Assembly (NCBI RefSeq): GCF_900177245.1
Contig: NZ_FXBM01000003.1
Coordinates: 62,001-126,000, forward strand
DNA: 64,000 nucleotides
From: Rathayibacter oskolensis
GTDB taxonomy: Bacteria > Actinomycetota > Actinomycetes > Actinomycetales > Microbacteriaceae
Direction of reading: 5' to 3'
This document shows positions 1 through 64,000 of the stretch, piece after piece. The notes beneath the pieces were generated by a model. The model was not told the origin of the DNA and did not search any database. It saw nothing but the letters and a program-made list of their open reading frames with translations. Made by a program: the position numbers and the translations under genes. Position 1 is the first letter of the stretch, and each line of letters starts with the position of its first letter.

Positions 1-26
1 GTGCGGGCGACCATGACTCTCGCCAC

Positions 27-86
27 TCAGCGGCCGATCGACACCGACACGGCGCCGAGGACCAGTCCGGTGCGGGAGGGGGTCAC
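27..86 (-). pseudogene. possible broken start of a DUF2273-type small membrane protein
   Basis: A GTG codon overlaps the stop of the upstream Asp23/Gls24 gene in a GTGA arrangement typical of translational coupling. It opens a reading frame of only 19 codons (VTPSRTGLVLGAVSVSIGR) before a TGA. The first residues resemble the start of the small DUF2273 membrane proteins that usually follow Gls24 genes in actinobacteria. The same frame continues without another stop to the window edge, so the gene may carry an in-frame stop or a frameshift, or the resemblance may be chance. Only 86 bases are visible, so confidence is low. Confidence 0.22.
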
Positions 87-523
87 TGAACGCGGCTCTC
101 GGTGTCCTCGTCCTTGTCGTCCGAGGGGATGTAGACGTCGGAGACGGTCACGTTGACCTCGGCGACCTCCATGCCGACGACCGAGGTGATGGCCTCGGAG
201 ACGGAGGAGCGGATGCTGTCGGCGAGCTGCTGCAGCGCGACGGGGTACTCGGCGACGACCGTGATGTCAGCGGCGACCTGCTTCTCGCCGACCTCGACCG
301 AGATGCCCTGGCCGCGGTCCTGCGCGTTGATGGCGTTGCGGATGGCGCCGATGGCGCGGGCCGCTCCTCCGCCCAGGTCGTGCACGCCGGGGATCTCGCG
401 GGCGGCGATGCCGGCGACCTTCTCGACGACGCCGTCGGCGATGGTGTTCCGGCCGGTCGAGGCCGGGGTGCCGTGCTCGGTGGCCGAGCCGGTGGCGAGG
501 GTGCTGGGGGTGACGTTCGTCAT
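83..523 (-). CDS. Asp23/Gls24 family envelope stress response protein
   Basis: The protein has 146 residues. After a low-complexity Ser/Thr/Gly-rich start of about 25 residues it carries one Asp23/Gls24 domain (about residues 26-135), recognisable from the GVVEKVAGIAAREIPGV opening and the alternating strand/helix pattern that ends in VNVTVSDVYIP. Family members are small cytoplasmic or membrane-anchored proteins linked to alkaline and envelope stress; no enzymatic role is known. The start at 523 is chosen over more upstream ones because it follows a GGAGAA ribosome site and because the domain begins soon after. Two related proteins lie at 2581-3572 behind a sigma factor, so this gene is probably part of the same stress locus. 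Confidence 0.9.
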   Translation of the reverse strand: MTNVTPSTLATGSATEHGTPASTGRNTIADGVVEKVAGIAAREIPGVHDLGGGAARAIGAIRNAINAQDRGQGISVEVGEKQVAADITVVAEYPVALQQLADSIRSSVSEAITSVVGMEVAEVNVTVSDVYIPSDDKDEDTESRVQ

Positions 524-709
524 GGTCTTCTCCGTGGTTCGAGGTGAGGGCGCGGGATCCGCGGTGCCGCACGTCGGCGGCACACGATGAAGACGTGCCG
601 ACCGAGCCGGTCGTCCTGCCGGCTCAGCGGAACCGCAGAGAACGCCGGACAACGACGCGCTCGGCGGCCAGGACCGCGTCGGAGCCGTTCGCGCAGCGGC
701 CGGACGCGA

Positions 710-1711
710 TCAGCGCCGCAGAGTGCGGCTGGGCAGCTCGTCGAACCGGGCCTGGTAGACGCTCGCGAACCGGCCGAGATTGCCGAAGCCCCACTCCCTC
801 GCGACGGCGGCGACGGTGGTCGCGGAGGGATCGCCGGCGATGAGGTCGCGGTGCGCGCGGTCGAGGCGCACGTCGCGGAGGTAGACCGACGGCGAGACTC
901 CGAGGTGGCGCTGAGTGGCCTGCTGCAGAGTGCGCGTGTGCAGCCCGGCGGCGCGAGCGGCGTCGGCCGGCGTGATCTGCTCGTGCGCGTGGTGCTGGAG
1001 GAAGTCGAGGGCGACCCGGGTGCGCGAGGCGGAGGGGCGGCGCAGCACCGCCGGCACGTCCCACGCCCGCCACGGGAACAGCAGCAGCAGGGCTCGGGCG
1101 AGGTTGAGCTCGGCGGTGAAGCGCACGAGCGGCGCGATCGCGGCCGTCGCGAGCGCGGCGCTCGCCTCCGACACCGCTGCCCGCCACCGGGCGAGCACGC
1201 CGGGGTCGGGGTCGGCCTCGTGGTCGAACGAGACGGGCCGGCGCGGGCCCGCGTGCGACTCCGTCGCCACGTCCTCGAGGAATCCGGGCGCGAAGTGGAT
1301 CAGGTTCTGCCGGTGCGGCCGGAAGTCGAGGGCGAACTGCCGCTCGGCCGGGAACAGGAACGGGGCCGAGGAGGCGCCGGTGCGGGTGAACGGCCGGAGG
1401 TTGAGGACGCCTCCGCCCGCGCGGAACCAGCCCACCACGTACTCGCGCAGGTGCGGCACCTCGCCCGCCAGCGAGCCGGCGCAATCGGAGGTGCGCAGCG
1501 TCACCCGCTCGCTCCCGCGGTAGGCGTAGCGGAAGGAGAAGTCGCGCTCGGCGGGCGCCACGCGGAAGGAGCCTCCGCCGTAGGCGTCGGAGTAGACGGC
1601 CGAGGCCTCGTCGGGGCTCGCGCCGGACGCCTCGAAGCGCCGCTCGGCGCCCTCGGCCGCGGGACCGTGCGGTGCGAACGGGCTCCCGGTGGTGAATGTC
1701 GACCCGCTCAT
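710..1711 (-). CDS. AraC family transcriptional regulator
   Basis: The 333-residue protein has an N-terminal ligand or dimerisation part (about 1-210) of the AraC_binding_2 type and a C-terminal double helix-turn-helix (about 225-333). The first recognition helix lies in ITPADAARAAGLHTRTLQQ and the second half contains the typical VAREWGFGNLGRFASVYQARF block. Such proteins are usually activators of catabolic or stress genes. The ATG at 1711 is the first sensible start, but no strong ribosome site precedes it, so the start is less sure than the identity. It sits between the Asp23 gene and the divergently transcribed sigma factor and may control either; no target site was identified. Confidence 0.88.
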   Translation of the reverse strand: MSGSTFTTGSPFAPHGPAAEGAERRFEASGASPDEASAVYSDAYGGGSFRVAPAERDFSFRYAYRGSERVTLRTSDCAGSLAGEVPHLREYVVGWFRAGGGVLNLRPFTRTGASSAPFLFPAERQFALDFRPHRQNLIHFAPGFLEDVATESHAGPRRPVSFDHEADPDPGVLARWRAAVSEASAALATAAIAPLVRFTAELNLARALLLLFPWRAWDVPAVLRRPSASRTRVALDFLQHHAHEQITPADAARAAGLHTRTLQQATQRHLGVSPSVYLRDVRLDRAHRDLIAGDPSATTVAAVAREWGFGNLGRFASVYQARFDELPSRTLRR

Positions 1712-2029
1712 GACGACTGCTCGAGCCGTCGGAGGAGGAAGGAGTGCATGGCCGGTCTTCTCTCGTGTCGTGGCCCTCCGGGTGGACCCCGGACGGGGTC
1801 GCGCAGAGGACGGATACAGATCAGACGAGTCCGGAGGCGGATTCGTCACGGAATCGCCTCCGCCGCGCCCCTCGGTCGGGTGACGTGGTGTGCCTCGAAG
1901 GGGCGACGCGCTCGCATTCCGGCCATCCGATTCGGCGGGCGTCGTCGAGGCTGGTAGGCATTCGGAGCGACGCACGCGCTCTCCCCCCGACGGCGCGGAT
2001 CGACGGACGGCAGGCGGCAGGAGGCGACC
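1712..2029. other. divergent intergenic region without a recognised gene
   Basis: This 318-bp gap separates the AraC gene from the sigma factor. Both flanking genes point outward, so it must hold two promoters. No open frame with a credible start, no RNA gene and no clear -35/-10 pair was seen. At its right end lies a strong ribosome site (AGGAGG, 2019-2024) placed five bases before the ATC codon discussed for the sigma factor. A TAG in the sigma-factor frame at 1955 sets the upstream limit for that gene. Confidence 0.5.
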
Positions 2030-2584
2030 ATCGACGACGACCCGCTCCTGAGCGCCTCCGATGCGACCCTCGCCGCGCGCGCCGTCGACGGTGACGTCGA
2101 GGCGTTCGAGCAGCTCGCCCGCCGCCACGGCTCGCTGATGCGGGTCTACGCGGCGAAGCTGCTCGGCTCGACGGCCGAGTCGGACGACGTCGTGCAGGAG
2201 GCGTTCCTCACCGGCTGGCGCCGCCTCGCCGACCTCGACAGCCCGGCCCACATCCGCAGCTGGCTGATGCGCATCGTGTCGAACAAGGCGATCGACCGGA
2301 TCCGCGTGCGCCGCCGCCACGACGACATCGACGACTGGGATCCGCCCGCTCCCGCCGAGAACTCTCCCGAGCGCATCGTCGAGGCGCGACTCCAGCTCGA
2401 CGCCGTCTGGGAAGCGCTGGACCGATTGCCCGCCGATCAGCGACGCTGTTGGCTCCTCCGCGTGACCGCCGGCTACAGCTACGACGAGATCGCCGACGCT
2501 CTCGACCTGCCCGTCTCGACCGTCCGCGGACTCCTCGCGCGGGCGCGACGATTCCTGCTCCACGAACTGGAGGCATGGCGATGA
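2030..2584 (+). CDS. RNA polymerase sigma-70 family factor (ECF type), probable ATC start
   Basis: From 2030 the protein has 184 residues. Region 2 covers about residues 15-95, with DDVVQEAFLTGWRRL and the promoter-melting stretch ending in NKAIDRIRVRRR. Region 4 covers about 120-180, with LPADQRRCWLLRV and a helix-turn-helix at YSYDEIADALDLPVSTVRG. This is the compact ECF layout. The only canonical ATG in frame (2138) would remove the start of region 2. Upstream of it the frame stays open to a TAG at 1955 but has no ATG, GTG or TTG. A perfect AGGAGG is five bases before ATC at 2030, so that codon is the probable start. The stop overlaps the next gene's ATG (ATGA), so the Asp23-type proteins behind it are co-translated and may act as regulators of this factor. 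A sequencing error at the start codon cannot be excluded. Confidence 0.85.
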   Translation: MDDDPLLSASDATLAARAVDGDVEAFEQLARRHGSLMRVYAAKLLGSTAESDDVVQEAFLTGWRRLADLDSPAHIRSWLMRIVSNKAIDRIRVRRRHDDIDDWDPPAPAENSPERIVEARLQLDAVWEALDRLPADQRRCWLLRVTAGYSYDEIADALDLPVSTVRGLLARARRFLLHELEAWR

Positions 2585-3231
2585 CACCCGACGACGACGA
2601 CCTGCCCGACGGCGCGGCCGTGCCGGCGGGCGCGACCGCGTCCGAGAGCGCGACCGACCCCGCGCCCGACGACGTCGACGGCCACACGCTCGACGAGCTG
2701 AGCGACTACCTCGACCGCGGACGGCAGCCGTTCGATCCGTCGATCGAGAACTCGGCCGCGAGCCGCCTCGCCCTCGCCAACCTCACCCGCCTGACCGAGC
2801 TCTCGGCCCAGGCGCTGCGCCGCGAGGCCGACCGCGAGCCCGACCGCGACAACGCGTGGATCGCGGGACTGCTCGACGCCATCCGCTCGGAGGTGCGCTC
2901 GGGCCGCGACGTGCCGGTCGCCCACCCCGACCCGAGCCTCCGCCTCGCGCTCACGGAGGCGGCTGTCCGCGGCATGATCCGCCGCGCCGGCGACACCATG
3001 GGCGGGGTGATCATGGGCCGCTGCACGCTCGACGGCGACGTCGCGACTCCGGGAGCGACGATCCGCGTCGACGTGACCTGCGCCGTCGAGTTCGGCCGCT
3101 CGGTCGACGACGTCTCCGATCGACTCCGCGACCGCATCCGCTACGCCCTCGAGCGGCACACCGAGCTCGTGGTCGGCGCGATCGACGTGACCGTCGACGA
3201 CGTCTACCCCCGGCAGGAGGCGCGGCCGTGA
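2581..3231 (+). CDS. Asp23/Gls24-like protein with acidic N-terminal region
   Basis: This 216-residue protein begins with a very acidic, Asp/Ala-rich stretch (about 1-45). A helical part follows (DELSDYLDRG to about residue 105) that resembles the short N-terminal modules of anti-sigma-like proteins. A C-terminal Asp23/Gls24-like domain (about 125-216) ends in DVTVDDVYP, matching the end of the 83-523 protein. The start at 2581 overlaps the sigma-factor stop and has a better-spaced ribosome site (CTGGAGG) than the ATG six bases upstream. Co-translation with a sigma factor suggests that it senses envelope stress and modulates that factor; this is inference. Confidence 0.75.
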   Translation: MTPDDDDLPDGAAVPAGATASESATDPAPDDVDGHTLDELSDYLDRGRQPFDPSIENSAASRLALANLTRLTELSAQALRREADREPDRDNAWIAGLLDAIRSEVRSGRDVPVAHPDPSLRLALTEAAVRGMIRRAGDTMGGVIMGRCTLDGDVATPGATIRVDVTCAVEFGRSVDDVSDRLRDRIRYALERHTELVVGAIDVTVDDVYPRQEARP

Positions 3232-3572
3232 CCGACGACACCGAGCTCTCGCGTCGCCTCACCGCGGCGATCCGCGACACCGAGGGCGTCGCGGGCGTCT
3301 ACCCGGCGCAGCCGATCCTCGAGGCGGCCGCCGACGCGCTGGCGGTGAGGCTCGCGTTGCGGCAGCCCGACGTGCTGGTCGACATCGACCACTCCGACGG
3401 TTTCACGACCGTGACCGCTCACATCGCCGCGCTCGCCGCTCTCCCCGCTCCGGACACCCTCCGGACGGTCGGGGAGCTGCTGCGCGACGTGCTGACGGCG
3501 GAGCTGTCGGGCCCCTTCTCGGTGCACGTGACGGCGCGGCTCATCGAGGACTCGGGGCGCGCGGAGTCCTGA
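3228..3572 (+). CDS. small Asp23-operon protein
   Basis: The 114-residue protein starts at a GTG that overlaps the previous stop (GTGA) and follows an AGGAGG ribosome site. It has the size and strand/helix alternation of the short Asp23/Gls24-type partners: TEGVAGVYPAQPILEAAADAL at the start, then VLVDIDHSDGFTTVTAHIA, and a final FSVHVTARLIEDS. It is the last gene of the sigma factor operon. No transmembrane segment or catalytic motif is visible. The function is not known beyond association with the stress operon. Confidence 0.7.
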   Translation: MTDDTELSRRLTAAIRDTEGVAGVYPAQPILEAAADALAVRLALRQPDVLVDIDHSDGFTTVTAHIAALAALPAPDTLRTVGELLRDVLTAELSGPFSVHVTARLIEDSGRAES

Positions 3573-3622
3573 CGAGGACCAGGAGCGGTCGATCCGTCAC
3601 GGACGGCCTTGCGAAGCGCTTC

Positions 3623-3647
3623 GGAGCGACCGTTCGTGACCGATCGA
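3623..3647. repeat. dispersed 25-bp repeat, copy 1
   Basis: These 25 bases recur exactly at 21298-21322. Here the element forms the right arm of an imperfect inverted repeat with CGATCCGTCACGGACGG just upstream (about 3591-3607). Both copies lie a short distance behind a plus-strand gene and before a convergent minus-strand gene, which fits a 3-prime-end hairpin or a small repetitive extragenic palindrome. Confidence 0.5.
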
Positions 3648-3702
3648 TCGGAGCGACGGGGAGGTGCCGGCGCGGCACTGGACTCGGGTGAACCGTGCCG
3701 GA

Positions 3703-3749
3703 GCCGGAGAAGGGGCGGGTGCGTCATCGGCACCCGCCCCTTCTCCGGC
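3703..3749. terminator. perfect 20-bp hairpin between convergent genes
   Basis: Bases 3703-3722 and 3730-3749 are exact reverse complements (arm begins GCCGGAGAAGGGGCGGG) with a 7-base loop. The hairpin sits between the end of the sigma factor operon and the end of the minus-strand Tat protein gene at 3758. No U-run follows on either strand, as is common for GC-rich actinobacterial terminators, so a bidirectional terminator role is likely but inferred. Confidence 0.75.
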
Positions 3750-3757
3750 TTCTGGGA

Positions 3758-5119
3758 TCAGACGAGGCAGCCCGAGGGGTTCACGACGAAGTCGGTCCAG
3801 TAGCCGCCGCTCCCCAGGATCGACTCGTAGCCGACCGCGGCGGCGACGTTCGAACCGCCGGGCACGCGAGTGCCGTTCCCCGCCCACGAGTAGAGCGTGG
3901 TGCCGGCGAGCCAGTAGCCGCCGCCGACGGGAGTCGCGTTCGCCGGGATGTTCGCCTTCCGGTAGTCGGTGCCCGCCGACGTGCTCTCCCAGGCGTTCCC
4001 GTTGGTCAGGACGTAGTCGACCCAGTAGTCCCCGCCCTCCTTGTTCGACGGGTAGCCGGCGGCCGACTCCACGTTGTTCGAGATCAGGGTGTTGCGGTAG
4101 CGGAGAACGCCGTTCGCACCGAGGAAGAAGCCGCCCCCGACCGCCGTCGCCCCCGCGCCCACCTGGTTGAAGTCCGTGATCGTCCCGTTCGTGGCGTTCG
4201 CACTGTGCCCGCCGCTGGCGTCGACGAAGTCGACCCAGTACGTCCCGCCGGTGCCGGCGTACCCCGATGCCGAGGTGACCCCCGTGGCGATCGGACCGGA
4301 GGTCTGGTTCCACTGGTACAGCTCGCCGTTCGGGCGGAGGAAGAAGCCGCCGCCGACCGGCACCGCATCGCCCGGGATGTGCGCGTAGTCGGCGATGGCT
4401 CCGTTGCTCGTCCGGTACGTGTGCGCGACACCGTCCTTCGTGTACTCGAGGAAGTAGGCGGACGCGCCCGCGTACCCCTTCGCCGCGCCCGCGCCCGTGA
4501 TGACCGGCGTCGGGTCGTTCCCCTTGTAGATGTCCCCGTTCGCGGTCTGGAAGTACCCGGCACCGAGAGGAGTCGCCCCGGCTGGGACCGAGCCGAGGAC
4601 GACCGTCTTCCTCGTCGAGGCGTTGTACTCGAACGCGGTCGTCTCGTCGACGATGACGATGTCGGCCGTCGTCGCCGGAGCCGTGTCGGTCGTCGCGGTC
4701 ATCGTGAACGTCCCCGCTCCGGGCTGCGCCGTGATCTCGGGCCAGGCCACCTGCCCGGCCGCGTCGGTCGGGAGGGTCCTCGTCGAGCTGCCGTCCGCGA
4801 AGGTGTAGCCGGCGGGCAGTGTGACGGTGACGAGCTCGCCCGCGATGGGGGCACCGTCGGCGTCGGTCAGTGTCGTCGTGACGCCGTTGAGCGCGCAGTC
4901 GCTGTCAGGGGTGTAGAGGTTCTCGTCGAACACGAGGACGTTGTCGGTCGGCTGAGTGGACGCGGCCGCGAGCGGCGCCGCGACGGCGACCGCGACGACC
5001 GGGATGCTCCAGGCGCCCCCCTGCACGATGGTGCGGCGCTTGATGCTGCCGTCGGCGTCGCGAGCGACCCAGTCGATGTCGGAGTACTGGTCGCCGGCGG
5101 CTCTGTTCGGGTTCGTCAT
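3758..5119 (-). CDS. Tat-exported surface protein with Ig-like domain and repeat modules
   Basis: The 453-residue protein starts at an ATG behind AAGGACGA. It carries a twin-arginine signal: RR at residues 28-29, then a hydrophobic Ala/Val stretch, probable cleavage near residue 53. Next comes a bacterial Ig-like domain (about 75-150, with ALNGVTTTLTDADGAPIAGE). From about residue 175 to the end there are four to five copies of a roughly 65-residue module built around GGGFFL..NGELY.W followed by GY....GGYWVDFV. Each module is rich in Gly, Thr, Tyr and Trp, as in beta-rich binding or adhesion repeats. Only one Cys pair is seen (near residue 70 and close to the C-terminus). I do not recognise the repeat family. 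It is divergent from an AraC regulator that may control it. Confidence 0.72.
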   Translation of the reverse strand: MTNPNRAAGDQYSDIDWVARDADGSIKRRTIVQGGAWSIPVVAVAVAAPLAAASTQPTDNVLVFDENLYTPDSDCALNGVTTTLTDADGAPIAGELVTVTLPAGYTFADGSSTRTLPTDAAGQVAWPEITAQPGAGTFTMTATTDTAPATTADIVIVDETTAFEYNASTRKTVVLGSVPAGATPLGAGYFQTANGDIYKGNDPTPVITGAGAAKGYAGASAYFLEYTKDGVAHTYRTSNGAIADYAHIPGDAVPVGGGFFLRPNGELYQWNQTSGPIATGVTSASGYAGTGGTYWVDFVDASGGHSANATNGTITDFNQVGAGATAVGGGFFLGANGVLRYRNTLISNNVESAAGYPSNKEGGDYWVDYVLTNGNAWESTSAGTDYRKANIPANATPVGGGYWLAGTTLYSWAGNGTRVPGGSNVAAAVGYESILGSGGYWTDFVVNPSGCLV

Positions 5120-5283
5120 GCTGACTCGTCCTTCTGGTCGTGGGATCGGAACGAGAGAGAGGCTCTCCGTCACAGAGCCGCCGCGGTCGGGATCGGGGCC
5201 CATTGCAGCGGTGACGGGGTGCCATCTGCATCGTTCGACCGGGAATCGCCCCGAACGGAGGCTCCCGCTGCGAGAGTGTCCCC

Positions 5284-6318
5284 GTGAGACGACGAGAGCC
5301 GCAGTCGGCGGGACGACGCAACGCACTCACAGCTGCCCCGCGACCCCGGAGAGACGAGCCCGACGACGCCTCCGCGCTGCACCGCAACATCGCTCGCGAG
5401 GGCTCCTCCGCGCACGAGTGGTTCCGCGACGTCGGCTTCGACGTCGAGCGCGGGCAGGTCCGCGTCGTGGCGGACGCGATGACCGCGCCGCGCTTCCGGA
5501 TCGCGCGCGTCTGGCATTCCGCCGGCCGGATGGTCTCACGCGGCGAGCTCGTGCAGCCCCTCCTCCTGCTCCAACTCGAGGGCGAGTCCTCTCTCGAGAT
5601 CGACACGACGCCGCACCTCCTCCGCGTCGGCTGGATCGCCTACGTCCCCGCCGGCGCGCGGCTCGCCGTCACCAGCGACTCCTCGGTCGCCCGGATGGAG
5701 ATCGAGGCATCACCGGTCGCCCTGCCTCCTGGCGTTCTCGACGCGCTCGAGCGACGACCGGTCCTCGACGCCTCCCGTGCGCCGCTCGGCTCCGTGCTCA
5801 TCGCCGCCGTCAACAGCGCTCTGAACGTCGGGGTCGAGCCGCACGACGTCGGCTTCCCGGCGATGAGGATGGCGCTGGGCAATCTGGTCGCCGGCGCCCT
5901 CGCTGCGGTCGTCGGCCGCCCGGCGCAGGAGCGAACCCCGCGCCAGCGCGACATCTACGACAGCGCACTCGATGTCATCGCCCGCGAAGCCGCCGACCCC
6001 TCCTTCTCGGTCGCGCGTCTCGCCGACGAGATGAACGTGTCGCAGCCCTACCTCCGCACCGTGTTCGCCGCGCACCAGACGACGGCGCGGGCTCAGCTCC
6101 GAGCGCACCGCGCAGCTCTCGCCCGGGACTACCTGCAGGCCCATGCCGACCGCCCGGCGTTCTGGGCCACCGAGGCCGCACGCCTCGCCGGGTTCAGGGA
6201 TGCGGACACGATGAGGGCCGCCCTCCGTGCGACCGAGGAGCACCCGGACGAGGCGGGGTCGGGGTCACCGCTCGGAGCCGCGGCCGCACCGAACAGCGCG
6301 GTTCGATCGACGCGGTGA
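5284..6318 (+). CDS. AraC family transcriptional regulator
   Basis: The 344-residue protein has a central sensory part with an AraC_binding_2-like pattern (LLLLQLEGESSLEIDTTPHLL, about 95-115) and a C-terminal helix-turn-helix region (about 220-310). The first HTH is clear (FSVARLADEMNVSQPYLRTV), while the second is weaker (ATEAARLAGFRDADTMRAAL). The GTG start at 5284 is uncertain because only a weak purine-rich site precedes it and the first 35 residues are Arg/Ala-rich and poorly conserved in character. It lies 164 bp from the divergent Tat-protein gene, the most obvious candidate target. Confidence 0.82.
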   Translation: MRRREPQSAGRRNALTAAPRPRRDEPDDASALHRNIAREGSSAHEWFRDVGFDVERGQVRVVADAMTAPRFRIARVWHSAGRMVSRGELVQPLLLLQLEGESSLEIDTTPHLLRVGWIAYVPAGARLAVTSDSSVARMEIEASPVALPPGVLDALERRPVLDASRAPLGSVLIAAVNSALNVGVEPHDVGFPAMRMALGNLVAGALAAVVGRPAQERTPRQRDIYDSALDVIAREAADPSFSVARLADEMNVSQPYLRTVFAAHQTTARAQLRAHRAALARDYLQAHADRPAFWATEAARLAGFRDADTMRAALRATEEHPDEAGSGSPLGAAAAPNSAVRSTR

Positions 6319-6357
6319 CGGCGCGCGGATCCGGCTCGAGCTCCCTGTCCGGACCAC

Positions 6358-7158
6358 TCAGCGGCGCCAGGGGTCCCAGTCGGGATCGTGCCCCGGCCAG
6401 ACCTCGATCCCCGGCTCGTCGGCGAGGGAGGCGAGGCGGTCGATCGAGCGCTGCGCCGCCTCCGCGTCCGCCGGCTTCGCGGTCCACCCGCACGGCACCC
6501 GCTCGTCGAGGTTGCGGCGCAGGTCGGCGGCGTCGCAGGCGAGGACGATCGAGCGGTCGTCGAGGTCGATGCGGAACGACTGGTGCCCGGGAGTGTGTCC
6601 GCGGGTGTCGAGGGCGGTGAGTCCGGGAGCGAGGTCGGTATCGCCGTCGAGCAGCAGGACCCGCACGTCGGCGTCGAGCAGGTCGCCCGGAACCACCGTC
6701 TCGCGCCTCCCCAGGCCCTCGCCGAGCCACTGCCACTCGCGGCGCTGCAGAGCGACGGGCGTGCCGGGCGGAACGAGCCGCAGGCCTCCCGTGTGGTCGA
6801 GATGGAGATGCGAGAGGGCGACCAGGGCCAGATCGCTCCAGCGCAGTCCTGCCGCGTCGATCGCCTCGGCGAGCGCGTCGCCGGGCGGCACCACGGCGGT
6901 GTAGCTCTCGTAGTCGTAGTGGGCAGCGCGCTGCTCGGGGTCGCGCACCCGGTCGAGGTGGAATCCTCCGTCGATGAGCACCCAGGAGTCGGCGAAGGCG
7001 ATCGCCGCGCCTGTGACCGGCTCGAGGAGGAACCGGGCCGGGTCGCCTCCGCGCATCGAGATCGCCTCCGAGATCGGTTCGTAGCCGAGGACGAGAGGGA
7101 CGAGCGTCGTGGGGCGGCCGAGGTCGAGGACGCCGGTCCATGTGGTGGCGGAGGTCAC
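6358..7158 (-). CDS. metallo-beta-lactamase-fold hydrolase (AHL-lactonase-like)
   Basis: The 266-residue protein has the full zinc-site set of the superfamily: HLHLDH (H117, H119, D121, H122), GHTPGHQS (H188), D209 in VLACDAAD and H257 in WPGHDPDW. Length and order match the N-acyl-homoserine lactonase and related lactone hydrolase branch (AiiB/AttM-like). It starts at a GTG with AAGGAG five bases upstream. The 76-bp region shared with the divergent cyclase gene holds an ATTGGATACAAT palindrome, which ties both genes to the GntR regulon described at 34.5 kb. The substrate is not known; a lactone or ester of the catabolised compound is as likely as a quorum signal. Confidence 0.85.
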   Translation of the reverse strand: MTSATTWTGVLDLGRPTTLVPLVLGYEPISEAISMRGGDPARFLLEPVTGAAIAFADSWVLIDGGFHLDRVRDPEQRAAHYDYESYTAVVPPGDALAEAIDAAGLRWSDLALVALSHLHLDHTGGLRLVPPGTPVALQRREWQWLGEGLGRRETVVPGDLLDADVRVLLLDGDTDLAPGLTALDTRGHTPGHQSFRIDLDDRSIVLACDAADLRRNLDERVPCGWTAKPADAEAAQRSIDRLASLADEPGIEVWPGHDPDWDPWRR

Positions 7159-7182
7159 GGGACTCCTTGCGAGTGGGTCATC

Positions 7183-7215
7183 ATTGGATACAATCGAGGA
7201 CGATAAGAATCCAAT
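7183..7215. promoter_or_regulatory. putative GntR operator in divergent promoter region
   Basis: ATTGGATACAAT at 7183-7194 is one base away from the palindrome ATTGGATCCAAT found near 28.4, 32.5 and 34.5 kb. A half-site ATCCAAT follows at 7209-7215. The pair lies in the short region between the lactonase-like gene and the cyclase gene and could control both. Confidence 0.55.
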
Positions 7216-7234
7216 CTAGGCGAGCGAGGCTTCC

Positions 7235-7876
7235 ATGACCGGCGCCATCCCGATCAACATCCCGATCACCACGGAGATGCTCCACTGGGGCCGACGACCG
7301 ACCTACGAGATGGTCGAGCAGATCGTCGACGGCTATCCCTCCGACGTCTCGCGCTGGCTGATCGGGGCGCACACCGGCACCCACGTCGACGCGCCCTCGC
7401 ACTTCGTGCCCGGAGCCGCGACAGTCGACGAGATCGCTCTCGAGAGCGTGGTCGGGCCGGTCCGCGTGCTCGATCTGCGGCACGTCGCCGAGGAGATCAC
7501 GGCCGATGATCTCGAAGCGGCAGGAGCTCTCGGTGCCGTGCGTGTGCTGTTCCGCACCCGCAACTCGACCGACGCGCTCACCCGCCCGGTCAAGTCCGAG
7601 ACGTGGGTGGGCCTCGCGCCGAGCGGCGCGCAGTGGCTGGTCGACCGCGGCGTGCTCTTCGCCGGTCTCGACTACATGACGATGGAGGCGCCGGCGCACA
7701 CCGAGGAGTGGCCCACCCACGTGATCCTCTGCGGCGCGGGAGTCGTCATCCTCGAGAACGCCGACCTCTCGCAGGTCGAGCCGGGCGACTACCTGATGGT
7801 CTGCCAGCCGGTCGCGTTCGAGGGCCGCGAGGCGGCTCCGGCGCCGACCGTGCTGCTTCCGCTGCCGGCGGCGTGA
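7235..7876 (+). CDS. cyclase family protein (kynurenine formamidase-like metal hydrolase)
   Basis: The 213-residue protein carries the cyclase-family metal site HTGTHVDAPSHF (H46, H50, D52, H56) and the usual C-terminal block GLDYMTMEAP...HVILCGAGVVILENADL. Family members are manganese or zinc hydrolases that open amides or cyclic substrates, for example N-formylkynurenine or isatin. Its divergent neighbour is a lactonase-like hydrolase and both share a candidate GntR operator, so it probably hydrolyses an amide or lactam in that pathway. The substrate is not evident from sequence. Confidence 0.85.
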   Translation: MTGAIPINIPITTEMLHWGRRPTYEMVEQIVDGYPSDVSRWLIGAHTGTHVDAPSHFVPGAATVDEIALESVVGPVRVLDLRHVAEEITADDLEAAGALGAVRVLFRTRNSTDALTRPVKSETWVGLAPSGAQWLVDRGVLFAGLDYMTMEAPAHTEEWPTHVILCGAGVVILENADLSQVEPGDYLMVCQPVAFEGREAAPAPTVLLPLPAA

Positions 7877-7916
7877 GCCGTGCGGGGATGCCCGGCCGGT
7901 GCGCCCGACTCCGGGG

Positions 7917-7999
7917 CACCTCCGGCTCGCAGGACCGTGATCGGCTCGCAGGAGTCGACGGATTCCGCGAGCCGAACGCGAGTCGACGAGCCGGAGGTG
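7917..7999. repeat. nested inverted repeat, copy 1
   Basis: The outer arms CACCTCCGGCTCG (7917-7929) and CGAGCCGGAGGTG (7987-7999) are exact reverse complements. Inside them CGGCTCGC (7942-7949) pairs with GCGAGCCG (7967-7974). The element lies between the convergent cyclase and symporter genes. A related arrangement of the same words occurs at 42340-42416. It could be a bidirectional terminator or a small repetitive element. Confidence 0.6.
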
Positions 8000-8049
8000 G
8001 TCCGGCCGCGCCGCCGCCGCCCGAATCCTCAGGACAGCGGCGGCGCGAG

Positions 8050-9549
8050 TCACACGCCCGCGAGCACGCCCTCCTGCTCGCGATCGAGCTCGCTGCGCAC
8101 CGTCCGCTCGCCGTCGAGCTCGCGCGACGAGCGCGGGACGAGCAGCCCGACCACGACGTACGTGGCGAACCCGATCACCGCGGCGACGAGGGTCGCGTAG
8201 CCGTCGAAACCGGCTCCGATCAGGTCGTTAGGGATGTAGAAGATGTCGTTGGGGACGCCGTAGAGGGTCGGGGTGAGCGCGAGGAACACCATGCGCACCG
8301 CGAAGCCGACGGCCGCCGAGACGAGCGCCGCCGCGACTCCCGGGCGCTTCCAGAAGATGCCGAAGAGGAACGGCGCCGCGAGGCAGGCGAGCATGAGGTC
8401 GAACGCGAGCGTCAGCAGGATGCCCGTCTGGCTCACGCGGATCGCGAGGAACGAGCCGAGCACCACGATCGGGACCATCGCGACGCGGGTCCACTTCAGC
8501 AGCGGGTCGGACCCGGAGCCGGTGTGCCGGCGGACCGAGAGCACGTTGCGCACCACGATCGCCGAGGTGGCGAGGATGGCGCCGGAGGCCGTCGAGAACG
8601 ACGCGGCGACGACTCCCGAGAGCACCAGGATGGCGATGAGCGGCGGTGCGTAGTCATCGAGCAGCGTGAACAGCACGGGCCCGTCGGCGGTCGTGATGCC
8701 GAGGACGGCGGTCGCGGTCAGAGCCACGATCGCGAAGATCGAGCCGATCGCCGCGGTGCCGACGGCGGCCGCGTAGCAGGCGCGACGCGCCACCTCCGGA
8801 GACTTCGCACCGAAGATGCGCTGCATGAAGTCGATCGCGACCAGGTCGCCGATGCCGAGCGCGACGAGGGTCGCCCAGTTGACGGGGGCGCCCATCGCGG
8901 GGTCGGTGAGCTGCTCGAAGTCGAACGGGCCCATCCCCTCCGGGATCACGATTCCGTAGGCGAGCGCCACCCAGACGAGCAGCGAGATCGAGGCGACCAC
9001 GGTGATGACCGTCTGGATGGCGGCCGTGTAGGCGTCGGAGAAGAGACCGCCGGCGATCGTGTAGCTGAGCACGAGGGCGACCGAGAGGATCACGCCCCAC
9101 GCGTAGGGGATGCCGGCGAAGCGCTCGAGGAGGAAGCCGCAGGCGACGAGGTTGCCCGCCAGCAGGATCGTGAACGACAGCACCATGATCACCGACGCGA
9201 CGATCTCGGTGGCGCGGTTGTAGCGCATCCGGAAGAAGTCGGCGAGCGTGAAGAGCTTCATGGCGTTCATCGGCTTGGCGAGGAAGAGCCCCGTGATCAG
9301 CAGGCAGACGGCGAGGCCGATCGCGAGCGACGCGCCCGCCCAGAAGCCGAACTGCGAGGTGAGGTCGGTGTTGCCGACGGTCGCGTTGGAGTCGACGGCC
9401 GCCGCGGTGAGCGAGACGGCCACGAGCGGGATGCCGAGGCGGCGCCCGGCGACGAGGTAGTTGGCGCTGTCTCCGTCGATCTTGCGGGCGACCGCGATGC
9501 CGACGGCGAGGACCACCAGGACGGTGATCCCCACTCCGAGGATGATCAT
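8050..9549 (-). CDS. sodium:solute symporter (SSS family)
   Basis: The 499-residue protein is strongly hydrophobic, with about 13 predicted membrane segments. It has SSS-family features, including the N-terminal region ending in NYLVAGRRLGIPL and the conserved LTAAAVDSNATVGNT and AGGLFSDAYTAAIQ segments. SSS transporters of this subgroup take up urea, small amides or carboxylates with sodium. Its promoter region carries a palindrome (TCTATC....GATAGA, 9587-9602) that recurs before the carboxylase operon at 11.14 kb, with the TetR gene between them. It is therefore probably the uptake system for the substrate degraded by that operon (urea or guanidine). Confidence 0.9.
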   Translation of the reverse strand: MIILGVGITVLVVLAVGIAVARKIDGDSANYLVAGRRLGIPLVAVSLTAAAVDSNATVGNTDLTSQFGFWAGASLAIGLAVCLLITGLFLAKPMNAMKLFTLADFFRMRYNRATEIVASVIMVLSFTILLAGNLVACGFLLERFAGIPYAWGVILSVALVLSYTIAGGLFSDAYTAAIQTVITVVASISLLVWVALAYGIVIPEGMGPFDFEQLTDPAMGAPVNWATLVALGIGDLVAIDFMQRIFGAKSPEVARRACYAAAVGTAAIGSIFAIVALTATAVLGITTADGPVLFTLLDDYAPPLIAILVLSGVVAASFSTASGAILATSAIVVRNVLSVRRHTGSGSDPLLKWTRVAMVPIVVLGSFLAIRVSQTGILLTLAFDLMLACLAAPFLFGIFWKRPGVAAALVSAAVGFAVRMVFLALTPTLYGVPNDIFYIPNDLIGAGFDGYATLVAAVIGFATYVVVGLLVPRSSRELDGERTVRSELDREQEGVLAGV

Positions 9550-9586
9550 GCGTGCTCCGAGCTGCTGAGTGGTGCGGCGGGGTGTT

Positions 9587-9602
9587 TCTATCGGTTGATA
9601 GA
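9587..9602. promoter_or_regulatory. putative TetR operator upstream of the symporter gene
   Basis: TCTATCGGTTGATAGA is a perfect 6-bp inverted repeat with a 4-base spacer, 38 bp upstream of the symporter start. A near copy (CCTGTCGAGTGATAGA, 11136-11151) precedes the UAAP/carboxylase operon. The TetR gene lies between the two sites and is the natural candidate regulator. Confidence 0.6.
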
Positions 9603-9702
9603 CACGGATCCTGCCGCGCGCTCGGGCGTGGAGTTTTTCGGGCGTGCAACGAACGTGTTAACTCCGTCGCGCGCGCCCGCTGCGGGTGCCCGTCCCGAGC
9701 CT

Positions 9703-10060
9703 CCAGAAGTTGTCGTACTGGGTGGTCGAGTACGACAACTCCTGGACACTCGCGACTCCCCCGCCGTGCCGCGCGCCCGCAGCGGCGAGTGCGCGCGGCC
9801 CGAGACTCCAGAAGTTGTCGTACTGGGTGGTCGAGTACGACAACTTCTGGACACTCGCCGCGCCCGTGCGGTGCCGCGCGCCCGCAGCGACGAGAGCCCG
9901 CGGCTCAAGACTCCAGAAGTTGTCGTAGTCGGCACGCGAGTGCGACAACTTCTAGACACTCGCCGCGCCCATGCGATGCCGCGCGCCTGCAGCGACAGGA
10001 GCGTGCGGCCCGAGACTCCAGAAGTTGTCGTACTGGGCACTCGAGTACGACAACCCTTGG
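9703..10060. repeat. array of four long palindromes at exact 105-bp period
   Basis: Four 43-bp units start at 9703, 9808, 9913 and 10018, exactly 105 bases apart. Each has arms of the form CCAGAAGTTGTCGTAC and GTACGACAACTTCTGG around a short GC-rich centre. The linkers are also related, with the shared words GTGCCGCGCGCC and AGACTCCAG, so the true unit is about 105 bp. In unit 3 the central bases change (GTAGTC / GAGTGC) while the outer arms stay intact. The array fills most of the gap between the convergently placed ends of the symporter promoter region and the TetR gene. No protein gene is supported here. Confidence 0.85.
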
Positions 10061-10092
10061 AGGGTGGCGGGGCGAGGGCGGCGCGACGCGCG

Positions 10093-10746
10093 TCAGCGGA
10101 GGTGCGGCAGCAGGCCCGGGCCGACGGCGAGCGCCTCGGCGACGGCGGCGCGGTCGAGGTCGAGCACCCGCAGGGCGGCGAGCGCCACCGCCTCGGCGTA
10201 GGCGTCGGGCACGACGGGCTGCCGACGGCGCTGGAGGATCACGTTCTCGACGAGCGCGAGCACGAGCGAGGCTCCGGTCCCGGCGTCGGCGACTCCGCAG
10301 GCCGCGACGAGCGTGCGGTAGGCGGTCTCGAGCTCGGAGCGGCGCTCGCGGAACTCGGCGAAGCGCTCGTCGCCGAGCTCGGGCAGCAGGTAGAGCGCGC
10401 CGATGTTGTGCTCGCCCGCGGCGAGCAGGCGCACGTCCGAGATGCAGAGCGCCCAGAGGCGCGCGGCCGGAGGCTCCTCCCGGGTGAGGAGGACCGCCGC
10501 GGCATCGAGAGACGGCTGCACCGTCCCGAGCAGCAGCTCGAGCAGCACCGCGTGCTTGCCTCCGAAGTGGTGGTAGAGCGAGGCCTGGCGGATGCCCGCC
10601 GCGGCCGCGATCGCGTGCGTGCTCGTGCTGCCGAACCCCTCCGTGCAGAACAGTTCGGCGCTCGCGGCGAGGATGTCGGCCCGCGTGCCGCGGCCGGTGA
10701 GCGACGCTCCGGAGGCGCGCGGCCGTCCGGTGGGTGCGCTCGACAT
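10093..10746 (-). CDS. TetR/AcrR family transcriptional regulator
   Basis: The 217-residue protein has an N-terminal TetR helix-turn-helix (about residues 20-68, with DILAASAELFCTEGFGSTST and GIRQASLYHHFGGK) and a helical ligand-binding C-terminal part. The start at 10746 is chosen because the domain begins about 20 residues later; upstream codons in the frame run through the palindromic repeats and are not coding. The gene is flanked on both sides by palindrome arrays. Similar operator-like palindromes lie before the symporter and the carboxylase operon, so it most likely represses both in the absence of urea, guanidine or a derived metabolite. Confidence 0.85.
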   Translation of the reverse strand: MSSAPTGRPRASGASLTGRGTRADILAASAELFCTEGFGSTSTHAIAAAAGIRQASLYHHFGGKHAVLLELLLGTVQPSLDAAAVLLTREEPPAARLWALCISDVRLLAAGEHNIGALYLLPELGDERFAEFRERRSELETAYRTLVAACGVADAGTGASLVLALVENVILQRRRQPVVPDAYAEAVALAALRVLDLDRAAVAEALAVGPGLLPHLR

Positions 10747-10809
10747 GCGCTCGACCGTAGCAGCGGCGCGCGATCCCGCTCGTCGCGAGGCCACTCGAGC
10801 TCCGAGAAC

Positions 10810-11055
10810 GCAGAAGTCGTCGTACTCGAGCGCCGAGTGCGACAACTCGTGGACACTCGGGCTCGCCTGCCGCGGATCCCCGACGTCGGACACATGGCGA
10901 CGCGGACGAGAGTCCGAAAGTTGTCGCACTGGGCGCCGAGTGCGACAACTCTTGGACACTGGCGCGCACGGCACCGCGCGACTCCTGCGCATCGCGGCCA
11001 GGCGGTCGAGAGTCCAGAAGTTGTCGCAGTGGGCGCCGAGTGCGACAACTCTTGG
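10810..11055. repeat. second array of three palindromes
   Basis: Three units of the same family lie at 10810-10852, 10914-10955 and 11014-11055, about 100-104 bp apart. Their arms read AGTTGTCGCACT and AGTGCGACAACT, so relative to the first array a T-A pair in the stem has become C-G on both sides. This is the compensating pattern expected when the hairpin or palindrome itself is preserved. The linkers are less alike than in the first array. The array fills the 447-bp divergent gap between the TetR gene and the UAAP operon; no gene was seen in it. Confidence 0.82.
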
Positions 11056-11135
11056 ACTCTCGGGGTGCCGGCCGCGCGACGAAACACGATCGCAACACCG
11101 GGGTCACGCCCGCGTCACGACGGCGCGGTTGACTT

Positions 11136-11151
11136 CCTGTCGAGTGATAGA
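11136..11151. promoter_or_regulatory. putative TetR operator upstream of the carboxylase operon
   Basis: CCTGTCGAGTGATAGA matches the perfect palindrome at 9587-9602 at the same spacing with two changes in the left half. A TTGACT hexamer (11129-11134) directly precedes it, so a repressor bound here would overlap the promoter. It lies 43 bp before the start of the first operon gene. Confidence 0.5.
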
Positions 11152-11193
11152 AAGCCCCGGACCCCGGCGGCACCGGAACAGAGAGCGCAGCGC

Positions 11194-12018
11194 ATGACCG
11201 CATCGACCACCTCGACCACGGCGGGCGCCCGCGAGCACGCCCGCGCTCAGGAGGGGACCGCCGCCGAGTCCGGTCCGCTCGTCCCCGCGAGCCTGCACCC
11301 CGACCCTCCGGTCGAGCCCGATCGCCTCCGCTGGTCCGAGCGGATCGCCGGCGGCGGCTACGGCCACAGGGTCCTCGCCCGCGGCACGCACCTGCGCCTG
11401 ACCGATGTGACCGGCGACGCCTGCGTGTCGCTCCTGCTCTACAACGCCCTCGAGCCGCATGAGCGCCTCAACGTCGCCGACACCGTGAAGGTGCAGTGGC
11501 AGGTCTACGCCGGCACCGGTCAGCTGCTGCTCAGCGACCAGGGTCGCGTGCTCGCCAGCGTCGTCGCCGACGGGTCAGGGCACCACGACACGATCTACGG
11601 CACCACCGCGCTCGCCCGCAACGTCGAGCGCTACGGCGACGGCTCCCCCCAGGGCCCCTCGCCCGCCGGCCGTGAGCTGCTGCTGCTCGGAGCCGCGAAG
11701 CACAGGCTCACCCGGCGCGACCTGCCGCCGAGCGTCTCGTACTTCCAGGGCGTGCGGATCCGCGAGGACGGCAGTCCGGAGTGGCTCGGCAGCGCCGGCC
11801 CCGGCCGGTCGGTGACTCTGCGCCTCGAGATGCCGGCGGTCGTGCTGCTCGCGAACACCGCGCATCCGCTCGACCCGCGACCCGCCTTCACCGTCGGTCC
11901 CGTCGACGTGCTGGCCTGGGCCGGCGAGCCCGCGACCCCGGAGGAGCGCACCGCGACTCCCGAGGGCCGCCGCGCCTACCTCAACACCGACGACTACCTG
12001 CAGGCGAGGGGCCACTGA
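11194..12018 (+). CDS. DUF1989 protein, urea-carboxylase-associated (carboxyguanidine deiminase subunit type)
   Basis: The 274-residue protein has a disordered, Thr/Ala-rich start of about 35 residues. A DUF1989-type domain then covers about 40-235 (GTHLRLTDVTGDACVSLLLY and LSDQGRVLASVVADGSGHHDTIYG). It is the larger of the two UAAP proteins that accompany bacterial urea carboxylases. In characterised systems such pairs act as carboxyguanidine deiminase (CgdA/CgdB) on the product of a guanidine carboxylase. The gene's last base is the first base of the next ATG, so the pair is translationally coupled, as expected for two subunits. Confidence 0.85.
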   Translation: MTASTTSTTAGAREHARAQEGTAAESGPLVPASLHPDPPVEPDRLRWSERIAGGGYGHRVLARGTHLRLTDVTGDACVSLLLYNALEPHERLNVADTVKVQWQVYAGTGQLLLSDQGRVLASVVADGSGHHDTIYGTTALARNVERYGDGSPQGPSPAGRELLLLGAAKHRLTRRDLPPSVSYFQGVRIREDGSPEWLGSAGPGRSVTLRLEMPAVVLLANTAHPLDPRPAFTVGPVDVLAWAGEPATPEERTATPEGRRAYLNTDDYLQARGH

Positions 12019-12671
12019 TGAGCATGAGCACCGAGATCCACCGCGAGACCGTCGCCGCCCGCGCCCCCTGGTCGCGGATCCTCAAGCGGGGCGAGACCCT
12101 GACCATCGTCGACGTCGACGGCAACCAGGCCGTCGACTTCCTCGCCTACGACGCCGAGGACCTCACCGCCTACTCGGCCGCCGCCACCCTCCAGGCCCAG
12201 GCGAGCGTCTACCTCGTCACCGGCTCGGTGCTGCGCGACGCCGAGCACCGGCCGCTGCTGACCGTGATCGCGACCGATGTCGAGCGCCACGACACCCTCG
12301 GCGGCGCCTGCTCGAAAGAGAGCAACACCCTCCGCTACGGCTTCCACACCTATGCCCAGCACGCCTGCGCCGAGAACTTCGTCGCCGAGCTGTCGCGCTA
12401 CGGGATGGGCAAGCGCGACCAGGTCTCGAACGTGAACTGGTTCATGAACGTGCCGGTCGATCCCGACGGCGCGCTCGGGATCGTCGACGGCATCTCCGCT
12501 CCCGGGCTCAGCGTCAGCCTGCGTGCCGAGCGCGACACCCTCGTGGTCGTCTCGAACTGCCCGCAGATCAACAACCCGTGCAACGGCTTCGACCCGAGCC
12601 GCGCCGAGATGATCGTCCACAGCGCCGCAGGGACCGCCGCCACCGAGACCAAGGCCGCCGCCACCGCATGA
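12018..12671 (+). CDS. DUF1989 protein, second UAAP-type subunit
   Basis: The 217-residue protein is almost entirely a DUF1989 domain, with DVDGNQAVDFLAYDAED near the start, a Cys/Asn-rich patch GGACSKESNTLRYG (about residue 95-108) and VVVSNCPQINNPCNGF near the end, which may supply metal ligands. It is the smaller partner of the preceding protein. The ATG overlaps the preceding stop, and the next gene overlaps its stop in turn (ATGA), so the three are made together. Residues after about 205 are a low-complexity Ala/Thr tail. Function assignment follows the family and neighbourhood. Confidence 0.87.
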   Translation: MSMSTEIHRETVAARAPWSRILKRGETLTIVDVDGNQAVDFLAYDAEDLTAYSAAATLQAQASVYLVTGSVLRDAEHRPLLTVIATDVERHDTLGGACSKESNTLRYGFHTYAQHACAENFVAELSRYGMGKRDQVSNVNWFMNVPVDPDGALGIVDGISAPGLSVSLRAERDTLVVVSNCPQINNPCNGFDPSRAEMIVHSAAGTAATETKAAATA

Positions 12672-15600
12672 CCTTCGACACCCTCCTCGTCGCCAACCGC
12701 GGCGAGATCGCCGTCCGCATCCTCCGCACCGCGAAGGCCATGGGCCTGCGCACCGTCGCGGTCCACTCCGACGCCGACCTCGGAGCCGCCCACGTCGCCC
12801 TCGCCGACGAGGCGGTCAGGATCGGCCCGGCCCCCGCGGCCGAGAGCTACCTCCGCATCGACGCGATCCTCGAGGCGGCTCGAGCGACCGGCGCCGGCGC
12901 GATCCACCCCGGCTACGGCTTCCTCAGCGAGAACGCCGAGTTCGCGCGCGCCTGCGAGGCGGCGGGCATCGTCTTCGTCGGACCGACCCCCGAGCAGCTC
13001 GAGGTCTTCGGCGCCAAGCACACCGCCCGTGACGCCGCCGAGCGGGCGGGCGTCCCCCTGCTCGCCGGTACCGGCCTCCTCGACGACGCCGATCACGCCG
13101 CCCGCGAGGCCGCGCGCATCGGCTACCCCGTGATGCTCAAGGCGACGGCGGGAGGCGGCGGCATCGGCATGCGCGCCTGCCGCGACGAGGCCGAGCTGCG
13201 CACCGCGTGGCGCGAGGTGCGCCGTCTCGCCGAGGCGGGCTTCTCCTCCGCGGGCGTGTTCCTCGAGCGCCTGGTCGAGCGGGCCCGCCACGTCGAGGTA
13301 CAGGTGTTCGGCGACGGCGAGGGCCGCGTCGTGTCGCTCGGCGACCGCGACTGCTCCCTCCAGCGCCGCAACCAGAAGGTGGTCGAGGAGAGCCCGGCGC
13401 CCGATCTGCCCGACCACGTCAGGGACACGATCGCGGAGGCGTCGCGCCGGCTGTGCGCGGAGGCGGGCTACCGCAGCGCGGGCACCGTCGAGTACATCTA
13501 CGACCCGGTGCGGCAGGAGGCGGCCTTCCTCGAGGTGAACACGCGCCTCCAGGTCGAGCACCCGGTGACGGAGTCGCGCTACGGCATCGACCTGGTCGAG
13601 TGGATGCTGCGCCTCGCGCAGGGCGAGTCCGCCTTCCTCCACGAGATCCCGGAGCCGCGCGGCGCGGCCGTCGAGGCCCGCGTCTACGCCGAGAACCCCG
13701 ACCTGGGCAACGCGCCGAGCTCGGGCACGATCACGCAGGCGCTCTTCCCCGAGGGCGTCCGCGTCGACGGCTGGATCCGCGCCGGATCGGAGGTGTCGAC
13801 CGCCTACGATCCGCTGCTCGCGAAGGTGATCGTGACCGGCGAGGACCGCACCGCCGCGTGGGCCGCCCTCGGCGACGCGCTCGCGGGCACCCGCGTCGAC
13901 GGCATCGCGACGAACGTGGGGCTCCTCCGCGCCATCGCCGCCGAGCCGTCGGTGCTCGCCGCCGAGCACTCGACCGCGACGCTCGACGGCATCCGCGACG
14001 CGACTGCGCGCCTCGAGGTGCTCAAGGGCGGCATGCTCACCACCGTGCAGGACCTGCCCGGCCGCCTCGGCTACTGGCCGGTCGGCATCCCGCCGTCGGG
14101 GCCGATGGATCCGCTGTCGTTCCGGCTCGGCAACACCGCGCTCGGCAACCCCGAGAACGCGCCCGGACTCGAGATCACGATGAGCGGGCCCACCCTCCGC
14201 TTCCACTCCACCACCCGCGTCGTGCTCACCGGCGCCCCCGCGCCCGCCACCCTCGACGGCGCGCCGATCGCGCAGTGGGAGCCGATCACCGTCCCCGCGG
14301 GCGGGGTCCTCGCCGTCGGGACGGCCGAGCGCGGCATGCGGATGTACCTCCTGGTCGAGGGCGGCCTCGATCTGCCGCTCGTCCTCGGCTCGGCGAGCAC
14401 GTTCGACCTCGGCGCGATCGGCGGCCACGCGGGTCGCGCGCTCGCACCGGGCGACGTGCTCGGCATCACGACGCCCGAGGCGCCTCACGCGGTCTCCGCC
14501 GTGCCGGTCGCCGAGCGCCCCGAGTTCCCGACCGCGTGGACGCTCGCCGCGCTCGAGGGTCCGCACGCCGCTCCGGAGTTCTTCACGCCCGAGGACATGG
14601 ACGTGTTCTACGAGACCTCCTGGGACGTGCACTTCAACTCCGCCCGCACCGGCGTCCGCCTCGTCGGCCCGAAGCCGCGCTGGGCGCGCCCCGACGGCGG
14701 CGAGGCGGGGCTGCACCCCTCCAACATCCACGACACCCCCTACGCCGTCGGCGCGGTCGACTACACGGGCGACCTGCCGATCCTGCTCGGCCCCGACGGC
14801 CCGAGCCTCGGAGGCTTCACCTGCCCCGCGAGCGTCGCGACCGGCCACCTGTGGCGGCTCGGGCAGCTCCGCCCCGGCGACACCGTGCGCTTCGTGCCGG
14901 TCACCGCGACGCAGGCGACGCGCCTCCTCGACGCTCCGCTCGACGAGCCGGCCGCCGGCCGGGCACCCGTCGCCGACGAGGGCGTGCTGCACCGCCGCCC
15001 CGCGCACGACGGCGACCCCTCGCTGGTGCTGCGCCGCACCGGCGACGCGAACCTCCTCGTCGAGATCGGCGAGATGAGCCTCGACATCGCCTCCCGGATG
15101 CGGGTGCACGCGATCGCCGAGACGCTCGAGCGCGCCGCCCTGCCGGGCGTGATCGAGCTGACCCCCGGCATCCGCTCGCTGCAGGTGCACTTCGACCCGC
15201 GCACCACGTCGACCGCCGTGGTCGCCGAGGCCGTGCTCGCGGCGGAGGCGCTGCTCCCCGCGACCGCCGACCTGCGGGTCCCGAGCCGCACCGTGCACCT
15301 CCCCCTCGCGTGGGACGACCCGTCGACCCGCGAGGCGATCCGCCGCTACATGGCGGGCGTCCGCGACGACGCGCCCTGGTGCCCGTGGAACATCGAGTTC
15401 ATCCGCCGCATCAACGGCCTCGAGAGCGTCGACGACGTCTACCGCACCGTCTTCGAGGCCGAGTACCTCGTGCTCGGACTGGGCGACGTCTACCTCGGCG
15501 CGCCGGTCGCGACTCCGCTCGACCCCCGGCACCGGCTCGTCACCACCAAGTACAACCCGGCGCGCACCTGGACCCCGCAGAACGCGGTCGGCATCGGCGG

Positions 15601-16249
15601 CGCCTACCTCTGCATCTACGGGATGGAGGGGCCCGGCGGCTACCAGTTCGTCGGACGCACCGTGCCGATCTGGTCGACGCACCACCAGGCCGGAGCCTTC
15701 GAGGCCGGAGTGCCGTGGCTGCTGCGGTTCTTCGACCGCATCCGCTGGTACCCCGTGGAGCCCGAGGAGCTGCTGGAGTTGCGCGCATCGATGGCCGCGG
15801 GGCGACTGCCGCTGCACATCGAGGAGGGGACCTTCGGCCTCGCCGAGTACCAGGAGTTCCTCGCCGAGAACGCGGAGGGCATCGCCGAGTTCCGCGCCTC
15901 GCAGGCGACCGCGTTCGGCGCCGAACGCGACGCGTGGGTGGCCTCGGGCGAGTTCGACCGCGAGGAGGTGGTGCCCGCGCCGCCCGCGTCGGGCGCCGTC
16001 GAGATCCCCGCGGGCTGCGAGGGTGTCGAGGCGCCGTTCGTCGCGACCGTGTTCCGGCTCGACGTCGCCCCGGGCGACGTGGTCGCCGCCGGGCAGACCC
16101 TGGTCGCCCTCGAGGCGATGAAGATGGAGGCGCCGGTCGCCGCCCCCACGGCCGGCCGCGTGGTCGCCGTGGTCGCGACGGTCGGCGAGCAAGTGGCCGC
16201 GGGCAGCGTGCTCGTCGTGCTCGAGACGATCGAGGAGGAGGCGGCGTGA
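12668..16249 (+). CDS. biotin-dependent urea/guanidine carboxylase
   Basis: The 1,193-residue protein has the complete order of this enzyme class. A biotin carboxylase N-domain (1-110, ANRGEIAVRI) is followed by an ATP-grasp domain (115-320, GGGGIGMRA), the biotin carboxylase C-domain (335-440), KipA/AHS2- and KipI/AHS1-like carboxyltransferase parts (about 450-760 and 790-1000, with LTPGIRSLQVHFD and KYNPARTWTPQNAVGIGG) and a C-terminal biotinyl domain with EAMKMEAP near residue 1150. It carboxylates the substrate at the expense of ATP; the product is passed to the DUF1989 pair and/or the allophanate hydrolase encoded next to it. The DUF1989 neighbours favour guanidine over urea. A specificity-residue comparison was not possible here. 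Confidence 0.92.
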   Translation: MTFDTLLVANRGEIAVRILRTAKAMGLRTVAVHSDADLGAAHVALADEAVRIGPAPAAESYLRIDAILEAARATGAGAIHPGYGFLSENAEFARACEAAGIVFVGPTPEQLEVFGAKHTARDAAERAGVPLLAGTGLLDDADHAAREAARIGYPVMLKATAGGGGIGMRACRDEAELRTAWREVRRLAEAGFSSAGVFLERLVERARHVEVQVFGDGEGRVVSLGDRDCSLQRRNQKVVEESPAPDLPDHVRDTIAEASRRLCAEAGYRSAGTVEYIYDPVRQEAAFLEVNTRLQVEHPVTESRYGIDLVEWMLRLAQGESAFLHEIPEPRGAAVEARVYAENPDLGNAPSSGTITQALFPEGVRVDGWIRAGSEVSTAYDPLLAKVIVTGEDRTAAWAALGDALAGTRVDGIATNVGLLRAIAAEPSVLAAEHSTATLDGIRDATARLEVLKGGMLTTVQDLPGRLGYWPVGIPPSGPMDPLSFRLGNTALGNPENAPGLEITMSGPTLRFHSTTRVVLTGAPAPATLDGAPIAQWEPITVPAGGVLAVGTAERGMRMYLLVEGGLDLPLVLGSASTFDLGAIGGHAGRALAPGDVLGITTPEAPHAVSAVPVAERPEFPTAWTLAALEGPHAAPEFFTPEDMDVFYETSWDVHFNSARTGVRLVGPKPRWARPDGGEAGLHPSNIHDTPYAVGAVDYTGDLPILLGPDGPSLGGFTCPASVATGHLWRLGQLRPGDTVRFVPVTATQATRLLDAPLDEPAAGRAPVADEGVLHRRPAHDGDPSLVLRRTGDANLLVEIGEMSLDIASRMRVHAIAETLERAALPGVIELTPGIRSLQVHFDPRTTSTAVVAEAVLAAEALLPATADLRVPSRTVHLPLAWDDPSTREAIRRYMAGVRDDAPWCPWNIEFIRRINGLESVDDVYRTVFEAEYLVLGLGDVYLGAPVATPLDPRHRLVTTKYNPARTWTPQNAVGIGGAYLCIYGMEGPGGYQFVGRTVPIWSTHHQAGAFEAGVPWLLRFFDRIRWYPVEPEELLELRASMAAGRLPLHIEEGTFGLAEYQEFLAENAEGIAEFRASQATAFGAERDAWVASGEFDREEVVPAPPASGAVEIPAGCEGVEAPFVATVFRLDVAPGDVVAAGQTLVALEAMKMEAPVAAPTAGRVVAVVATVGEQVAAGSVLVVLETIEEEAA

Positions 16250-17502
16250 CCGCATTCGACGACCCGGCGGCGCACGTCGCCGCACGCTACGAGCGGCTCG
16301 CCTCGCGCCCGGAGGCGTTCATCTCTCTGCGGCCGCAGGGCGACGTGGTCGCGGAGCTGCGCTCCGTCGATCCGTCGCTGCCGCTCGCCGGCCTGCTGTT
16401 CGCCGTGAAAGGCAACATCGACGTCGCGGGGATCGACACCACGGCCGCCTGCCCCGCCTTCGCCTACCGGCCGGCGGCCGACGCGACCGTCGTCGGGCGC
16501 CTCCGCGCCGCCGGCGCCGTCGTGCTCGGCTCGACCAACCTCGACCAGTTCGCGACGGGGCTCGTCGGCACCCGCTCCCCCTACGGCGCGGTGCGGCACG
16601 CGGTCGACGAGACGCGCATCTCCGGAGGCTCCTCCAGCGGTTCGGCGGTCGCTGTCGCGCTGGGTGCCGCCGACTTCGCGCTCGGCACCGACACCGCGGG
16701 CTCCGGCCGGGTCCCCGCCGCGTTCCACGGGCTCGTCGGGCTCAAGCCGACGAAGGGCTGGGTGAGCGCGGCCGGCGTCGTGCCGGCCTGCCGCAGCCTC
16801 GACGTGGTCACGGTGATGGCGGCCGACGCCTCCGTGGCGCGGCGCGCACTCGACGTGATGGCCGGGCCCGACTCCCGCGATCCGCTCAGCCGGGTCGGCT
16901 CCGCGGCTCCGTTCGCGTCGAGCCCCAGCATCGGCGTGCCACTGCCCGGGCAGCTCGGCGCCCTCGCTCCCGGCTGGCAGGAGGCGTTCGACGCGGAGGC
17001 GGCGCGCTGGGCCGCGACCGGCGCCGCTCTCGTCGAGATCGACATCGAGGTGTTCCTCGAGACCGCGCGGATGCTCTACGACGGCGCGTTCGTCGCCGAG
17101 CGCTACGCGGCGGTCGGCGAGTTCGTCGATGCGCACCCCGACGAGGTCGACCCCACGGTCGGGGGCATCGTCTCGCGCTCGCGCGAGCTGCCGGCGTGGA
17201 AGCTGTTCCAGGACCAGGGGCGACTCGACCGCGCGCGGGTCGCCTCCGCTCTCGTCTTCGACCGGATCGACGCACTGCTGCTGCCGACGACCACCGAGCA
17301 CCCGACGCTCGCGGCCGTCGCCGCGGATCCGATCGGCGTGAACTCGCGACTGGGCCGGTTCACCAACTTCGCGAACCTCCTCGATCTCGCGGCGATCGCC
17401 TACCCCGCGGGAGTCGCCGACGGCCTGCCGTTCGGCGTCCAGCTGATCGGCCCCGCCTTCTCCGACCGCCACCTCGCCGACCTGATCTGGAGCACCCCGT
17501 GA
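16246..17502 (+). CDS. atzF: allophanate hydrolase, amidase-signature domain
   Basis: The 418-residue protein is an amidase-signature enzyme with the full Ser-Ser-Lys triad: K55 (FAVKGNID), S129 (GGSSSGSA) and S153 (TDTAGSGR). The spacing of the triad matches that of AtzF-type allophanate hydrolases. The enzyme converts allophanate to ammonia and carbon dioxide, completing urea or guanidine breakdown. The usual C-terminal domain of about 130-150 residues is absent from this protein and encoded by the next gene, which starts in a GTGA overlap. Its own GTG start overlaps the carboxylase stop. Confidence 0.92.
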   Translation: MTAFDDPAAHVAARYERLASRPEAFISLRPQGDVVAELRSVDPSLPLAGLLFAVKGNIDVAGIDTTAACPAFAYRPAADATVVGRLRAAGAVVLGSTNLDQFATGLVGTRSPYGAVRHAVDETRISGGSSSGSAVAVALGAADFALGTDTAGSGRVPAAFHGLVGLKPTKGWVSAAGVVPACRSLDVVTVMAADASVARRALDVMAGPDSRDPLSRVGSAAPFASSPSIGVPLPGQLGALAPGWQEAFDAEAARWAATGAALVEIDIEVFLETARMLYDGAFVAERYAAVGEFVDAHPDEVDPTVGGIVSRSRELPAWKLFQDQGRLDRARVASALVFDRIDALLLPTTTEHPTLAAVAADPIGVNSRLGRFTNFANLLDLAAIAYPAGVADGLPFGVQLIGPAFSDRHLADLIWSTP

Positions 17503-17885
17503 GCACCGTCCTCCTCGCCGTCGCCGGCGCCCACCTGAGCGGCCAGCCGCTCAACCACCAGCTGACCGACCGCGACGCGGAGCTCGTCGAGACGACGACC
17601 ACGAGCGCCGACTACCGGCTCTTCGCGCTCGGCACCGTGCCGCCCAAGCCCGGAGTCGTGCGCGTCGCGTCGGGCGGCGCCGCGCTCGAGGTCGAGGTGT
17701 GGCGGCTGACCGACGCGGCGTTCGGCTCCTTCGTCGCCGCGCTGCCCCATCCGATGGCGATCGGCTCCGTGTCGCTCGCCGACGGCTCGCTGGTGAGCGG
17801 CTTCCTCGTCGAGCCGATCGCGCTCGAGGGTGCGGAGGACATCACCCGCTTCGGCGGCTGGCGCACCTACCTCGCCAACGACTGA
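17499..17885 (+). CDS. detached C-terminal domain of allophanate hydrolase
   Basis: The 128-residue protein matches the C-terminal part of long allophanate hydrolases in character: LLAVAGAHLSGQPLNHQL at the start, then YRLFALGTVPPKPGVVRV and a final EDITRFGGWRTYL. That fold is gamma-glutamylcyclotransferase-like. In full-length enzymes this domain assists the second decarboxylative step and oligomerisation. Here it is a separate polypeptide whose GTG overlaps the stop of the amidase gene, so the two are probably made in equal amounts and assemble. No frameshift at the junction is needed to explain it; the amidase ends in a clean stop after a natural domain boundary. Confidence 0.85.
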   Translation: MSTVLLAVAGAHLSGQPLNHQLTDRDAELVETTTTSADYRLFALGTVPPKPGVVRVASGGAALEVEVWRLTDAAFGSFVAALPHPMAIGSVSLADGSLVSGFLVEPIALEGAEDITRFGGWRTYLAND

Positions 17886-17922
17886 CGCGCTGCCCCCTGA
17901 CGCTCGCCGAGTCGTGACGAAC

Positions 17923-17949
17923 GGCCCGTGCCACCGCGACTGACGGGCC
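17923..17949. terminator. weak hairpin after the carboxylase operon
   Basis: GGCCCGT (17923-17929) pairs with ACGGGCC (17943-17949) around a 13-base loop, followed by TTCTG. It is the only hairpin close to the end of the operon. The stem is short, so a terminator role is only plausible. Confidence 0.35.
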
Positions 17950-18026
17950 TTCTGCGACCTCTCGGCGCGCGCAGCCGGCTGTGGAGGACGGGGTCGGGCT
18001 GTGGAGAGGGGTTCGGAGGGGCGGGG

Positions 18027-18980
18027 ATGCGGCACCGTGTCGGCATGACACGACGGATCCCGCTCCCGGGGGGCCTCGCAGCCCACGCCTTCACGGTGGC
18101 CGAGGCGCGGGACTCGGGTCTCGCGCGCAATCGACTCCGTCGCAGCGATCTCAGCGCGCCCTTCCACGGCGTGCGAGCGGAGGCGGGGCCGCTCGACCTC
18201 CGAGCCCGCGCAGAGGCGCTCCTCACCGTCCTCGGCCCGGGTAGCGTGCTCAGCCACCTGACCGCAGCGCGCCTGTGGCCGCTCGATCTGCCGCACGCAC
18301 TCCCGGAGGAGGACCTGCAGTGAGCGTGCGCGCGCCGTCTCGCGCACCCCGCCGCCCCGGAGTCGCGGGCCACACCATCTCCGACCCCGACGTCCGACGC
18401 GTCGTCCGCGCCGGACTGCCGCTCACTGATCCGGCGTCGCTGTTCTGCCATCTCGGCGTGCTGCTCGGGCTGGACGACCTCGTCGCCGTCGGCGATGCGC
18501 TCGTGCGCAGCCCGTGGCGCATCGACGCCGGGGATCCGCGGCCGGTGGGTGCCGCTGGCCGACCTGCACGAGCGCGTCGATCGGTTCCAGGGACGCGGAC
18601 GGGCGCGGCTCCGCGAGGCACTCGCCCTCGTCCGCGACGGCGCCGATTCGCCGCCCGAGACGCACTTCAGGCTCGCGTCGGTCCGTGCAGGACTGCCGGA
18701 ACCGCAGCTCCAGGTGCCGCTGTTCGACTCAGCGGGCCGACTCCTCGGCGGACCCGACGGCTGGTATCCGGGCGAGCGGGTCGCGTGGGAGTACGAGGGC
18801 GACGGTCACCGCACCAGCAACCGCCGGTTCGCCCGCGACCTCGGCCGATACGACGACTTCGCTGCGATCGGAGTGCGCGTCGTGCGCGTGGTCGTCGGCG
18901 AGTTCCTCCCGCATCCGGAGCGCTCGGTCGAACGCGTCCGCCGCGCCCTCGCCGATCGATCCGTCGGAGACGGCCCGTGA
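18027..18980 (+). pseudogene. frameshifted DUF559/AbiEi-like endonuclease-type gene
   Basis: Three adjacent frame segments together give one continuous protein of about 315 residues. The segments are MRHRVGMTRRIPL to EEDLQ (18027-18320), then VSVRAPSRAPRRPGV to RIDAGDPR (to about 18543), then WVPLADLHERV to the stop at 18980. The first break looks like loss of one base near 18317 (stop TGA at 18321) and the second like gain of one base near 18545, which restores the first frame. The whole resembles the large actinobacterial family with an N-terminal winged-helix-like part and a C-terminal VSR/DUF559 nuclease-like domain (AWEYEGDGHRTSNRRFARDLGRYDDFAAIGVRVVRV). A good ribosome site (GGAGGGG) precedes 18027. 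It is either a recent pseudogene or two sequencing errors. Confidence 0.7.
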
Positions 18981-19002
18981 CCGCCCGTCGGACGGGCCGT
19001 CC
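18970..19002. terminator. 10-bp hairpin at the end of the nuclease-like gene
   Basis: GACGGCCCGT (18970-18979) and ACGGGCCGTC (18993-19002) are exact reverse complements with a 13-base loop and overlap the stop codon at 18978. The hairpin separates this gene from the convergent small membrane protein gene. Confidence 0.5.
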
Positions 19003-19032
19003 GCGCCCGATGGACCGGGCGCGCGGCGCGAG

Positions 19033-19260
19033 TCAGCGGCCCTCGCGGCGGAACCGGGCCTGGCGGCTCGCGGAGTGCACACCGAGACCGGTGATGCCGG
19101 CGGTGAAGCCGAGCAGCACACCGTAGGCGGCGAGGACGTCGCCCGCGCCGATGCGCACGGCGGAGACGAGGAGCACGACGGAGGCCACGACGATGACGAC
19201 GACACCCGCGATCTCGCCCGCACTCGATCGGGCGGTCACGTCCCTCAGCCACTCCACCAT
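19033..19260 (-). CDS. small two-TM membrane protein
   Basis: The 75-residue protein has two hydrophobic segments (about residues 16-36 and 43-60) and a basic C-terminus (RQARFRREGR), giving a hairpin membrane topology. The ATG at 19260 has GGAGG only one base upstream. The next codon is GTG and is better spaced, so the real start may be one codon later. No family was recognised. It is convergent with the broken nuclease-like gene and divergent from the next membrane protein. Confidence 0.55.
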   Translation of the reverse strand: MVEWLRDVTARSSAGEIAGVVVIVVASVVLLVSAVRIGAGDVLAAYGVLLGFTAGITGLGVHSASRQARFRREGR

Positions 19261-19367
19261 GCCTCCAGGATCGGCCCCGGGCCACGAGCGCGCAACGGGT
19301 GCGGGATGAACGTTCGCACCCGCCCCGGCGGCAGGCGCCGCCGCGCTCGGTCTGCGAGGCTGCACGG

Positions 19368-19949
19368 ATGACAGCCGACGCGCGCTCGACGCCTCCTCCG
19401 CTCGCCGATCCTCGACGGATCGGCGCGGTGATCGGTCTCGTGGGAGCCTGCGTCTTCGTCTTCTCGTACACGCCGGGCTCCGCCGAGCCGGTCTCTCTCG
19501 CGGCGCGCCTGCTCACGGTGGCCGCGGTGGCGGCGGCCCTCTGGCTCCTCTTCGTGCGGCCGCGGCCGCTCGGCCCCTTCGTGCCGCCGAGCCGGATACG
19601 GATCGCCGTCTACGCGGTCTGCGTCGTGGTCGAGTTCGCGGTGATCGCCCTGGGCAGCCGGCTGCTGGAGGCGGCAGGAGCGGCCGAGCTGCGGCCGGCG
19701 CTGATCGCCGCGGTCGTGGGGCTGCACTTCCTGCCGTTCGCGTGGGCGTTCTCGGAGCGCATGTTCGTCGTCCTCGGCGGGGCCCTCGTGGTGATCGGCG
19801 GCGCGGGGCTGGTGGTCGGCACCGGCGACGGCGCCGCCACCGCGGCGGTGAGCTCGGGCGTGGTGATGGCGCTGATCCTCCTGGCCTACGCGGCCGGCGC
19901 CTTCGCCCCGCGACGCGGATTGCGGCAAGCGCCTCCGACCGCGGGGTGA
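19368..19949 (+). CDS. hypothetical integral membrane protein
   Basis: The 193-residue protein has six likely membrane segments, starting with AVIGLVGACVFVFSY (about residue 24) and ending with VVMALILLAYAAGAF (about 175), then a short basic tail. The ATG at 19368 is preferred over upstream codons because the preceding stretch is Arg/Pro-rich and lacks the hydrophobic pattern. No catalytic or binding motif is visible and the family was not recognised. It is followed after 87 bp by the propeller protein gene on the same strand. Confidence 0.65.
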   Translation: MTADARSTPPPLADPRRIGAVIGLVGACVFVFSYTPGSAEPVSLAARLLTVAAVAAALWLLFVRPRPLGPFVPPSRIRIAVYAVCVVVEFAVIALGSRLLEAAGAAELRPALIAAVVGLHFLPFAWAFSERMFVVLGGALVVIGGAGLVVGTGDGAATAAVSSGVVMALILLAYAAGAFAPRRGLRQAPPTAG

Positions 19950-20036
19950 CGGCCCGGTGAACATCCGTCCGGGCCCCTCCGACCGCGGCTGACCGCGAAC
20001 CTAGGGTGGAGGCGTCGGAGCAGCAGAGGAGCGCAC

Positions 20037-21233
20037 GTGAACCAGTCGACGGCGTCCCTCGAGCGGCCGAGCCGCCTCCCGGCCGTGATCGCGGCCCTCG
20101 CGGTGGCCGTGCTGCTGTGGCCGCTCACCTCGGCCACATCTCCCGGAGGCTCCCCGTTCTTCCCGCGCCAGCTCGCGAGCTACTCGTGGTGGACCCCGAT
20201 GCTCGGCGCGCAGCAGATCGATGCCGCGGCGATGACCTACCAGAACGGGATCGGTGTCGAGTTCCTCGACATCCCGCAGGCAGTGGTCCTCGGAGCGGAC
20301 GGAGCCACCTACCGCCGGCTCGGAGCCGCGGAGGAGCGGTCGGTCGCGGCCGACCAGGGCGACCCTGCCGACAGCGTCCTCTCGGCCGACGGCACCTTCG
20401 TCGTGATCAGCGCCCCCGGGCAGGAGGCGAGCGTCGAGCTGCTCGATCTGCGCACACTCTCGGGGCGCACCGTCCCCGTCGGCGACGCGGCGAGCGCCGT
20501 CGCCCTCAGCATCGACTCCGCGGGAGAGACGGTGCTGCTGCTCACGAGCGACGGCGACATGAGCCGGTACACCGATCAGGAGTTCCAGCTGAACGGCACC
20601 CTCGCCACGCTCGACCTCACGACCGGTGAGACCCGCCGCCACCCGCTCGACTCCGACGCCCACTCCGGAGCGATCTCGCCCGACGGCGCCCGCATCGCGG
20701 CCCAGAGCGACGACGCCCTTCTGATCCTCGACTCGGGCGACGGCGCGGTCCTCCACGAGCTCGATCCGCTGCGGGGCGACCTGAACGGAGACGCCTGGTC
20801 CCCCGACGGGCAGCGCTTCGCGGTCGCCGCTGATTCGGCGCTGACGGTCGTGGATCTGGCGGGCGGGCGCGTCTCGGAGCGGTCGCTGCCGCTCCCCGCC
20901 GACCGGTGGACCAGCCTGCTCGGCTGGCGCGACGACCGCACCGCACTGCTGCACCTCGGGAGCGCCGACGACAGCAACGACTCCGGATTCGCGTGGATGG
21001 ACGTCGAGTCGGGCGACCTGGAGGCGTTCTCGACGTACCGCGAGGATCCGCTGACCGGGGCGGCGCTCGGCGGTGCCGACGTGGCACGCGACCTCGTGGC
21101 CGAGTGGGCCGTCGTCGACTCGCCGTCCGCGCCGCCGGTCTCGGTGCCGCACGTGCTGCTGTTCTCGGTGCTGATCGGCCTCGTCGTGTGGACGGTCTCG
21201 GCGGCCCGCGCGCGGCCCCTTCGCCTCCGCTGA
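20037..21233 (+). CDS. membrane-anchored beta-propeller-like protein
   Basis: The 398-residue protein has an N-terminal signal anchor (about 14-33, PAVIAALAVAVLLWPLTSA) and a C-terminal membrane segment (about 370-390). The large part between them contains WD40/YVTN-like strands: SADGTFVVISAPGQEASVELLDL, SPDGARIAAQSDDALLILD and SPDGQRFAVAADSALTVVDLAGG, each with the S-P-D-G or S-A-D-G turn that marks propeller blades. Such extracytoplasmic propellers usually bind proteins or ligands. It starts at GTG behind AGAGGAG. Its function cannot be read from the neighbours. Confidence 0.7.
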   Translation: MNQSTASLERPSRLPAVIAALAVAVLLWPLTSATSPGGSPFFPRQLASYSWWTPMLGAQQIDAAAMTYQNGIGVEFLDIPQAVVLGADGATYRRLGAAEERSVAADQGDPADSVLSADGTFVVISAPGQEASVELLDLRTLSGRTVPVGDAASAVALSIDSAGETVLLLTSDGDMSRYTDQEFQLNGTLATLDLTTGETRRHPLDSDAHSGAISPDGARIAAQSDDALLILDSGDGAVLHELDPLRGDLNGDAWSPDGQRFAVAADSALTVVDLAGGRVSERSLPLPADRWTSLLGWRDDRTALLHLGSADDSNDSGFAWMDVESGDLEAFSTYREDPLTGAALGGADVARDLVAEWAVVDSPSAPPVSVPHVLLFSVLIGLVVWTVSAARARPLRLR

Positions 21234-21297
21234 CCGCAGCGCTCCCTCCCGGAGCCGCTCACTCGATCCGTCGCGGAAGGCTGCCTCGCCTCGACAG

Positions 21298-21322
21298 GGA
21301 GCGACCGTTCGTGACCGATCGA
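21298..21322. repeat. dispersed 25-bp repeat, copy 2
   Basis: These bases are identical to 3623-3647. As there, the element lies behind a plus-strand gene and ahead of a convergent minus-strand gene, with a weaker inverted partner (CGATCCGTCGCGGAAGG, about 21263-21279) upstream. Confidence 0.5.
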
Positions 21323-21360
21323 CCCGGTCGAGCGACGCCGACGAGGAGGTGCGGGCCGCG

Positions 21361-21717
21361 CTACTGCAGGGCGAAGCCGAGCAGCGGCGGGAGGAGGAGC
21401 CCCGTCAGCCCGACGACGACGCCGGCTCCGCCGACTCCGAGGGCGATCCCGGCGAGAACCGCGCGACCCTGCCGCCGGGCCACGCCGACGATCCCGAGGA
21501 CCGCGGTCGCCGCAGCGAGGATCAGCTGCCCGACTCCGAGAGCGGTGAACAGCAGGCCGACGTCGCTCACGCCGAGACCCGCCTGGAAGGCCAGCACCGG
21601 GACGGCGGTCGACAGGCCGATCTGCACGATCTGGGTGAGCGTCAGGACGATCGCGAGGACGAAGCCGAGGAGGCCGGGCACGTCGCGTCGACGGGGCGGG
21701 GAGTCGGAGCTGGTCAC
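21361..21717 (-). CDS. small multi-TM membrane protein
   Basis: The 118-residue protein starts at GTG with AGGA seven bases upstream. It has three to four membrane segments (from about residue 15: VPGLLGFVLAIVLTLTQIV, then VGLLFTALGVGQLILAAATAVLG and AGIALGVGGAGVVVGLTGLLL). Arg and Gln residues lie in the one cytoplasmic loop (ARRQGR). No family was recognised. It stands alone between convergent and co-directional neighbours, 103 bp upstream of an amidohydrolase gene on the same strand. Confidence 0.6.
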   Translation of the reverse strand: MTSSDSPPRRRDVPGLLGFVLAIVLTLTQIVQIGLSTAVPVLAFQAGLGVSDVGLLFTALGVGQLILAAATAVLGIVGVARRQGRAVLAGIALGVGGAGVVVGLTGLLLPPLLGFALQ

Positions 21718-21819
21718 GACGTGATCCTAGATCGAGCAGCCCGCGCAGCGGGCGCACCGGGATCCGAGGACGCAGGACTCGACGGCGAGGCGGGTCCGCC
21801 GCGCGAGGCGGGTGGGCCG

Positions 21820-23082
21820 CTACGCGCGGCCGTCGAGGTCCTTCACGACGCGGCCCGACTGCAGCACCAGCCGCACCGCGTCGGGGTCGGCGAGCGCGCC
21901 GATGTCGGTCAGAGGGTCCACCGCGGTGACGACGAGGTCGGCGAGCTTGCCCGCCTCCACCGAGCCGAGCCGGGAGTCGAGACCGAGCAGGCGCGCCCCG
22001 CCGAGCGTGCCCGCGGAGAGCGCCTCGAGCGGCGTGAGCCCGACCGCCACGAGCTGCTGCAGCTCGGCGAGGTTGTGTCCGTGCGGGTGCACGCCCGCGT
22101 CCGTCCCGAGCACCACGGGCACCCCGGCCGCGACCGCGCGCCGCACCGAGTCGAGACCGCGCTCGCGCAGGATCGCCCGCTGCCGGAGGCGCTCGGGAGT
22201 GGTCGTCACCGGGTCGAACTCGCGCACGAGGATGCTGAGCGTCGGCACGAGCACCGTTCCGCGCTCGATCATCAGCCCGATCGTCTCGTCGCTGAGGTCG
22301 TAGCCGTGCTCGATGCTCGCCGCACCTCCGAGGACGGCGGCGCGGGCAGCGGCGTCGGACAGCGCGTGCGCCGTGATCGGGCGACCGCCCCGCTCGGCGA
22401 CCAGCCTGCCGATGAGCCGCACCTGCTCCTCGGTGATCCCCACGTCGTGCGCGTCGTCGTTCGGCGAGCCGAGGCCGCCCGAGGTCGCGACCTTGATGAC
22501 GTCGGCGCCCGTGCGCACGAGCGTGCGCACCATCCGCACCACGTCCTCGTCGGTGTCGACGACTCCGGCGGGAGGCATGCCCGGCCGGACCGCCCACGCC
22601 GGGAGGGTGCCGTTGCGGTGCAGGGGGTCGGCGTGCCCGCCGGTCGGCGAGAGCATCGCGATCGCGAGGTGCAGGCGCGGCCCGTCGACGGCTCCGCGCT
22701 CGATCGCCTCGCGGTACCCCGGCGAGAGCCCGTCGAGGTCGCGCGCCGTCGTGACTCCGGCGTCGAGGGTGCGGCGGAGGAGGCCCGCGATCTCGAGGAC
22801 GTCCTCCTCCATGAAACGCTCGCGGGCCGCCTCCGGGGCCACCGGCACCATCGCGAGGTGCACGTGCACGTCGACGAACCCGGGGAGGAGGACCGCGCCG
22901 CCCAGGTCGAAAGCGGGACCGGCGGCGTCGCCCCGGCGCGGACCGGCGTAGACGATCACGCCGTCGCTGATCTCGACCTCGGCGTCGGGCACCGGATCGG
23001 CTCCCGTGCCGTCGATGAGGGTCGCCCCGACGAGTCGGAGGACCCCGTCGGCGCGGGGGGTGAGCGGCAGGCGTGCGGTCAT
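21820..23082 (-). CDS. amidohydrolase (imidazolonepropionase / Xaa-Pro dipeptidase-like)
   Basis: The 420-residue protein has the amidohydrolase metal-site pattern: VDVHVHL (HxH, about residue 72-74), a lysine in VIKVATSGG (about 195), histidines in ITAHAL and IEHGYDL (about 238 and 260) and the aspartate in LGTDAGVHPHG (about 325). This set marks the two-metal subgroup that hydrolyses dipeptides or cyclic amides. It is the last gene of the operon that begins with the peptide-type binding protein at 28266, 31 bp behind the ATPase gene, so it probably processes the imported substrate. Confidence 0.87.
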   Translation of the reverse strand: MTARLPLTPRADGVLRLVGATLIDGTGADPVPDAEVEISDGVIVYAGPRRGDAAGPAFDLGGAVLLPGFVDVHVHLAMVPVAPEAARERFMEEDVLEIAGLLRRTLDAGVTTARDLDGLSPGYREAIERGAVDGPRLHLAIAMLSPTGGHADPLHRNGTLPAWAVRPGMPPAGVVDTDEDVVRMVRTLVRTGADVIKVATSGGLGSPNDDAHDVGITEEQVRLIGRLVAERGGRPITAHALSDAAARAAVLGGAASIEHGYDLSDETIGLMIERGTVLVPTLSILVREFDPVTTTPERLRQRAILRERGLDSVRRAVAAGVPVVLGTDAGVHPHGHNLAELQQLVAVGLTPLEALSAGTLGGARLLGLDSRLGSVEAGKLADLVVTAVDPLTDIGALADPDAVRLVLQSGRVVKDLDGRA

Positions 23083-23112
23083 GGCGGTCCTTCGGAGGAG
23101 GAGGTGGAGCGA

Positions 23113-23886
23113 TCAGCCGGCGAGGCTGAATCCCGGCGATCCCGGGTCGGCGTCGAGGAGCCGCTTCGTGTACCAGTGCTGCGGATCGGCGTAGATCCGC
23201 GCGACCGGTCCGGACTCGACGACCCGGCCCTGGTAGAGCACGACGACCTCGTCGCTGACGCGCTGCACGACGGCGAGGTTGTGCGAGATGAACATCATCG
23301 TCAGCCCGAGCGACTCCTTGATGCCGGCCAGCAGATCGAGGATCTGGCCCTGCACCGAGACGTCCAGCGCCGAGGTGATCTCGTCGGCGATGACGAACGT
23401 CGGGTCGATGATCAGCCCGCGGGCGATCGCGACGCGCTGGCGCTGGCCCCCCGAGAACTCGTGCGGGAACCGGTGGCGCATGTCGGCGGTGAGCCCGACG
23501 CGCTCGAGCCAGTCGACGATCAGCGGCTCGTGGGTCGCGACGCGCGAGCGGACCGGGTCGATCGCCTCCGCCAGCGTCTGCGCGATGGTGCGCCGCGGCG
23601 ACAGCGACGAGTACGGGTCCTGCGGGATCATCTGCGTGCGGCGGCGGTAGGCGCGCATCGCCGAGCGGTCGGCCGCGACGACGTCGACCCCGTCGACGCT
23701 CGCGGTGCCCGATTCGGCGCGCACCGAGCCGACGAGGACCTTCGCGAGCGTCGACTTGCCCGATCCCGACTCCCCCACGACGCCCACCGTGCGGCCGCGC
23801 TCGACCCGCACGTCGACGCCGTGCAGCACTTGCACGTGCCCGAACGAGACGTCGAGGCCGCGGACGTCGATCATCGCGTCGCTCAC
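23113..23886 (-). CDS. peptide-type ABC transporter ATP-binding protein (DppF/OppF-like)
   Basis: The 257-residue protein has a Walker A motif (GESGSGKST, about residue 38-46), a Q-loop (MIPQDPYSSLSP), the ABC signature FSGGQRQRVAIARGL and Walker B FVIADE. The C-terminal extension (DADPGSPGFSLAG after an HWYTKRLLDADP block) is typical of oligopeptide-type ATPases, though the usual Cys cluster is absent. It starts at GTG overlapping the stop of the upstream permease-ATPase fusion. Together with that fusion it supplies the two different ATPase domains such transporters need. Confidence 0.9.
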   Translation of the reverse strand: MSDAMIDVRGLDVSFGHVQVLHGVDVRVERGRTVGVVGESGSGKSTLAKVLVGSVRAESGTASVDGVDVVAADRSAMRAYRRRTQMIPQDPYSSLSPRRTIAQTLAEAIDPVRSRVATHEPLIVDWLERVGLTADMRHRFPHEFSGGQRQRVAIARGLIIDPTFVIADEITSALDVSVQGQILDLLAGIKESLGLTMMFISHNLAVVQRVSDEVVVLYQGRVVESGPVARIYADPQHWYTKRLLDADPGSPGFSLAG

Positions 23887-25592
23887 GAGGGCGCTCCCGG
23901 GACGGTCACGACCGGCGTCGCGGCGAGCAGCTGCCTGGTGTACGGATGCGTCACGGTCTCCTCCGAGAGGTGCTCGATGTCGTCGATCCGCTCGACCACG
24001 CGGCCGTCCTTCATCACCAGCACGCGGTCGCAGAGCGCCCGGACCACGCCGAGGTCGTGCGAGATGAAGAGCACCGCGGTGCCCGAGTCCTCGTTCATCC
24101 GCTTGAGGACGCTCAGCACCTCGCGCTGCACGGTCACGTCGAGTGCGGTGGTCGGCTCGTCGGCGATCAGCAGATCCGGCTTCGTGCTCATGGCGGAGGC
24201 GATCATCGCGCGCTGCTTCATGCCTCCGGAGAGCTGGTGCGGGTACTGCCGCAGGCGCCCCTCCGGGTCGGTGAGCATCACCGAGCGGAAGCCGCGCAGC
24301 AGGAGGTCGAGCGCTCCCCGGCGGGAGTAGCGGAGGCGGATCCGCAGCACGTCGGACAGCTGCGTCCCGAGCACCATCGCGGGATTCAGGGCCGTGCCCG
24401 GGTCCTGGTAGATCAGGCCGATCTTCGCCGCGAGCACGCGGTCCGGCACCGGGCCGAGCAGGTCGGTGCCGCCGAGCTCGAGGCGGCGCGCCGAGGCCTC
24501 GAGGCCCTCGCCGAGCAGCTTCGCGACGACGGAGGCGGTGAGCGACTTGCCCGAGCCCGACTCGCCGACGATCCCGAGCACCTCGCCGCGGCGGATGGTG
24601 AAGGAGAGGTCCTGCACGAGGGGGCGGCCGGTCGCGCCGTGCAGCACCGTGATGCCGTCGGCCACGAGCACCGCGTCGCTCGGCACCGCGAGCGTCGACT
24701 CGCCGGAGGAGCGGACCAGGCGCGCCCGGGTGCTGTTCGAGCGGGGGTTGGCCGCCGCGGCGAGCCCGTCGCCGACGAGCAGAGCGGCGAAGGAGGCGAC
24801 GGTCAGCGCGAGCGCCGGACCGAGGATCACGACGGGGTTCACCGAGATGCGGCTGAGCCCGTCGTTGAGCAGGGTGCCCCAGTCGAAGGCGGGCGTCTGC
24901 GCGCCGAGGCCGATGAACGACAGCCCCGAGATCTCGACGAGGGCCCCCGAGAAGGCGCTGGCGATGAGGATGAGGGTCGGCTCGGCCATGTTCGGCAGCA
25001 CGTGCCGCAGCGCGATCCGGTGGGTCGGCACGCCCATCAGGCGGGCGGTGGTGACGTACTCGGAGGAGGCGATCTTCGCCGCGAGGTTCGCCGTCAGCCG
25101 CGCGAACCCGGCGATGTTGGCGACCGCGATGGCGACGACCACCTGCACCACGCCCTGGCCGAGGATCGCGGCGACGATGATCGCGACGAGCATCGTCGGG
25201 TAGCTCACGGCGAGCTCGATGCCGCGCAGGCCCAGCTCGCGGAGGCGGCGCGGGGCGAGCCAGACGCCGATCCCGAGGGCGATGCCCACGACGGCCGAGA
25301 GGGCCGTGGCGGCGAGCGCCATCAGCACGGTCGATCGCGTGGCGACGAGGGTGCGGGCGAGCATGTCGCGCCCGAGCGTGTCGGTGCCGAGCGGGTGCTC
25401 GGCCGACGACGACTGGCTGGGCGAGCCGCCGAGCCCGGTGGCCTGGTTCTCGAGGGCGAACGGCGCGATGACCGCGACGAGCGCGATGATCCCGAGCAGC
25501 GCGAGTCCGATCACGAGCCCCGCGTTCCAGTGGAACGAGCGGGGCCGCGACGGCGTCTCGGCCAGGGCCACGGCGGGGAGGGTCTCAGCCAT
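23883..25592 (-). CDS. fused permease and ATP-binding subunit of peptide-type ABC transporter (DppC-DppD)
   Basis: The 569-residue protein joins two subunits that are normally separate. Residues 1-285 form a DppC-like permease with the LGTDTLGRDMLAR opening and the EAA-type loop ATARLMGVPTHRIALRHVLPN. Residues about 305-569 form a DppD-like ATPase with GESGSGKS, QDPGTALNP, LSGGMKQRAMIASAM and LLIADEPTTALD. The linker is short and hydrophilic. The gene overlaps DppB upstream by 8 bp and the second ATPase downstream by 4 bp, so all are translated as one unit. The fusion fixes a 1:1 ratio of the two parts. Confidence 0.9.
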   Translation of the reverse strand: MAETLPAVALAETPSRPRSFHWNAGLVIGLALLGIIALVAVIAPFALENQATGLGGSPSQSSSAEHPLGTDTLGRDMLARTLVATRSTVLMALAATALSAVVGIALGIGVWLAPRRLRELGLRGIELAVSYPTMLVAIIVAAILGQGVVQVVVAIAVANIAGFARLTANLAAKIASSEYVTTARLMGVPTHRIALRHVLPNMAEPTLILIASAFSGALVEISGLSFIGLGAQTPAFDWGTLLNDGLSRISVNPVVILGPALALTVASFAALLVGDGLAAAANPRSNSTRARLVRSSGESTLAVPSDAVLVADGITVLHGATGRPLVQDLSFTIRRGEVLGIVGESGSGKSLTASVVAKLLGEGLEASARRLELGGTDLLGPVPDRVLAAKIGLIYQDPGTALNPAMVLGTQLSDVLRIRLRYSRRGALDLLLRGFRSVMLTDPEGRLRQYPHQLSGGMKQRAMIASAMSTKPDLLIADEPTTALDVTVQREVLSVLKRMNEDSGTAVLFISHDLGVVRALCDRVLVMKDGRVVERIDDIEHLSEETVTHPYTRQLLAATPVVTVPGAPS

Positions 25593-26613
25593 GCTGCTCT
25601 CCGAGGGTGCGCGGGTCGATGAGACCCAGGATGACGTCGATGACGAGGGTGATCACGAGCGAGATGAGCCCGATCACGAAGACGGCCGCTCGGATCACCG
25701 GGTAGTCCTTGTCGATCGCGATGGCCTGGACGATCACTCCGCCCAGCCCCGGCCAGGCGAAGACCGCCTCGGTGATGAGCGCCGAGCCCAGCAGCGCGGT
25801 GAGGATGATCCCCGAGAGCGTCAGCGCGGTCGTGAGCAGGTTGGGCAGCATGTGCTTGGCGTAGAGGGTGAGGGCCGGCAGCCGCCAGCCGCGGGCCGTG
25901 CGCATGTAGTCCTGCTCGAGGATCACCGCCGTCTCGCGGCGCACGATCCGCGCGACCGAGCAGGTGCCTCCGACGGTGAGCGAGGCGATCGGGAGGATCG
26001 CGGCCGTGCCGAAGTCGTAGGCCGGCGAGTAGGCGGGCGGCAGCACCTTCAGCATCACGGCGAAGACGACGACGAAGCCGGTCGCCAGCACGTAGGTGGG
26101 GATCGACGAGACGAGTCCGGTGACCGTGCTGAAGACCGCGTCGAGCCAGCGGCGGCGGTCGCCGCGGGTCGCGACTCCGACCGCCATGCCCAGCGCGATG
26201 CCGAGGATCAGCAGCAGGAGCACCGCGGCGATCGTGATCGCGAGCGTGTAGGGCACCGCGGTCATCACGAGCTCCATCGCGGGGATCCTGTAGCGGAAGG
26301 AGGCGCCGAAGTCGCCCTGGACGACTCCGAGCAGGTAGGTGCCCAGCTGCACGATCAGCGGCTGGTCGAGGCCGAGCTGGGTGCGGACCAGCTCGACCTG
26401 CGCGAGACCGGCCGACTCCCCCGCGATGGCGACCGCCGGGTCGCCCGGGATGAGCTGCACGATCAGGAACGTGACCAGCACGAGCAGCGCGAGGTTGACT
26501 ATCAGGCCGAGGGAGCGGCGCAGGAGGAACCTCCGCCACGCCCCGGCCAGGGAGCCGGCTCGGACGACGCCCTGGCCGGTCGACGAGGAGGGTTCGGCGG
26601 TCGTGGTGCTCAT
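25585..26613 (-). CDS. peptide-type ABC transporter permease (DppB-like)
   Basis: The 342-residue protein has a 30-residue cytoplasmic start and the DppB signature IPGDPAV (about residue 56-62). About six membrane segments follow, with an EAA-type loop EQDYMRTARGWRLPALTLYAKHMLPN cut by the usual hydrophobic flanks. It pairs with the fused DppC domain to form the channel. The ATG follows closely behind the binding protein gene (75 bp). Upstream control comes from the promoter in front of 28266. Confidence 0.92.
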   Translation of the reverse strand: MSTTTAEPSSSTGQGVVRAGSLAGAWRRFLLRRSLGLIVNLALLVLVTFLIVQLIPGDPAVAIAGESAGLAQVELVRTQLGLDQPLIVQLGTYLLGVVQGDFGASFRYRIPAMELVMTAVPYTLAITIAAVLLLLILGIALGMAVGVATRGDRRRWLDAVFSTVTGLVSSIPTYVLATGFVVVFAVMLKVLPPAYSPAYDFGTAAILPIASLTVGGTCSVARIVRRETAVILEQDYMRTARGWRLPALTLYAKHMLPNLLTTALTLSGIILTALLGSALITEAVFAWPGLGGVIVQAIAIDKDYPVIRAAVFVIGLISLVITLVIDVILGLIDPRTLGEQHG

Positions 26614-26688
26614 CGCGGTGTCTCCTTCGTCGCCCGGCCGGGGCGGTTCGTCACGGTGTCAGTGCCCGGCGGGCGCCGACGCGGTCCC

Positions 26689-28266
26689 TCAGGAGAGGAT
26701 CCGCATGGCCGAGATGTCCCAGTAGCCCGAGAACACCGAGGTGGCGAAGCCGGAGCGGGCCACGTAGCGGTGCGTGTCGGTGATGAGCGGGGTCATGTCG
26801 ACCCGCTCGAGGATCGTCTCCTGGGCGGCGAGCAGGTTCTCGCACTGCGTCTCGGTGTCGGAGGCGGCCATCGCGGCGTCGTAGAACGCCACGCCCTCGG
26901 GGTTGTCGCTCGAGGAGACGTTGGTGCCGCCCTCGGCGTAGGTGGGGCCGAGGTAGCGGGCGATCGTCGCGTGGATGAGGCCGGGGCCCGCGTTCTCGGC
27001 GGCGACGGCCACGTCCCACGTGCCGGGCTCGGTGCGCATCTGCTTGGTCCAGTCGGCGGGGTCGGGAGCCGAGACCGTCACGGTGGCTCCGGCGGCGCGG
27101 AGCGACTCGGCCAGGTAGTCGGCGGCCGGGTCCCAGTTCGACATGATCAGCAGGCGGATGGTCTGACCGGTGAGCACCTCGGAGGCGGCGGCGGGGTCGT
27201 ACTCCTGCACCAGCGACGGGTCGTCGAGCGCGCACTGGTAGCTGGCGGCGTTGACGGTGTACTGCGCGACTCCGAGGCCGTCGAGGCCGGCGTCGTTGAA
27301 GCCCTGGGTGTCGATGGCCTGGGCGACGGCGGCGCGCAGCTCCTGGTCGCCCTCGAAGATCGATCCGGAGCCGGGCGCCTCGTTGAACACGAGGTTGTAG
27401 GCCGAGCTGGCGAAGGTGACGGTGGAGTAGGCGGGGTCGTCCTCGAAGCGCAGGGCGTTGGAGTCGTAGAAGCGGGCGAGGTCGACTCCGCCCGACTCGA
27501 GCAGGTTGGCGCTCGTGTTCGAGTCGGCCTGCACGGTGAGGTTGATCGTCTTCGCGGGCACGCCCTCGACGCTCTCCCAGGCGGGCCAGGCGTCGTAGTC
27601 GTCGCGCAGCGTGTAGGCGGCGCTCACTCCGGCGGACAGATCCGAGAGCATGTAGGGCCCCGACCAGGCTCCGTCGACGGTGCCGGCGGCGAGACCCTCG
27701 GGGTCGGCGAGACCTGCGGGGCAGATGACGCCGGTGCCTGGGCGGGTGACGCCTCCGAGCAGCTGCGAGTAGGGCTCGCTCAGCGCGATGGTGAGCGTGC
27801 CGGCGGCGTCGTCGGGGGTGAAGGTCGCGTCGCCCGAGCCGAAGGCCTGGTTCTTCCAGGTCTGCGCGCCCGCGTCGTCGAGGCCGGTGAGGTACGAGAA
27901 GGAGTCGGCGACGACGGTCGGCGTGATCGCGGTGCCGTCGGCGCAGGTGGCGTCGTCGCGGATCGTGAAGGTGTACTCGGAGGCCGAGACGGCGTTCCAG
28001 TCGGTCGCGAGGCCGCCGATGTAGCCCTCGGTCTCGCCCTGGCGCAGCAGTGTGTCGAAGCCGAGGCGGGCGACGGTGACGTCGGCGTCGGCGGAGGACT
28101 TCGCCGGGTCGAAGGTCGTCGGTGCGTACCAGAGCTCCGCGTTGATGGTGTCGGTGGACTCCGCGGCTCCGGTGTCCTCCGGGGTGCTCGCGGTGCCGCA
28201 GGCGCTGAGCGCGAGGGTGGCGACCGCCGCCAGCGCGACGCCGGCGAGCATTCTCTTCCTGACCAT
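26689..28266 (-). CDS. peptide-type ABC transporter substrate-binding lipoprotein
   Basis: The 525-residue protein starts with MVRKRMLAGVALAAVATLAL and a lipobox LSAC (Cys about residue 23), so it is anchored to the membrane surface by lipid. The rest matches SBP_bac_5 proteins (DppA/OppA class) in length and pattern: LWYAPTTFDPAKSSAD, FDTLLRQGETEGYIGGLATDW and EYTFTIRDDATCADGT. The Cys residues in the mature part could form disulfides. It is the first gene of the transporter-amidohydrolase operon, has GGAGG seven bases upstream, and lies about 110 bp downstream of a TTGGATCCAA palindrome. Confidence 0.92.
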   Translation of the reverse strand: MVRKRMLAGVALAAVATLALSACGTASTPEDTGAAESTDTINAELWYAPTTFDPAKSSADADVTVARLGFDTLLRQGETEGYIGGLATDWNAVSASEYTFTIRDDATCADGTAITPTVVADSFSYLTGLDDAGAQTWKNQAFGSGDATFTPDDAAGTLTIALSEPYSQLLGGVTRPGTGVICPAGLADPEGLAAGTVDGAWSGPYMLSDLSAGVSAAYTLRDDYDAWPAWESVEGVPAKTINLTVQADSNTSANLLESGGVDLARFYDSNALRFEDDPAYSTVTFASSAYNLVFNEAPGSGSIFEGDQELRAAVAQAIDTQGFNDAGLDGLGVAQYTVNAASYQCALDDPSLVQEYDPAAASEVLTGQTIRLLIMSNWDPAADYLAESLRAAGATVTVSAPDPADWTKQMRTEPGTWDVAVAAENAGPGLIHATIARYLGPTYAEGGTNVSSSDNPEGVAFYDAAMAASDTETQCENLLAAQETILERVDMTPLITDTHRYVARSGFATSVFSGYWDISAMRILS

Positions 28267-28378
28267 GGTGCTGTCCTCCAGGGATAAAGGTGGTGCGTCG
28301 GGGCGGGTCGGGGGCCGCCTCGGGGGATGCGGCGGCCGGTCGTCGAGACATCGCGGGGATCGCGAGCACTCGCTTAAC

Positions 28379-28410
28379 TTGGATCCAATCTAGACCGATG
28401 CGCATCCAAT
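28379..28410. promoter_or_regulatory. putative GntR operator upstream of the ABC transporter operon
   Basis: TTGGATCCAAT at 28379-28389 contains a perfect 10-bp palindrome, and a second ATCCAAT follows at 28404-28410. The same motif occurs at 7183, 32474 and next to the GntR gene at 34447-34474. It lies in the short gap between the amidohydrolase end (28426) and the binding protein start (28266). Confidence 0.6.
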
Positions 28411-28425
28411 TGTGTTTCGTCTGGA

Positions 28426-29799
28426 TTACATCTCGCGAGACCGCGTCCCGTCGTCAGCCGCGAACACGACCACGCCGCCCACCTCCGTGCGCAGGACCCG
28501 AGCCGCGGCGAACTCCTCCGCCGTGCAGCGGAGCGGATCGACGTCGAGCAGGACGAGGTCGGCGAGGAACCCGGGGCGCAGCATCCCGCGACGGCCCTCG
28601 GCGAACGAGGCGCGGGCCGCCCCGCGCGTGTAGGCCTCGACGGCCTCGAGCACGGTGAGCGCCTGCTCCGGTCCGGTCGGCGCGGAGGCGCCGCGCATCC
28701 TCCTGCTCGCCGACATCGCCACGAGCGCTCGGGGATCGAAGGGGAAGTAGGGGGCGTCGGACCCCATCGCGATGACGGCGCCCGAGTCGAGCCAGGAGCG
28801 CATCGGGTTGACGTCGGCCGAGCGCTCGCCGAGCCGCTCCGCGAGCCCTGCCGCGTTGCTCCACGCGATCGACGGCTGGAGCGAGGCGAGCACGCCCAGG
28901 CGCGCGGCCCGCTCCCGGCTCTCGGCCGAGGGCTCGAGGTAGGCGTGGATGAGCTGGCAGCGCAACGGCTCGATGACGGCCGCCGGGCCCGCCGCCTCGA
29001 GCGCGTCGAGGACCTCGGCCACCGCGCGACTGCCGACGGCGTGCACGCCGAGCCCCCAGCCCCTGGCGACGCAGCCGGCGGCGAGCCGCGCGAACTCCTC
29101 CGTCGCGATCCGCTGGACGCCGTGGTCGCCTCCGGGCCACGGCTCCTCGAGGAGCGCCTGCCCCTTCATCCCCTCGCCGTCGTAGTACACCTTGACCGGC
29201 CCGAGACGGAGGCGGTCGTCACCGCTTCCCGTCGCGCCCGGGATGCCGTCGAGCAGCGCGAGCGCCTCGTCGACTCCGGGAACGGCGGGCGTGCCGAGCT
29301 CGGGCCAGGGCATCGCCACGACCCGGAGGGTCAGCTCGCCGCGGCCGTGCGCGGCGCGGTAGGCGGCCAGCTCGTCGAGCGTCACGGCGGGGTCGACGAC
29401 GCCGGTGAAGCCCATCGCGTGCAGGAGCGGCTGCACCCTGAGGAGCGCGGCGCGGCGATCCGGAGGGGTCGGCGGAGTGCCGCCGAGCCAGTCGGGAGCA
29501 TCGGGGTCGGCATCGGCGTCGGCGAGCATGGCGGCCGAGAAGGCGGCGGCGCCGGCGCCGGGCTCGAGCAGCTGCAGGGCCTTGAGCCCCGCGCGCTGCG
29601 CGTGCGAGTGGGCGTCGATGAAGCCGGGGAGGAGGACGCCCTCGAACGGCTCCTCCCTCGCGTCGGGCGCCGCGTGGCGCACCTCGTCGAGCGTCCCGAC
29701 GGCCGCGATCCGCTCGCCGACGACCAGCAGCGCCTCGGCCTCGGGGCGCTCGGGGTCGAGGGTCCTGACCCTGCCGACGAGGAGGCGCCCCTCAGGCAT
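28426..29799 (-). CDS. amidohydrolase family protein (YtcJ-like)
   Basis: The 457-residue protein has an N-terminal beta part, the HxH motif in FIDAHSHAQR (about residue 63-65), later histidines in GVHAVGSRA and QLIHAYLEP, and the aspartate in MGSDAPYFPFDP, near residue 360. This is the order found in YtcJ-type exoenzyme-like amidohydrolases, whose substrates are often N-acyl or formyl amides. The start at 29799 overlaps the upstream cysteine hydrolase by 8 bp, so the two are coupled. The likely role is hydrolysis of an amide bond in the same pathway. Confidence 0.85.
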   Translation of the reverse strand: MPEGRLLVGRVRTLDPERPEAEALLVVGERIAAVGTLDEVRHAAPDAREEPFEGVLLPGFIDAHSHAQRAGLKALQLLEPGAGAAAFSAAMLADADADPDAPDWLGGTPPTPPDRRAALLRVQPLLHAMGFTGVVDPAVTLDELAAYRAAHGRGELTLRVVAMPWPELGTPAVPGVDEALALLDGIPGATGSGDDRLRLGPVKVYYDGEGMKGQALLEEPWPGGDHGVQRIATEEFARLAAGCVARGWGLGVHAVGSRAVAEVLDALEAAGPAAVIEPLRCQLIHAYLEPSAESRERAARLGVLASLQPSIAWSNAAGLAERLGERSADVNPMRSWLDSGAVIAMGSDAPYFPFDPRALVAMSASRRMRGASAPTGPEQALTVLEAVEAYTRGAARASFAEGRRGMLRPGFLADLVLLDVDPLRCTAEEFAAARVLRTEVGGVVVFAADDGTRSREM

Positions 29800-30397
29800 C
29801 GACGGTCTCGCGCCGCTCGAGCCAGTCGTGCACCTCGGCCGCCGTGACGAGGGCGTCGCGCTGCAGGTACTCGATCGCCTCGAGCGCAGCCGAGTGCGCG
29901 CGCTCGCTCGAGCCCGCGACGCAGTCGCTGAGCACCCGGACGGCGTAGTCGTGCTGGTGCGCATCGGCCGCCGTGTAGTGAATGCACACGTCGGTCAGTC
30001 CACCGACGAGCAGCAGCGTGCCCGCGCGGTAGGCCTTCAGCAAGATCTCGAGCTCGGTGCCGAAGAAGGCCGAGTAGCGGCGTTTGCGGATCACGAACTC
30101 CTCGGGCCGCGGCACGATCCACGAGGCGAGCTCTGTGCCCGGATCGCCCTCGAGGCAGTGAACGCCCTCTGCGCCGTCGAGCTCGCGGCCGATGTCGACC
30201 AGGTCGCGCTTGTGCACCTCCTGGATGAAGACGACGGGCACGCCGACCGCGCGGCAGTGCGAGATGAGGTCGCGGACCCGCGGCGCTCGCTCCTCCCGCC
30301 CGCTCATCACGGGGATCCCGGGAGTCGGCAGACCCGACTCGGCTCCCCCCTGGATGTCGACGACGACGAGGACGGGGTTGCCGGAGACGGCGAGCAT
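29792..30397 (-). CDS. cysteine hydrolase (isochorismatase-like family)
   Basis: The 201-residue protein has the family triad: D14 in VVVDIQGG, K105 in VIRKRRYSAF and C138 in GGLTDVCIHYTA, followed by AAADAH-like and SSERAHSAALE blocks usual for nicotinamidase/ureidoacrylate/N-carbamoyl hydrolases. These enzymes cleave amides or carbamoyl groups. The ATG at 30397 follows GGAAGGA. The gene is first in a two-gene operon with the YtcJ-like amidohydrolase. Its upstream region holds a CCGAGGT...ACCTCGG palindrome and one copy of the long palindromic repeat. Confidence 0.88.
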   Translation of the reverse strand: MLAVSGNPVLVVVDIQGGAESGLPTPGIPVMSGREERAPRVRDLISHCRAVGVPVVFIQEVHKRDLVDIGRELDGAEGVHCLEGDPGTELASWIVPRPEEFVIRKRRYSAFFGTELEILLKAYRAGTLLLVGGLTDVCIHYTAADAHQHDYAVRVLSDCVAGSSERAHSAALEAIEYLQRDALVTAAEVHDWLERRETVDA

Positions 30398-30519
30398 GCG
30401 GGTGGATCCTTCCGGGTGGTGCGAGTCGGGCGAGGTGCGGCCGCGACCGGGCGGGGAGCGTGCACCCGCCCGTCCAGTGTGGGAGGGCGAGGGTCGCGCC
30501 CGGGGTCGGGCCTGTTTCG

Positions 30520-30536
30520 CCGAGGTAAAACCTCGG
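30520..30536. promoter_or_regulatory. palindrome upstream of the cysteine hydrolase gene
   Basis: CCGAGGTAAAACCTCGG is a perfect 7-bp inverted repeat around AAA, 123 bp upstream of the cysteine hydrolase start. It may be an operator for that two-gene operon. No second copy was seen in the window, and no regulator can be assigned. Confidence 0.3.
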
Positions 30537-30573
30537 GATGCTCGGGATGTGGAGGAGCCGCGCCCTCGCGAGT

Positions 30574-30618
30574 CCGCAAGAGTTGTCGTAGTCGCGGCTC
30601 CAGTACGACAACTCTTGG
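30574..30618. repeat. single copy of the long palindromic repeat
   Basis: The unit has arms AAGAGTTGTCGTA and TACGACAACTCTT and the flanking CC...GG of the family seen at 9.7, 10.8 and 60.8 kb. Its loop (GTCGCGGCTCCA) differs completely from the others, so only the stem is kept. It lies between the cytidine-deaminase-like gene end and the cysteine hydrolase promoter. Confidence 0.75.
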
Positions 30619-30651
30619 AGCCTCGACGGGCGGGGCGGGCCGGGCCGGCGG

Positions 30652-31098
30652 TCAGACCGGGCGGGCGGCCCGGCGACGGCGGAACGGCAGCAGGTCGGCG
30701 ACCCGCACCGGCGCGAACGCGGCGTCGACGGCGACCCAGACGGTCGCCTCCGGGGCGTGGTCGCCGAGCAGCTCGGCGCACACCCCGCACGGCTCGATGA
30801 GGTGCCGGCTGCCGCCCGGGCGTTCGAGCACCCCGACGACCGAGACCACCGGCGACCCGGCGACGACCGCCGCACTGAGCGCGGCCGACTCGGCGCAGAC
30901 CGACGCCCGCCCCGCGCTCGCCTCGACGTGCAGGCCGGTCACGACCCGCCCGTCCGCGAGCCGCAGCGCCGCCGCCACCTCGTGGACGCGCTCGCGGTAG
31001 CGCTCGTCGAGGATCCCGGTCGCGATCGCCAGCAGCTCCCGATCGCCCGCCGACATCCCCTCGGGCGCCCCCGCGAGCACCGGCCGGTCGGAGGTCAC
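30652..31098 (-). CDS. cytidine deaminase-like zinc protein
   Basis: The 148-residue protein carries the zinc and catalytic motifs of the cytidine deaminase family: C68-A-E70 in SVCAESAAL and C104/C107 in EPCGVC. Length fits the small homotetrameric type. It starts at a GTG that overlaps the stop of the TIM-barrel amidohydrolase gene. In this operon it could act on a pathway intermediate rather than on cytidine, but the motifs alone do not decide this. The C-terminal tail is Arg-rich. Confidence 0.8.
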   Translation of the reverse strand: MTSDRPVLAGAPEGMSAGDRELLAIATGILDERYRERVHEVAAALRLADGRVVTGLHVEASAGRASVCAESAALSAAVVAGSPVVSVVGVLERPGGSRHLIEPCGVCAELLGDHAPEATVWVAVDAAFAPVRVADLLPFRRRRAARPV

Positions 31099-31856
31099 GA
31101 CCAGCCCAGGATCCGCGCCATGTTGCCGCCCTCGACGAGTGCCCGGTCGGCCTCGTCGGGGATCGCCTTGCCGATCTTCATCCGCTCGAGATCGAAGTCG
31201 CTGCCGGGCCACTCGGAGCCCAGGAGGATCTTCTCGGCACCCAGCCGCGCGTAGGCGCGCTTCACGTCGCTCATCAGCGTCGCCGAGGTCTCGAGGTAGA
31301 TGTGCGGGTTCCGCTCGGCGACGATGATCGCCTCGGGGACGTTCCAGACCGCGCCCATGTGGGCGATGATCGTCGGCACTCCCGGGAAGCCCTTCGCGAT
31401 CTCCTCGATGGCGAACGGCGCGCAGAACGCGTCGTCGAGCGCGTTGATGAGCACGGGCAGCCCGAGCTCCTCGCACACCGCGAAGAGCGGGTCGAGCAGT
31501 CCGTGATCGGCCACGTGGTAGCCGTGCAGGCTCGGGTGCAGCTTGAGGCCGACCAGTCCGCCGTCGGCGAAGCGGCGGATCTCGTCGGTCGCGTTCTCCC
31601 ACTGCGGCATCACCTGGCCGAAGCCGAAGAGCCGGTCGGGGTGCGCCGCGACGAGCTCCATCAGGAAGTCGTTCTCGATGCCCTGCGCGAGCGAGCAGAC
31701 CATCGCGCGGTCGACGCCGGCCGCGTCCATCCGGTCGAGGATCCGCTTCGGGTCGAAGGGCGTGTAGGCGGGCGGCTGCTCGCCGGGGCGGACCCCGCTG
31801 AGGTAGTCGCTGCGACCGCGACGGTCCTGAGTGGTGTTGTACGCGTCGATGATCAT
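31095..31856 (-). CDS. TIM-barrel amidohydrolase lacking the N-terminal HxH
   Basis: The 253-residue protein resembles the aminocarboxymuconate decarboxylase/Amidohydro_2 family: VGLKLHPSLHGYHV (about residue 103-116), PTIIAHMGAVWN (about 165), YLETSA and LLGSEWPGS. The first strand reads MIIDAYNTTQ where active members have a D-x-H-x-H motif, so the usual metal-binding pair is missing. It may use an altered site or be non-hydrolytic. It is the middle gene of a unit that starts with the 32429 membrane protein. The ATG has no overlapping neighbour upstream (69-bp gap). Confidence 0.8.
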   Translation of the reverse strand: MIIDAYNTTQDRRGRSDYLSGVRPGEQPPAYTPFDPKRILDRMDAAGVDRAMVCSLAQGIENDFLMELVAAHPDRLFGFGQVMPQWENATDEIRRFADGGLVGLKLHPSLHGYHVADHGLLDPLFAVCEELGLPVLINALDDAFCAPFAIEEIAKGFPGVPTIIAHMGAVWNVPEAIIVAERNPHIYLETSATLMSDVKRAYARLGAEKILLGSEWPGSDFDLERMKIGKAIPDEADRALVEGGNMARILGWS

Positions 31857-31925
31857 GCGGCGTCTCCTTCGTTCTTCTGGTTCGGGTGCGGGAGTGTCGG
31901 GGCCGGGGCGAGCGGCGGAGTCGGG

Positions 31926-32429
31926 TCAGCCGACGGCGGCCATCGCGCCCATCGCGACGAGCCCCGCGAGCGAGGCGAGCCTCCTGGTGGTGTCGATGCC
32001 GGCCGAGCGGCCGCGCAGCGTGGTGCCGACGGCGCAGGCGGCGTAGGCGGCGACCGCGGCCGTGAGCGGCACCGCGAGCCCTGCTCCGTGCGCGTGGAGC
32101 GTCGCTCCGCTCGCCTGCGGGGCGTCGGCGACGAGTACGAGCACGGAGGCGAGGAGCATCCCGACCCCGTGCAGCGCGTCGGCGCCGTGACGGCGCGGCC
32201 CGCGCCGGACCCTGTCGAGCAGCGCGGCCGTGAGCGCGCACCCCGCGAGCAGGAGGGACCACACAGGAGCCGGGACCAGGTGCAGTCCCGCGAGGTGCAC
32301 GTCGAGCATGGCCGCGAGCATCGCCGCCTCGGCGACGAGCCAGCCGCGCCCCACGCGTCGCCATCCCGCGAGCCCGAGAGCGAGCGAGGCGGTGGCCCCG
32401 AGCACCATCACGACCAGCAGCGCAGTCAC
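31926..32429 (-). CDS. hypothetical membrane protein
   Basis: The 167-residue protein starts at GTG behind GGAGG and has four to five membrane segments (from VVMVLGATASLALGLAGW at residue 6 to LASLAGLVAMGAMAAVG at the end). Several His residues lie in or near the segments (MLDVHLAGLHL, ALHGVG, TLHAHGAG), unusual for a protein this small and reminiscent of metal- or heme-interacting membrane proteins. No family was recognised. A perfect ATTGGATCCAAT palindrome lies 45 bp upstream, so it is probably the first gene of a GntR-controlled unit with the two enzymes that follow. Confidence 0.65.
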   Translation of the reverse strand: MTALLVVMVLGATASLALGLAGWRRVGRGWLVAEAAMLAAMLDVHLAGLHLVPAPVWSLLLAGCALTAALLDRVRRGPRRHGADALHGVGMLLASVLVLVADAPQASGATLHAHGAGLAVPLTAAVAAYAACAVGTTLRGRSAGIDTTRRLASLAGLVAMGAMAAVG

Positions 32430-32473
32430 GAGGCCTCCGGTGCGGCAGGGGTCGGACGACCAGGGTGGACAGG

Positions 32474-32485
32474 ATTGGATCCAAT
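32474..32485. promoter_or_regulatory. putative GntR operator, perfect palindrome
   Basis: ATTGGATCCAAT is a perfect 12-bp palindrome, the best copy of the motif in the window. It lies 45 bp before the minus-strand membrane protein gene and 73 bp before the plus-strand GrpB-like gene. Confidence 0.65.
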
Positions 32486-32557
32486 ACTAGGTGGCACGGA
32501 TCCACGAATCAACTGGCGGAGGCGGCGTCGCCTCCGCGCCCCTGCGAGGATGCTCGC

Positions 32558-33124
32558 GTGAGTGAGAGCCGCGCGCCGCGCCGACCAGACGTCACGACGG
32601 TCGAACTGGTGGGCGGCGCCGAGGCGCTCGAGCTCGCACTGCACGACCACGATCCCCGCTGGGCCGGGGTCTACCTCGACCATCGGAGGCGGATCCTCCG
32701 CGCTCTCGAGGGAGCGGACGTCGACGTCGAGCACATCGGCTCGACGTCGGTCCCCGGGCTGGCGGCGAAGCCGATCATCGACATCGTGGTCGCGGTGGCC
32801 GACATCACGGCCGAGGAGGACTACCTCGGAGCGCTCCTCGCGGCCGGGTACGAGCTGAGAGTCCGCGAGCCGGGGCACCGCCTGGTCAGGACGCCCGCGC
32901 GCGACGTCCACGTGCACGTGTACGAGCGGGGCGCTCCGGCGGTCGACGCCTACCTCCTGCTCCGCGACCGCCTCCGCTCCGACGCCGCCGACCGCGCCCT
33001 CTACGAGAGCACCAAGGCGTCGCTCCTGCGCCGACGGTGGAGCGACATGAACGACTACGCCGACGCGAAGACCGAGGTCGTCCTCGCGATCCTCGAGCGG
33101 GCGCGGGCGGCCCGGGGGTCGTGA
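32558..33124 (+). CDS. GrpB family protein (nucleotidyltransferase-like)
   Basis: The 188-residue protein matches the GrpB/UPF0157 family: VEHIGSTSVPGLAAKPIIDIVVAV in the middle (about residue 62-85), the HRLVRTPARDVHVHVYERG block and a C-terminal YADAKTEVVLAILERA helix. The family has a nucleotidyltransferase-like fold and no settled function. The GTG start at 32558 is preferred because GAGGA lies seven bases upstream and because the residues in front of it run through the operator region. It is divergent from the GntR-controlled minus-strand genes. Confidence 0.85.
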   Translation: MSESRAPRRPDVTTVELVGGAEALELALHDHDPRWAGVYLDHRRRILRALEGADVDVEHIGSTSVPGLAAKPIIDIVVAVADITAEEDYLGALLAAGYELRVREPGHRLVRTPARDVHVHVYERGAPAVDAYLLLRDRLRSDAADRALYESTKASLLRRRWSDMNDYADAKTEVVLAILERARAARGS

Positions 33125-33149
33125 CGCCGGCGGCCCGTAGGCTCGGACC

Positions 33150-34382
33150 ATGACCGCCGACGCCGCCCAGGCCAGCTCCCGCGCGGCGCGGTCCCCCCGA
33201 GCGGCGCTGTCGGCTCCGCTGCGCCGCCGCCGCGCCGCCGTCTACGTCTTCATGCTCACGATCGGCGTCGGCCTCTCGTCGTTCATCGTGCGCACCCCCG
33301 CGGTCCGCGATCTCGTCGAGGCCAGCACCGCCGAGATGGGTCTCATCCTCTTCGGCATCTCCGTCGGCTCGATGACGGGCATCCTCTGCTCGGCCGCCCT
33401 GGTGCGCCGGTTCGGGGCGCGACGGCCGATCGTCATCGGAGGCGCCTCCTTCGTCGCCGGCCTGGCCCTCCTGGCCGGCATGGCGGGCCTGGGCCAGGGC
33501 TTCGGAGTCTTCGTCGGACTCGTCGGCATCGGCCTGGGCTTCGGTCTGGCCGAGATCGCGATCAACATCGAGGGCGCCGCGATCGAGCAGGCCTCTGGGC
33601 GCTCGATCCTGCCGGTGCTGCACGGCTGCTACAGCCTCGGCTCGGTGATCGGCGCGCTCGCCGGCATCGGCCTCACCGCGATCGCGTTCCCGGTGTGGGT
33701 GCACCTGCTGGTGGTCTCGGGGCTCGCGCTCACCGCGATGCTCTGGGCGGTCCCGAAGGTCCCGGCGACGACAGGCCGCGAGGAGGCGGGCGGCGCGGGC
33801 TCCCCCGGGCTCCGCGCGCAGCTCGCCGTCTGGAAGCAGCGGCGGATCGTGTTCCTCGGCCTCATCGTGCTCGCGCTCGCTCTCGCCGAGGGCTCGGCGG
33901 GCGACTGGCTGCCGCTCATCATGGTCGACGGCCACGGCGCCAGCGCGACGGTCGGCTCACTGGTCTTCGCCGGCTTCGCCCTGGCGATGACGATCGGGCG
34001 CTTCTCGGGCGAGCCGCTCCTCGCCCGCTTCGGCAAGCCCGCCGTGCTGTGCGTGAGCGCCCTGGTGTCGGCGGTGGGGATCGCCCTGGTCGTCTTCTCG
34101 GACAGCGTCGTCGTCGCAGGGCTCGCCGTGCTGCTCTGGGGTCTCGGCGCCGCGCTCGGATTCCCCGTCACCCTCTCGGCCGCCGGCGAGAGCGAGGACC
34201 CCACGACCTCGGTGGGCGCCGTCGCCGCCGCGGGCTACGTCGCGTTCCTGGTCGGGCCGCCGCTGCTCGGCTTCCTCGGCGAGCACTACGGCCTGCGCGG
34301 GGCGATGATCGTGGTCCTCGTGGTCGTCGCCGGGGCGTCCCTCCTGACCTCGGCCGCCCGCTCGCCCCGCGCCGCCACCTGA
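33150..34382 (+). CDS. MFS transporter
   Basis: The 410-residue protein has 12 membrane segments with a central cytoplasmic loop (about 205-220, after VPKVPATTGREEAGG). MFS motifs include RRFGARRPIVIGG in the loop after the second segment and FGKPAVLCVSALV in the second half. The pattern is that of sugar/drug exporters related to YbjJ. TAGGCT lies seven bases before the ATG, which suggests a leaderless transcript. It is followed by the GntR gene and may export a pathway intermediate or toxic substrate. Confidence 0.85.
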   Translation: MTADAAQASSRAARSPRAALSAPLRRRRAAVYVFMLTIGVGLSSFIVRTPAVRDLVEASTAEMGLILFGISVGSMTGILCSAALVRRFGARRPIVIGGASFVAGLALLAGMAGLGQGFGVFVGLVGIGLGFGLAEIAINIEGAAIEQASGRSILPVLHGCYSLGSVIGALAGIGLTAIAFPVWVHLLVVSGLALTAMLWAVPKVPATTGREEAGGAGSPGLRAQLAVWKQRRIVFLGLIVLALALAEGSAGDWLPLIMVDGHGASATVGSLVFAGFALAMTIGRFSGEPLLARFGKPAVLCVSALVSAVGIALVVFSDSVVVAGLAVLLWGLGAALGFPVTLSAAGESEDPTTSVGAVAAAGYVAFLVGPPLLGFLGEHYGLRGAMIVVLVVVAGASLLTSAARSPRAAT

Positions 34383-34446
34383 CCCCCTCCCCCCCCTCGT
34401 GGGATCGATCCGGCCGGGCTACGCCGAGCTGCGGCAGGGCAGGAAG

Positions 34447-34474
34447 GGATCCAACACCTGGCATGATTGGATCC
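34447..34474. promoter_or_regulatory. putative autoregulatory GntR operator pair
   Basis: GGATCCAA (34447-34454) and ATTGGATCC (34466-34474) are two partial copies of the ATTGGATCCAAT palindrome, located 42-69 bp upstream of the GntR start. Their position next to the regulator gene, with further copies at three catabolic promoters, suggests that the GntR protein binds them. Confidence 0.6.
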
Positions 34475-34515
34475 CGGCCGGGCACGTCGGCCGCTCGATC
34501 AGGGGGGATCACGCC

Positions 34516-35208
34516 GTGACCATCCAGGGCGACAACGCACTCGTCGACGATCTGGCCGCGCGCATCCGCGCGAAGATCATGTCGGGCGAGATCCCCATCG
34601 GCGCGCCTCTGCGCCAGGCCGAGCTCGCCTCCCAGTTCGGCATCAGCCGCACCCCCGTGCGCGAGGCGCTGCGCCAGCTGCAGACCGGCGGCCTCATCGA
34701 GGTCGTCCCCAACCGCGGCGCCGTCGTGCGGGTGCCCGTGCCCTGGGAGGTGCGCGAGGCCTACGAGGTGCGCGCCGAGCTCGAGGCGCTGGCCGCGAGG
34801 CGGGCCGTCGACCGGCTCGACGACGCGACGATCGCCGAGCTCCGCGAGGTCAACACCGCGATGTACGAGCGCTCGCTCGCCGTCGCGGCGGGCACCGCCA
34901 GCGAGCGCGACGGCAGCGCCAACGACCAGTTCCACGGACTGATCTACCAGGCGTCGGCCAACACGCGCCTGGGCCGCATGCTCGGCGAGATCAACGACGC
35001 CTTCCCGCGCAACGTCTCGGGCCTCGTGCTGCGCGAGAACTCGCGCCACCGCGAGGAGAACTTCCGCGAGCACGAGCAGATCGTCGAGGCCTTCGTCGCG
35101 GGCGATCACGACCGGGCCGCCGACATCATGCGCGAGCACGTCCTCCGCGCGGGCGAGCACCTCGCGCACTGGTACGAGCGGCGCTCCTCGACGGTCTTCA
35201 CGGGCTGA
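34516..35208 (+). CDS. GntR family regulator, FadR/FCD subfamily
   Basis: The 230-residue protein has an N-terminal winged helix (about residues 8-72: ARIRAKIMSGEIPIGAPLRQ, FGISRTPVREALRQLQTGGL) and a C-terminal FCD domain (about 80-220) with metal-ligand-like residues in NDQFHGLIYQAS and HREHEQIVEAF-type positions. FCD regulators respond to organic acids, amino acids or sugar acids. The GTG at 34516 follows AGGGGGG; upstream codons in frame cross the operator copies. It is the likely controller of the amidohydrolase/ABC-transporter region and of the hydrolases at 7.2 kb. Confidence 0.9.
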   Translation: MTIQGDNALVDDLAARIRAKIMSGEIPIGAPLRQAELASQFGISRTPVREALRQLQTGGLIEVVPNRGAVVRVPVPWEVREAYEVRAELEALAARRAVDRLDDATIAELREVNTAMYERSLAVAAGTASERDGSANDQFHGLIYQASANTRLGRMLGEINDAFPRNVSGLVLRENSRHREENFREHEQIVEAFVAGDHDRAADIMREHVLRAGEHLAHWYERRSSTVFTG

Positions 35209-35325
35209 CCCGACGCCGCACCCGACCTTCGCATCCCACGACGGCCGGCGCCGCCTCCTCTAGCCGGGACGGGGCCCGGGCATAACCCCCTCGTGTCGCC
35301 GAAGAGCACAGCGGAAGGTGGAGGC

Positions 35326-35688
35326 ATGAAAACACTCCGGTACCTCGGCGGCAGCCTCGTGATCGGGGACGCCGTCGCTCACTCGGTCCTCGCCTACGCC
35401 CGTGACCTCGCCCGGGTGCGATCCTCGGACACCGTGGTGATCCACGGTCTGACCGCGGACGGTGCGGACGACGAGGCCGAGATGCTGATCGGGCCGGCCA
35501 GCCAGCTGGTCACCGAGAGCGCGGAGGGTCCGGAGTCGCTCCCCGGCGACGACGCGGTCGTTGCCGAACTGGAGGCGCGACGCGGCAGGCTCGTGTCCCA
35601 CCCGATCCGGATGGAGGACCAGCAGGTCGCCCAGGAGCGCGAGTGGTACGAGGAGTGGCCGACGGACGCGTCGTCGCGACCCGACTGA
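35326..35688 (+). CDS. hypothetical protein, small and acidic
   Basis: The 120-residue protein starts MKTLRYLGGSLVIGDAVAHSVL. It continues with SDTVVIHGLTADGADDEAEMLIGPASQLVTES and an acidic C-terminal part with REWYEEWP. The pattern is a compact alpha/beta domain of a type common as hypothetical protein in actinobacteria. No motif is diagnostic. It is preceded by a 117-bp gap and followed by the toxin-antitoxin pair on the same strand. Confidence 0.7.
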   Translation: MKTLRYLGGSLVIGDAVAHSVLAYARDLARVRSSDTVVIHGLTADGADDEAEMLIGPASQLVTESAEGPESLPGDDAVVAELEARRGRLVSHPIRMEDQQVAQEREWYEEWPTDASSRPD

Positions 35689-35797
35689 GGCGCTCCTGCT
35701 AGGCGGGTCGCCTGCTCGTCGCCCGGGGGATCATCGTCGGCGGCAGGACGACGTGGTCGTCGCGACCGCCGTCGACACCGGCGACGTCCGTACAGAT

Positions 35798-35817
35798 CTC
35801 TTGAAGAAGAGTACAAT
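35798..35817 (+). promoter_or_regulatory. promoter and palindromic operator of the toxin-antitoxin pair
   Basis: CTCTTGAAGAAGAG (35798-35811) is an inverted repeat (CTCTT/AAGAG) directly followed by the -10-like hexamer TACAAT (35812-35817). The antitoxin ATG lies only six bases after the hexamer, so the transcript is probably leaderless. A palindrome overlapping the promoter is the usual target of the antitoxin or antitoxin-toxin complex. Confidence 0.55.
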
Positions 35818-35823
35818 TCAGCC

Positions 35824-36072
35824 ATGTCGACCGTCACCGTGTCCGAGGCCCGCGCCAACTTCGCCGAGCTGCTCGAGCAGTCCCACTCCGAAGCGGTGTT
35901 CGTCGAGCGTCACGGCAAGGCGGAGGCGGTCGTCGTCAGCCCTGAGCAGTACGAGCGGATGAGGGACGCCCTCGAGGAGGCGGAGGACCTGCTCGCCTTC
36001 GACGCCGCTGTCGCCGAGGAGGGCGAGAACATCCCCTGGGCACAGGCGAAGGCCGACCTCGGCTGGCAGTGA
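35824..36072 (+). CDS. Phd/YefM family antitoxin
   Basis: The 82-residue protein has the typical Phd/YefM layout: an N-terminal DNA-binding part (VTVSEARANFAELLEQSHSEAVFVERHGKAEAVVVSPEQYERM) and a C-terminal acidic, flexible toxin-binding tail from about residue 55. Its stop overlaps the GTG of the toxin gene. It should neutralise the RelE/ParE-type toxin and repress the shared promoter at 35798-35817. Confidence 0.9.
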   Translation: MSTVTVSEARANFAELLEQSHSEAVFVERHGKAEAVVVSPEQYERMRDALEEAEDLLAFDAAVAEEGENIPWAQAKADLGWQ

Positions 36073-36329
36073 GCCGCTACAGGATCGAGCTCCGTCCCGC
36101 GGCAGTGAAGGCACTGCGGCAGATCGACGCCCGCGACCGCACGCGCGTGCAGGGCGCGATCGCCCTCCTCGGGGAGGAGCCACGACCGCCCGGCGCGAAG
36201 GCGCTCCGAGGTCGGGCCGGATTCCGCGTCCGCGTGGGCGACTACCGGATTCTCTACACGGTCGATGACGGCGTTCTCGTGATCGTCGTCGTGACTCTCG
36301 GGCATCGCCGTGACGTCTACGAGCACTGA
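36069..36329 (+). CDS. RelE/ParE family toxin
   Basis: The 86-residue protein shows the RelE/ParE fold pattern: YRIELRPAAVKALRQIDARDRTRVQGAI, then FRVRVGDYRILYTVDDGVLVIVVVTLGHRRDVYEH. Basic residues in the C-terminal strand (R, H, R, R, Y) match the active region of ribosome-dependent mRNA interferases such as RelE and YoeB-like toxins. It starts at GTG overlapping the antitoxin stop, the standard antitoxin-first order. Confidence 0.9.
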   Translation: MSRYRIELRPAAVKALRQIDARDRTRVQGAIALLGEEPRPPGAKALRGRAGFRVRVGDYRILYTVDDGVLVIVVVTLGHRRDVYEH

Positions 36330-36447
36330 TCCGCCCTCCACGTCATCCGGCGCTCGATCCCGAGCCGGCAAGACCGCACGAGCGTCCGCTCGCACGCCAC
36401 CACCCGGGGCCGGATCTCGACCGACACCCACCGAGGCCGGCGACGCG

Positions 36448-36852
36448 TCAGAGGCGTCCCGCGCCGGTCGCGATCAGCACGGTGCCGACGGCGAGGAGCG
36501 CGACGACGAGCACGGCCGCGCCGGCCCAGAGCAGGGCGATCGCCCGCCCGGGCTTCTGCACATCGCGCCCAAGGACCGAGAGGAAGAAGCCGCCGGGGAT
36601 GAGGAGTGCGCTGGCGAGCACCCCGACGGCGGTCCACTGCAGAGCGGGCGCCGCCGCTGCGGCGTCGAGCAGGAGCAGGCAGAGGATCACGAGGACACCG
36701 GCGTGAGCGTGGCCGGCCCGGAAGAACGCCTTCTGCAGCGGGCTGAAGGCCGAGCCGCGCGTCGCGACCCGGAGGAGGAAGGTCCCTCCGGACAGGATGC
36801 CGATGACGGTGAGGACCGTCGCGCCGGCGACGATCGTGAGAACGGGGTCCAT
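36448..36852 (-). CDS. hypothetical four-TM membrane protein
   Basis: The 134-residue protein starts at an ATG behind CAGGAG and has four membrane segments (LTIVAGATVLTVIGILSGG at about 4-22, then AHAGVLVILCLLLLD, WTAVGVLASALLIPGGFFL and IALLWAGAAVLVVALLAVGTVLI). A His-x-His pair (AGHAHAGV) lies at the start of the second segment. It is divergent from the MerR gene, with only 82 bp between the two, so it is the probable target of that regulator. No transport or enzymatic motif was recognised. Confidence 0.75.
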   Translation of the reverse strand: MDPVLTIVAGATVLTVIGILSGGTFLLRVATRGSAFSPLQKAFFRAGHAHAGVLVILCLLLLDAAAAAPALQWTAVGVLASALLIPGGFFLSVLGRDVQKPGRAIALLWAGAAVLVVALLAVGTVLIATGAGRL

Positions 36853-36934
36853 GGCGACTCCTGGCTTGGTGGATAGTGTCGGTTCCCAGTATTGGGTAGC
36901 GATAGTATCCAATGCAAGACCAGGAGGGGACGCC

Positions 36935-37537
36935 GTGAAGATCTCCGAGCTCTCGGCCGCGAGCGGCGTGCCGATCGCGACGCTCAAGTTCTACCTCCGC
37001 GAGGGGATGCTCGAGCGCGGAGTCGTCACCTCGCCCACGCGCGCCGAGTACGGCCAGGAGCACCTCGACCGGGTGCGGCTGATCCAGGCCCTCACCGCGG
37101 TGCGCGAGCTGCCGATCGCGAGGGTGCGCGAGATCCTCGCGATCGTCGACGGGCCGCTCGAGGATCCGGTCGTGGCTCTCGGGCAGGCGGTCGCCGCGCT
37201 GCCTCCCTACCTCGCGGACGCCTCAGCGCACGATCGCGCACGGGCTGCCGCCGACCTGCTCGGGTTCGTCTTCGACCCGGAGTACCCCGCGACCGCCCAG
37301 CTCGAGTGGGCGCTCGAGGGGCTGGAGCGGGCAGGACTCGAGTGGAACGAGGGCATCGCCCGCCGGTACTGGGAGGCGCTCCTCCCGCTCGCCGAGGCCG
37401 AGGTCGCGCCGATCGGCGACATGACGGGGCAGGAGGCCGTCACCTACGCGGTGCTCGGCACCGCTCTCTACGAGCCGGTGATCCTCGCGCTGCGGCGCCT
37501 CGCGCACCGCCGGGTCGCGCAGACCGACGCGGACTGA
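36935..37537 (+). CDS. MerR family transcriptional regulator
   Basis: The 200-residue protein starts with the MerR helix-turn-helix (MKISELSAASGVPIATLKFYLREGML, residues 1-26) and the wing TSPTRAEYGQEHLDRVRLIQAL. A helical part and a C-terminal domain of about 100 residues follow, which is longer than in metal-type MerR proteins and suits a small-molecule ligand. The GTG at 36935 follows AGGAGGG. The divergent gap contains the direct repeat GATAGT and a CCCAGTATTGGG palindrome (within 36870-36912), which could be its site. Confidence 0.87.
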   Translation: MKISELSAASGVPIATLKFYLREGMLERGVVTSPTRAEYGQEHLDRVRLIQALTAVRELPIARVREILAIVDGPLEDPVVALGQAVAALPPYLADASAHDRARAAADLLGFVFDPEYPATAQLEWALEGLERAGLEWNEGIARRYWEALLPLAEAEVAPIGDMTGQEAVTYAVLGTALYEPVILALRRLAHRRVAQTDAD

Positions 37538-37565
37538 CCGGCCACCGTGATGCGTCCGCGAGCCC

Positions 37566-40500
37566 CTACTTCGCGACGGTCCTCCCTCCGGACGTCTTCG
37601 AGGCGGTCGTGAATCCCGGCTTGGTGCCGGTGACCGTCACCGTGAGCACCTTGCCGGCGTCCGCCGAGACCGGCTTGTACGTCGCTGCCGTCGCTCCCGA
37701 GACGGCGACTCCGCCGCGCTTCCACTGGTAGGTGTAGCTGACGGTGCCCGGACCCCAGGTCCCCGGGACAGCGGTCAGGGTCTGCCCCACCTTCGCCGTG
37801 CCGGTGATCGTCGGCGTCGCGACCGTCAGCGTTCCGGCGGCCACGGTCGACGTCGTCGCGCTCGTCTTCGTGGCGGGCGAGTAGCCGGGCTTCGTCCCCG
37901 TCACCGAGACGGTGAGGGTGGCGCCGAGATCGCGATCAGTCAGCACGTAGGTCGCCTTGGTGGCTCCGTTGATGTAGACGCCGCCGTTCCGCTTCCACTG
38001 GTAGCTCAGAGTGACCCCGGTGTCCCAGGTGCCCGGCACCGCGGTCAGAGTCTGGCCGACCGTCCGAGTGCCGGTGATCGTCGGGGTGGGCATCAGCGTC
38101 TGGAGGGCGGGCGCGATCGTCATCGCCGTGCTGACCCGTGTGACACTCGTCGACCCGGTCTTCGATCCGGTGACGGAGACGGTGATCTGCGCGTTCACGT
38201 CGGCGGCGACGAGCCGGTAGGTGGAGCCCGTCGCTCCGCTGATCGCGGTCCCTCCGCGCCGCCACTGGTAGGCGAGCGCGACGGGAGCGGGCGACCACGT
38301 CCCCGCGACCGCCGTCAGAGTCTGCCCGACGGTCGCCGTGCCCGTGATCGTGGGAACAGGCCCGGTGATCGCGGTCGATCCCGCCGTGACGACCGCGGTG
38401 GCGGCGCTCGTCCTGGTGGCCGGAGAGTAGCCCGGCTTGGTCCCCGTCACCGAGACGGTGACGGTCGCGCCGACGTCGGCCGAGGTGAGCACGTAGGTCG
38501 AGGAGGTCGCGCCGCTGATGGACACGCCGTTGCTCCTCTTCCACTGGTAGGTCAGAGACACTCCGGAGTCCCAGGTGCCGGCTCTCGCGGTCAGGGTCGA
38601 GCCGACGCTCGTGGCACCCGAGATCGTGGGGGTGGGCGTCAGCGTGAGGGGGCCCGCGGCGACGGTGACGGCGGCGCTCGACTTCGACACCGCCGTGAAC
38701 CCGGTCTTCGTGCCGGTGACCGTCACGGTGATCGCCGCGCCGGAGTCGGCGGCGACCGGCGAGTAGGTCGACGCGGTCGCGCCGGTGATCGCCGCTCCTC
38801 CTCGCCGCCACTGGTAGGCGAGAGCCACCGGTGCCGGCGACCAGCTGCCGGGAACCGCCGTGAGCGTTCCTCCGACCACGGCCGAGCCGGTGACGGTGGG
38901 AGTCGGGCCGGTGATCGCCGTCGCGTTCGTCACCGTGGCCGTCGAGGCGCTGCTCTTCGTCGCGGGATAGTAGCCCGGCTTGGTGCCGGTCACCGAGACC
39001 GAGACCGTCGTTCCGAGGTCGGAGGCCGTGAGGGTGTAGCTCGGTCCCGTGGCCCCGGCGATGTAGGCGCCGCCCTTCCGCTTCCACTGGTAGGCGAGGG
39101 TGACCCCCGGATCCCAGGTCCCCGCGTTCGCGGTCAGGGTCTGGCCGACCACCGCCGATCCCGACACGACCGGCGTCGGCATCGAGGTCTGCAGACCCGG
39201 GACGCTGTAGCCGTAGAGCTCGACGATGTGCGGGCTTCCGGCTGCCCCGTCGACAATGGTGAGCTGCGCCGAGTCGTAGTCGTCCACCGTGGGGGCGTAC
39301 TGGATCGGCACGGTGCAGCTCGCGGCGACGGCCAGCGTCGTGCCGCACGATGTCGTGCCGCGGACGAAGGCTGCGGCGTCGGGGCCCGTCGTCGCGATCG
39401 AGGTCAGCGGGAGCGGAGCGTTGCCGGTGTTCCGGAGGGTGACGACCTGCGCGGCGGAGCGGGTCCCGACCGTCGTCGTCGGGAAGTCGAGCTGAGAGGG
39501 TGTGACCTGCAGCGCCGGCGAGGGCGCCGTCGACACGGTCACGGTGGCACCCTCGGCGGTCACCGCTCCGACACGCAGAAGCACGCCGTCCGGGCTCCGC
39601 CACGACTCGCCGGCGCTCAGGGAGGACTCGTACGCGGAGTTCCCGTCCGAGGTCAGCGGATCGATGAGACTGGCGCCGGTGTCGGGGCTCCCCGAATCGG
39701 GGCCGGACACGTGGATCAGAACGCCGTCCGTGGCCTCGACCGGAAGCCCGGAGTCGAAGTCGACAGGCTGGCGGTACTCGACCCAGTACGACGTCCCGTT
39801 CTCCCGGCGCATCACCGCAGCGTGCGTGCCCATCCCGTCATCGGCCATCGGGACGAGAGTCGCGGAGCCGCCGGACGAGAGGTCGACCGTTCGCCCGTCC
39901 AGCCATCCGAGGAGGCTCTTCTGCGAGGCGTTGAAGTGACCGACGTAGTTCGAGTTGCCCATCGCGTCGTAGGGGTCGCCGTAGTCGCTCAGGTAGCAGT
40001 CGCCCGAGAGGCCGCCCTGGTCGCAGATGTAGGAGTGGCTGTGCCACAGGCCGTAGTTGTGGCCCTGTTCGTGGACCGAGACCCGCCGATTCATGTAGCC
40101 GTTCAACCATGTCCCGGTCGCACCCACGTATCCCCACCCTGCGTAACCGGCGGCGTCGCCGCCGCAGTTCGGGAAGTAGACGACGACGTTGTCGTACGCC
40201 GCCGGATCGAAGCCGACCGCCGCGGCGGCCGCCTGGGCCTGCGACATGATCTGATGACGATCGGCGTAGCAGCCACCGGCCGGCCCGTCGATCTTCAGCC
40301 AGGGGGTGACGTCGCCGACCTGACCCAGCGTCGAGTAGGACGCATCGCGGAACCAGGCGTTCCCGTCGCTGTACATCACGGACGCGGCTCTCGCCGGCGT
40401 CACCGAATCCGGCTCGGTCCAGTACGCCAGCATCGTCAGCACTCTGGTCGTCCCCGTCGTCGGAACCGACGCGACTCCGGCGACGCCCCGAGTCTGCGGT

Positions 40501-40865
40501 GCGGCGATCGCGTCTCCGAGCGCCGAGACCGAGAGCACCTCGAGTCGTGAGTCCACGAGGCGTCCGACGATCCGAGCGACGATGTCGCTGTCCACAGCGA
40601 GTCCGGCGAGGTCGTACGTGCGATCGCCGACGATGAGGACCTTCTGGAGGACGTCCTCCTGCGCCGCCGAGGACCGCGCTCCGTCCTCCGCCTCGGGAAC
40701 GACGTCCACGGCCAGCGTTCTGACCACTCCGGTCAGGGTCACCGTCGTGCCTGCCGCCGAAGCAGCACTCGCGGGCGCGGCAGACAGAAGCGTCGAGAGG
40801 AGGGCGAGGAGGGCCGCCCAGGCGGGCAGCACGCGTCGGCGCGCCGCAGAAGTCGTGGTGGTCAT
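37566..40865 (-). CDS. secreted metzincin-type metalloprotease (M11-like) with Ig-like repeats
   Basis: The 1,099-residue protein has a signal peptide (about 1-35, ending in APASA). After a propeptide-like region follows a catalytic domain with HEQGHNYGLWH near residue 262-272, the complete metzincin HExxHxxGxxH zinc motif as in gametolysin-like M11 peptidases. After the catalytic part comes an ASH/HYDIN-like domain (about 505-620, PSQLDFPTTTVGTRSAAQ). Then come six Ig-like repeats of about 85-92 residues, each with VGQTLTA-like, YQW+R and V-T-V-T-G-T-K blocks. The repeats alternate between two subtypes (GTWDxGV... and SWSPAPVAL...). The enzyme is probably secreted or surface bound and may attack extracellular proteins. 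It stands alone, convergent with the MerR gene. Confidence 0.87.
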   Translation of the reverse strand: MTTTTSAARRRVLPAWAALLALLSTLLSAAPASAASAAGTTVTLTGVVRTLAVDVVPEAEDGARSSAAQEDVLQKVLIVGDRTYDLAGLAVDSDIVARIVGRLVDSRLEVLSVSALGDAIAAPQTRGVAGVASVPTTGTTRVLTMLAYWTEPDSVTPARAASVMYSDGNAWFRDASYSTLGQVGDVTPWLKIDGPAGGCYADRHQIMSQAQAAAAAVGFDPAAYDNVVVYFPNCGGDAAGYAGWGYVGATGTWLNGYMNRRVSVHEQGHNYGLWHSHSYICDQGGLSGDCYLSDYGDPYDAMGNSNYVGHFNASQKSLLGWLDGRTVDLSSGGSATLVPMADDGMGTHAAVMRRENGTSYWVEYRQPVDFDSGLPVEATDGVLIHVSGPDSGSPDTGASLIDPLTSDGNSAYESSLSAGESWRSPDGVLLRVGAVTAEGATVTVSTAPSPALQVTPSQLDFPTTTVGTRSAAQVVTLRNTGNAPLPLTSIATTGPDAAAFVRGTTSCGTTLAVAASCTVPIQYAPTVDDYDSAQLTIVDGAAGSPHIVELYGYSVPGLQTSMPTPVVSGSAVVGQTLTANAGTWDPGVTLAYQWKRKGGAYIAGATGPSYTLTASDLGTTVSVSVTGTKPGYYPATKSSASTATVTNATAITGPTPTVTGSAVVGGTLTAVPGSWSPAPVALAYQWRRGGAAITGATASTYSPVAADSGAAITVTVTGTKTGFTAVSKSSAAVTVAAGPLTLTPTPTISGATSVGSTLTARAGTWDSGVSLTYQWKRSNGVSISGATSSTYVLTSADVGATVTVSVTGTKPGYSPATRTSAATAVVTAGSTAITGPVPTITGTATVGQTLTAVAGTWSPAPVALAYQWRRGGTAISGATGSTYRLVAADVNAQITVSVTGSKTGSTSVTRVSTAMTIAPALQTLMPTPTITGTRTVGQTLTAVPGTWDTGVTLSYQWKRNGGVYINGATKATYVLTDRDLGATLTVSVTGTKPGYSPATKTSATTSTVAAGTLTVATPTITGTAKVGQTLTAVPGTWGPGTVSYTYQWKRGGVAVSGATAATYKPVSADAGKVLTVTVTGTKPGFTTASKTSGGRTVAK

Positions 40866-41148
40866 GGCGCGTTGCAGCCCTTCCGGCTCTCTGCACCCGG
40901 CGAGCTCGGTGCGGTACTCCGTTCGACGCGCAGGAGGGGCGTCGATCACGCAGCAGTTCGGTCCGCTTCTCGCAGTCGGCTCACTCGCGCGGATGCAGTG
41001 TGACGCAGTCGCCGAACGCGCGGCGTCCCCACTTTGGGGCTCGCCCACCGGCTCCTCCGCAGCGCGCCGGATCGGAGGCGTCGAGGCGGGTGGCCGAGCC
41101 GGTAGTTGCACCTAGATCCGCGGTCACCCGGAACGGGACGAGGGCCCG

Positions 41149-42168
41149 TCAGGCGCCCGCGACCGTCGAGCCGCGCACCAGCAGCTCCGTCGGCAGGATC
41201 GTCGTCCGCGGCACGTCCTCCCCCGCCAGCACGCGCACCAGCACCGAGGCCATCGCCTCGCCGAACCCGTTGACGGGCTGGCGCATCGTGGTGATCGGAG
41301 GATCGCCCGCCTGGGCGAACGAGTCGCCGTCGAATCCGGCGAGCGCCACCTCCGTCGGCACCGACAGCCCGCGGGCCCGAAGCACCGTCAGAGCGCCGGC
41401 CGCCATCTGGTCGTTCGAGGCGAAGACCGCGTCGATCGGGCGTCCGGAGTCGAGGAGGCGCGCCATCGCGTCGGCCCCGTCGTCGAGGGAGTAGTCGCCG
41501 TACTCGACCAGGGTGTCGTCGAGGCCGGCCGCGACGACCGCCGAGCGCCAGCCCGCGAGCCGGTCGACGGCCGCCGGCATGTCCTGCCGGCTCGCGATCA
41601 TCGCCGGGCGGCGCCTCCCGAGGCCGAGCAGGTGCTCGGTCATCAGCCGCGCCGACGCGACGTTGTCGACGTCGACGACGTAGCCGTCTGCCTCCTCCGC
41701 GAGCGGCCGGCCGCCGAACACGATCGGGAGGGAGGAGCCGAGGCGAGCGTAGGAGTGGTCGCCGCTGTGGTGCGAGACCACGAGCGCGCCGTCGACGTTG
41801 CCGCCGAGCAGGTAGCGCCGCGTCTTCTCGGGCGTCGCCTCCGAGGCGATGACGATGTTGAGCGTGTACTCGGTGTCGGAGAGACGCAGCGCAGCGCCCT
41901 GCACGACGGAGGCGAAGAACGGGTCGGCGAACACCTTCGCGGTCGACTCGGGCACGACGAGCGCGATGGCGCGCGTGCGCCTGCTCGCGAGCGACCGGGC
42001 CGCGAGGTTGGGCACGTAGCCGAGCTGCTCGATCGCGCTGCGCACCGCGCGCACGGCCTCGTCCTTGACCCGCGGGGAGTTGTTGACGACGCGACTGACC
42101 GTGGCCCGCGAGACTCCCGCGAGCGCGGCGACGGCTTCGAGGGTCGGCGCGGCGGTGTCGTTGCTCAT
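41149..42168 (-). CDS. LacI family transcriptional regulator
   Basis: The 339-residue protein has the LacI helix-turn-helix (TLEAVAALAGVSRATVSRVVNNSP, about residues 9-32), the hinge RRTRAIALVVPES, and a periplasmic-binding-like sensor domain with TEHLLGLGRRRPAMIA and DAVFASNDQMAAGALTVLR. It is the last gene in the direction of the ABC transporter genes at 42464-45829. Three operators of the CTCTCA/TGAGAG type (45864-45975) flank the transporter promoter, so it most likely represses that operon. The inducer is probably the transported sugar. Confidence 0.92.
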   Translation of the reverse strand: MSNDTAAPTLEAVAALAGVSRATVSRVVNNSPRVKDEAVRAVRSAIEQLGYVPNLAARSLASRRTRAIALVVPESTAKVFADPFFASVVQGAALRLSDTEYTLNIVIASEATPEKTRRYLLGGNVDGALVVSHHSGDHSYARLGSSLPIVFGGRPLAEEADGYVVDVDNVASARLMTEHLLGLGRRRPAMIASRQDMPAAVDRLAGWRSAVVAAGLDDTLVEYGDYSLDDGADAMARLLDSGRPIDAVFASNDQMAAGALTVLRARGLSVPTEVALAGFDGDSFAQAGDPPITTMRQPVNGFGEAMASVLVRVLAGEDVPRTTILPTELLVRGSTVAGA

Positions 42169-42339
42169 CGGGGCCTTTCGATCGGGTGGATCCGAGGCTA
42201 GTGGAGCGGCGCCGAGCGGCCCCTCCGAGCGGCCGGGCGCGGATCGGCGACTCGTCGGGACACGACCGGCTCACCTTCGGCTCCGACGAGCCGGAGACGA
42301 CCCCCGCGACCCGGACGTTCCCCGGGTCCGGCCGCAGAG

Positions 42340-42416
42340 CACCTCCGGCTCGCGGAATCGAGTCCGGCTCGCAGAGACCGCCGATCCCGACGAGCCGAAC
42401 CCGATCCTGCGAGCCG
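42340..42416. repeat. nested inverted-repeat element, copy 2
   Basis: The element shares CACCTCCGGCTCG (42340-42352), CCGGCTCGCAG (42364-42374) and GCGAGCCGAACG (42409-42420) with the element at 7917-7999, in the same order. Here the outer right arm is shortened to CGAGCCG (42391-42397). It fills the 295-bp gap between the LacI gene start and the end of the permease gene, where no protein gene was seen. Confidence 0.5.
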
Positions 42417-42463
42417 AACGCCCCCGAGGCGGCACCCCCCGGCCGCTGGCCCGGGAGCCCCGC

Positions 42464-43345
42464 TCAGCCCTTGACGGCGCCGCCCATGATCCCCGCGATG
42501 AGCTGACGCCCGGCCAGCACGAACAGCACCAGGAGCGGGATGATCGACAGCACCGCGCCCGTCAGCACGACGGAGTAGTCGACGTAGTAGCCGGACTGCA
42601 GCTGCGCGAGGGCCGTCTGCAGCGTCGGATTCGTCGGGCTCAGCACGATCAGCGGCCAGAGGAAGTCCGTCCACGCCATCATGAACGTGAACAGCGCCAG
42701 GATCGCCATCGCCGGTCGCGCCGCCGGGACGGCCACGGTGAGGAACGTGCGGAACTGGTTCGCCCCGTCGACCCGCGCCGCCTCGATCAGCTCGTCCGGG
42801 ATCACGTCGACCAGGTACTGGCGCATGAAGAAGACGCCGAAGGCGGTCACCAGCGTCGGCACGATCACGGCGCCGAGCGTCCCCGTCCAGCCGAGCTGCC
42901 GCATCAGGATGAAGAGCGGGATGATGCCGAGCTGCGTCGGGATCGCCATCGTGGCGACGACCGTGATCATCAGCCCGTCGCGACCGCGGAACTTCAGCTT
43001 GGCGAAGGCGTAGCCGGCCAGTGTCGAGAACGACACGACCGAGAGAGTGATCACTCCCGAGACGACGATGCTGTTGAGCAGCGCCGTCCAGAACGGGATC
43101 GCGGTGAACACCTCGGCGGCGTTGGCGAGGAAGTTGCCGCCGGGGATCAGCGGCAGGGTCTCGCCGCGGGTCGCGTTCGTGCCGCTCGCGACGACGAACG
43201 ACCACCACAGCGGGTAGGTCGAGCCGAGGATGAACGCGCTCAGCAGGCCGTAGGTGAGGAATCCGGGCCGGTCGACGCGGCCGGCCCCGCGGCGGCGGGC
43301 GGCCCGCCGCACGGGGAACACGGCGGTGGTGGCGGGGGCGGTCAT
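42464..43345 (-). CDS. carbohydrate ABC transporter permease (MalG-like)
   Basis: The 293-residue protein has a basic N-terminus (RRAARRRGAGRVDRPG), six membrane segments and the EAA loop EAARVDGANQFRTFLTVAVP (about residue 195). This is the MalG type of sugar permease. It ends with the usual GIMGGAVKG. It overlaps the upstream permease gene by 4 bp and completes the transporter encoded from 45829. Confidence 0.93.
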   Translation of the reverse strand: MTAPATTAVFPVRRAARRRGAGRVDRPGFLTYGLLSAFILGSTYPLWWSFVVASGTNATRGETLPLIPGGNFLANAAEVFTAIPFWTALLNSIVVSGVITLSVVSFSTLAGYAFAKLKFRGRDGLMITVVATMAIPTQLGIIPLFILMRQLGWTGTLGAVIVPTLVTAFGVFFMRQYLVDVIPDELIEAARVDGANQFRTFLTVAVPAARPAMAILALFTFMMAWTDFLWPLIVLSPTNPTLQTALAQLQSGYYVDYSVVLTGAVLSIIPLLVLFVLAGRQLIAGIMGGAVKG

Positions 43346-44439
43346 CGGTCGCTCGCTTTCTGGCCGAGGCCGGTGGTGCGCAGGAGCGGGTCGGTGGAGG
43401 CGATCTCGTCGGCGGTGCGCGCGGCGCGGCGCCGGCTCCGCTTCGAGGCGACGCGGTTCTCGACGGAGGCGATGCGCCGCGAGATCGCGAAGTTGACCAG
43501 TCCGATCAGCACGATCAGGAGGAAGAGGAGCCAGGCGACGGCAGCCGCCTCGCCGAAGTTCTGGCGGAAGAACGCCATCTCCCAGAGGTAGAGCACGGTC
43601 GTCTGGAACTGCCGGTCCGAGCCGCCGATGCCTCCCGCGTTCGACACGTCGAACAGGCGCGGTTCGGCGAAGATCTGCAGTCCGCCGATGGTGGCCGTGA
43701 TGATCACGAAGATCAGGGTCGGGCGGATGTTCGGGATGGTGATCGAGACGAAGCGGCGGAAGCTGCCCGCCCCGTCGAGTGCGGCCGACTCGTGCAGATC
43801 GCGGGGCACGGCCTGCATCGCGGCGAGGAGGATGAGGGCGTTGTAGCCGGTCCAGCGCCAGTTGACCATCGAGGCGATCGCGATGTGGCTCGCGAGGCGG
43901 TCGTTGGTCCAGTCGATCGGGGCGATCCCGACGAGGCCGAGCAGATTGTTCGCCAGGCCCTCCTGGTCGCTGAAGATGCTCGAGAAGATCAGGGCGACGG
44001 CGACCGGCGACACCACGTAGGGCAGCAGGACGCTCATCCGCCAGAAGGTGCGGGCGCGCAGCGACTGGTCGAGCGCCGCCGCGAGCAGCAGGGCCACCGC
44101 GAGCTGCGGGATGGTCGAGATCAGGAAGATGCTGAGCGTGTTGCCGATCGAGTTCCAGAACATCCGGTCGCCCAGCACCGCCGCGAAGTTGCCGAGGCCG
44201 ACGAAGTCGCCCTGGCCCTGCAGCAGTTGCCAGTCGTAGAGCGACACGACGAGCGTGTAGACGAGCGGGAAGGCGCCGGTGATCGCGAAGAGCAGGAAGA
44301 ACGGCGAGATGTAGAGGTAGGGCGAGGCCTTGACGTCGAAGCGGCTCACGCGCTGCCGGAAGGTCAGGGGGAACCGGGGCGCGGGGCGCCTCGCGGTGGG
44401 TGGCGTCGCCGTGTCCGGCGGGGTCAGTGTGCTCGTCAT
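43342..44439 (-). CDS. carbohydrate ABC transporter permease (MalF-like)
   Basis: The 365-residue protein has a hydrophilic start of about 45 residues, six to seven membrane segments and the EAA loop ESAALDGAGSFRRFVSITIP (about residue 225). Its C-terminal tail is long and basic (VASKRSRRRAARTADEIAS), unusual for the family. The ATG at 44439 is chosen because the preceding Arg/Ser-rich stretch has no membrane-protein character. It is the first permease after the binding protein. Confidence 0.92.
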   Translation of the reverse strand: MTSTLTPPDTATPPTARRPAPRFPLTFRQRVSRFDVKASPYLYISPFFLLFAITGAFPLVYTLVVSLYDWQLLQGQGDFVGLGNFAAVLGDRMFWNSIGNTLSIFLISTIPQLAVALLLAAALDQSLRARTFWRMSVLLPYVVSPVAVALIFSSIFSDQEGLANNLLGLVGIAPIDWTNDRLASHIAIASMVNWRWTGYNALILLAAMQAVPRDLHESAALDGAGSFRRFVSITIPNIRPTLIFVIITATIGGLQIFAEPRLFDVSNAGGIGGSDRQFQTTVLYLWEMAFFRQNFGEAAAVAWLLFLLIVLIGLVNFAISRRIASVENRVASKRSRRRAARTADEIASTDPLLRTTGLGQKASDR

Positions 44440-44518
44440 GACGATCGCTCTCTTCGAGTCGGGGTGCCGTCGGGGGCCCCGGCGGTGCGGCCGGGGCCCC
44501 CGACGCGGAGGGAGTGGG

Positions 44519-45829
44519 TCAGTCGACGATCTCGTCGAGGAGCTGGAGCGCCTCCGACCAGCCCTTGTCGCCGTCGAGCTCACCGCGGTCGACCTTCTGC
44601 AGGACGGGACCGAAGACGTTCTCCTGGATCAGCGAGTCGTCCGGGCCCTTGTACTGGGCGACCACTCCGTCGGCGCGCTCGGCGAGGATCGCCCCGGTGG
44701 GAGCGCCGCTGAAGGCGGGATCGGCCTCGGCCGCCGAGGCGAGATCCTCCTGGGCCACGGTCGTGCTGGGGAACGGGCCGGCGACGTCGAACGCGGCGAG
44801 CTGCTGCTCCGGCTCACTCAGCCACGAGGCGAGCGCCGCCGCCTCTTCGGGGTGCTCCGACTGCGTGGGGACCGAGAGGAACGAGCCGCCCCAGTTGGCG
44901 GGTCCTCCGGGGAAGACGTCGGCGAAGTCCCAGCCGGTCGCCTCCGGGTCGCCGCCGCCGGCCTCGACCTGGCTCTTGACGACGCCGAGCATCCAGCCCG
45001 GGCAGACGAAGGTCGCGAAGGTGCCGTCGGTGAACGACTTGCCCTTGTTCCAGTCCCACGCCTTCTGCGCGGCCGAGAGACCCGTGGCGGCGCCGTCGGC
45101 GAGCCAGCCCCAGCGCTCCTCGAGCTCGGCGTTGCCGTCGACGTTCAGCTCGCCGTCGGCGGTGTAGTAGCCCTCGGGAAGCTGGTTGACCATGGCGTTC
45201 CACACGAATCCGGAGTGGTCGTACCAGGCCTTGCCGGTGGCGTCGTGGTACTGCTTCCCGGCGGCGAAGTAGTCCTCCCAGGTCGCGTCCGCGCCGCCGA
45301 GCAGCTCGGCGACCGCCGCGCGATCGGTCGGCAGGCCGGCGGCCTCGAAGGCGGCGGTGCTGTAGCAGAGGCCCTCGGGGCCGATGTCGGTGCCGTAGCC
45401 GATGACCCGGCCGTCGGGGTCGGTCGCCTGCTCGTACTTCCAGTCGACCCAGTCGGCCTTGCGGTCCTCGATCCCGTAGTCGCGCAGGTCGACGAACTGG
45501 TCGGACACCTCCATGACGGAGCCGAGCCAGCCCTCCTCGATGGCGACGACGTCGGCGAGCCCGGAGCCCGCTGCGAGCTTGGTGAAGGCGTCGGTCCGAG
45601 CGTTGCCGCCGGTGTCGATGTTGTTGGGGACGATGGTGATCCCCGGGTTGGCCGCCTCGTACTCGGCGTAGAGGTCGTCGAACCCCATGGTGCCGAACGT
45701 GGTGACGGTGAGCTCGATGTCGCCGCCCTCGGCCGCGTCGGAACCCGACGAGCAGCCGGTGACGAGCAGGGCGAGGGCGGAGGCGCTGGCGATCGCCGCG
45801 GCGATCCTGGTGCGTCGTGAGGTGGGCAC
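44519..45829 (-). CDS. extracellular sugar-binding lipoprotein of ABC transporter
   Basis: The 436-residue protein starts at the second of two GTG codons, which has AAGGAG five bases upstream; the first GTG overlaps that site. A signal peptide with lipobox VTGC (Cys about residue 26) leads to a mature SBP_bac_1-type domain (LTVTTFGTMGFDDLYAEYE, VVAIEEGWLGSVME). Binding proteins of this type feed oligo- or monosaccharides to MalF/MalG-like permeases. It is the first gene of the LacI-controlled operon. No ATPase gene lies in the operon, so a shared MsiK-type ATPase elsewhere is likely. Confidence 0.92.
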   Translation of the reverse strand: MPTSRRTRIAAAIASASALALLVTGCSSGSDAAEGGDIELTVTTFGTMGFDDLYAEYEAANPGITIVPNNIDTGGNARTDAFTKLAAGSGLADVVAIEEGWLGSVMEVSDQFVDLRDYGIEDRKADWVDWKYEQATDPDGRVIGYGTDIGPEGLCYSTAAFEAAGLPTDRAAVAELLGGADATWEDYFAAGKQYHDATGKAWYDHSGFVWNAMVNQLPEGYYTADGELNVDGNAELEERWGWLADGAATGLSAAQKAWDWNKGKSFTDGTFATFVCPGWMLGVVKSQVEAGGGDPEATGWDFADVFPGGPANWGGSFLSVPTQSEHPEEAAALASWLSEPEQQLAAFDVAGPFPSTTVAQEDLASAAEADPAFSGAPTGAILAERADGVVAQYKGPDDSLIQENVFGPVLQKVDRGELDGDKGWSEALQLLDEIVD

Positions 45830-45863
45830 GGTCACTCCTTCGTGATGGGTGTCAGGGCATCTC

Positions 45864-45879
45864 GTAGAGCGCTCTCACG
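45864..45879. promoter_or_regulatory. LacI-type operator O1
   Basis: GTAGAGCGCTCTCACG contains the palindrome core GAGCGCTC flanked as in the two other copies of the TGAGAGCGCTCTCA motif. It lies downstream of the promoter at 45925-45953, about 40 bp before the binding protein start. Confidence 0.75.
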
Positions 45880-45896
45880 CGGCTGTGTCGCGTCTG

Positions 45897-45910
45897 TGAG
45901 AGCGCTCTCA
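45897..45910. promoter_or_regulatory. LacI-type operator O2
   Basis: TGAGAGCGCTCTCA is a perfect 14-bp palindrome of the classical actinobacterial LacI class. It lies just downstream of the -10 hexamer, where a bound repressor would block initiation or early elongation. Confidence 0.85.
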
Positions 45911-45924
45911 CGAGGTGTGCTGCG

Positions 45925-45953
45925 AGCATACGGAGGGGTGTGGCAGAGGTCAA
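45925..45953 (-). promoter_or_regulatory. sigma-70-type promoter of the sugar ABC operon
   Basis: On the minus strand the -35 hexamer TTGACC (45948-45953) and the -10 hexamer TATGCT (45925-45930) are separated by 17 bases, close to the vegetative consensus. Operators O2 and O3 lie on either side and O1 further downstream. Confidence 0.75.
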
Positions 45954-45961
45954 GACATTTG

Positions 45962-45975
45962 TGAGAGCGCTCTCT
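45962..45975. promoter_or_regulatory. LacI-type operator O3
   Basis: TGAGAGCGCTCTCT is the third copy of the palindrome with one change at the end. It lies directly upstream of the -35 hexamer. With O1 and O2 it could allow repression by DNA looping. Confidence 0.8.
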
Positions 45976-46107
45976 CGCGGTCCGTCGATCCACGACGCGG
46001 TGACTGCGGGCCGCAGAGCGGGACACACCTCGCCGCCTGCGGGAACCGCAGCGATCCGCAGCCGGGCGCAGCGATCACGCGGCCGCCGTGCGCCTCCCCG
46101 GGATCGA

Positions 46108-46803
46108 CTAGAGCGTCCGGGAGACCTGGGCCTCGAACGAGCCCGCCCCGTGCACCGCGAGCTCGGCCAGGGCGGCGGCGACGTCGCCGGCGCTCACCAC
46201 GTCGAGCAGGTGCCGGTGCCGGGCGACGTGCTCGTCGAGATCCTCGTAGAACCGCTCGCGCGCGATCAGGTTGCGCGACATGCAGAGGAGGATCTGCTGC
46301 TGCACCGAGGCGTAGATCGCCTCGAGGCGCGAGTTGCCCGCGATCCGGATCAGCGCCGAATGGAACGCGTACCCCGCCAGGACGAGGTTCCCCCTGTCCT
46401 CGAGGGAGGCGGAGCGCTGCATCTCGTCGAGAGCGCGGCGGGCCGGCTCGAGCCGCGACGCGTCCGACACGGGGATGCCCGTCTCGAAGGCGAGGCGCTC
46501 GAGGGCCGAGCGGATCGTCAGGATCTCGTGGGCGTCCTGGTCGGTCAGAGTCTTCACGAACGTCCCGCGGCGCGGCAGGCGATCGATGATGCCCTCGTTC
46601 TCGAGCAGCCGCAGCGCCTCGCGCAGCGGCGGCCTGCTGATGGCGAGCTCCTCGGTGAGCCGCTCCTCGATCAGGCGGTCGCCCGGCGCGAGGTCGCCCG
46701 CCAGGATCTTCGCCCTCACGGCGTCGGCGGCCATCGTCACCAGGCTGGGCGCCTCGAGCCTCGCCATCGCCGACTCCGGGCCACCACGTCGATCACCGAC
46801 CAT
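46108..46803 (-). CDS. GntR family regulator, FadR/FCD subfamily
   Basis: The 231-residue protein has an N-terminal winged helix (about residues 20-85: VRAKILAGDLAPGDRL, LAISRPPLREALRLLENEGII) and an FCD domain (about 95-225) with the ligand/metal pattern AGYAFHSALIRIAGN and HVARHRHLLDVVSAGD. Ligands of this class are often sugar acids or other carboxylates, which fits the enzymes of the divergent operon. The ATG follows GAGGAGG. The divergent gap holds TGTCTGTTGTAGACA, a likely binding site. Confidence 0.9.
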   Translation of the reverse strand: MVGDRRGGPESAMARLEAPSLVTMAADAVRAKILAGDLAPGDRLIEERLTEELAISRPPLREALRLLENEGIIDRLPRRGTFVKTLTDQDAHEILTIRSALERLAFETGIPVSDASRLEPARRALDEMQRSASLEDRGNLVLAGYAFHSALIRIAGNSRLEAIYASVQQQILLCMSRNLIARERFYEDLDEHVARHRHLLDVVSAGDVAAALAELAVHGAGSFEAQVSRTL

Positions 46804-46865
46804 GCGCCTGCCTCCTCGATCCGTGCCGTGCGCTCAGTGTAGAACCGCCGGTTGCGTTCGGCGAT

Positions 46866-46880
46866 TGTCTGTTGTAGACA
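46866..46880. promoter_or_regulatory. putative GntR operator in the divergent promoter region
   Basis: TGTCTGTTGTAGACA is an inverted repeat (TGTCT/AGACA) with a 5-base centre. It lies 63 bp upstream of the GntR gene and 67 bp upstream of the dehydrogenase gene, in a position to control both. Confidence 0.55.
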
Positions 46881-46946
46881 GTATACGAAGCAGCCACGAT
46901 CCGGCTCCTCGCCCTCCGCACCACCTCAATGACGAGAAGGAGAACA

Positions 46947-47804
46947 GTGAGCGCATCTCACCAGCTCGGCTTCCTCGGGCTCGGCAACCTCGGCCTCGCG
47001 ATGGCCCTCCGCCTGATCGACTCCGGATTCGCCGTCGTCGCTCACGATCCCTCCGCCGACCGCGTCGACCGCGTCGAGCGAGCGGGCGCCACGGCCGGAT
47101 CGGCCCACGACGTCCTCGACTGCCCCACGGTCTGCGTCGCCACTCCCGACGAACGCGCCCTCGAGGCCCTGCTCGACGACGGCACGCTGACGGCCGGCTC
47201 CGGCGCTCGGACCGTCCTGCTGCACAGCACCGTCCTCCCGACCGCCGCCCGCTCGCTGGCGGCCCGCCTCGCCGAGTCGGGCATCGCGCTGATCGAGGCG
47301 CCCGTCAGCGGCGGGCCCGCGGCGGCCCGCGACGGCCGTCTCGCCCTCTTCCTCGGAGGCGACGACGAGACGATCGCGCACGCCGACACCGTCCTCGCCG
47401 CTCTGGGCGACCGCCGCTTCCGGCTCGGCCCGGTGGGCGCGGGCTCGGCCGTGAAGCTCGCCAACCAGCTGACGATGTTCGCGGCCGTGGACGCCCTCCA
47501 CGAGGGCCTCGCGCTGACCGGCGCCTTCGACGTCGACCCCTCCGCCGCCCTCGAGGCGATCGCGGCCTCGACCGGCGACACCTGGGTCGGCCGCCACTGG
47601 GGCTTCTTCGACGACATCGTCGCCGACTACGACAGCAGCGGCAGCTCGGCCGACGGCCGCCCCTGGCGCAAGGACCTCCGCGAGTTCATCGACGCGGCCC
47701 ACTCCGCGTCTCTGTCCGCGCCGCTCGGCGAGCACCTGCACGCCACCGTCGGGGATCGGATCGAAGCCGACGCCCGAGCACACCTGGAAGGACGCACCCC
47801 GTGA
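46947..47804 (+). CDS. NAD(P)-dependent beta-hydroxyacid dehydrogenase (HIBADH-like)
   Basis: The 285-residue protein has an N-terminal Rossmann fold (LGFLGLGNLGLAMALRL), the substrate-binding motif IEAPVSGGPAAARDG and the lysine in GPVGAGSAVKLANQ, which is the catalytic Lys of the 3-hydroxyisobutyrate/tartronate-semialdehyde reductase family. The GTG at 46947 is preferred because AAGGAG lies just upstream and because the fold begins at once. It is the first gene of the ten-gene operon and its stop overlaps the first permease gene. Likely role: oxidation or reduction of a hydroxy acid of the imported compound. Confidence 0.87.
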   Translation: MSASHQLGFLGLGNLGLAMALRLIDSGFAVVAHDPSADRVDRVERAGATAGSAHDVLDCPTVCVATPDERALEALLDDGTLTAGSGARTVLLHSTVLPTAARSLAARLAESGIALIEAPVSGGPAAARDGRLALFLGGDDETIAHADTVLAALGDRRFRLGPVGAGSAVKLANQLTMFAAVDALHEGLALTGAFDVDPSAALEAIAASTGDTWVGRHWGFFDDIVADYDSSGSSADGRPWRKDLREFIDAAHSASLSAPLGEHLHATVGDRIEADARAHLEGRTP

Positions 47805-48760
47805 CCGCCACGACGACACCGACGGCGACGCGACTCGACGTCGGCACGCCCACCGCACCGAGCGGGACCCGCGCCCGCAAGAAGGACCGCGGCCTGGCCG
47901 CCTTCGTCTTCCTGGCACCGTGGCTCCTCGGCCTCTTCGGTCTGACCCTCGGCCCAATGCTCTACTCGCTCTACCTCAGCTTCACCGACTACAACCTCCT
48001 CGCTCCGGTCGCGAACTGGGTGGGCTTCGACAACTACGTCACGATCTTCACCTCGGACTCGCGGGCGATCACCTCGATGATCGTCACGGCCGCGTACGTC
48101 GTGGTCGCGGTGCCGCTGATCCTCGTCGTCTCGATGCTCGTCGCGCTGCTGCTCAACTCGAAGATCGGGTTCCTCACCGGCTACCGGGCGCTGTTCTACC
48201 TGCCGTCGCTGCTGGGCGCCTCGGTCGCCGTCGCCGCACTCTGGCGGGTCATCTGGGGTGCCGACGGCATCATCAACCAGGTCCTCGCCGCGTTCGGGAT
48301 CGAGCACCTCAGCTGGGTCGGCAGCCCCGACACCGCGCTGATGACGATCATCGTCCTCGCGATCTGGGCCTTCGGCTCGACGATGATCATCTTCCTGGCG
48401 GGCCTGCGGCAGGTGCCCCTCGAGATGCAGGAGGCGGCCCAGGTCGACGGAGCGGGCAAGGTCCGACGGTTCTTCTCGATCACGCTGCCGATGATGACGC
48501 CGATCATCTTCTTCAACAGCCTCATGGTGACCATCAACGCCTTCCAGGCGTTCACCCCGGCCTACGTGATCAGCGGAGGGACCGGCGGCCCCGCCGACTC
48601 GACGCTCTTCTACACCCTCTACCTGTACCAGCAGGGCTTCGGACAGCTGAACATGGGCTACGCGTCAGCGCTGGCCTGGGTTCTGGTCGCCATCCTCGGC
48701 GTCTTCACCGCGCTGTTCTTCTGGAGCTCGAAGTACTGGGTCCACTACGGAGACAAGTGA
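47801..48760 (+). CDS. carbohydrate-type ABC transporter permease (MalF-like)
   Basis: The 319-residue protein has a 30-residue hydrophilic start and six membrane segments. Its EAA loop EAAQVDGAGKVRRFFSITLP (about residue 215) is the mark of sugar ABC permeases. GTG overlaps the dehydrogenase stop. With the next permease and the binding protein it forms the uptake system of this operon; the ATPase is not encoded here. Confidence 0.92.
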   Translation: MTATTTPTATRLDVGTPTAPSGTRARKKDRGLAAFVFLAPWLLGLFGLTLGPMLYSLYLSFTDYNLLAPVANWVGFDNYVTIFTSDSRAITSMIVTAAYVVVAVPLILVVSMLVALLLNSKIGFLTGYRALFYLPSLLGASVAVAALWRVIWGADGIINQVLAAFGIEHLSWVGSPDTALMTIIVLAIWAFGSTMIIFLAGLRQVPLEMQEAAQVDGAGKVRRFFSITLPMMTPIIFFNSLMVTINAFQAFTPAYVISGGTGGPADSTLFYTLYLYQQGFGQLNMGYASALAWVLVAILGVFTALFFWSSKYWVHYGDK

Positions 48761-48766
48761 CGCGAC

Positions 48767-49675
48767 ATGACTGCTGAATCCACCCTCGCCCGCCCCGCCG
48801 TGCAGCGGCCCCGCCGAGCCGGCATCTACCCGACCCGCCCGGTGAAGAACCGCCTGCTCCGGGTCGTCATCAAGCACGCGGTGCTCGCGTCGCTGCTGTT
48901 CGCGATCCTCTACCCCCTGCTCTGGATGATCGCCGCCTCGTTCCGGCCGAGCAACGAGGTCTTCACGACGATCGGCCTCTTCGGCAGCAGCTTCACCCTC
49001 GACAACTACGTCTCGGGCTGGAGCGAGGGGCAGGTGAACTTCTCGCAGTACTTCCTGAACTCCACGATCATCACGGTCCTGACGATCGTCGGCACCCTCT
49101 TCGCCTGCTCGCTGGCCGCCTACGCGTTCGCCCGGCTCGAGTTCCCGTTCCGGCGGAGCCTGTTCGCGATCATGCTCGCCACGATGCTGCTCCCGACGCA
49201 CGTCACCCTCGTGCCGCAGTACATCCTGTTCAACAACCTGGGCTGGGTGAACACCTACCTCCCCCTGGTCGTGCCGCACTGGCTCGGAGTCGAGGCCTTC
49301 TACATCTTCCTGATGGTGCAGTTCATCCGCGGCCTGCCCCGAGAGCTCGACGAGTCGGCGCGACTGGACGGCTGCGGCCACTTCAGGATCTTCGGGCGGA
49401 TCATCATGCCGCTCGCGCTCCCGGCCATCGGCACCACGGCGATGTTCACCTTCATCGCCAGCTGGAACAACTTCCTCGGGCCGCTGCTGTACCTCAACCG
49501 CGACAGCCTCAAGACGGTTCCGCTGGGCCTCAGCGCCTTCCTCGACTCCACCGGAGCGAGCACCTACGGCCCCCTCTTCGCGATGGCGACGCTCTCACTC
49601 GTCCCCATCATCGGCTTCTTCATCGTGTCGCAGCGCCTCCTCATCGAGGGCATCGCGACCACCGGCCTCAAATGA
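48767..49675 (+). CDS. carbohydrate-type ABC transporter permease (MalG-like)
   Basis: The 302-residue protein has six membrane segments and the EAA loop ESARLDGCGHFRIFGRIIMP (about residue 198). It begins with AFAILYPLLWMIAASFRPSNE-like MalG features after about 40 residues. It follows the first permease after 6 bp and precedes the binding protein gene by 49 bp, an order (permeases before binding protein) that is reversed relative to the 42-46 kb operon. Confidence 0.92.
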   Translation: MTAESTLARPAVQRPRRAGIYPTRPVKNRLLRVVIKHAVLASLLFAILYPLLWMIAASFRPSNEVFTTIGLFGSSFTLDNYVSGWSEGQVNFSQYFLNSTIITVLTIVGTLFACSLAAYAFARLEFPFRRSLFAIMLATMLLPTHVTLVPQYILFNNLGWVNTYLPLVVPHWLGVEAFYIFLMVQFIRGLPRELDESARLDGCGHFRIFGRIIMPLALPAIGTTAMFTFIASWNNFLGPLLYLNRDSLKTVPLGLSAFLDSTGASTYGPLFAMATLSLVPIIGFFIVSQRLLIEGIATTGLK

Positions 49676-49724
49676 CCCTGCACCACCTGCAACGCACCAT
49701 CGAGAGAATAGGAAACGCAACCCC

Positions 49725-51059
49725 ATGACGCGGAAGAACAGCATCGTCGCTGGCGCCCTCCTGGGTGCCGCGGCACTCGCCCTCACCGCCTGCTCCGGAG
49801 GAGGCGGCGGCGCAGCAGCCGGCGCCTCCGGCCAGGACGGACAGGGCGACGTCACCGGAGAGATCGCGATCGCCTGGTGGGGCGGCGACAGCCGCAACCA
49901 GAAGACGAACGCCGTCATCGACCTCTTCGAGGCGGCCAACGACGGAGTGACCACCGACCGGCAGGCCGGGGAGTTCGCCGGCTACTTCGACAAGCTCAAC
50001 GTGCAGGCCTCGAGCCGATCGATGCCCTGCGCCGTCCAGCTCCAGGGCCGCCAGGTCAACGACTACACGAAGAACGACCTGCTGCTCCCCCTCGATCCGA
50101 TGATCGAGTCGGGCGCCATCTCGGTCGACGACATCCCCGAGGCGGTCCTCGACACGGGGCGCGGCACCGACGGCAACCTCTACTTCCTGCCCTACGGCGC
50201 CGCCTACGACGCGATCGGCGTGAACCTGACCCTCGCCGAGCAGGCAGGAGTGGAGCCGCTCCCCGACGGGTACACCTGGGACGACTACACCGAATGGCTG
50301 ACCGAGGCGTCGGCGACCCTGCCGGAGGGGAGCCGCGCCGTGGACTCCAGCGGAGGCCGGCCGAACTACTTCATCGGCTGGACCCTCGCCAACGGGCTCT
50401 CGATGTTCGGCGACGACGGCAAGCTCGGCTTCACCGAGGAGGACCTCACCGAGTACTGGACGATGTGGGAGGAGATGCGCACCAGCGGCGTCACCGAGAC
50501 CCGCGAGCGCACGGCCGAAGAGCCGACGGCGACCGACCAGGGCTACTTCGCGAACGGCCAGCTGCTCTCGGACACCCTTCCCGGGAACGCGCTGACCCCC
50601 GCCTCCGCCACCCTCGCGGGCCGCGGCGACGCGGTCATCACGACGTTCCCCTACCCCAGCGGTGAGGCGGGATCGGGCAACGCGCTCTACCCCTCCGGCT
50701 TCGCGATCCCGAAGACCTGCGACAACGTGCCCACCGCGGCCGCGTTCATCGACTTCTTCACGAACGACCCGGAGGCGGGGTCGACCTTCGCCGCCGACAA
50801 CGGGGCGCCGAGCAACACGGTCGTCCTCGACGCGCTGCTGGCCGACGAGTCGCTGCCGGAGACGAAGAAGCACGAGCTCGAGCTGTTCCAGGAGATCGTC
50901 GCGCAGGACCCGACGTCGATCGTCTTCCCGCCCGGCTACCAGGCCACGTTCGAGGCCTCGTTCAAGCGGGCCTACGAGGACGTCTCCTTCGAGCGCAAGA
51001 CCATCGACGAGGCCGTGCAGACGTTCTTCGACGAGGCGAACGCCTCGCTCGGTCAGTGA
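49725..51059 (+). CDS. extracellular substrate-binding lipoprotein of ABC transporter
   Basis: The 444-residue protein has a signal peptide with lipobox LTAC (Cys about residue 23), then a Gly/Ala-rich linker and an SBP_bac_1-type domain (GEIAIAWWGGDSRNQKTNAVIDLF). Sequences such as LPYGAAYDAIGVNLTLAEQAG and TFPYPSGEAGSGNALYPSGFAIPKTCD are typical for the class. Substrate cannot be named; the surrounding enzymes point to a sugar acid, lactone or related carboxylate. Confidence 0.92.
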   Translation: MTRKNSIVAGALLGAAALALTACSGGGGGAAAGASGQDGQGDVTGEIAIAWWGGDSRNQKTNAVIDLFEAANDGVTTDRQAGEFAGYFDKLNVQASSRSMPCAVQLQGRQVNDYTKNDLLLPLDPMIESGAISVDDIPEAVLDTGRGTDGNLYFLPYGAAYDAIGVNLTLAEQAGVEPLPDGYTWDDYTEWLTEASATLPEGSRAVDSSGGRPNYFIGWTLANGLSMFGDDGKLGFTEEDLTEYWTMWEEMRTSGVTETRERTAEEPTATDQGYFANGQLLSDTLPGNALTPASATLAGRGDAVITTFPYPSGEAGSGNALYPSGFAIPKTCDNVPTAAAFIDFFTNDPEAGSTFAADNGAPSNTVVLDALLADESLPETKKHELELFQEIVAQDPTSIVFPPGYQATFEASFKRAYEDVSFERKTIDEAVQTFFDEANASLGQ

Positions 51060-51088
51060 CGCCCGCACGCTGAGAGGAAGGCTCTGCC

Positions 51089-52297
51089 ATGCCACCCACC
51101 ACCGGAACCGGCGTCGACGACGCCCCGACCCGCTCGGCCCTCGCGGGTGTGCGGATCCTCGACCTCACCCAGGTGATGTCCGGGCCGTACTGCACGATGG
51201 TCCTCGCCGATCTCGGGGCCGATGTCATCAAGATCGAGAACCCCGACAAGGGGGATCAGACCCGGGCCTCCTGGGGCTACTCGGTGATCGGCGACGACAG
51301 CAGGGCCTTCCTCTCCCTGAACCGCAACAAGCGCAGCGTCAGCCTCGACCTGAAGAAGAGCGAGGATCTCGCCTCGTTCCTCGCCCTGGTCAGGACGGCC
51401 GACGTCGTGATCGAGAACTTCCGGCCGGGCGTCGCCGCCCGGCTCGGGATCGACTACGACTCGGTCCGCGCCGAGAACCCGCGGATCATCTACGCGAGCA
51501 TCTCGGGCTTCGGCCAGACCGGCCCCTACTCGCAGTACCCCGGCTACGACCTGATCGCCCAGGCGATGACGGGCGTGATGAGCGTCATGGGCGAGGAGGG
51601 CGGAGCGCCGATGAAGTCGGCGATCCCCATCGCCGACCTGGGAGCGGGCATGTTCTGCACCATCGGCATCCTCGGCGCGATCATCGCTCGCGGTGACGGC
51701 GACGAGGGCCAGTACCTCGAGACGTCGCTGTTCGAGGCGGCCCTGGCGATGTCGGTCTGGGAGTCGACGGAGTACTGGTCCACGGGCGAACCGCCCCGGC
51801 CGCTCGGCTCGGCGAACCGCATGTCGGCGCCGTACCAGGCGCTCGCCACCTCGGACGGGCACCTCACCATCGGCGCCAACAACGAGAAGCTCTGGCGGCT
51901 GCTGTGCGAGACGCTCGGCGCCGTCGAGCTCCTCGACGACCCGCGGTTCGTCGACAACAACCGGCGGATGGACCACCGGGCCGAGCTCGCCGCCGAGCTC
52001 GAGCGGCACCTGGCCGGCGGCACCACCGACGAGTGGGTGGCCCGGCTGCTCGCCCGCGGGGTTCCGGCCGGTCCGATCCGCGACTACCACCAGGTCCTCA
52101 CGGACGACCCGCACGTGAAGGCGCGCGGGATGGTCACCTCGTTCGAGCACCCGGTGGAGGGCCACACCATGGTGCTCGGCTCTCCGCTGAAGCTCCGCGG
52201 CACCCCGGTGCAGGTGCGGACGCCTCCGCCGCTGCTCGGTCAGCACACCGACGAGGTGCTGCGCGAGATCGCGCCCGCGCTCGGATCGCCGGCATGA
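51089..52297 (+). CDS. CaiB/BaiF-type CoA transferase (family III)
   Basis: The 402-residue protein has the family III pattern: VRILDLTQVMSGPYCTMVLADLGADVIKIE near the N-terminus, LSLNRNKRSVSLDLK, and VVIENFRPGVAARLGIDY. The enzyme exchanges CoA between acyl donors and carboxylates. In the region of the catalytic Asp the sequence reads YLETSLFEAAL, so Glu stands where formyl-CoA transferase has Asp; this is seen in other annotated members. The stop overlaps the next gene. With the crotonase it suggests activation of a carboxylic acid to a CoA thioester in this pathway. Confidence 0.87.
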   Translation: MPPTTGTGVDDAPTRSALAGVRILDLTQVMSGPYCTMVLADLGADVIKIENPDKGDQTRASWGYSVIGDDSRAFLSLNRNKRSVSLDLKKSEDLASFLALVRTADVVIENFRPGVAARLGIDYDSVRAENPRIIYASISGFGQTGPYSQYPGYDLIAQAMTGVMSVMGEEGGAPMKSAIPIADLGAGMFCTIGILGAIIARGDGDEGQYLETSLFEAALAMSVWESTEYWSTGEPPRPLGSANRMSAPYQALATSDGHLTIGANNEKLWRLLCETLGAVELLDDPRFVDNNRRMDHRAELAAELERHLAGGTTDEWVARLLARGVPAGPIRDYHQVLTDDPHVKARGMVTSFEHPVEGHTMVLGSPLKLRGTPVQVRTPPPLLGQHTDEVLREIAPALGSPA

Positions 52298-53094
52298 CCG
52301 GCGGGACCGGCACAGAGGCGGCCGCCCGCGTGAGCGCCGAGACGAGCGACGGCGTCCTGACCCTGACGCTCGAGCATCCCGGCAAGCGCAACGCGCTGAC
52401 CTGGCCGATGTACGAGCAGCTCGACGAGCACCTCGCCGCCGCCGGCGACGCCTCGGGGCTCGTCGCCGTGGTCGTGACCGGAGGCGGAGACGACGGCTTC
52501 GCGGCGGGGACCGACATCGCCTCGCTGACCGACCTGCGCACCGGAGCCGACGGCGTCGCCTACGAGCGGCGCGTCGGCCGGGTGCTCGAGGCGATCCGCT
52601 CGCTGCCCGTGCCGACCCTCGCGGTCGTCCGCGGCCCGGCCGTCGGAGCGGGACTGGCGATCGCGGCGAGCTGCGACCTGATCCTCGCCGAGCGCGGAGC
52701 CGTCTTCGGGGCACCGATCGCGCGGACCGTCGGCAACTGCCTCCCGTCGGCTGTGGTCGCCCGCGTCGCGGCGCGGATGGGCTCGGGCCGCGCGACCGCG
52801 ATGCTGCTCACCGCCTCCCTGCTGCCCGCCGAGGAGCTGGTCGCCGGCGGTTTCGTGTCGGCGCTGGCCGAGCCCGGGGAGCTCGACGCGCTCACCGGCA
52901 AGGTGCTCACCGGCCTCCGCCGCTCGGCGCCCCTCACCCTGCGGTCCCTCAAGGAGACGATCCGCCGCATCGAGGACGCCGCCGGCGCCCCCTCCAACGA
53001 CGACCTGCTCGACCTCTGCTACGGCAGCGACGACTTCGCCGAGGGCGTCCGCGCCTTCCTGGCGAAGGAGCACCCCGACTGGAAAGGACAGTGA
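52294..53094 (+). CDS. enoyl-CoA hydratase/isomerase (crotonase) family protein
   Basis: The 266-residue protein has the crotonase fold: LTLTLEHPGKRNALTWPMYEQL, the oxyanion-hole region FAAGTDIASL (about 70-80) and GPAVGAGLAIAASCDLILAERGAVFGAP. In the usual place of the two catalytic glutamates the sequence is FGAPIARTVGNCLPSAVV, without acidic residues, so a standard hydratase mechanism is doubtful and an isomerase, hydrolase or decarboxylase-like role is possible. The ATG overlaps the CoA transferase stop and the next gene starts at its own stop. Confidence 0.87.
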   Translation: MTGGTGTEAAARVSAETSDGVLTLTLEHPGKRNALTWPMYEQLDEHLAAAGDASGLVAVVVTGGGDDGFAAGTDIASLTDLRTGADGVAYERRVGRVLEAIRSLPVPTLAVVRGPAVGAGLAIAASCDLILAERGAVFGAPIARTVGNCLPSAVVARVAARMGSGRATAMLLTASLLPAEELVAGGFVSALAEPGELDALTGKVLTGLRRSAPLTLRSLKETIRRIEDAAGAPSNDDLLDLCYGSDDFAEGVRAFLAKEHPDWKGQ

Positions 53095-54008
53095 TGCAGA
53101 ACACGGAGAGCGACGGGACACCGACGGCGGACACCGCACCGGTCATCGACGCCCATCAGCACTACTGGCGCACGGCCGCCCAGGATCAGCCCTGGCGCCG
53201 GGCCCACCACGACGCGATCGCCCGCGACTTCGGGCCCGAGGATCTCGACCCGCTGCTCGAGGCGGCGGGCATCGACGGCACCGTCGTGATGCAGTCCGTC
53301 GACGAGCCGGGCGAGAACGACCGGCTCGCCGCCTACGCCGAGCACCCGACCGTGGTCGGGATCGTCAGCTGGCTCCCCGTCCGCGAGCCGGCAGCGGCCC
53401 GCGCCGAGCTCGAGCGCCTCGACCTCCCCAAGCACGTCGGCGTCCGCTGCCTCGTCGCCGACGACCCCCTGGACTGGCTCGGCGAGGACGACGTGCGGGC
53501 CCTGTTCCGCGACATCGCCGCGCGCGGGCTCGCCTGGGACGTCGTCCCGATCACCGAGGCGCAGATCCGGAACGTGACCGCGCTCGCCGAGGCCGTGCCC
53601 GATCTGCGGATCGTCGTCGACCACCTCGGCCGCCCGCCCGTCGACTCCGGCGGCTGGCTCCCGTGGGCCGGCAACATCGCCCGGCTGGCGGGCAACGCCA
53701 ACGTGAGCGTGAAGGTCTCGGTCGGCATCGACGTGCTCAGCGCCTGGGCGGCCTGGGACATCGACGCGGTGACCCCCTTCATCCGGCACGTGGCGGGCCT
53801 GTTCGGGCCCGACCGCCTGATGGCGGCGAGCAACTGGCCCGTCGTCCTGCTGCGCACCGACTACGCGACCGCGTGGAACGACATCCGCGCCGCCCTCACC
53901 GCGGAGTTCGCCGACCCGGAGGACCGCCGAGCGGTGCTCGGGGGCACGGCGAGCCGCGTCTACCGACTCGAGCGCTTCGCACCGGCCGCCGCCGGCGCGT
54001 CGCGCTGA
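53094..54008 (+). CDS. amidohydrolase family lactonase (fuconolactonase/pyrone-dicarboxylate lactonase-like)
   Basis: The 304-residue protein has the Amidohydro_2 lactonase pattern: VIDAHQHYWR at the N-terminus (HxH about residue 20-22), LDRLAAYAEHPTVVGIVSWLPV, DLPKHVGVRC, IVVDHLGRPPVDSGG and LMAASNWPVV. The order matches L-fuconolactonases and 2-pyrone-4,6-dicarboxylate lactonases. An ATG (53094) is preferred over the overlapping GTG because AAGGAC is better spaced. The reaction is probably opening of a sugar lactone in the operon's pathway. Confidence 0.87.
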   Translation: MQNTESDGTPTADTAPVIDAHQHYWRTAAQDQPWRRAHHDAIARDFGPEDLDPLLEAAGIDGTVVMQSVDEPGENDRLAAYAEHPTVVGIVSWLPVREPAAARAELERLDLPKHVGVRCLVADDPLDWLGEDDVRALFRDIAARGLAWDVVPITEAQIRNVTALAEAVPDLRIVVDHLGRPPVDSGGWLPWAGNIARLAGNANVSVKVSVGIDVLSAWAAWDIDAVTPFIRHVAGLFGPDRLMAASNWPVVLLRTDYATAWNDIRAALTAEFADPEDRRAVLGGTASRVYRLERFAPAAAGASR

Positions 54009-54082
54009 CCCACCACCCGTCGGGCACGAGCCCGCCGGGCACGACACCGGCCGACCGGCCGGGACTGAGGAAGAGAAGGAAC

Positions 54083-54847
54083 ATGACCATCACGACCAGC
54101 CCGTCAGAGATGCACGCGAAGGCCGAGCCCTCCGACCTCGCGAGCCTCTACAAGCACCTGCGCGTCTGCGACGTGGTCGACGCCATGGACGGCATCGGCT
54201 ACTTCAACATCGGCCTCATGGACAAGGAGGTGCGCCCGCTGTGGCTCGGGATGCGCTTCTGGGGCGAGGCCGCCACCATCCGCTGCGTGCCGTCGAACCG
54301 GCCGATGTGGAAGCTCGACACCACCGAGGACATCGTCGCGGCGCACGGCCGGTGGTTCAGCGAGATCGCGCACCCCAAGCTCCCCGCCGACCTGCCCCCG
54401 GGGCACGTCATCGTGATGGACGCCGGCGGCGGACCCGAGGTCGGCTTCTGGGGCTCCGAGAACGCGATGGCGGTCGTCCGCGCCGGAGCGGTCGGGATCA
54501 TCACCGACGGCTACTGCCGTGACACCGCGGAGGTGGCCGCTCAGAAGAGCCCCGTCGTCGCCCGGTACCGGGGACGCACGATCATCCCCGGCCGCATCAT
54601 GACCGTCGAGACGCAGACGACCATCGCCTGCGGCGGTGTGCAGGTCAACCCGGGCGACATCGTCGGAGCCGACGACGACGGCGTGGTCGTGGTGCCCCGC
54701 CACATCGCCGAGGAGGTCGCCGTGCACGCCCGCGCGATCCTCCTGGCCGACATGAACGCCCGCAAGCAGCACTACGCGGGGCTCGGCATGCAGCCGGACA
54801 GCTCCGTCGACATCGACGCGATCCTCGCCTACTACGCCGAGGTGTGA
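54083..54847 (+). CDS. RraA-like family protein (HMG/CHA-aldolase-like)
   Basis: The 254-residue protein has the RraA fold with VCDVVDAMDGIG near the start, VIVMDAGGGPEVGFWGSENAMAVVRAGAVGIITDG in the middle and the metal-site motif GYCRDTAEV (R-D-x-x-E). In class II pyruvate aldolases of this family these residues bind the divalent metal and the keto acid. It lies 74 bp behind the lactonase gene with AAGGAAC before the ATG. The likely reaction is retro-aldol cleavage of a keto acid of the pathway. Confidence 0.85.
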   Translation: MTITTSPSEMHAKAEPSDLASLYKHLRVCDVVDAMDGIGYFNIGLMDKEVRPLWLGMRFWGEAATIRCVPSNRPMWKLDTTEDIVAAHGRWFSEIAHPKLPADLPPGHVIVMDAGGGPEVGFWGSENAMAVVRAGAVGIITDGYCRDTAEVAAQKSPVVARYRGRTIIPGRIMTVETQTTIACGGVQVNPGDIVGADDDGVVVVPRHIAEEVAVHARAILLADMNARKQHYAGLGMQPDSSVDIDAILAYYAEV

Positions 54848-54920
54848 TCACCGCACCGCCCGCGCCCGGCCCGGGCGCGGGCGGTCGGCCTCACCCACCC
54901 TCTTCAAGGAGCACAGCACC

Positions 54921-56108
54921 GTGGACCACCGATCAGAGATCGAGCACCTCCTCCCCCTCGACCCGCGCGCCGCTCTCGTGGGCCGGGTGCAACTGCCCGG
55001 CGAACGCGGGGCGCACGTCGTCGCGCGCCGCGACGACCGGCTCGTCGACCTCACCACCGTGACGCCGACCGTCGCCGACCTCCTGGAGCGGCCGGACCTG
55101 CTCGAGATCGTGCGCACCGCGGAGGCTCCGCTCTCGTGGTCCGTCGACGACGTCGTCGAGAGCACCCTCGCCGGAGGGACCGGCCCCCGTCTCGTCTCCC
55201 CCGTCGACCTCCAGGTCATCAAGGCGGCCGGGGTCACCTTCGCCCGCAGCATGATCGAGCGGGTCATCGAGGAGAAGGCCGGAGGCGACGCGAGCCGCGC
55301 GGTCGAGATCCGCGCCCGGGTGCAGGAGGCGATCGGCGGGACCATCGGCGCGATCCGCCCCGGCAGCCCCGAGGCGGAGGACGCGAAGCGGATCCTGATC
55401 GAGGAGGGACTCTGGTCGCAGTACCTCGAGGTCGGCATCGGCCCCGACCCCGAGATCTTCTCGAAGGCCCCCGTCCTCTCCTCCGTCGGCACCGGAGCCG
55501 AGATCGGCGTCCTGTCGCGCTCCACCTGGAACAACCCCGAGCCCGAGGTCGCCCTGCTGGTGACCCGCGACGGTCGGTCCGTCGGCGCGACGCTCGGCAA
55601 CGACGTGAACCTGCGCGACTTCGAGGGGCGCAGCGCGCTGCTGCTCGGCGAGGCGAAGGACAACAACGGCTCGTGCTCTCTGGGCCCGATGATCCGCCTC
55701 TTCGACGACACGTTCTCGCAGAGCGACGCCGCCCGCCTCGAAGTGGGCCTGCGCATCACCGGAGCCGACGGCTTCGAGCTCGTCGACGGCAGCTCGATGA
55801 GAGAGATGAGCCGGACCCTCGACGAGCTCGTGCGCCACACGGTCGGCGACCACCACCAGTACCCCGACGGCTTCGTCCTGTTCACCGGCACGCTCTTCGC
55901 GCCCACGCAGGACAGGGACAGCCCCGGTCTCGGCTTCACCCATCACGACGGCGACGTCGTGCGCATCTCGGCGCCCGAGCTGGGCACCCTCGTCAACCGC
56001 GTCACCAGCTCGGAGGCGTGCCCGCCCTGGACCTTCGGCATCCGCGCCTTCTACACCGACCTCGCCGAGCGGGGACTGCTGCCCTCGCGCCAGGGGGTCG
56101 CGGCGTGA
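54921..56108 (+). CDS. fumarylacetoacetate hydrolase family protein (AraD1-type)
   Basis: The 395-residue protein has an N-terminal accessory part of about 90 residues and a C-terminal FAH domain (about 170-390) with WNNPEPEVALLV, GATLGNDVNLRDFEG and LGEAKDNNGSCSLGP, which hold the usual metal-binding acidic residues. Length and layout match the AraD1 branch, which includes 2-keto-3-deoxy sugar acid dehydratases. It starts at GTG with AAGGAG nine bases upstream; its stop overlaps the next GTG. In sequence with the aldehyde dehydrogenase it would convert a 2-keto-3-deoxy acid to a semialdehyde. Confidence 0.85.
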   Translation: MDHRSEIEHLLPLDPRAALVGRVQLPGERGAHVVARRDDRLVDLTTVTPTVADLLERPDLLEIVRTAEAPLSWSVDDVVESTLAGGTGPRLVSPVDLQVIKAAGVTFARSMIERVIEEKAGGDASRAVEIRARVQEAIGGTIGAIRPGSPEAEDAKRILIEEGLWSQYLEVGIGPDPEIFSKAPVLSSVGTGAEIGVLSRSTWNNPEPEVALLVTRDGRSVGATLGNDVNLRDFEGRSALLLGEAKDNNGSCSLGPMIRLFDDTFSQSDAARLEVGLRITGADGFELVDGSSMREMSRTLDELVRHTVGDHHQYPDGFVLFTGTLFAPTQDRDSPGLGFTHHDGDVVRISAPELGTLVNRVTSSEACPPWTFGIRAFYTDLAERGLLPSRQGVAA

Positions 56109-57064
56109 CCGGCCCGGCGATCGTCGTCACCGACCACGCGTTCGGCGGCACCGTCCACGAGGAGGCGCTCGCCCGCGCGACGGGGCGCGAGCTCCGGGTG
56201 CTCCAGTGCGTCGAGGAGGAGGAGACGGTGCGGGCCGTCGGCGGCGCCGATCTCGTGTTCGTCAACTTCGCCCCGGTCTCGCGTGCCGTGCTCGAGGCGC
56301 TCGCCCCCGGCGCCACCGTCATCAGGTACGGCATCGGCTACGACAACGTCGACATCGAAGCGGCGCGGTCGCTCGGCGTGCGCGTCGCGAACGTGCCCGA
56401 CTACGGCGTCGACACGGTCGCCGACCACACCGTGGCGTGCCTCCTGGCCCTGCTGCGCCGCACCGGCCCGTTCACGGCAGCGGTGCGCGAGCGGGGCTGG
56501 CTGACCGCCTCGGCGCTCGGCCCGATCCGCGGGTTCGCCGAGACCACGGTCGGCCTCATCGGCACGGGGCGGATCGGCCGAGCGGTCGCGGCGCGTCTGC
56601 GGCCGTTCCACTTCGAGGTGATCGCCTACGACCCCTTCGTCTCCCCCTCCCAGCTCGCGGACGAGGGAGTCGAGCAGGTCGAGCTGTCGCAGCTGCTCGC
56701 GCGGGCCCACGCCGTCTCGCTGCACGCGCCGCTCACCGCGCAGAACAGGCACCTCATCGGGGAGTCGACCCTGGAGGCCCTCCGCTCCGACGCCGTCCTG
56801 GTGAACACCTCACGGGGCGGCCTCGTCGACGAGGAGGCGCTCGCCCGAGCTCTCGGCAGCGGGCGGCTCGCAGGAGCGGCACTCGACGTCTTCGACCCGG
56901 AGCCGCTGCGCGAGGACTCGCCGCTGCGGGGTCTCGAGAACGTGATCCTCACGCCGCACGCCGCGTTCTACTCCGTCAGCTCGCTCGACGCCCTGCAGCG
57001 CCTCGCGGCCGAGGAGGGAGCGCGCGCTCTCGCGGGCCAGCCGCTCCGCTGCCCCGTCGCCTGA
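56105..57064 (+). CDS. D-2-hydroxyacid dehydrogenase (CtBP-like)
   Basis: The 319-residue protein has the D-isomer-specific dehydrogenase layout: RYGIGYDNVDIEAA, the NAD-binding GLIGTGRIGRAVAARL, the catalytic Arg in LVNTSRGGLVDE, Glu in DVFDPEPL and His in LTPHAAFYS. It reduces 2-keto acids or oxidises 2-hydroxy acids with NAD(P). The gene is coupled to the FAH-family gene by a GTGA overlap, suggesting that both act on the same keto acid. Confidence 0.9.
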   Translation: MTGPAIVVTDHAFGGTVHEEALARATGRELRVLQCVEEEETVRAVGGADLVFVNFAPVSRAVLEALAPGATVIRYGIGYDNVDIEAARSLGVRVANVPDYGVDTVADHTVACLLALLRRTGPFTAAVRERGWLTASALGPIRGFAETTVGLIGTGRIGRAVAARLRPFHFEVIAYDPFVSPSQLADEGVEQVELSQLLARAHAVSLHAPLTAQNRHLIGESTLEALRSDAVLVNTSRGGLVDEEALARALGSGRLAGAALDVFDPEPLREDSPLRGLENVILTPHAAFYSVSSLDALQRLAAEEGARALAGQPLRCPVA

Positions 57065-57106
57065 GCACCACCGCACCCGACCTCCGAGACGAGAAGGACC
57101 ACCAGC

Positions 57107-58552
57107 ATGCCCGCCAGCTACCGCAACCTCATCGACGGCCGATGGGGAGCCCCCGGCGACGCCGTCCCCGACGTGAACCCGTCCGACCTCGACGACGTCG
57201 TCGGCGTCGCCCCCTCCTCGGGCGCGGCCACGACCGAGGAGGCGATCGCGGCCGCGGCCGCCGCCGCTCCCGGCTGGGGCGACAGCACCCCGGAGGCGCG
57301 CGCGAACGTCCTCGACGGTGCCGCGCAGGCCGTGCGGGCGCGGCAGGACGAGCTCGGCACGCTGCTCGCCCGCGAGGAGGGAAAGCCGATCGCCGAGGCG
57401 ACCGCCGAGGTCGGCCGCGCCGCGCACCTCCTGCGCTTCTTCGCCGGCGAGTCCCTCCGCATCGGCGGCGAGGTCGTCCCCTCGGTCCGCCCCGGGATGA
57501 CCGTCGAGATGACGCGCGAGCCGGTCGGGGTCGTCGGGGTGATCACCCCCTGGAACTTCCCGATCGCCATCCCGACGTGGAAGATCGCTCCCGCGCTCGC
57601 CTGGGGGAACACCGTGGTGCTGAAGCCCGCCGAGAACACCCCGGGCATCGCCTCCGCTCTCGTCGAGATCCTGCACGAGGCGGGGCTGCCCGCCGGCGTC
57701 CTCAACCTCGTCTACGGCCGCGGATCGGTGGTCGGCCGGGCGCTCGTCGACTCGCCCGACGTCGACGCGATCACCTTCACGGGGAGCGTCGCCGTGGGGC
57801 GCGGCGTCATCGCCTCCGCGGCGGCGAACGGCAAGCGGGTGCAGGCCGAGATGGGCGGCAAGAACCCGATGGTGGTGCTCGACGACGCCGACCTCGAGCT
57901 CGCGGTCGAGGCGTGCGCGAACGGCGCCTACTTCTCGACCGGTCAGCGCTGCACCGCGTCGTCGCGGCTCATCGTGACGGAGGGGATCCACGATCTCTTC
58001 GTCGAGCGGCTGACGGCGCGGATGCGCGGCATGCGGGTCGGCCACGCCCTCGAGACCGAGACGGTGGTCGGGCCGGTCGTCGACGAGGCGCAGCTCGCGC
58101 AGGACCTCCGCTACCTCTCGATCGCCGCGGAGGAGGGCGGCACCGTGATCGGCGGCGAGCTGGTCGAGCGCCCCACCCGCGGCCACTTCCTCGCTCCCGC
58201 ACTCGTCGTCGGCACGACGAACGAGATGACGGTCAACCGCGAGGAGGTCTTCGGCCCGGTCGCGTCCGTCCTCCGGGTGCGCGACTACGACGAGGCGCTC
58301 GCCGTCGCGAACGCGACCGAGTTCGGCCTCTCGGCGGGCATCTGCACCCGCTCGCTCGCGGCGGCGAAGCACTTCTCGCGCCGCGCCCAGGCGGGAATGG
58401 TGATGGTGAACGCACCCACCGCCGGTGTCGACTACCACGTGCCGTTCGGCGGGTCGAAGGGATCGAGCTATGGCCCGAAGGAGCAGGGCAGCTACGCCCG
58501 CGAGTTCTTCTCGTCGGTCAAGACGACGTACGTGAACCCCGGCCCGATGTGA
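57107..58552 (+). CDS. NAD(P)-dependent aldehyde dehydrogenase
   Basis: The 481-residue protein has the ALDH set: VGVITPWNFPIAIPTWKIAPALAWGN, the catalytic Glu in QAEMGGKNP and the catalytic Cys in TGQRCTASS, followed by VFGPVASVLRV. Its pattern (VGRAAHLLRFFAGESLRIGGE) resembles alpha-ketoglutaric semialdehyde dehydrogenases of non-phosphorylating sugar acid pathways. It is the last gene of the operon and is followed by a strong hairpin. The likely role is oxidation of the semialdehyde formed by the upstream enzymes. Confidence 0.9.
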   Translation: MPASYRNLIDGRWGAPGDAVPDVNPSDLDDVVGVAPSSGAATTEEAIAAAAAAAPGWGDSTPEARANVLDGAAQAVRARQDELGTLLAREEGKPIAEATAEVGRAAHLLRFFAGESLRIGGEVVPSVRPGMTVEMTREPVGVVGVITPWNFPIAIPTWKIAPALAWGNTVVLKPAENTPGIASALVEILHEAGLPAGVLNLVYGRGSVVGRALVDSPDVDAITFTGSVAVGRGVIASAAANGKRVQAEMGGKNPMVVLDDADLELAVEACANGAYFSTGQRCTASSRLIVTEGIHDLFVERLTARMRGMRVGHALETETVVGPVVDEAQLAQDLRYLSIAAEEGGTVIGGELVERPTRGHFLAPALVVGTTNEMTVNREEVFGPVASVLRVRDYDEALAVANATEFGLSAGICTRSLAAAKHFSRRAQAGMVMVNAPTAGVDYHVPFGGSKGSSYGPKEQGSYAREFFSSVKTTYVNPGPM

Positions 58553-58585
58553 CGAGGCTGCTCCGGCAGCCGGCCCCACGACGCA

Positions 58586-58621
58586 GAGGGTGCGGTACTC
58601 GAGACCGAGTACCGCACCCTC
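58586..58621. terminator. perfect 16-bp hairpin between convergent genes
   Basis: GAGGGTGCGGTACTCG (58586-58601) and CGAGTACCGCACCCTC (58606-58621) are exact reverse complements with a 4-base loop. It lies 34 bp after the aldehyde dehydrogenase stop and 20 bp from the end of the convergent secreted protein gene, so it can terminate both. Confidence 0.85.
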
Positions 58622-58640
58622 CGGGGTGTCGCGCCGGTCG

Positions 58641-60656
58641 TCAGCCGATCAGCACCGCGAAGCCCTCGGCGGGCAGCGTGACGGAGGCGCCCGACACCGC
58701 GGCCGACTCGCTCACCAGCACGCCGTCGGACGAGTAGACGCGCACCGTCCCGGCGCCGCCCAGCGTCGTGGTCTGCTGCGACGCGGTCGAGTTGCGCACC
58801 AGCTCCGTGCGCCCGCCGTCGCCTCCGATCACGAGGCGCGAGACGGCGGGACGCACTAGCAGGGCGTCGAGCTTCGTCTCGCCGCTCAGCGCCCGCACCT
58901 CGACGGTGGTCGCGCCGGCGGGCACGGTCCGGCGCAGCTTCTGCGGCAGCAGGGCGCCCGAGGCGTCCGTGATCCCCTGCTCGCCGACCGTGCTCTTCAG
59001 CAGGTCGAGCGGTCGGCGACCCGTGTTCCACAGGCTGAGCGGAGTGGTCTCCGTCCCCTTCTCGACCCGCCAGGTCACGGCCTCGACGGCACGCTCCTGC
59101 GCGGAGGAGCCGATCTCGATCGTCGCCGAGCGGCGCCAGTTCGAGAGCGACAGGTACGAGCCGCTCCAGCCGGACTCGCCGGTCCAGGCCGACTCCGGAG
59201 TCACGACCGTGCCTCCCCGAGCGGTCTCGGCCTCGACCAGCTGGAGACCGTCGCGGCTCTGCTGGGTCGCGACGGACTGCGCGCGCTCGGCCAGCTCGGG
59301 CCGCTCGTCGAGCGCGATCATCGCGAGCAGACCGTGGATGGTGCTCTCGGCGCCGCTGTTGCGATTGACGCTGCCGTCGGCCTGCACGCCGTCGAAGGTG
59401 ACCCCGGTCGCGGAGTCGTAGACCGGAGCGCCACTGCCGTTCAGCCCGAAGAACCAGGCGCCCTGGATCCCCGCGAGATCGGTGTAGGCGCTCGACCCGG
59501 TGGCGTCGGCGAGGGCGAGCGAGTTCTGCAGGCGCGAGTCGGCACCGTAGGCGATCTGCACGCGGTCGGTCGGAGTCGGGTTCCAGCCGTTGTCGGGACC
59601 ACCGGCGGTCAGCAGCTCGGGCGCGAAGCGCGAGGCGTCGACGACGGCGGGCTCGAGCAGGGAGGCGTCACCGAGGGCCTGCGAGGACTCGGCGAGACCG
59701 GCGGCCATCTGCGACGACCACGAGTGCCAGAGCGAGCGCGACTTCGCCCACGGCAGGATCGCGCCGTACGGCCACGAGGTGGTGTCCGCCTCCGTCGTGG
59801 TGCGCGCGAGCGCGGCGACGCCCTCGGCGAGCTTGGCGGTGCTGTCGCGCACGGCGGCGTCGTCGGGGGCGGCCCCGACGTACGCCGAGAGGCCGAGGAG
59901 CGCCTCCGCGGTGGCGTCGGCGCCGTCGACGATGAGCCAGGCGGGGACGTCGACACCGTCGGCGACGGAGTACTCGCCGTAACGGGTCAGGACCTCGCGG
60001 TCGACGGCGGAGACGCTGAGCTGGAGGCGCTCCTGCAGGAAGGCGGCGAACTCGGGGTCGTCGTCGCGGAACGCCGCGTAGCCCTCGCCGAACGCCCAGA
60101 GGCTCCTGGCGAGCCAGTAGCTGTCCTCGGAGTCGCTCGGATCGGGCAGCTCGACCGGCTCGGCGCTCGGGTTGAGGTCGCCGTCGGGCTGCATCCACAG
60201 CACCACGTTCCCGGCGTCCTCGCCGTCGGTGGTCTGGAAGTAGGCGAGGGCGCGCAGGGTCTCGTAGGCGCGGTCGCGGCTCGCCGTCGAGCCGGTCTGC
60301 TGCCAGTGGCGGAGGTAGACGACGGCGGCGCGCGAGATGTCGTCGGTGTTGTAGGCGCCCTGCGCCCAGTCTCCGGTCGCAGGGTCGAGCGCTCCGCCCC
60401 CGACGCGCTCGAACGTGCCGCCGTCGCGGGCGTCCGCGTAGGTCCACGGCATCACCAGCTCGGGCTCCTCGGCGAGGCGGTAGGTGGTGTGACCCGGCTG
60501 GGGCTCGGGAGTCGCGGTGTCGAGGAGGAAGTCGAGGTGCGCGGTGTTGGCCAGCGGGGTCGCGGCCTGCGCGGGAGTCGCGCCGAGGGCGAGGCCCCCG
60601 GCGATCAGGGCGGTCGCGGCCAGGGCGGCCGCCGATCGTGTTCTCAGGTTCGTCAT
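58641..60656 (-). CDS. secreted (alpha/alpha)-barrel-like protein of a carbohydrate locus
   Basis: The 671-residue protein has a Sec signal peptide (about 1-33, ending in TPAQA). A long helical domain follows (about 40-460) with YLRHWQQTGSTASRDRAYETL, SYWLARSLWAFGEGYAAF and SRSLWHSWSSQMAAGLAESS, reminiscent of the alpha-toroid of glycoside hydrolases and phosphorylases. The C-terminal part (about 480-671) is beta-rich and carbohydrate-binding-like (GWSGSYLSLSNWRRSATIEI). No catalytic residues can be named. The ATG follows GGAGAG. It lies behind a GH130-like enzyme and sugar permeases and may degrade the extracellular polymer they use. Confidence 0.72.
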   Translation of the reverse strand: MTNLRTRSAAALAATALIAGGLALGATPAQAATPLANTAHLDFLLDTATPEPQPGHTTYRLAEEPELVMPWTYADARDGGTFERVGGGALDPATGDWAQGAYNTDDISRAAVVYLRHWQQTGSTASRDRAYETLRALAYFQTTDGEDAGNVVLWMQPDGDLNPSAEPVELPDPSDSEDSYWLARSLWAFGEGYAAFRDDDPEFAAFLQERLQLSVSAVDREVLTRYGEYSVADGVDVPAWLIVDGADATAEALLGLSAYVGAAPDDAAVRDSTAKLAEGVAALARTTTEADTTSWPYGAILPWAKSRSLWHSWSSQMAAGLAESSQALGDASLLEPAVVDASRFAPELLTAGGPDNGWNPTPTDRVQIAYGADSRLQNSLALADATGSSAYTDLAGIQGAWFFGLNGSGAPVYDSATGVTFDGVQADGSVNRNSGAESTIHGLLAMIALDERPELAERAQSVATQQSRDGLQLVEAETARGGTVVTPESAWTGESGWSGSYLSLSNWRRSATIEIGSSAQERAVEAVTWRVEKGTETTPLSLWNTGRRPLDLLKSTVGEQGITDASGALLPQKLRRTVPAGATTVEVRALSGETKLDALLVRPAVSRLVIGGDGGRTELVRNSTASQQTTTLGGAGTVRVYSSDGVLVSESAAVSGASVTLPAEGFAVLIG

Positions 60657-60762
60657 TGAACTCTCCGGTCGTGGGTGGTGGTCGGGGTGGGTGGTCGAGG
60701 GACCGCGGCTGGTCGAGCGGTCGCGGCTGTGGTCGGGGTGCGACCCGGGGGACCGCGAGAGT

Positions 60763-60804
60763 CCAGGAGTTGTCGCGTTCGGTGTCGACTGCGACAACTC
60801 TTGG
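60763..60804. repeat. long palindromic repeat copy
   Basis: The unit CCAGGAGTTGTCGC...GCGACAACTCTTGG has a GTTCGGTGTCGACT centre, which keeps the stem but differs from the other loci. It is one of two copies, 84 bp apart, between the secreted protein gene and the GH130-like gene. Confidence 0.75.
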
Positions 60805-60846
60805 ACAGTCGGGAGAGGCGAGAGCGACCCGGGGGACCGCGAGAGT

Positions 60847-60888
60847 CCAAGAGTTGTCGCGTTCGGTGTCGACTGCGACAACTCTTGG
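60847..60888. repeat. long palindromic repeat copy with perfect 18-bp arms
   Basis: With its flanks this copy has exact inverted arms GAGTCCAAGAGTTGTCGC and GCGACAACTCTTGGACTC, the longest perfect stem of the family. The 14-base centre is identical to that of the copy at 60763, suggesting a recent local duplication. Confidence 0.8.
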
Positions 60889-60929
60889 ACTCTCGCCGCC
60901 TGCAGTACGGCCACGAGGTCAGCGAGCGG

Positions 60930-62009
60930 TCAGTCCGCCGTGCGCAGCAGGCGGGCGACGCCGATCTTCGAGTCGGCCATGCCGTAGAAGACGAAGTGCA
61001 CGCCGTCGATCTCCTCGATGGCCGTCGGGAAGACGACGTTCGGGACGATGCCGCCCCGCTCGTCCTCGGTCTCGGGCGCGAGCAGCGGCTCGGTGCTGCG
61101 GGCGATGACCTTCGAGGGGTCGTCGCCGTCGAGGATCATCGCGCCGGCCGCGTAGTTCACGTTCTTCTGCTGTGCGAACGCGTTGTCGATGACTCCGGTG
61201 ACCCCGTGATGGATGACGAGCCATCCCTCCGGGACCCTCAGCGGAGCCGGGCCTCCCCCGATCTTCAGCTCCTCGAAGGGGAACTCGGGCCCGGCGAGGA
61301 AGCGGTGCCTCGTCCACCGGGTCAGGTTCGCGAGGTCGCGATCGACCTCGGCGACCGGCACGTAGCTGATCCACATGCTCTGCCGCGGGTCGTCGACCCC
61401 CGCCGGGAGGCGGATGCCCTGGCCGGGCGCCGTCTCGCTGAGATCCCACATCGGCCGGTGCAGCACCGCGAAGCAGCGCGTCCCGTCGGGTGCGGTGACG
61501 ATCTCGGGGAAGAACACCGTGTCCTTGTTGTGGAACAGTCCGAGATCGATGTCGAGTGCGTCGTCGTAGGCGAAGGTGACCGGTCCGAGCCTGCGCCAGT
61601 CGCGCAGATCCTCCGACACCGCCATCGCGGTGCGCGGGCCGAGCGGGCCGTAGGCGACGTAGGTCATCACGTGCAGCCCGAGCGCCTCGATGAAGGTGAC
61701 GCGCGGGTCCTCGACTCCCGAGTGCCCGGCGCCGCGCTCGAAACCGCGGTCGGGCGCCAGCACGACGCCCTCGCGCTCGACGCCGACGGGCACGCCGTCC
61801 TCGATCAGCACCCGGGCGAGGCCGACCCGCGAGACGTTGCCGGCGGCGACCATCCGGGGCAGGAGGTACAGCTCGCCGTCGGGACCGCGGCCGCTGCCCG
61901 GGTTGAGCACCCCCTCGACCTCGAGCGCGTCGCCGAGGAGGGGTTCCATCACGATCCCCGCTCGCTCGAGACGGTAGGGGACGGTGGTGAGGGTCGTTTC
62001 CATGGTCAT
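60930..62009 (-). CDS. GH130-like glycoside phosphorylase/hydrolase
   Basis: The 359-residue protein has the five-bladed propeller pattern of the GH130/GH43-like family and the GH130 signature GVEDPRVT (about residue 95), where the Asp is the proposed proton donor. Other typical blocks are ARVLIEDG, LHVMTYVAYGPLGPRTAMAVSEDLRDW, NKDTVFFPE and VFPTAIEEIDGVHFVFYGMAD. GH130 enzymes phosphorolyse or hydrolyse beta-mannosides. The ATG overlaps the upstream permease stop (ATGA), so the enzyme is co-translated with its transporter. Confidence 0.85.
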   Translation of the reverse strand: MTMETTLTTVPYRLERAGIVMEPLLGDALEVEGVLNPGSGRGPDGELYLLPRMVAAGNVSRVGLARVLIEDGVPVGVEREGVVLAPDRGFERGAGHSGVEDPRVTFIEALGLHVMTYVAYGPLGPRTAMAVSEDLRDWRRLGPVTFAYDDALDIDLGLFHNKDTVFFPEIVTAPDGTRCFAVLHRPMWDLSETAPGQGIRLPAGVDDPRQSMWISYVPVAEVDRDLANLTRWTRHRFLAGPEFPFEELKIGGGPAPLRVPEGWLVIHHGVTGVIDNAFAQQKNVNYAAGAMILDGDDPSKVIARSTEPLLAPETEDERGGIVPNVVFPTAIEEIDGVHFVFYGMADSKIGVARLLRTAD

Positions 62010-62923
62010 CCTTTCACTCCGGATCCGAGATCGGTCGAGACGAAGTAGCGCTGGAACACGATGAACAGCACCACGACGGGGGCTGCGAGCACGACGGCGC
62101 CCGCGAGGATCGCCCCGAACGGGTTGTCGGTCGACGACGCGACGTTCGAGATGTAGTTGGCCAACGACACGGCGAGCGGCTGCAGCGACGCGTCCTTGGT
62201 GATGAGGAAGGGCCAGAGGAACTCGTTCCACGGGCCGATGAAGGTCAGCAGCACGGCCGTGACCAGTGCGGGGCGCACCAGCGGCAGAGCGATGGTCCAC
62301 AGCAGCTTGATCTCGCCGGCGCCGTCGATGCGAGCGGCCTCGAACAGCTCCTTGGGCAGCTGCAGGAAGTACTGCCGGAAGATGATCACCGCCGTGGAGT
62401 TGATCGCGAACGGCAGGATCATGCCGAGGTGGCTGTCGGCGAGCCCGTAGTCGCGCGCGATCAGCACGTAGAGCGGGATCTGCAGCAGCTGGAACGGGAT
62501 GACCTGCACCAGCAGGGCGAGCGCGAAGACCGCGTTCCGTCCGCGCCACTGCAGCATCGCCAGCGCGTACCCGGCGAGGACGCCGAACACGATGGTGCAC
62601 AGCAGCACCCCGCCGGTGAAGATCCCGGAGTTGACGAGACCCGTGAGCAGGCTGATCCGCTCGTTGACGTTGACGTAGTTGTCGAGCGTCAGGTTCCCCG
62701 GCTCGGGCAGTGCGCCCGCGAGGGTGGGATCGGGATCCGTCTGGAGTGACCCGATGACCATGTAGTAGAAGGGGAACAGGAAGACGATCGCTCCGAGCCC
62801 CAGCACCGTGCCCCGCAGGATCACCTGGAATCGGCTCGTGCCGACGGGGCGGCGGCGACCCGCCTGCTTCTCGGTCTCGGCGACCAGAGGGGCGGCCCCT
62901 CCGGCGCTCAGCTGCGCGGTCAT
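62006..62923 (-). CDS. carbohydrate ABC transporter permease (MalG-like)
   Basis: The 305-residue protein has a 30-residue hydrophilic start, six membrane segments and the EAA loop EAARIDGAGEIKLLWTIALP (about residue 205). It ends STDLGSGVKG. It overlaps both the first permease gene upstream and the GH130-like gene downstream by 4 bp. Confidence 0.92.
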   Translation of the reverse strand: MTAQLSAGGAAPLVAETEKQAGRRRPVGTSRFQVILRGTVLGLGAIVFLFPFYYMVIGSLQTDPDPTLAGALPEPGNLTLDNYVNVNERISLLTGLVNSGIFTGGVLLCTIVFGVLAGYALAMLQWRGRNAVFALALLVQVIPFQLLQIPLYVLIARDYGLADSHLGMILPFAINSTAVIIFRQYFLQLPKELFEAARIDGAGEIKLLWTIALPLVRPALVTAVLLTFIGPWNEFLWPFLITKDASLQPLAVSLANYISNVASSTDNPFGAILAGAVVLAAPVVVLFIVFQRYFVSTDLGSGVKG

Positions 62924-63879
62924 GAGTTCCTCTCCCCGGCGAAGCGGTTCTGCAGGTAGGCGATGATCAGGACGCCGATGACCAGCACGACGCCGATCGC
63001 CGAGGCCACGTCGGGCTGCCCCTGCTGGATCCCCAGCTGGTACATCAGCAGCACGGGCGAGGCCGAGGCCCCGTTGGGTCCGCCGCCTCCGGTGAGGAGG
63101 TAGGGCTCGGTGAACAGGTTCGCGCCGGTCACCGTCGAGATCAGCAGCACCAGCAGCGTCGCCGGTCGCACGGTCGGCACGGTGACCGAGAGGAACTGCC
63201 GCACCTTCCCGGCTCCGTCCATCGACGCCGACTCGTACAGCTCCTTCGGCACGTTCTGCAGCGCGGCGAGGTACAGCAGGATGTAGAACCCGAGCTGCTT
63301 CCACGTCACGTAGATCGCGATGATCGGCATGGCGAGCTGGTCGTTGATCAGCCACGACGGGTTCGGCGCGAGCGGCCCGAGCAGGCTGTTGACCAGCCCG
63401 TTCCCGTTGAAGAGGAAGAGCCAGACCGCGACGACGGCGACGCTCGCCGAGACGTAGGGCACGTAGAAGCTCACCCGGAGGAACGTGCGCAGGTGCACGA
63501 CCTTGTCGAGCGCCGAGGCGAGCAGCAGCGCGAGGATCACGGTCAGCGGCACGTTGATCACCAGGAAGATCCCGATGTTGCCGAACGAGCGGATGACCTG
63601 CGGGTTCGAGAACGCGGTGACGAAGTTCTCGAAGCCCACGAAGGGGCGCTCGACCTGCACTCCGGGAGCGGCGAAGAAGAAGTCGTGGAAGGCGATGTAG
63701 ATCGAGTACCCGACCGGGAACGCGAAGACCGCGAGCACGAAGACCAGGTAGGGGCTCCCGAAGAGCAGCCCGAGCGGCTGGGGCCCGAGGACGCGGCGGA
63801 GCAGACTCCGCTTCGCGCCGGGCCCCGGGGCCCCGGCGCCGGTGGGCGTCGGGGCCTCGGAGGCGGTGACGGCGGTCAT
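62920..63879 (-). CDS. carbohydrate ABC transporter permease (MalF-like)
   Basis: The 319-residue protein has a Pro/Gly-rich start of about 35 residues, six membrane segments and the EAA loop ESASMDGAGKVRQFLSVTVP (about residue 220). It precedes the MalG-like permease and follows the binding protein gene after 7 bp. Confidence 0.92.
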   Translation of the reverse strand: MTAVTASEAPTPTGAGAPGPGAKRSLLRRVLGPQPLGLLFGSPYLVFVLAVFAFPVGYSIYIAFHDFFFAAPGVQVERPFVGFENFVTAFSNPQVIRSFGNIGIFLVINVPLTVILALLLASALDKVVHLRTFLRVSFYVPYVSASVAVVAVWLFLFNGNGLVNSLLGPLAPNPSWLINDQLAMPIIAIYVTWKQLGFYILLYLAALQNVPKELYESASMDGAGKVRQFLSVTVPTVRPATLLVLLISTVTGANLFTEPYLLTGGGGPNGASASPVLLMYQLGIQQGQPDVASAIGVVLVIGVLIIAYLQNRFAGERNS

Positions 63880-63886
63880 GTCAGGG

Positions 63887-64000
63887 TCACTGCTGGCCGG
63901 CGAGTCCGGTGACGGTCTCGGCCGCTCCGTCGAGGGCCGTCTTCACGTCGCCCTCGCCGAAGATCACGGTCTCGCCCCAGGCGTCGCGGATCGCCTGCAG
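63887..64000 (-). CDS. C-terminal end of an extracellular sugar-binding protein (partial)
   Basis: The visible 37 residues end in TALDGAAETVTGLAGQQ, preceded by WGETVIFGEGDVKTALDG. This helix with the Ala-rich end is the usual C-terminus of SBP_bac_1 sugar-binding lipoproteins. It lies 7 bp in front of the permease gene, in the order binding protein, MalF, MalG. The gene continues past the window edge. Confidence 0.75.
   Translation of the reverse strand: MQAIRDAWGETVIFGEGDVKTALDGAAETVTGLAGQQ

Follow-up and report, generated by a model that had tools for sequence, protein, structure and literature searches.

A dispersed palindromic repeat in Rathayibacter that probably acts as a 3'-end hairpin of transcription units

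Rathayibacter, a genus of plant-associated bacteria, carries a dispersed BIME-like palindromic repeat, and we conclude with moderate confidence that it provides transcription units with their 3'-end hairpin. The repeat lies at gene ends where few rival hairpins are found, is polar relative to transcription, is present at orthologous sites, forms arrays of alternating units, and changes its core on both arms.

Palindrome copies in the window

The window, i.e., the whole 64-kb stretch of Rathayibacter oskolensis DNA analyzed here, contains ten copies of a palindrome of about 57 nt at all four loci where an earlier note had placed them (9.7-10.1, 10.8-11.1, 30.6, and 60.8-60.9 kb). An eleventh copy, with a GGTGCGG core, was absent from that note's list. 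The copies and their neighboring genes are (a dot marks rows without a strand):

9696..9752 (-): palindrome copy, TCG core, in the four-copy array (105-bp unit) 3' of the TetR gene
9801..9857 (-): palindrome copy, TCG core, in the same array 3' of the TetR gene
9906..9962 (-): palindrome copy, TCG core, in the same array 3' of the TetR gene
10011..10067 (-): palindrome copy, TCG core, the array copy closest to the TetR stop codon
10093..10746 (-): TetR-type regulator gene, upstream of the four-copy array
10803..10859 (.): palindrome copy with a worn core (GTCGTCG/GTTGTCG), separating the divergent TetR and DUF1989 genes
10907..10962 (.): palindrome copy, TCG core with CAC/GTG
11007..11062 (.): palindrome copy, TCG core
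30569..30625 (-): palindrome copy, TCG core, 3' of the gene at 30652-31098 (-)
58576..58631 (.): palindrome copy, GGTGCGG core, between the convergent genes 57107-58552 (+) and 58641-60656 (-)
60756..60811 (-): palindrome copy, TCG core, belonging to an 84-bp unit that is duplicated 3' of the GH130 gene
60840..60895 (-): palindrome copy, TCG core, with a 22-bp unbroken stem
60930..62009 (-): glycoside phosphorylase (GH130) gene, upstream of the two preceding copies

The inverted repeat is retained, as previously claimed, since a hairpin uniting both arms folds in nine of the ten copies, and the loop does vary between them. The DNA fold of eight copies was matched by only 0 or 1 of 200 shuffles, that of the 30.6-kb copy by 12, and that of the worn 10.8-kb copy by 37. 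The copy at 10011..10067 is the only one in the window that lies in a same-strand gap and has C/G foot polarity; its feet on the - strand are CCAC (5') and CTCG (3'). No Rfam family matched the window at gathering score.

Distribution in the genus and beyond

All 15 Rathayibacter genomes searched match a covariance model of the element with an E value of 0.01 or better; at most 150 candidates were scored per genome, with both strands listed, and the search thus shows presence rather than exact copy number. The pattern GTTGTCGN{10,32}CGACAAC had 3 to 27 matches in each of six named Rathayibacter genomes, where its reversed control had none. Our main set comprises 182 copies at 116 loci in ten Rathayibacter genomes, the window being counted as one of them. 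Both arms had to be near one of five core types, which leaves strongly worn copies and the 58.58-kb window copy outside the set, and copies within 20 nt of a fetched end were omitted. The counts were unchanged when repeated on non-overlapping sources, with element-like ends (five long gaps) set aside. As 59 loci derive from a scan with the TCG core (56 of them entered the final counts), the proportions of TCG and CGG are biased. Genes were called with our own script, whose stop positions are more reliable than its starts. Only one of the 182 copies lies inside a called gene, and that call is overextended; the copy at 11007..11062 was scored as inside a gene because the call begins too early.

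The idea of a genus-wide, multi-copy family that keeps its structure, with paired changes in the central stem, is supported. Absence of the element elsewhere, which the note had named as a refutation, is contradicted by the matches in all 15 genomes. The reading as ordinary GC-rich hairpins that merely look alike retains practically no probability and is already refuted. Unrelated matches to the core pattern do occur elsewhere, in 38 of 97 stretches outside Rathayibacter, but one extended sequence recurs in the 182 copies, and the reversed control gives 0-1 matches per Rathayibacter genome against up to 37.

We rejected a wide actinobacterial family, as the exact core AGTTGTCGN{8,26}CGACAACT was found in just 9 of 394 genomes of the class, with a single match in each except Oerskovia turbata (8); by our own count, its reversed control matched about 10 of the 394. 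Under strict filters, model R1 had matches in 4 of 393 other genomes of the class. A looser pattern was present in 155 of 299 Microbacteriaceae genomes, mostly with 1-3 matches, and its reversed control in about 70 (own count). The richest were G267 (24), G049 (11), G134 (7), G023 (6), and G060 (6). On reading, G267 carries a different element, and the other four have 5, 2, 0, and 5 R1 rows, respectively. A plasmid origin was also rejected, with just two weak matches (E 0.1), to Aeromonas plasmids, in traC.

Arrays and the search for a transposase

The BIMEs of E. coli mix unit types with two kinds of linker. In Rathayibacter, two core types, TCG and CGG, alternate in the arrays L231 (7 units, linkers of 21-22 and 25 nt) and L053, and less strictly in L037 and L075. 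Judged by eye from the feet, all units of L231 have one sense orientation, as do most of those in L037 and L053. Spacings within arrays are often 79-84 nt. Lone arms were not seen: of 172 arms in partly overlapping sources, 169 had a recognized partner, and for 3 the partner was degenerate.

REP and BIME repeats are usually explained by RAYT transposases. The corresponding domain, PF01797 (Y1_Tnp), was found in none of 15 Rathayibacter genomes other than the window's own, with a search whose control was positive in 5 of 14 known genomes. Hence, we rejected a RAYT as the spreader of the element. Outside the genus, the domain was absent in 7 of 9 genomes, including Oerskovia turbata, G267, G585, and Rhodococcus phenolicus, and found in R. 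zopfii and G369. The left feet of 87 copies were most often CGAG (32), CCAC (20), and CGAC (15), and a GTAG/GTGG 5' foot was not among the 14 commonest, which cover 84 of these copies.

Paired and unpaired changes in the arms

Stem changes had been described in the earlier note as always affecting both arms. This is true of the core, which is either TCG or CGG, and untrue of the outer stem and the loop-side positions. We found no TCG/CGG hybrid in 151 copies, the core changing on both arms, and in all 230 consensus arms the partner arm agreed at 8 or more of 10 core bases. Across the ten window copies, 11 cells were changed on both sides, 8 on one side while still pairing, and 41 were unpaired; 84.2% of 260 cells paired, vs 83.4% in shuffles. 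Among 87 genus-wide copies, the column pairs 26/42, 16/52, 17/51, and 11-13/55-57 covary, and the pairs 7/61, 9/59, 10/58, 28/40, and 30/38 vary independently. Set against the note's own refuting condition on unpaired changes, the outcome is mixed: paired changes prevail in the core, and unpaired ones are at least as frequent toward the outer stem and the loop edge. The independent sites are C/G positions at the feet and next to the loop, for which a simple hairpin does not account, and this speaks against the 3'-end reading.

A C/G-ambiguous quartet (CSAS/STSG) is present four times in each element. IS200/IS605 elements use guide/target pairing, and we considered such a pairing of the foot with the loop quartets. 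The foot-loop correlations comprised two weak negative ones (9/28, -0.28; 9/30, -0.36) and a positive one with p 0.06 in the non-iranicus subset; the idea was dropped because none was significantly positive.

The paired changes might come mainly from template switching between the arms during replication (quasipalindrome correction) instead of selection on structure, a process proposed for compensatory changes in RNA stems (PMC8794818). Passing from TCG to CGG requires two base pairs to change together, hybrids are absent, and a paired change distinguishes orthologous copies whose loop is the same, all of which fits such a process. It should nevertheless correct the loop-edge mismatches, which persist in 36 (28/40) and 26 (30/38) of the 87 copies, and mixed arrays in which an alternating pair loses one of its types are a simpler source of core swaps. 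We therefore regard it as possible, if doubtful, as the main source. Since it concerns how changes arise, it is compatible with a 3'-end hairpin, and the paired changes may well reflect selection mixed with arm-to-arm template switching.

Placement at gene ends and polarity

The palindromes begin about 20 nt past stop codons. Among the 108 loci with both neighbors known, 60 lie between same-strand genes, 39 between convergent genes (18.3 expected from the gaps available), and only 9 between divergent genes, vs 29.8 expected. The first arm is within 60 nt of the stop codon at 48 of the 60 same-strand loci (19.3 expected if uniform) and at 37 of the 39 convergent ones; it is within 60 nt of the next start at 11 of the 60. 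In same-strand gaps, polarity relative to transcription is 39 vs 4 copies, or 23 vs 2 when counted by locus (35 loci being uninformative), and the majority direction is identical in each of the ten genomes. The loop quartets show a weak polarity (37 vs 19, p 0.02). In convergent gaps the feet have none (14 vs 10), which argues against the 3'-end-hairpin reading. Neither the stability of sense vs antisense folds nor a C-rich upstream flank gave a clear extra signal.

A second strong hairpin was found at 2 of 78 gene ends with the element vs 72 of 385 without it (Fisher p 1e-4), in counts that are partly non-independent because convergent gaps supply two ends each and orthologous sites recur. 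The palindrome thus seems to replace the usual stop-signal hairpin at gene ends. Of 788 gene ends bordering gaps of at least 60 bp, 647 lack the element, even in sources picked for carrying it, and this speaks against the 3'-end reading.

The copies had been set apart from ordinary terminators for want of a U-run. None of 162 copies is indeed followed by one, a point against the 3'-end reading, but the argument for setting them apart fails because most other 3'-end hairpins in the same DNA also lack it (6 of 81 have at least 4 T in the next 8 nt). The reported location beside catabolic genes is not kept across the genus, where upstream genes are of mixed function. In a random sample of 20 of 62 nearest upstream genes, Pfam matches included PurH, PurL, Clp ATPase, heme oxygenase, and LacI-type regulator domains as well as sugar- and aldehyde-using enzymes; two had no match.

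We infer that the palindrome would work as a U-less terminator, as a barrier to 3' exonucleases protecting the mRNA end, or as both, and that between convergent genes it would serve from either side. Copies would multiply locally through tandem duplication and scatter through the genome by some route without a resident RAYT. Selection would retain those landing soon past stop codons and purge those in promoters.

Alternatively, the repeat could be purely selfish DNA of the REP, REPIN, or MITE kind moved by some enzyme, its siting resulting from purged insertions elsewhere or from an enzyme that targets gene-end hairpins. The many copies, the patchy distribution outside the genus, the alternating arrays with linkers of ~22 and ~25 nt, the lack of lone arms, and the differences in presence between close species are in line with this, and targeted insertion into terminators would account for the polarity and the exclusion of other hairpins. 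Purifying selection alone, on the other hand, yields neither the 23:2 polarity nor the scarcity of other hairpins; with the RAYT missing and several sites stable across species, we consider this explanation rather unlikely.

Orthologous sites and their turnover

The palindrome occupies the same position in all species compared at locus A (4 of 4), locus B (4 of 4), and locus C (5 of 5), with differing core types, and the core is exchanged as a block (TCG for CGG) between orthologous sites. The site of the 30569..30625 copy is occupied in 5 of 5 species compared. At 60.7 kb, two other species without the element have a different palindrome family. Two cases argue against a 3'-end function. The divergent cluster at 10.8-11.06 kb is retained in four species with no 3' end needing it, and in one species pair, two copies in 156 bp stand against a bare 15-bp gap with no replacement hairpin. 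This single empty site shows no clear target-site duplication.

Gyrase binding has been proposed for BIMEs, and the copies could be sites for a DNA-binding protein, whether an operator, a chromosome organizer, or gyrase. The conserved AGTTGTCG core, with 12-13 nt separating the YR/YR pairs, the common array spacings, and the divergent gap occupied in four species are compatible with this. A sequence-specific protein would hardly tolerate the block exchange of the core at orthologous sites, and the polarity tracks genes, which makes such binding quite improbable. Returning to the 3'-end hairpin, a more specific version would have exchangeable, transcription-polar terminator cassettes throughout the genus: a RAYT-less, BIME-like mosaic repeat spreading by replacement of ordinary 3'-end hairpins, with block core swaps on both arms at fixed sites, where palindrome-specific conversion would renew the sequence and leave location and polarity intact. 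In this full form we find it unlikely. The natural pairs of one site with two cores could be used to test U-less 3'-end formation in GC-rich actinobacteria as well as the concerted change of a palindrome's two arms.

Comparison with known systems

Like the REP (PU) and BIME repeats of enterobacteria, the Rathayibacter element is a short, imperfect, extragenic palindrome (57 nt, within the ~20-60 bp of those repeats) present in many copies and in regularly spaced arrays with more than one unit type. It differs from them in lacking both a RAYT gene (15 genomes tested) and a GTAG/GTGG 5' foot; its array units share one orientation instead of alternating, and its unit of ~57 nt is conserved in mid-stem. 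BIME-like arrays, gene-end placement, and polarity are thus separable from that enzyme. REPs have been reported to assist Rho-dependent termination (PMC2817692). With the REPINs of Pseudomonas, our element shares its palindromic symmetry, the compensatory changes, and tandem arrays in which two classes alternate (PMC3116915). A REPIN, however, is built from a pair of inverted REPs, has conserved ends around a variable middle, and is tied to a RAYT, whereas our element has a conserved mid-stem with variable ends and loop, and no lone halves were found.

Intrinsic terminators without a U-tract have been described as hairpins lying mostly within 80 nt past the stop, often clustered, and often without poly-U (PMC8355165). 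Our hairpins share with intrinsic terminators the position soon past the stop and lack their U-run. They are copies of one repeat, while the published terminators are not a sequence family. Finally, a palindromic repeat of ~75 nt with 15-99 copies per genome has been reported in Rathayibacter (mBio 2018, PMC6113626), in a single sentence of the text that gives no sequence there and no location, polarity, core types, or function. Judging by this description, it is probably the same element. The gene-end position, the depletion in divergent gaps, the polarity, and the rarity of second hairpins are new here.

Copies in the window and pairing of their arms

The element, a palindrome of about 57 nt made of two arms and a loop, is a real, genus-wide, BIME-like palindrome of gene 3' ends. 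The earlier note had reported ten palindromes at four places, and all ten were found there, with an eleventh copy elsewhere:

9.70-10.07 kb, element array, four copies in a 105-bp tandem unit
10.80-11.06 kb, element cluster, three copies
30.57 kb, element, one copy
58.58 kb, eleventh copy, core GGTGCGG, between convergent genes
60.76-60.90 kb, element pair, two copies in an 84-bp unit

The window has a GC content of 72%, and its nearest relatives among the compared loci are Rathayibacter: the segment at 8.2-9.75 kb is 93.7% identical to a 1.56-kb stretch of G017, one of 15 Rathayibacter genomes. The region 11194-16249, downstream of the divergent palindrome cluster at 10.80-11.06 kb, carries two DUF1989 genes and then a urea carboxylase-like gene.

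The arms follow roughly the consensus CSAS-W-NNN-CARRAGTTGTCGYR-STSG, are separated by 4-5 nt, and have two main core types, GTTGTCG and GTTGCGG (hereafter TCG and CGG). Among 151 copies collected with a pattern permitting hybrids, both arms were TCG in 123 and both CGG in 28, with no mixed copy. Outside the core, covariation depends on the position. Across 87 copies, matches exceeded expectation at columns (paired positions of the two arms) 26/42 (79 observed vs 44 expected), 16/52 (60 vs 40) and 17/51 (67 vs 48), and were close to it at columns 28/40 (51 vs 55), 30/38 (60 vs 64), 7/61 (51 vs 47) and 9/59 (36 vs 38). In the window copies alone, 11 cells have a both-sided change and 41 are unpaired. 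Given these counts, the central claim of compensating arm changes is right, but the statement that changes always affect both arms is wrong.

Distribution

We scanned a species-genome collection with AGTTGTCGYRN{9,17}YRCGACAACT and obtained 97 stretches, 59 of them in six Rathayibacter strains. The 38 in other taxa are mostly single and include three in Rhodococcus and two in Oerskovia turbata. The latter species has a family of its own, CTGAGTGCGGAGTAGTTGTCG..., with 8 exact core copies (loci L076, L092, L098, L206 and L215-L218), several of them 24-48 nt after stop codons. A looser pattern occurred in 14 of the 15 Rathayibacter genomes, with 0-37 copies each (0-1 for the reversed pattern, our gauge of chance matches), and a covariance model built from the 87 copies matched in all 15, with 10-128 rows per genome among the matches listed, both strands counted. 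Across Microbacteriaceae, the looser pattern was present in 155 of 299 genomes, mostly 1-3 times, and its reversed control in about 70, so some further copies elsewhere in the family are possible. Class-wide, the exact core was found in 9 of 394 genomes and its reversed control in about ten.

Position and polarity relative to genes

Placement was analyzed for 182 distinct copies at 116 loci of ten genomes, with both neighbours known for 108 loci. Convergent gaps account for 39 of these (18.3 expected from gap numbers), same-strand gaps for 60, and divergent gaps for 9 (29.8 expected). In same-strand gaps, the median distance is 25.5 nt from the stop codon to the first arm and 131 nt from the end of the last arm to the next start. 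The palindrome often has two unlike feet (outer ends). Where these differed, same-strand copies taken in the gene sense had a CCAC-like 5' foot and a CGAG-like 3' foot in 39 cases, against 4 with the opposite arrangement. Counted by locus, this gives 23 vs 2, and 35 loci were undecided. Convergent gaps gave 14 vs 10. An earlier, smaller set had given 26 vs 1. This polarity, which is new relative to the earlier note, hints more strongly than anything else at an element that acts in transcription or is placed by way of it.

When the element was cut out, an additional strong hairpin was present at 2 of 78 gene ends that bear the element and at 72 of 385 that lack it. The hairpins of other gene ends, too, are poor in U: at least 4 T in the next 8 nt were found in 6 of 81 hairpin rows (71 distinct hairpins). 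Hence, the missing U-run is not distinctive of the element, and the argument that its absence sets these palindromes apart from ordinary terminators does not hold. Terminators without poly-U are discussed in part of PMC8355165. Other 3'-end hairpins of the R. oskolensis genome, long, perfect (14-21 bp) and without U-runs, lie in the window at 3702-3750, 44468-44505 and 54855-54885, 7-13 nt after stop codons. The element would most likely act as a U-less terminator or a 3'-end protector, the acting step being one that we infer.

Evolution at orthologous sites

Three of the window's intergenic sites were examined across four or five species, that of the window among them. The element occupies the same site in all, and at each site the core type varies between species. 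At 60.7 kb, two other species have a different palindrome family in place of the element. This second dispersed family, GGTCTCGATACGCCC...GGGCTACTCGACCAG, was observed at gene-end sites where other species have the element:

L179 near 2.8 kb (Rathayibacter genome G016), opposite window 60657-60929
L189 near 3.5 kb (Rathayibacter genome G002), opposite window 60657-60929
G016 gap opposite a two-copy site of G017

The counterpart of a G017 two-copy site in G016 is a bare 15-bp gap, and that of another such site of G017 is the second family. At locus L158 of G017 (about 17.9 kb), a remnant stands beside two copies, its outer arms seemingly fused directly and its core missing, which is what palindrome deletion would leave. 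In G267, a genome from outside the genus, loci L219-L230 hold another palindrome, CGATCCGTCAGTTGTTGTCGCTA..., in about 23 copies; its loop is unequal and reads AAA...(G/C)GA in the gene sense (three same-strand cases, by eye); palindromes of G017 have an outer CGATCCGTCA similar to that of this family.

Arrays of 5-7 counted units in G016, G001 and G002 alternate core types strictly or nearly so, with a spacing of mostly 79-84 nt; in the G016 array, the units share one orientation and are separated in turn by linkers of 21-22 and of 25 nt. In one orthologous pair of copies, the loop is identical and the difference is a paired change. From the alternating mixed arrays and the site comparisons, core swaps at fixed sites may result from the loss of one type in a mixed array, from template switching between arms, or from conversion. 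Template switching has been published as a source of paired changes in RNA genes (PMC8794818, in part).

Comparison with known elements

The kind of element is already known. In the open-licence literature searched, RAYT-free, gene-polar and hairpin-replacing behaviour was not found described, and nothing seemed to describe the element itself beyond one sentence of PMC6113626 on a palindromic repeat of about 75 nt, with 15-99 copies, in Rathayibacter genomes, which is probably the element of the window. The nearest kinds, going by parts of PMC2817692 and PMC3116915, are REP/BIME and REPIN. Membership in REP/BIME fails here, as none of the 15 Rathayibacter genomes has a gene for RAYT, the usual REP transposase (PF01797), the element lacks the 5' tetranucleotide, and units in its arrays do not alternate in orientation. 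The likeness to REP/BIME is nevertheless clear in the palindromes and their arrays.
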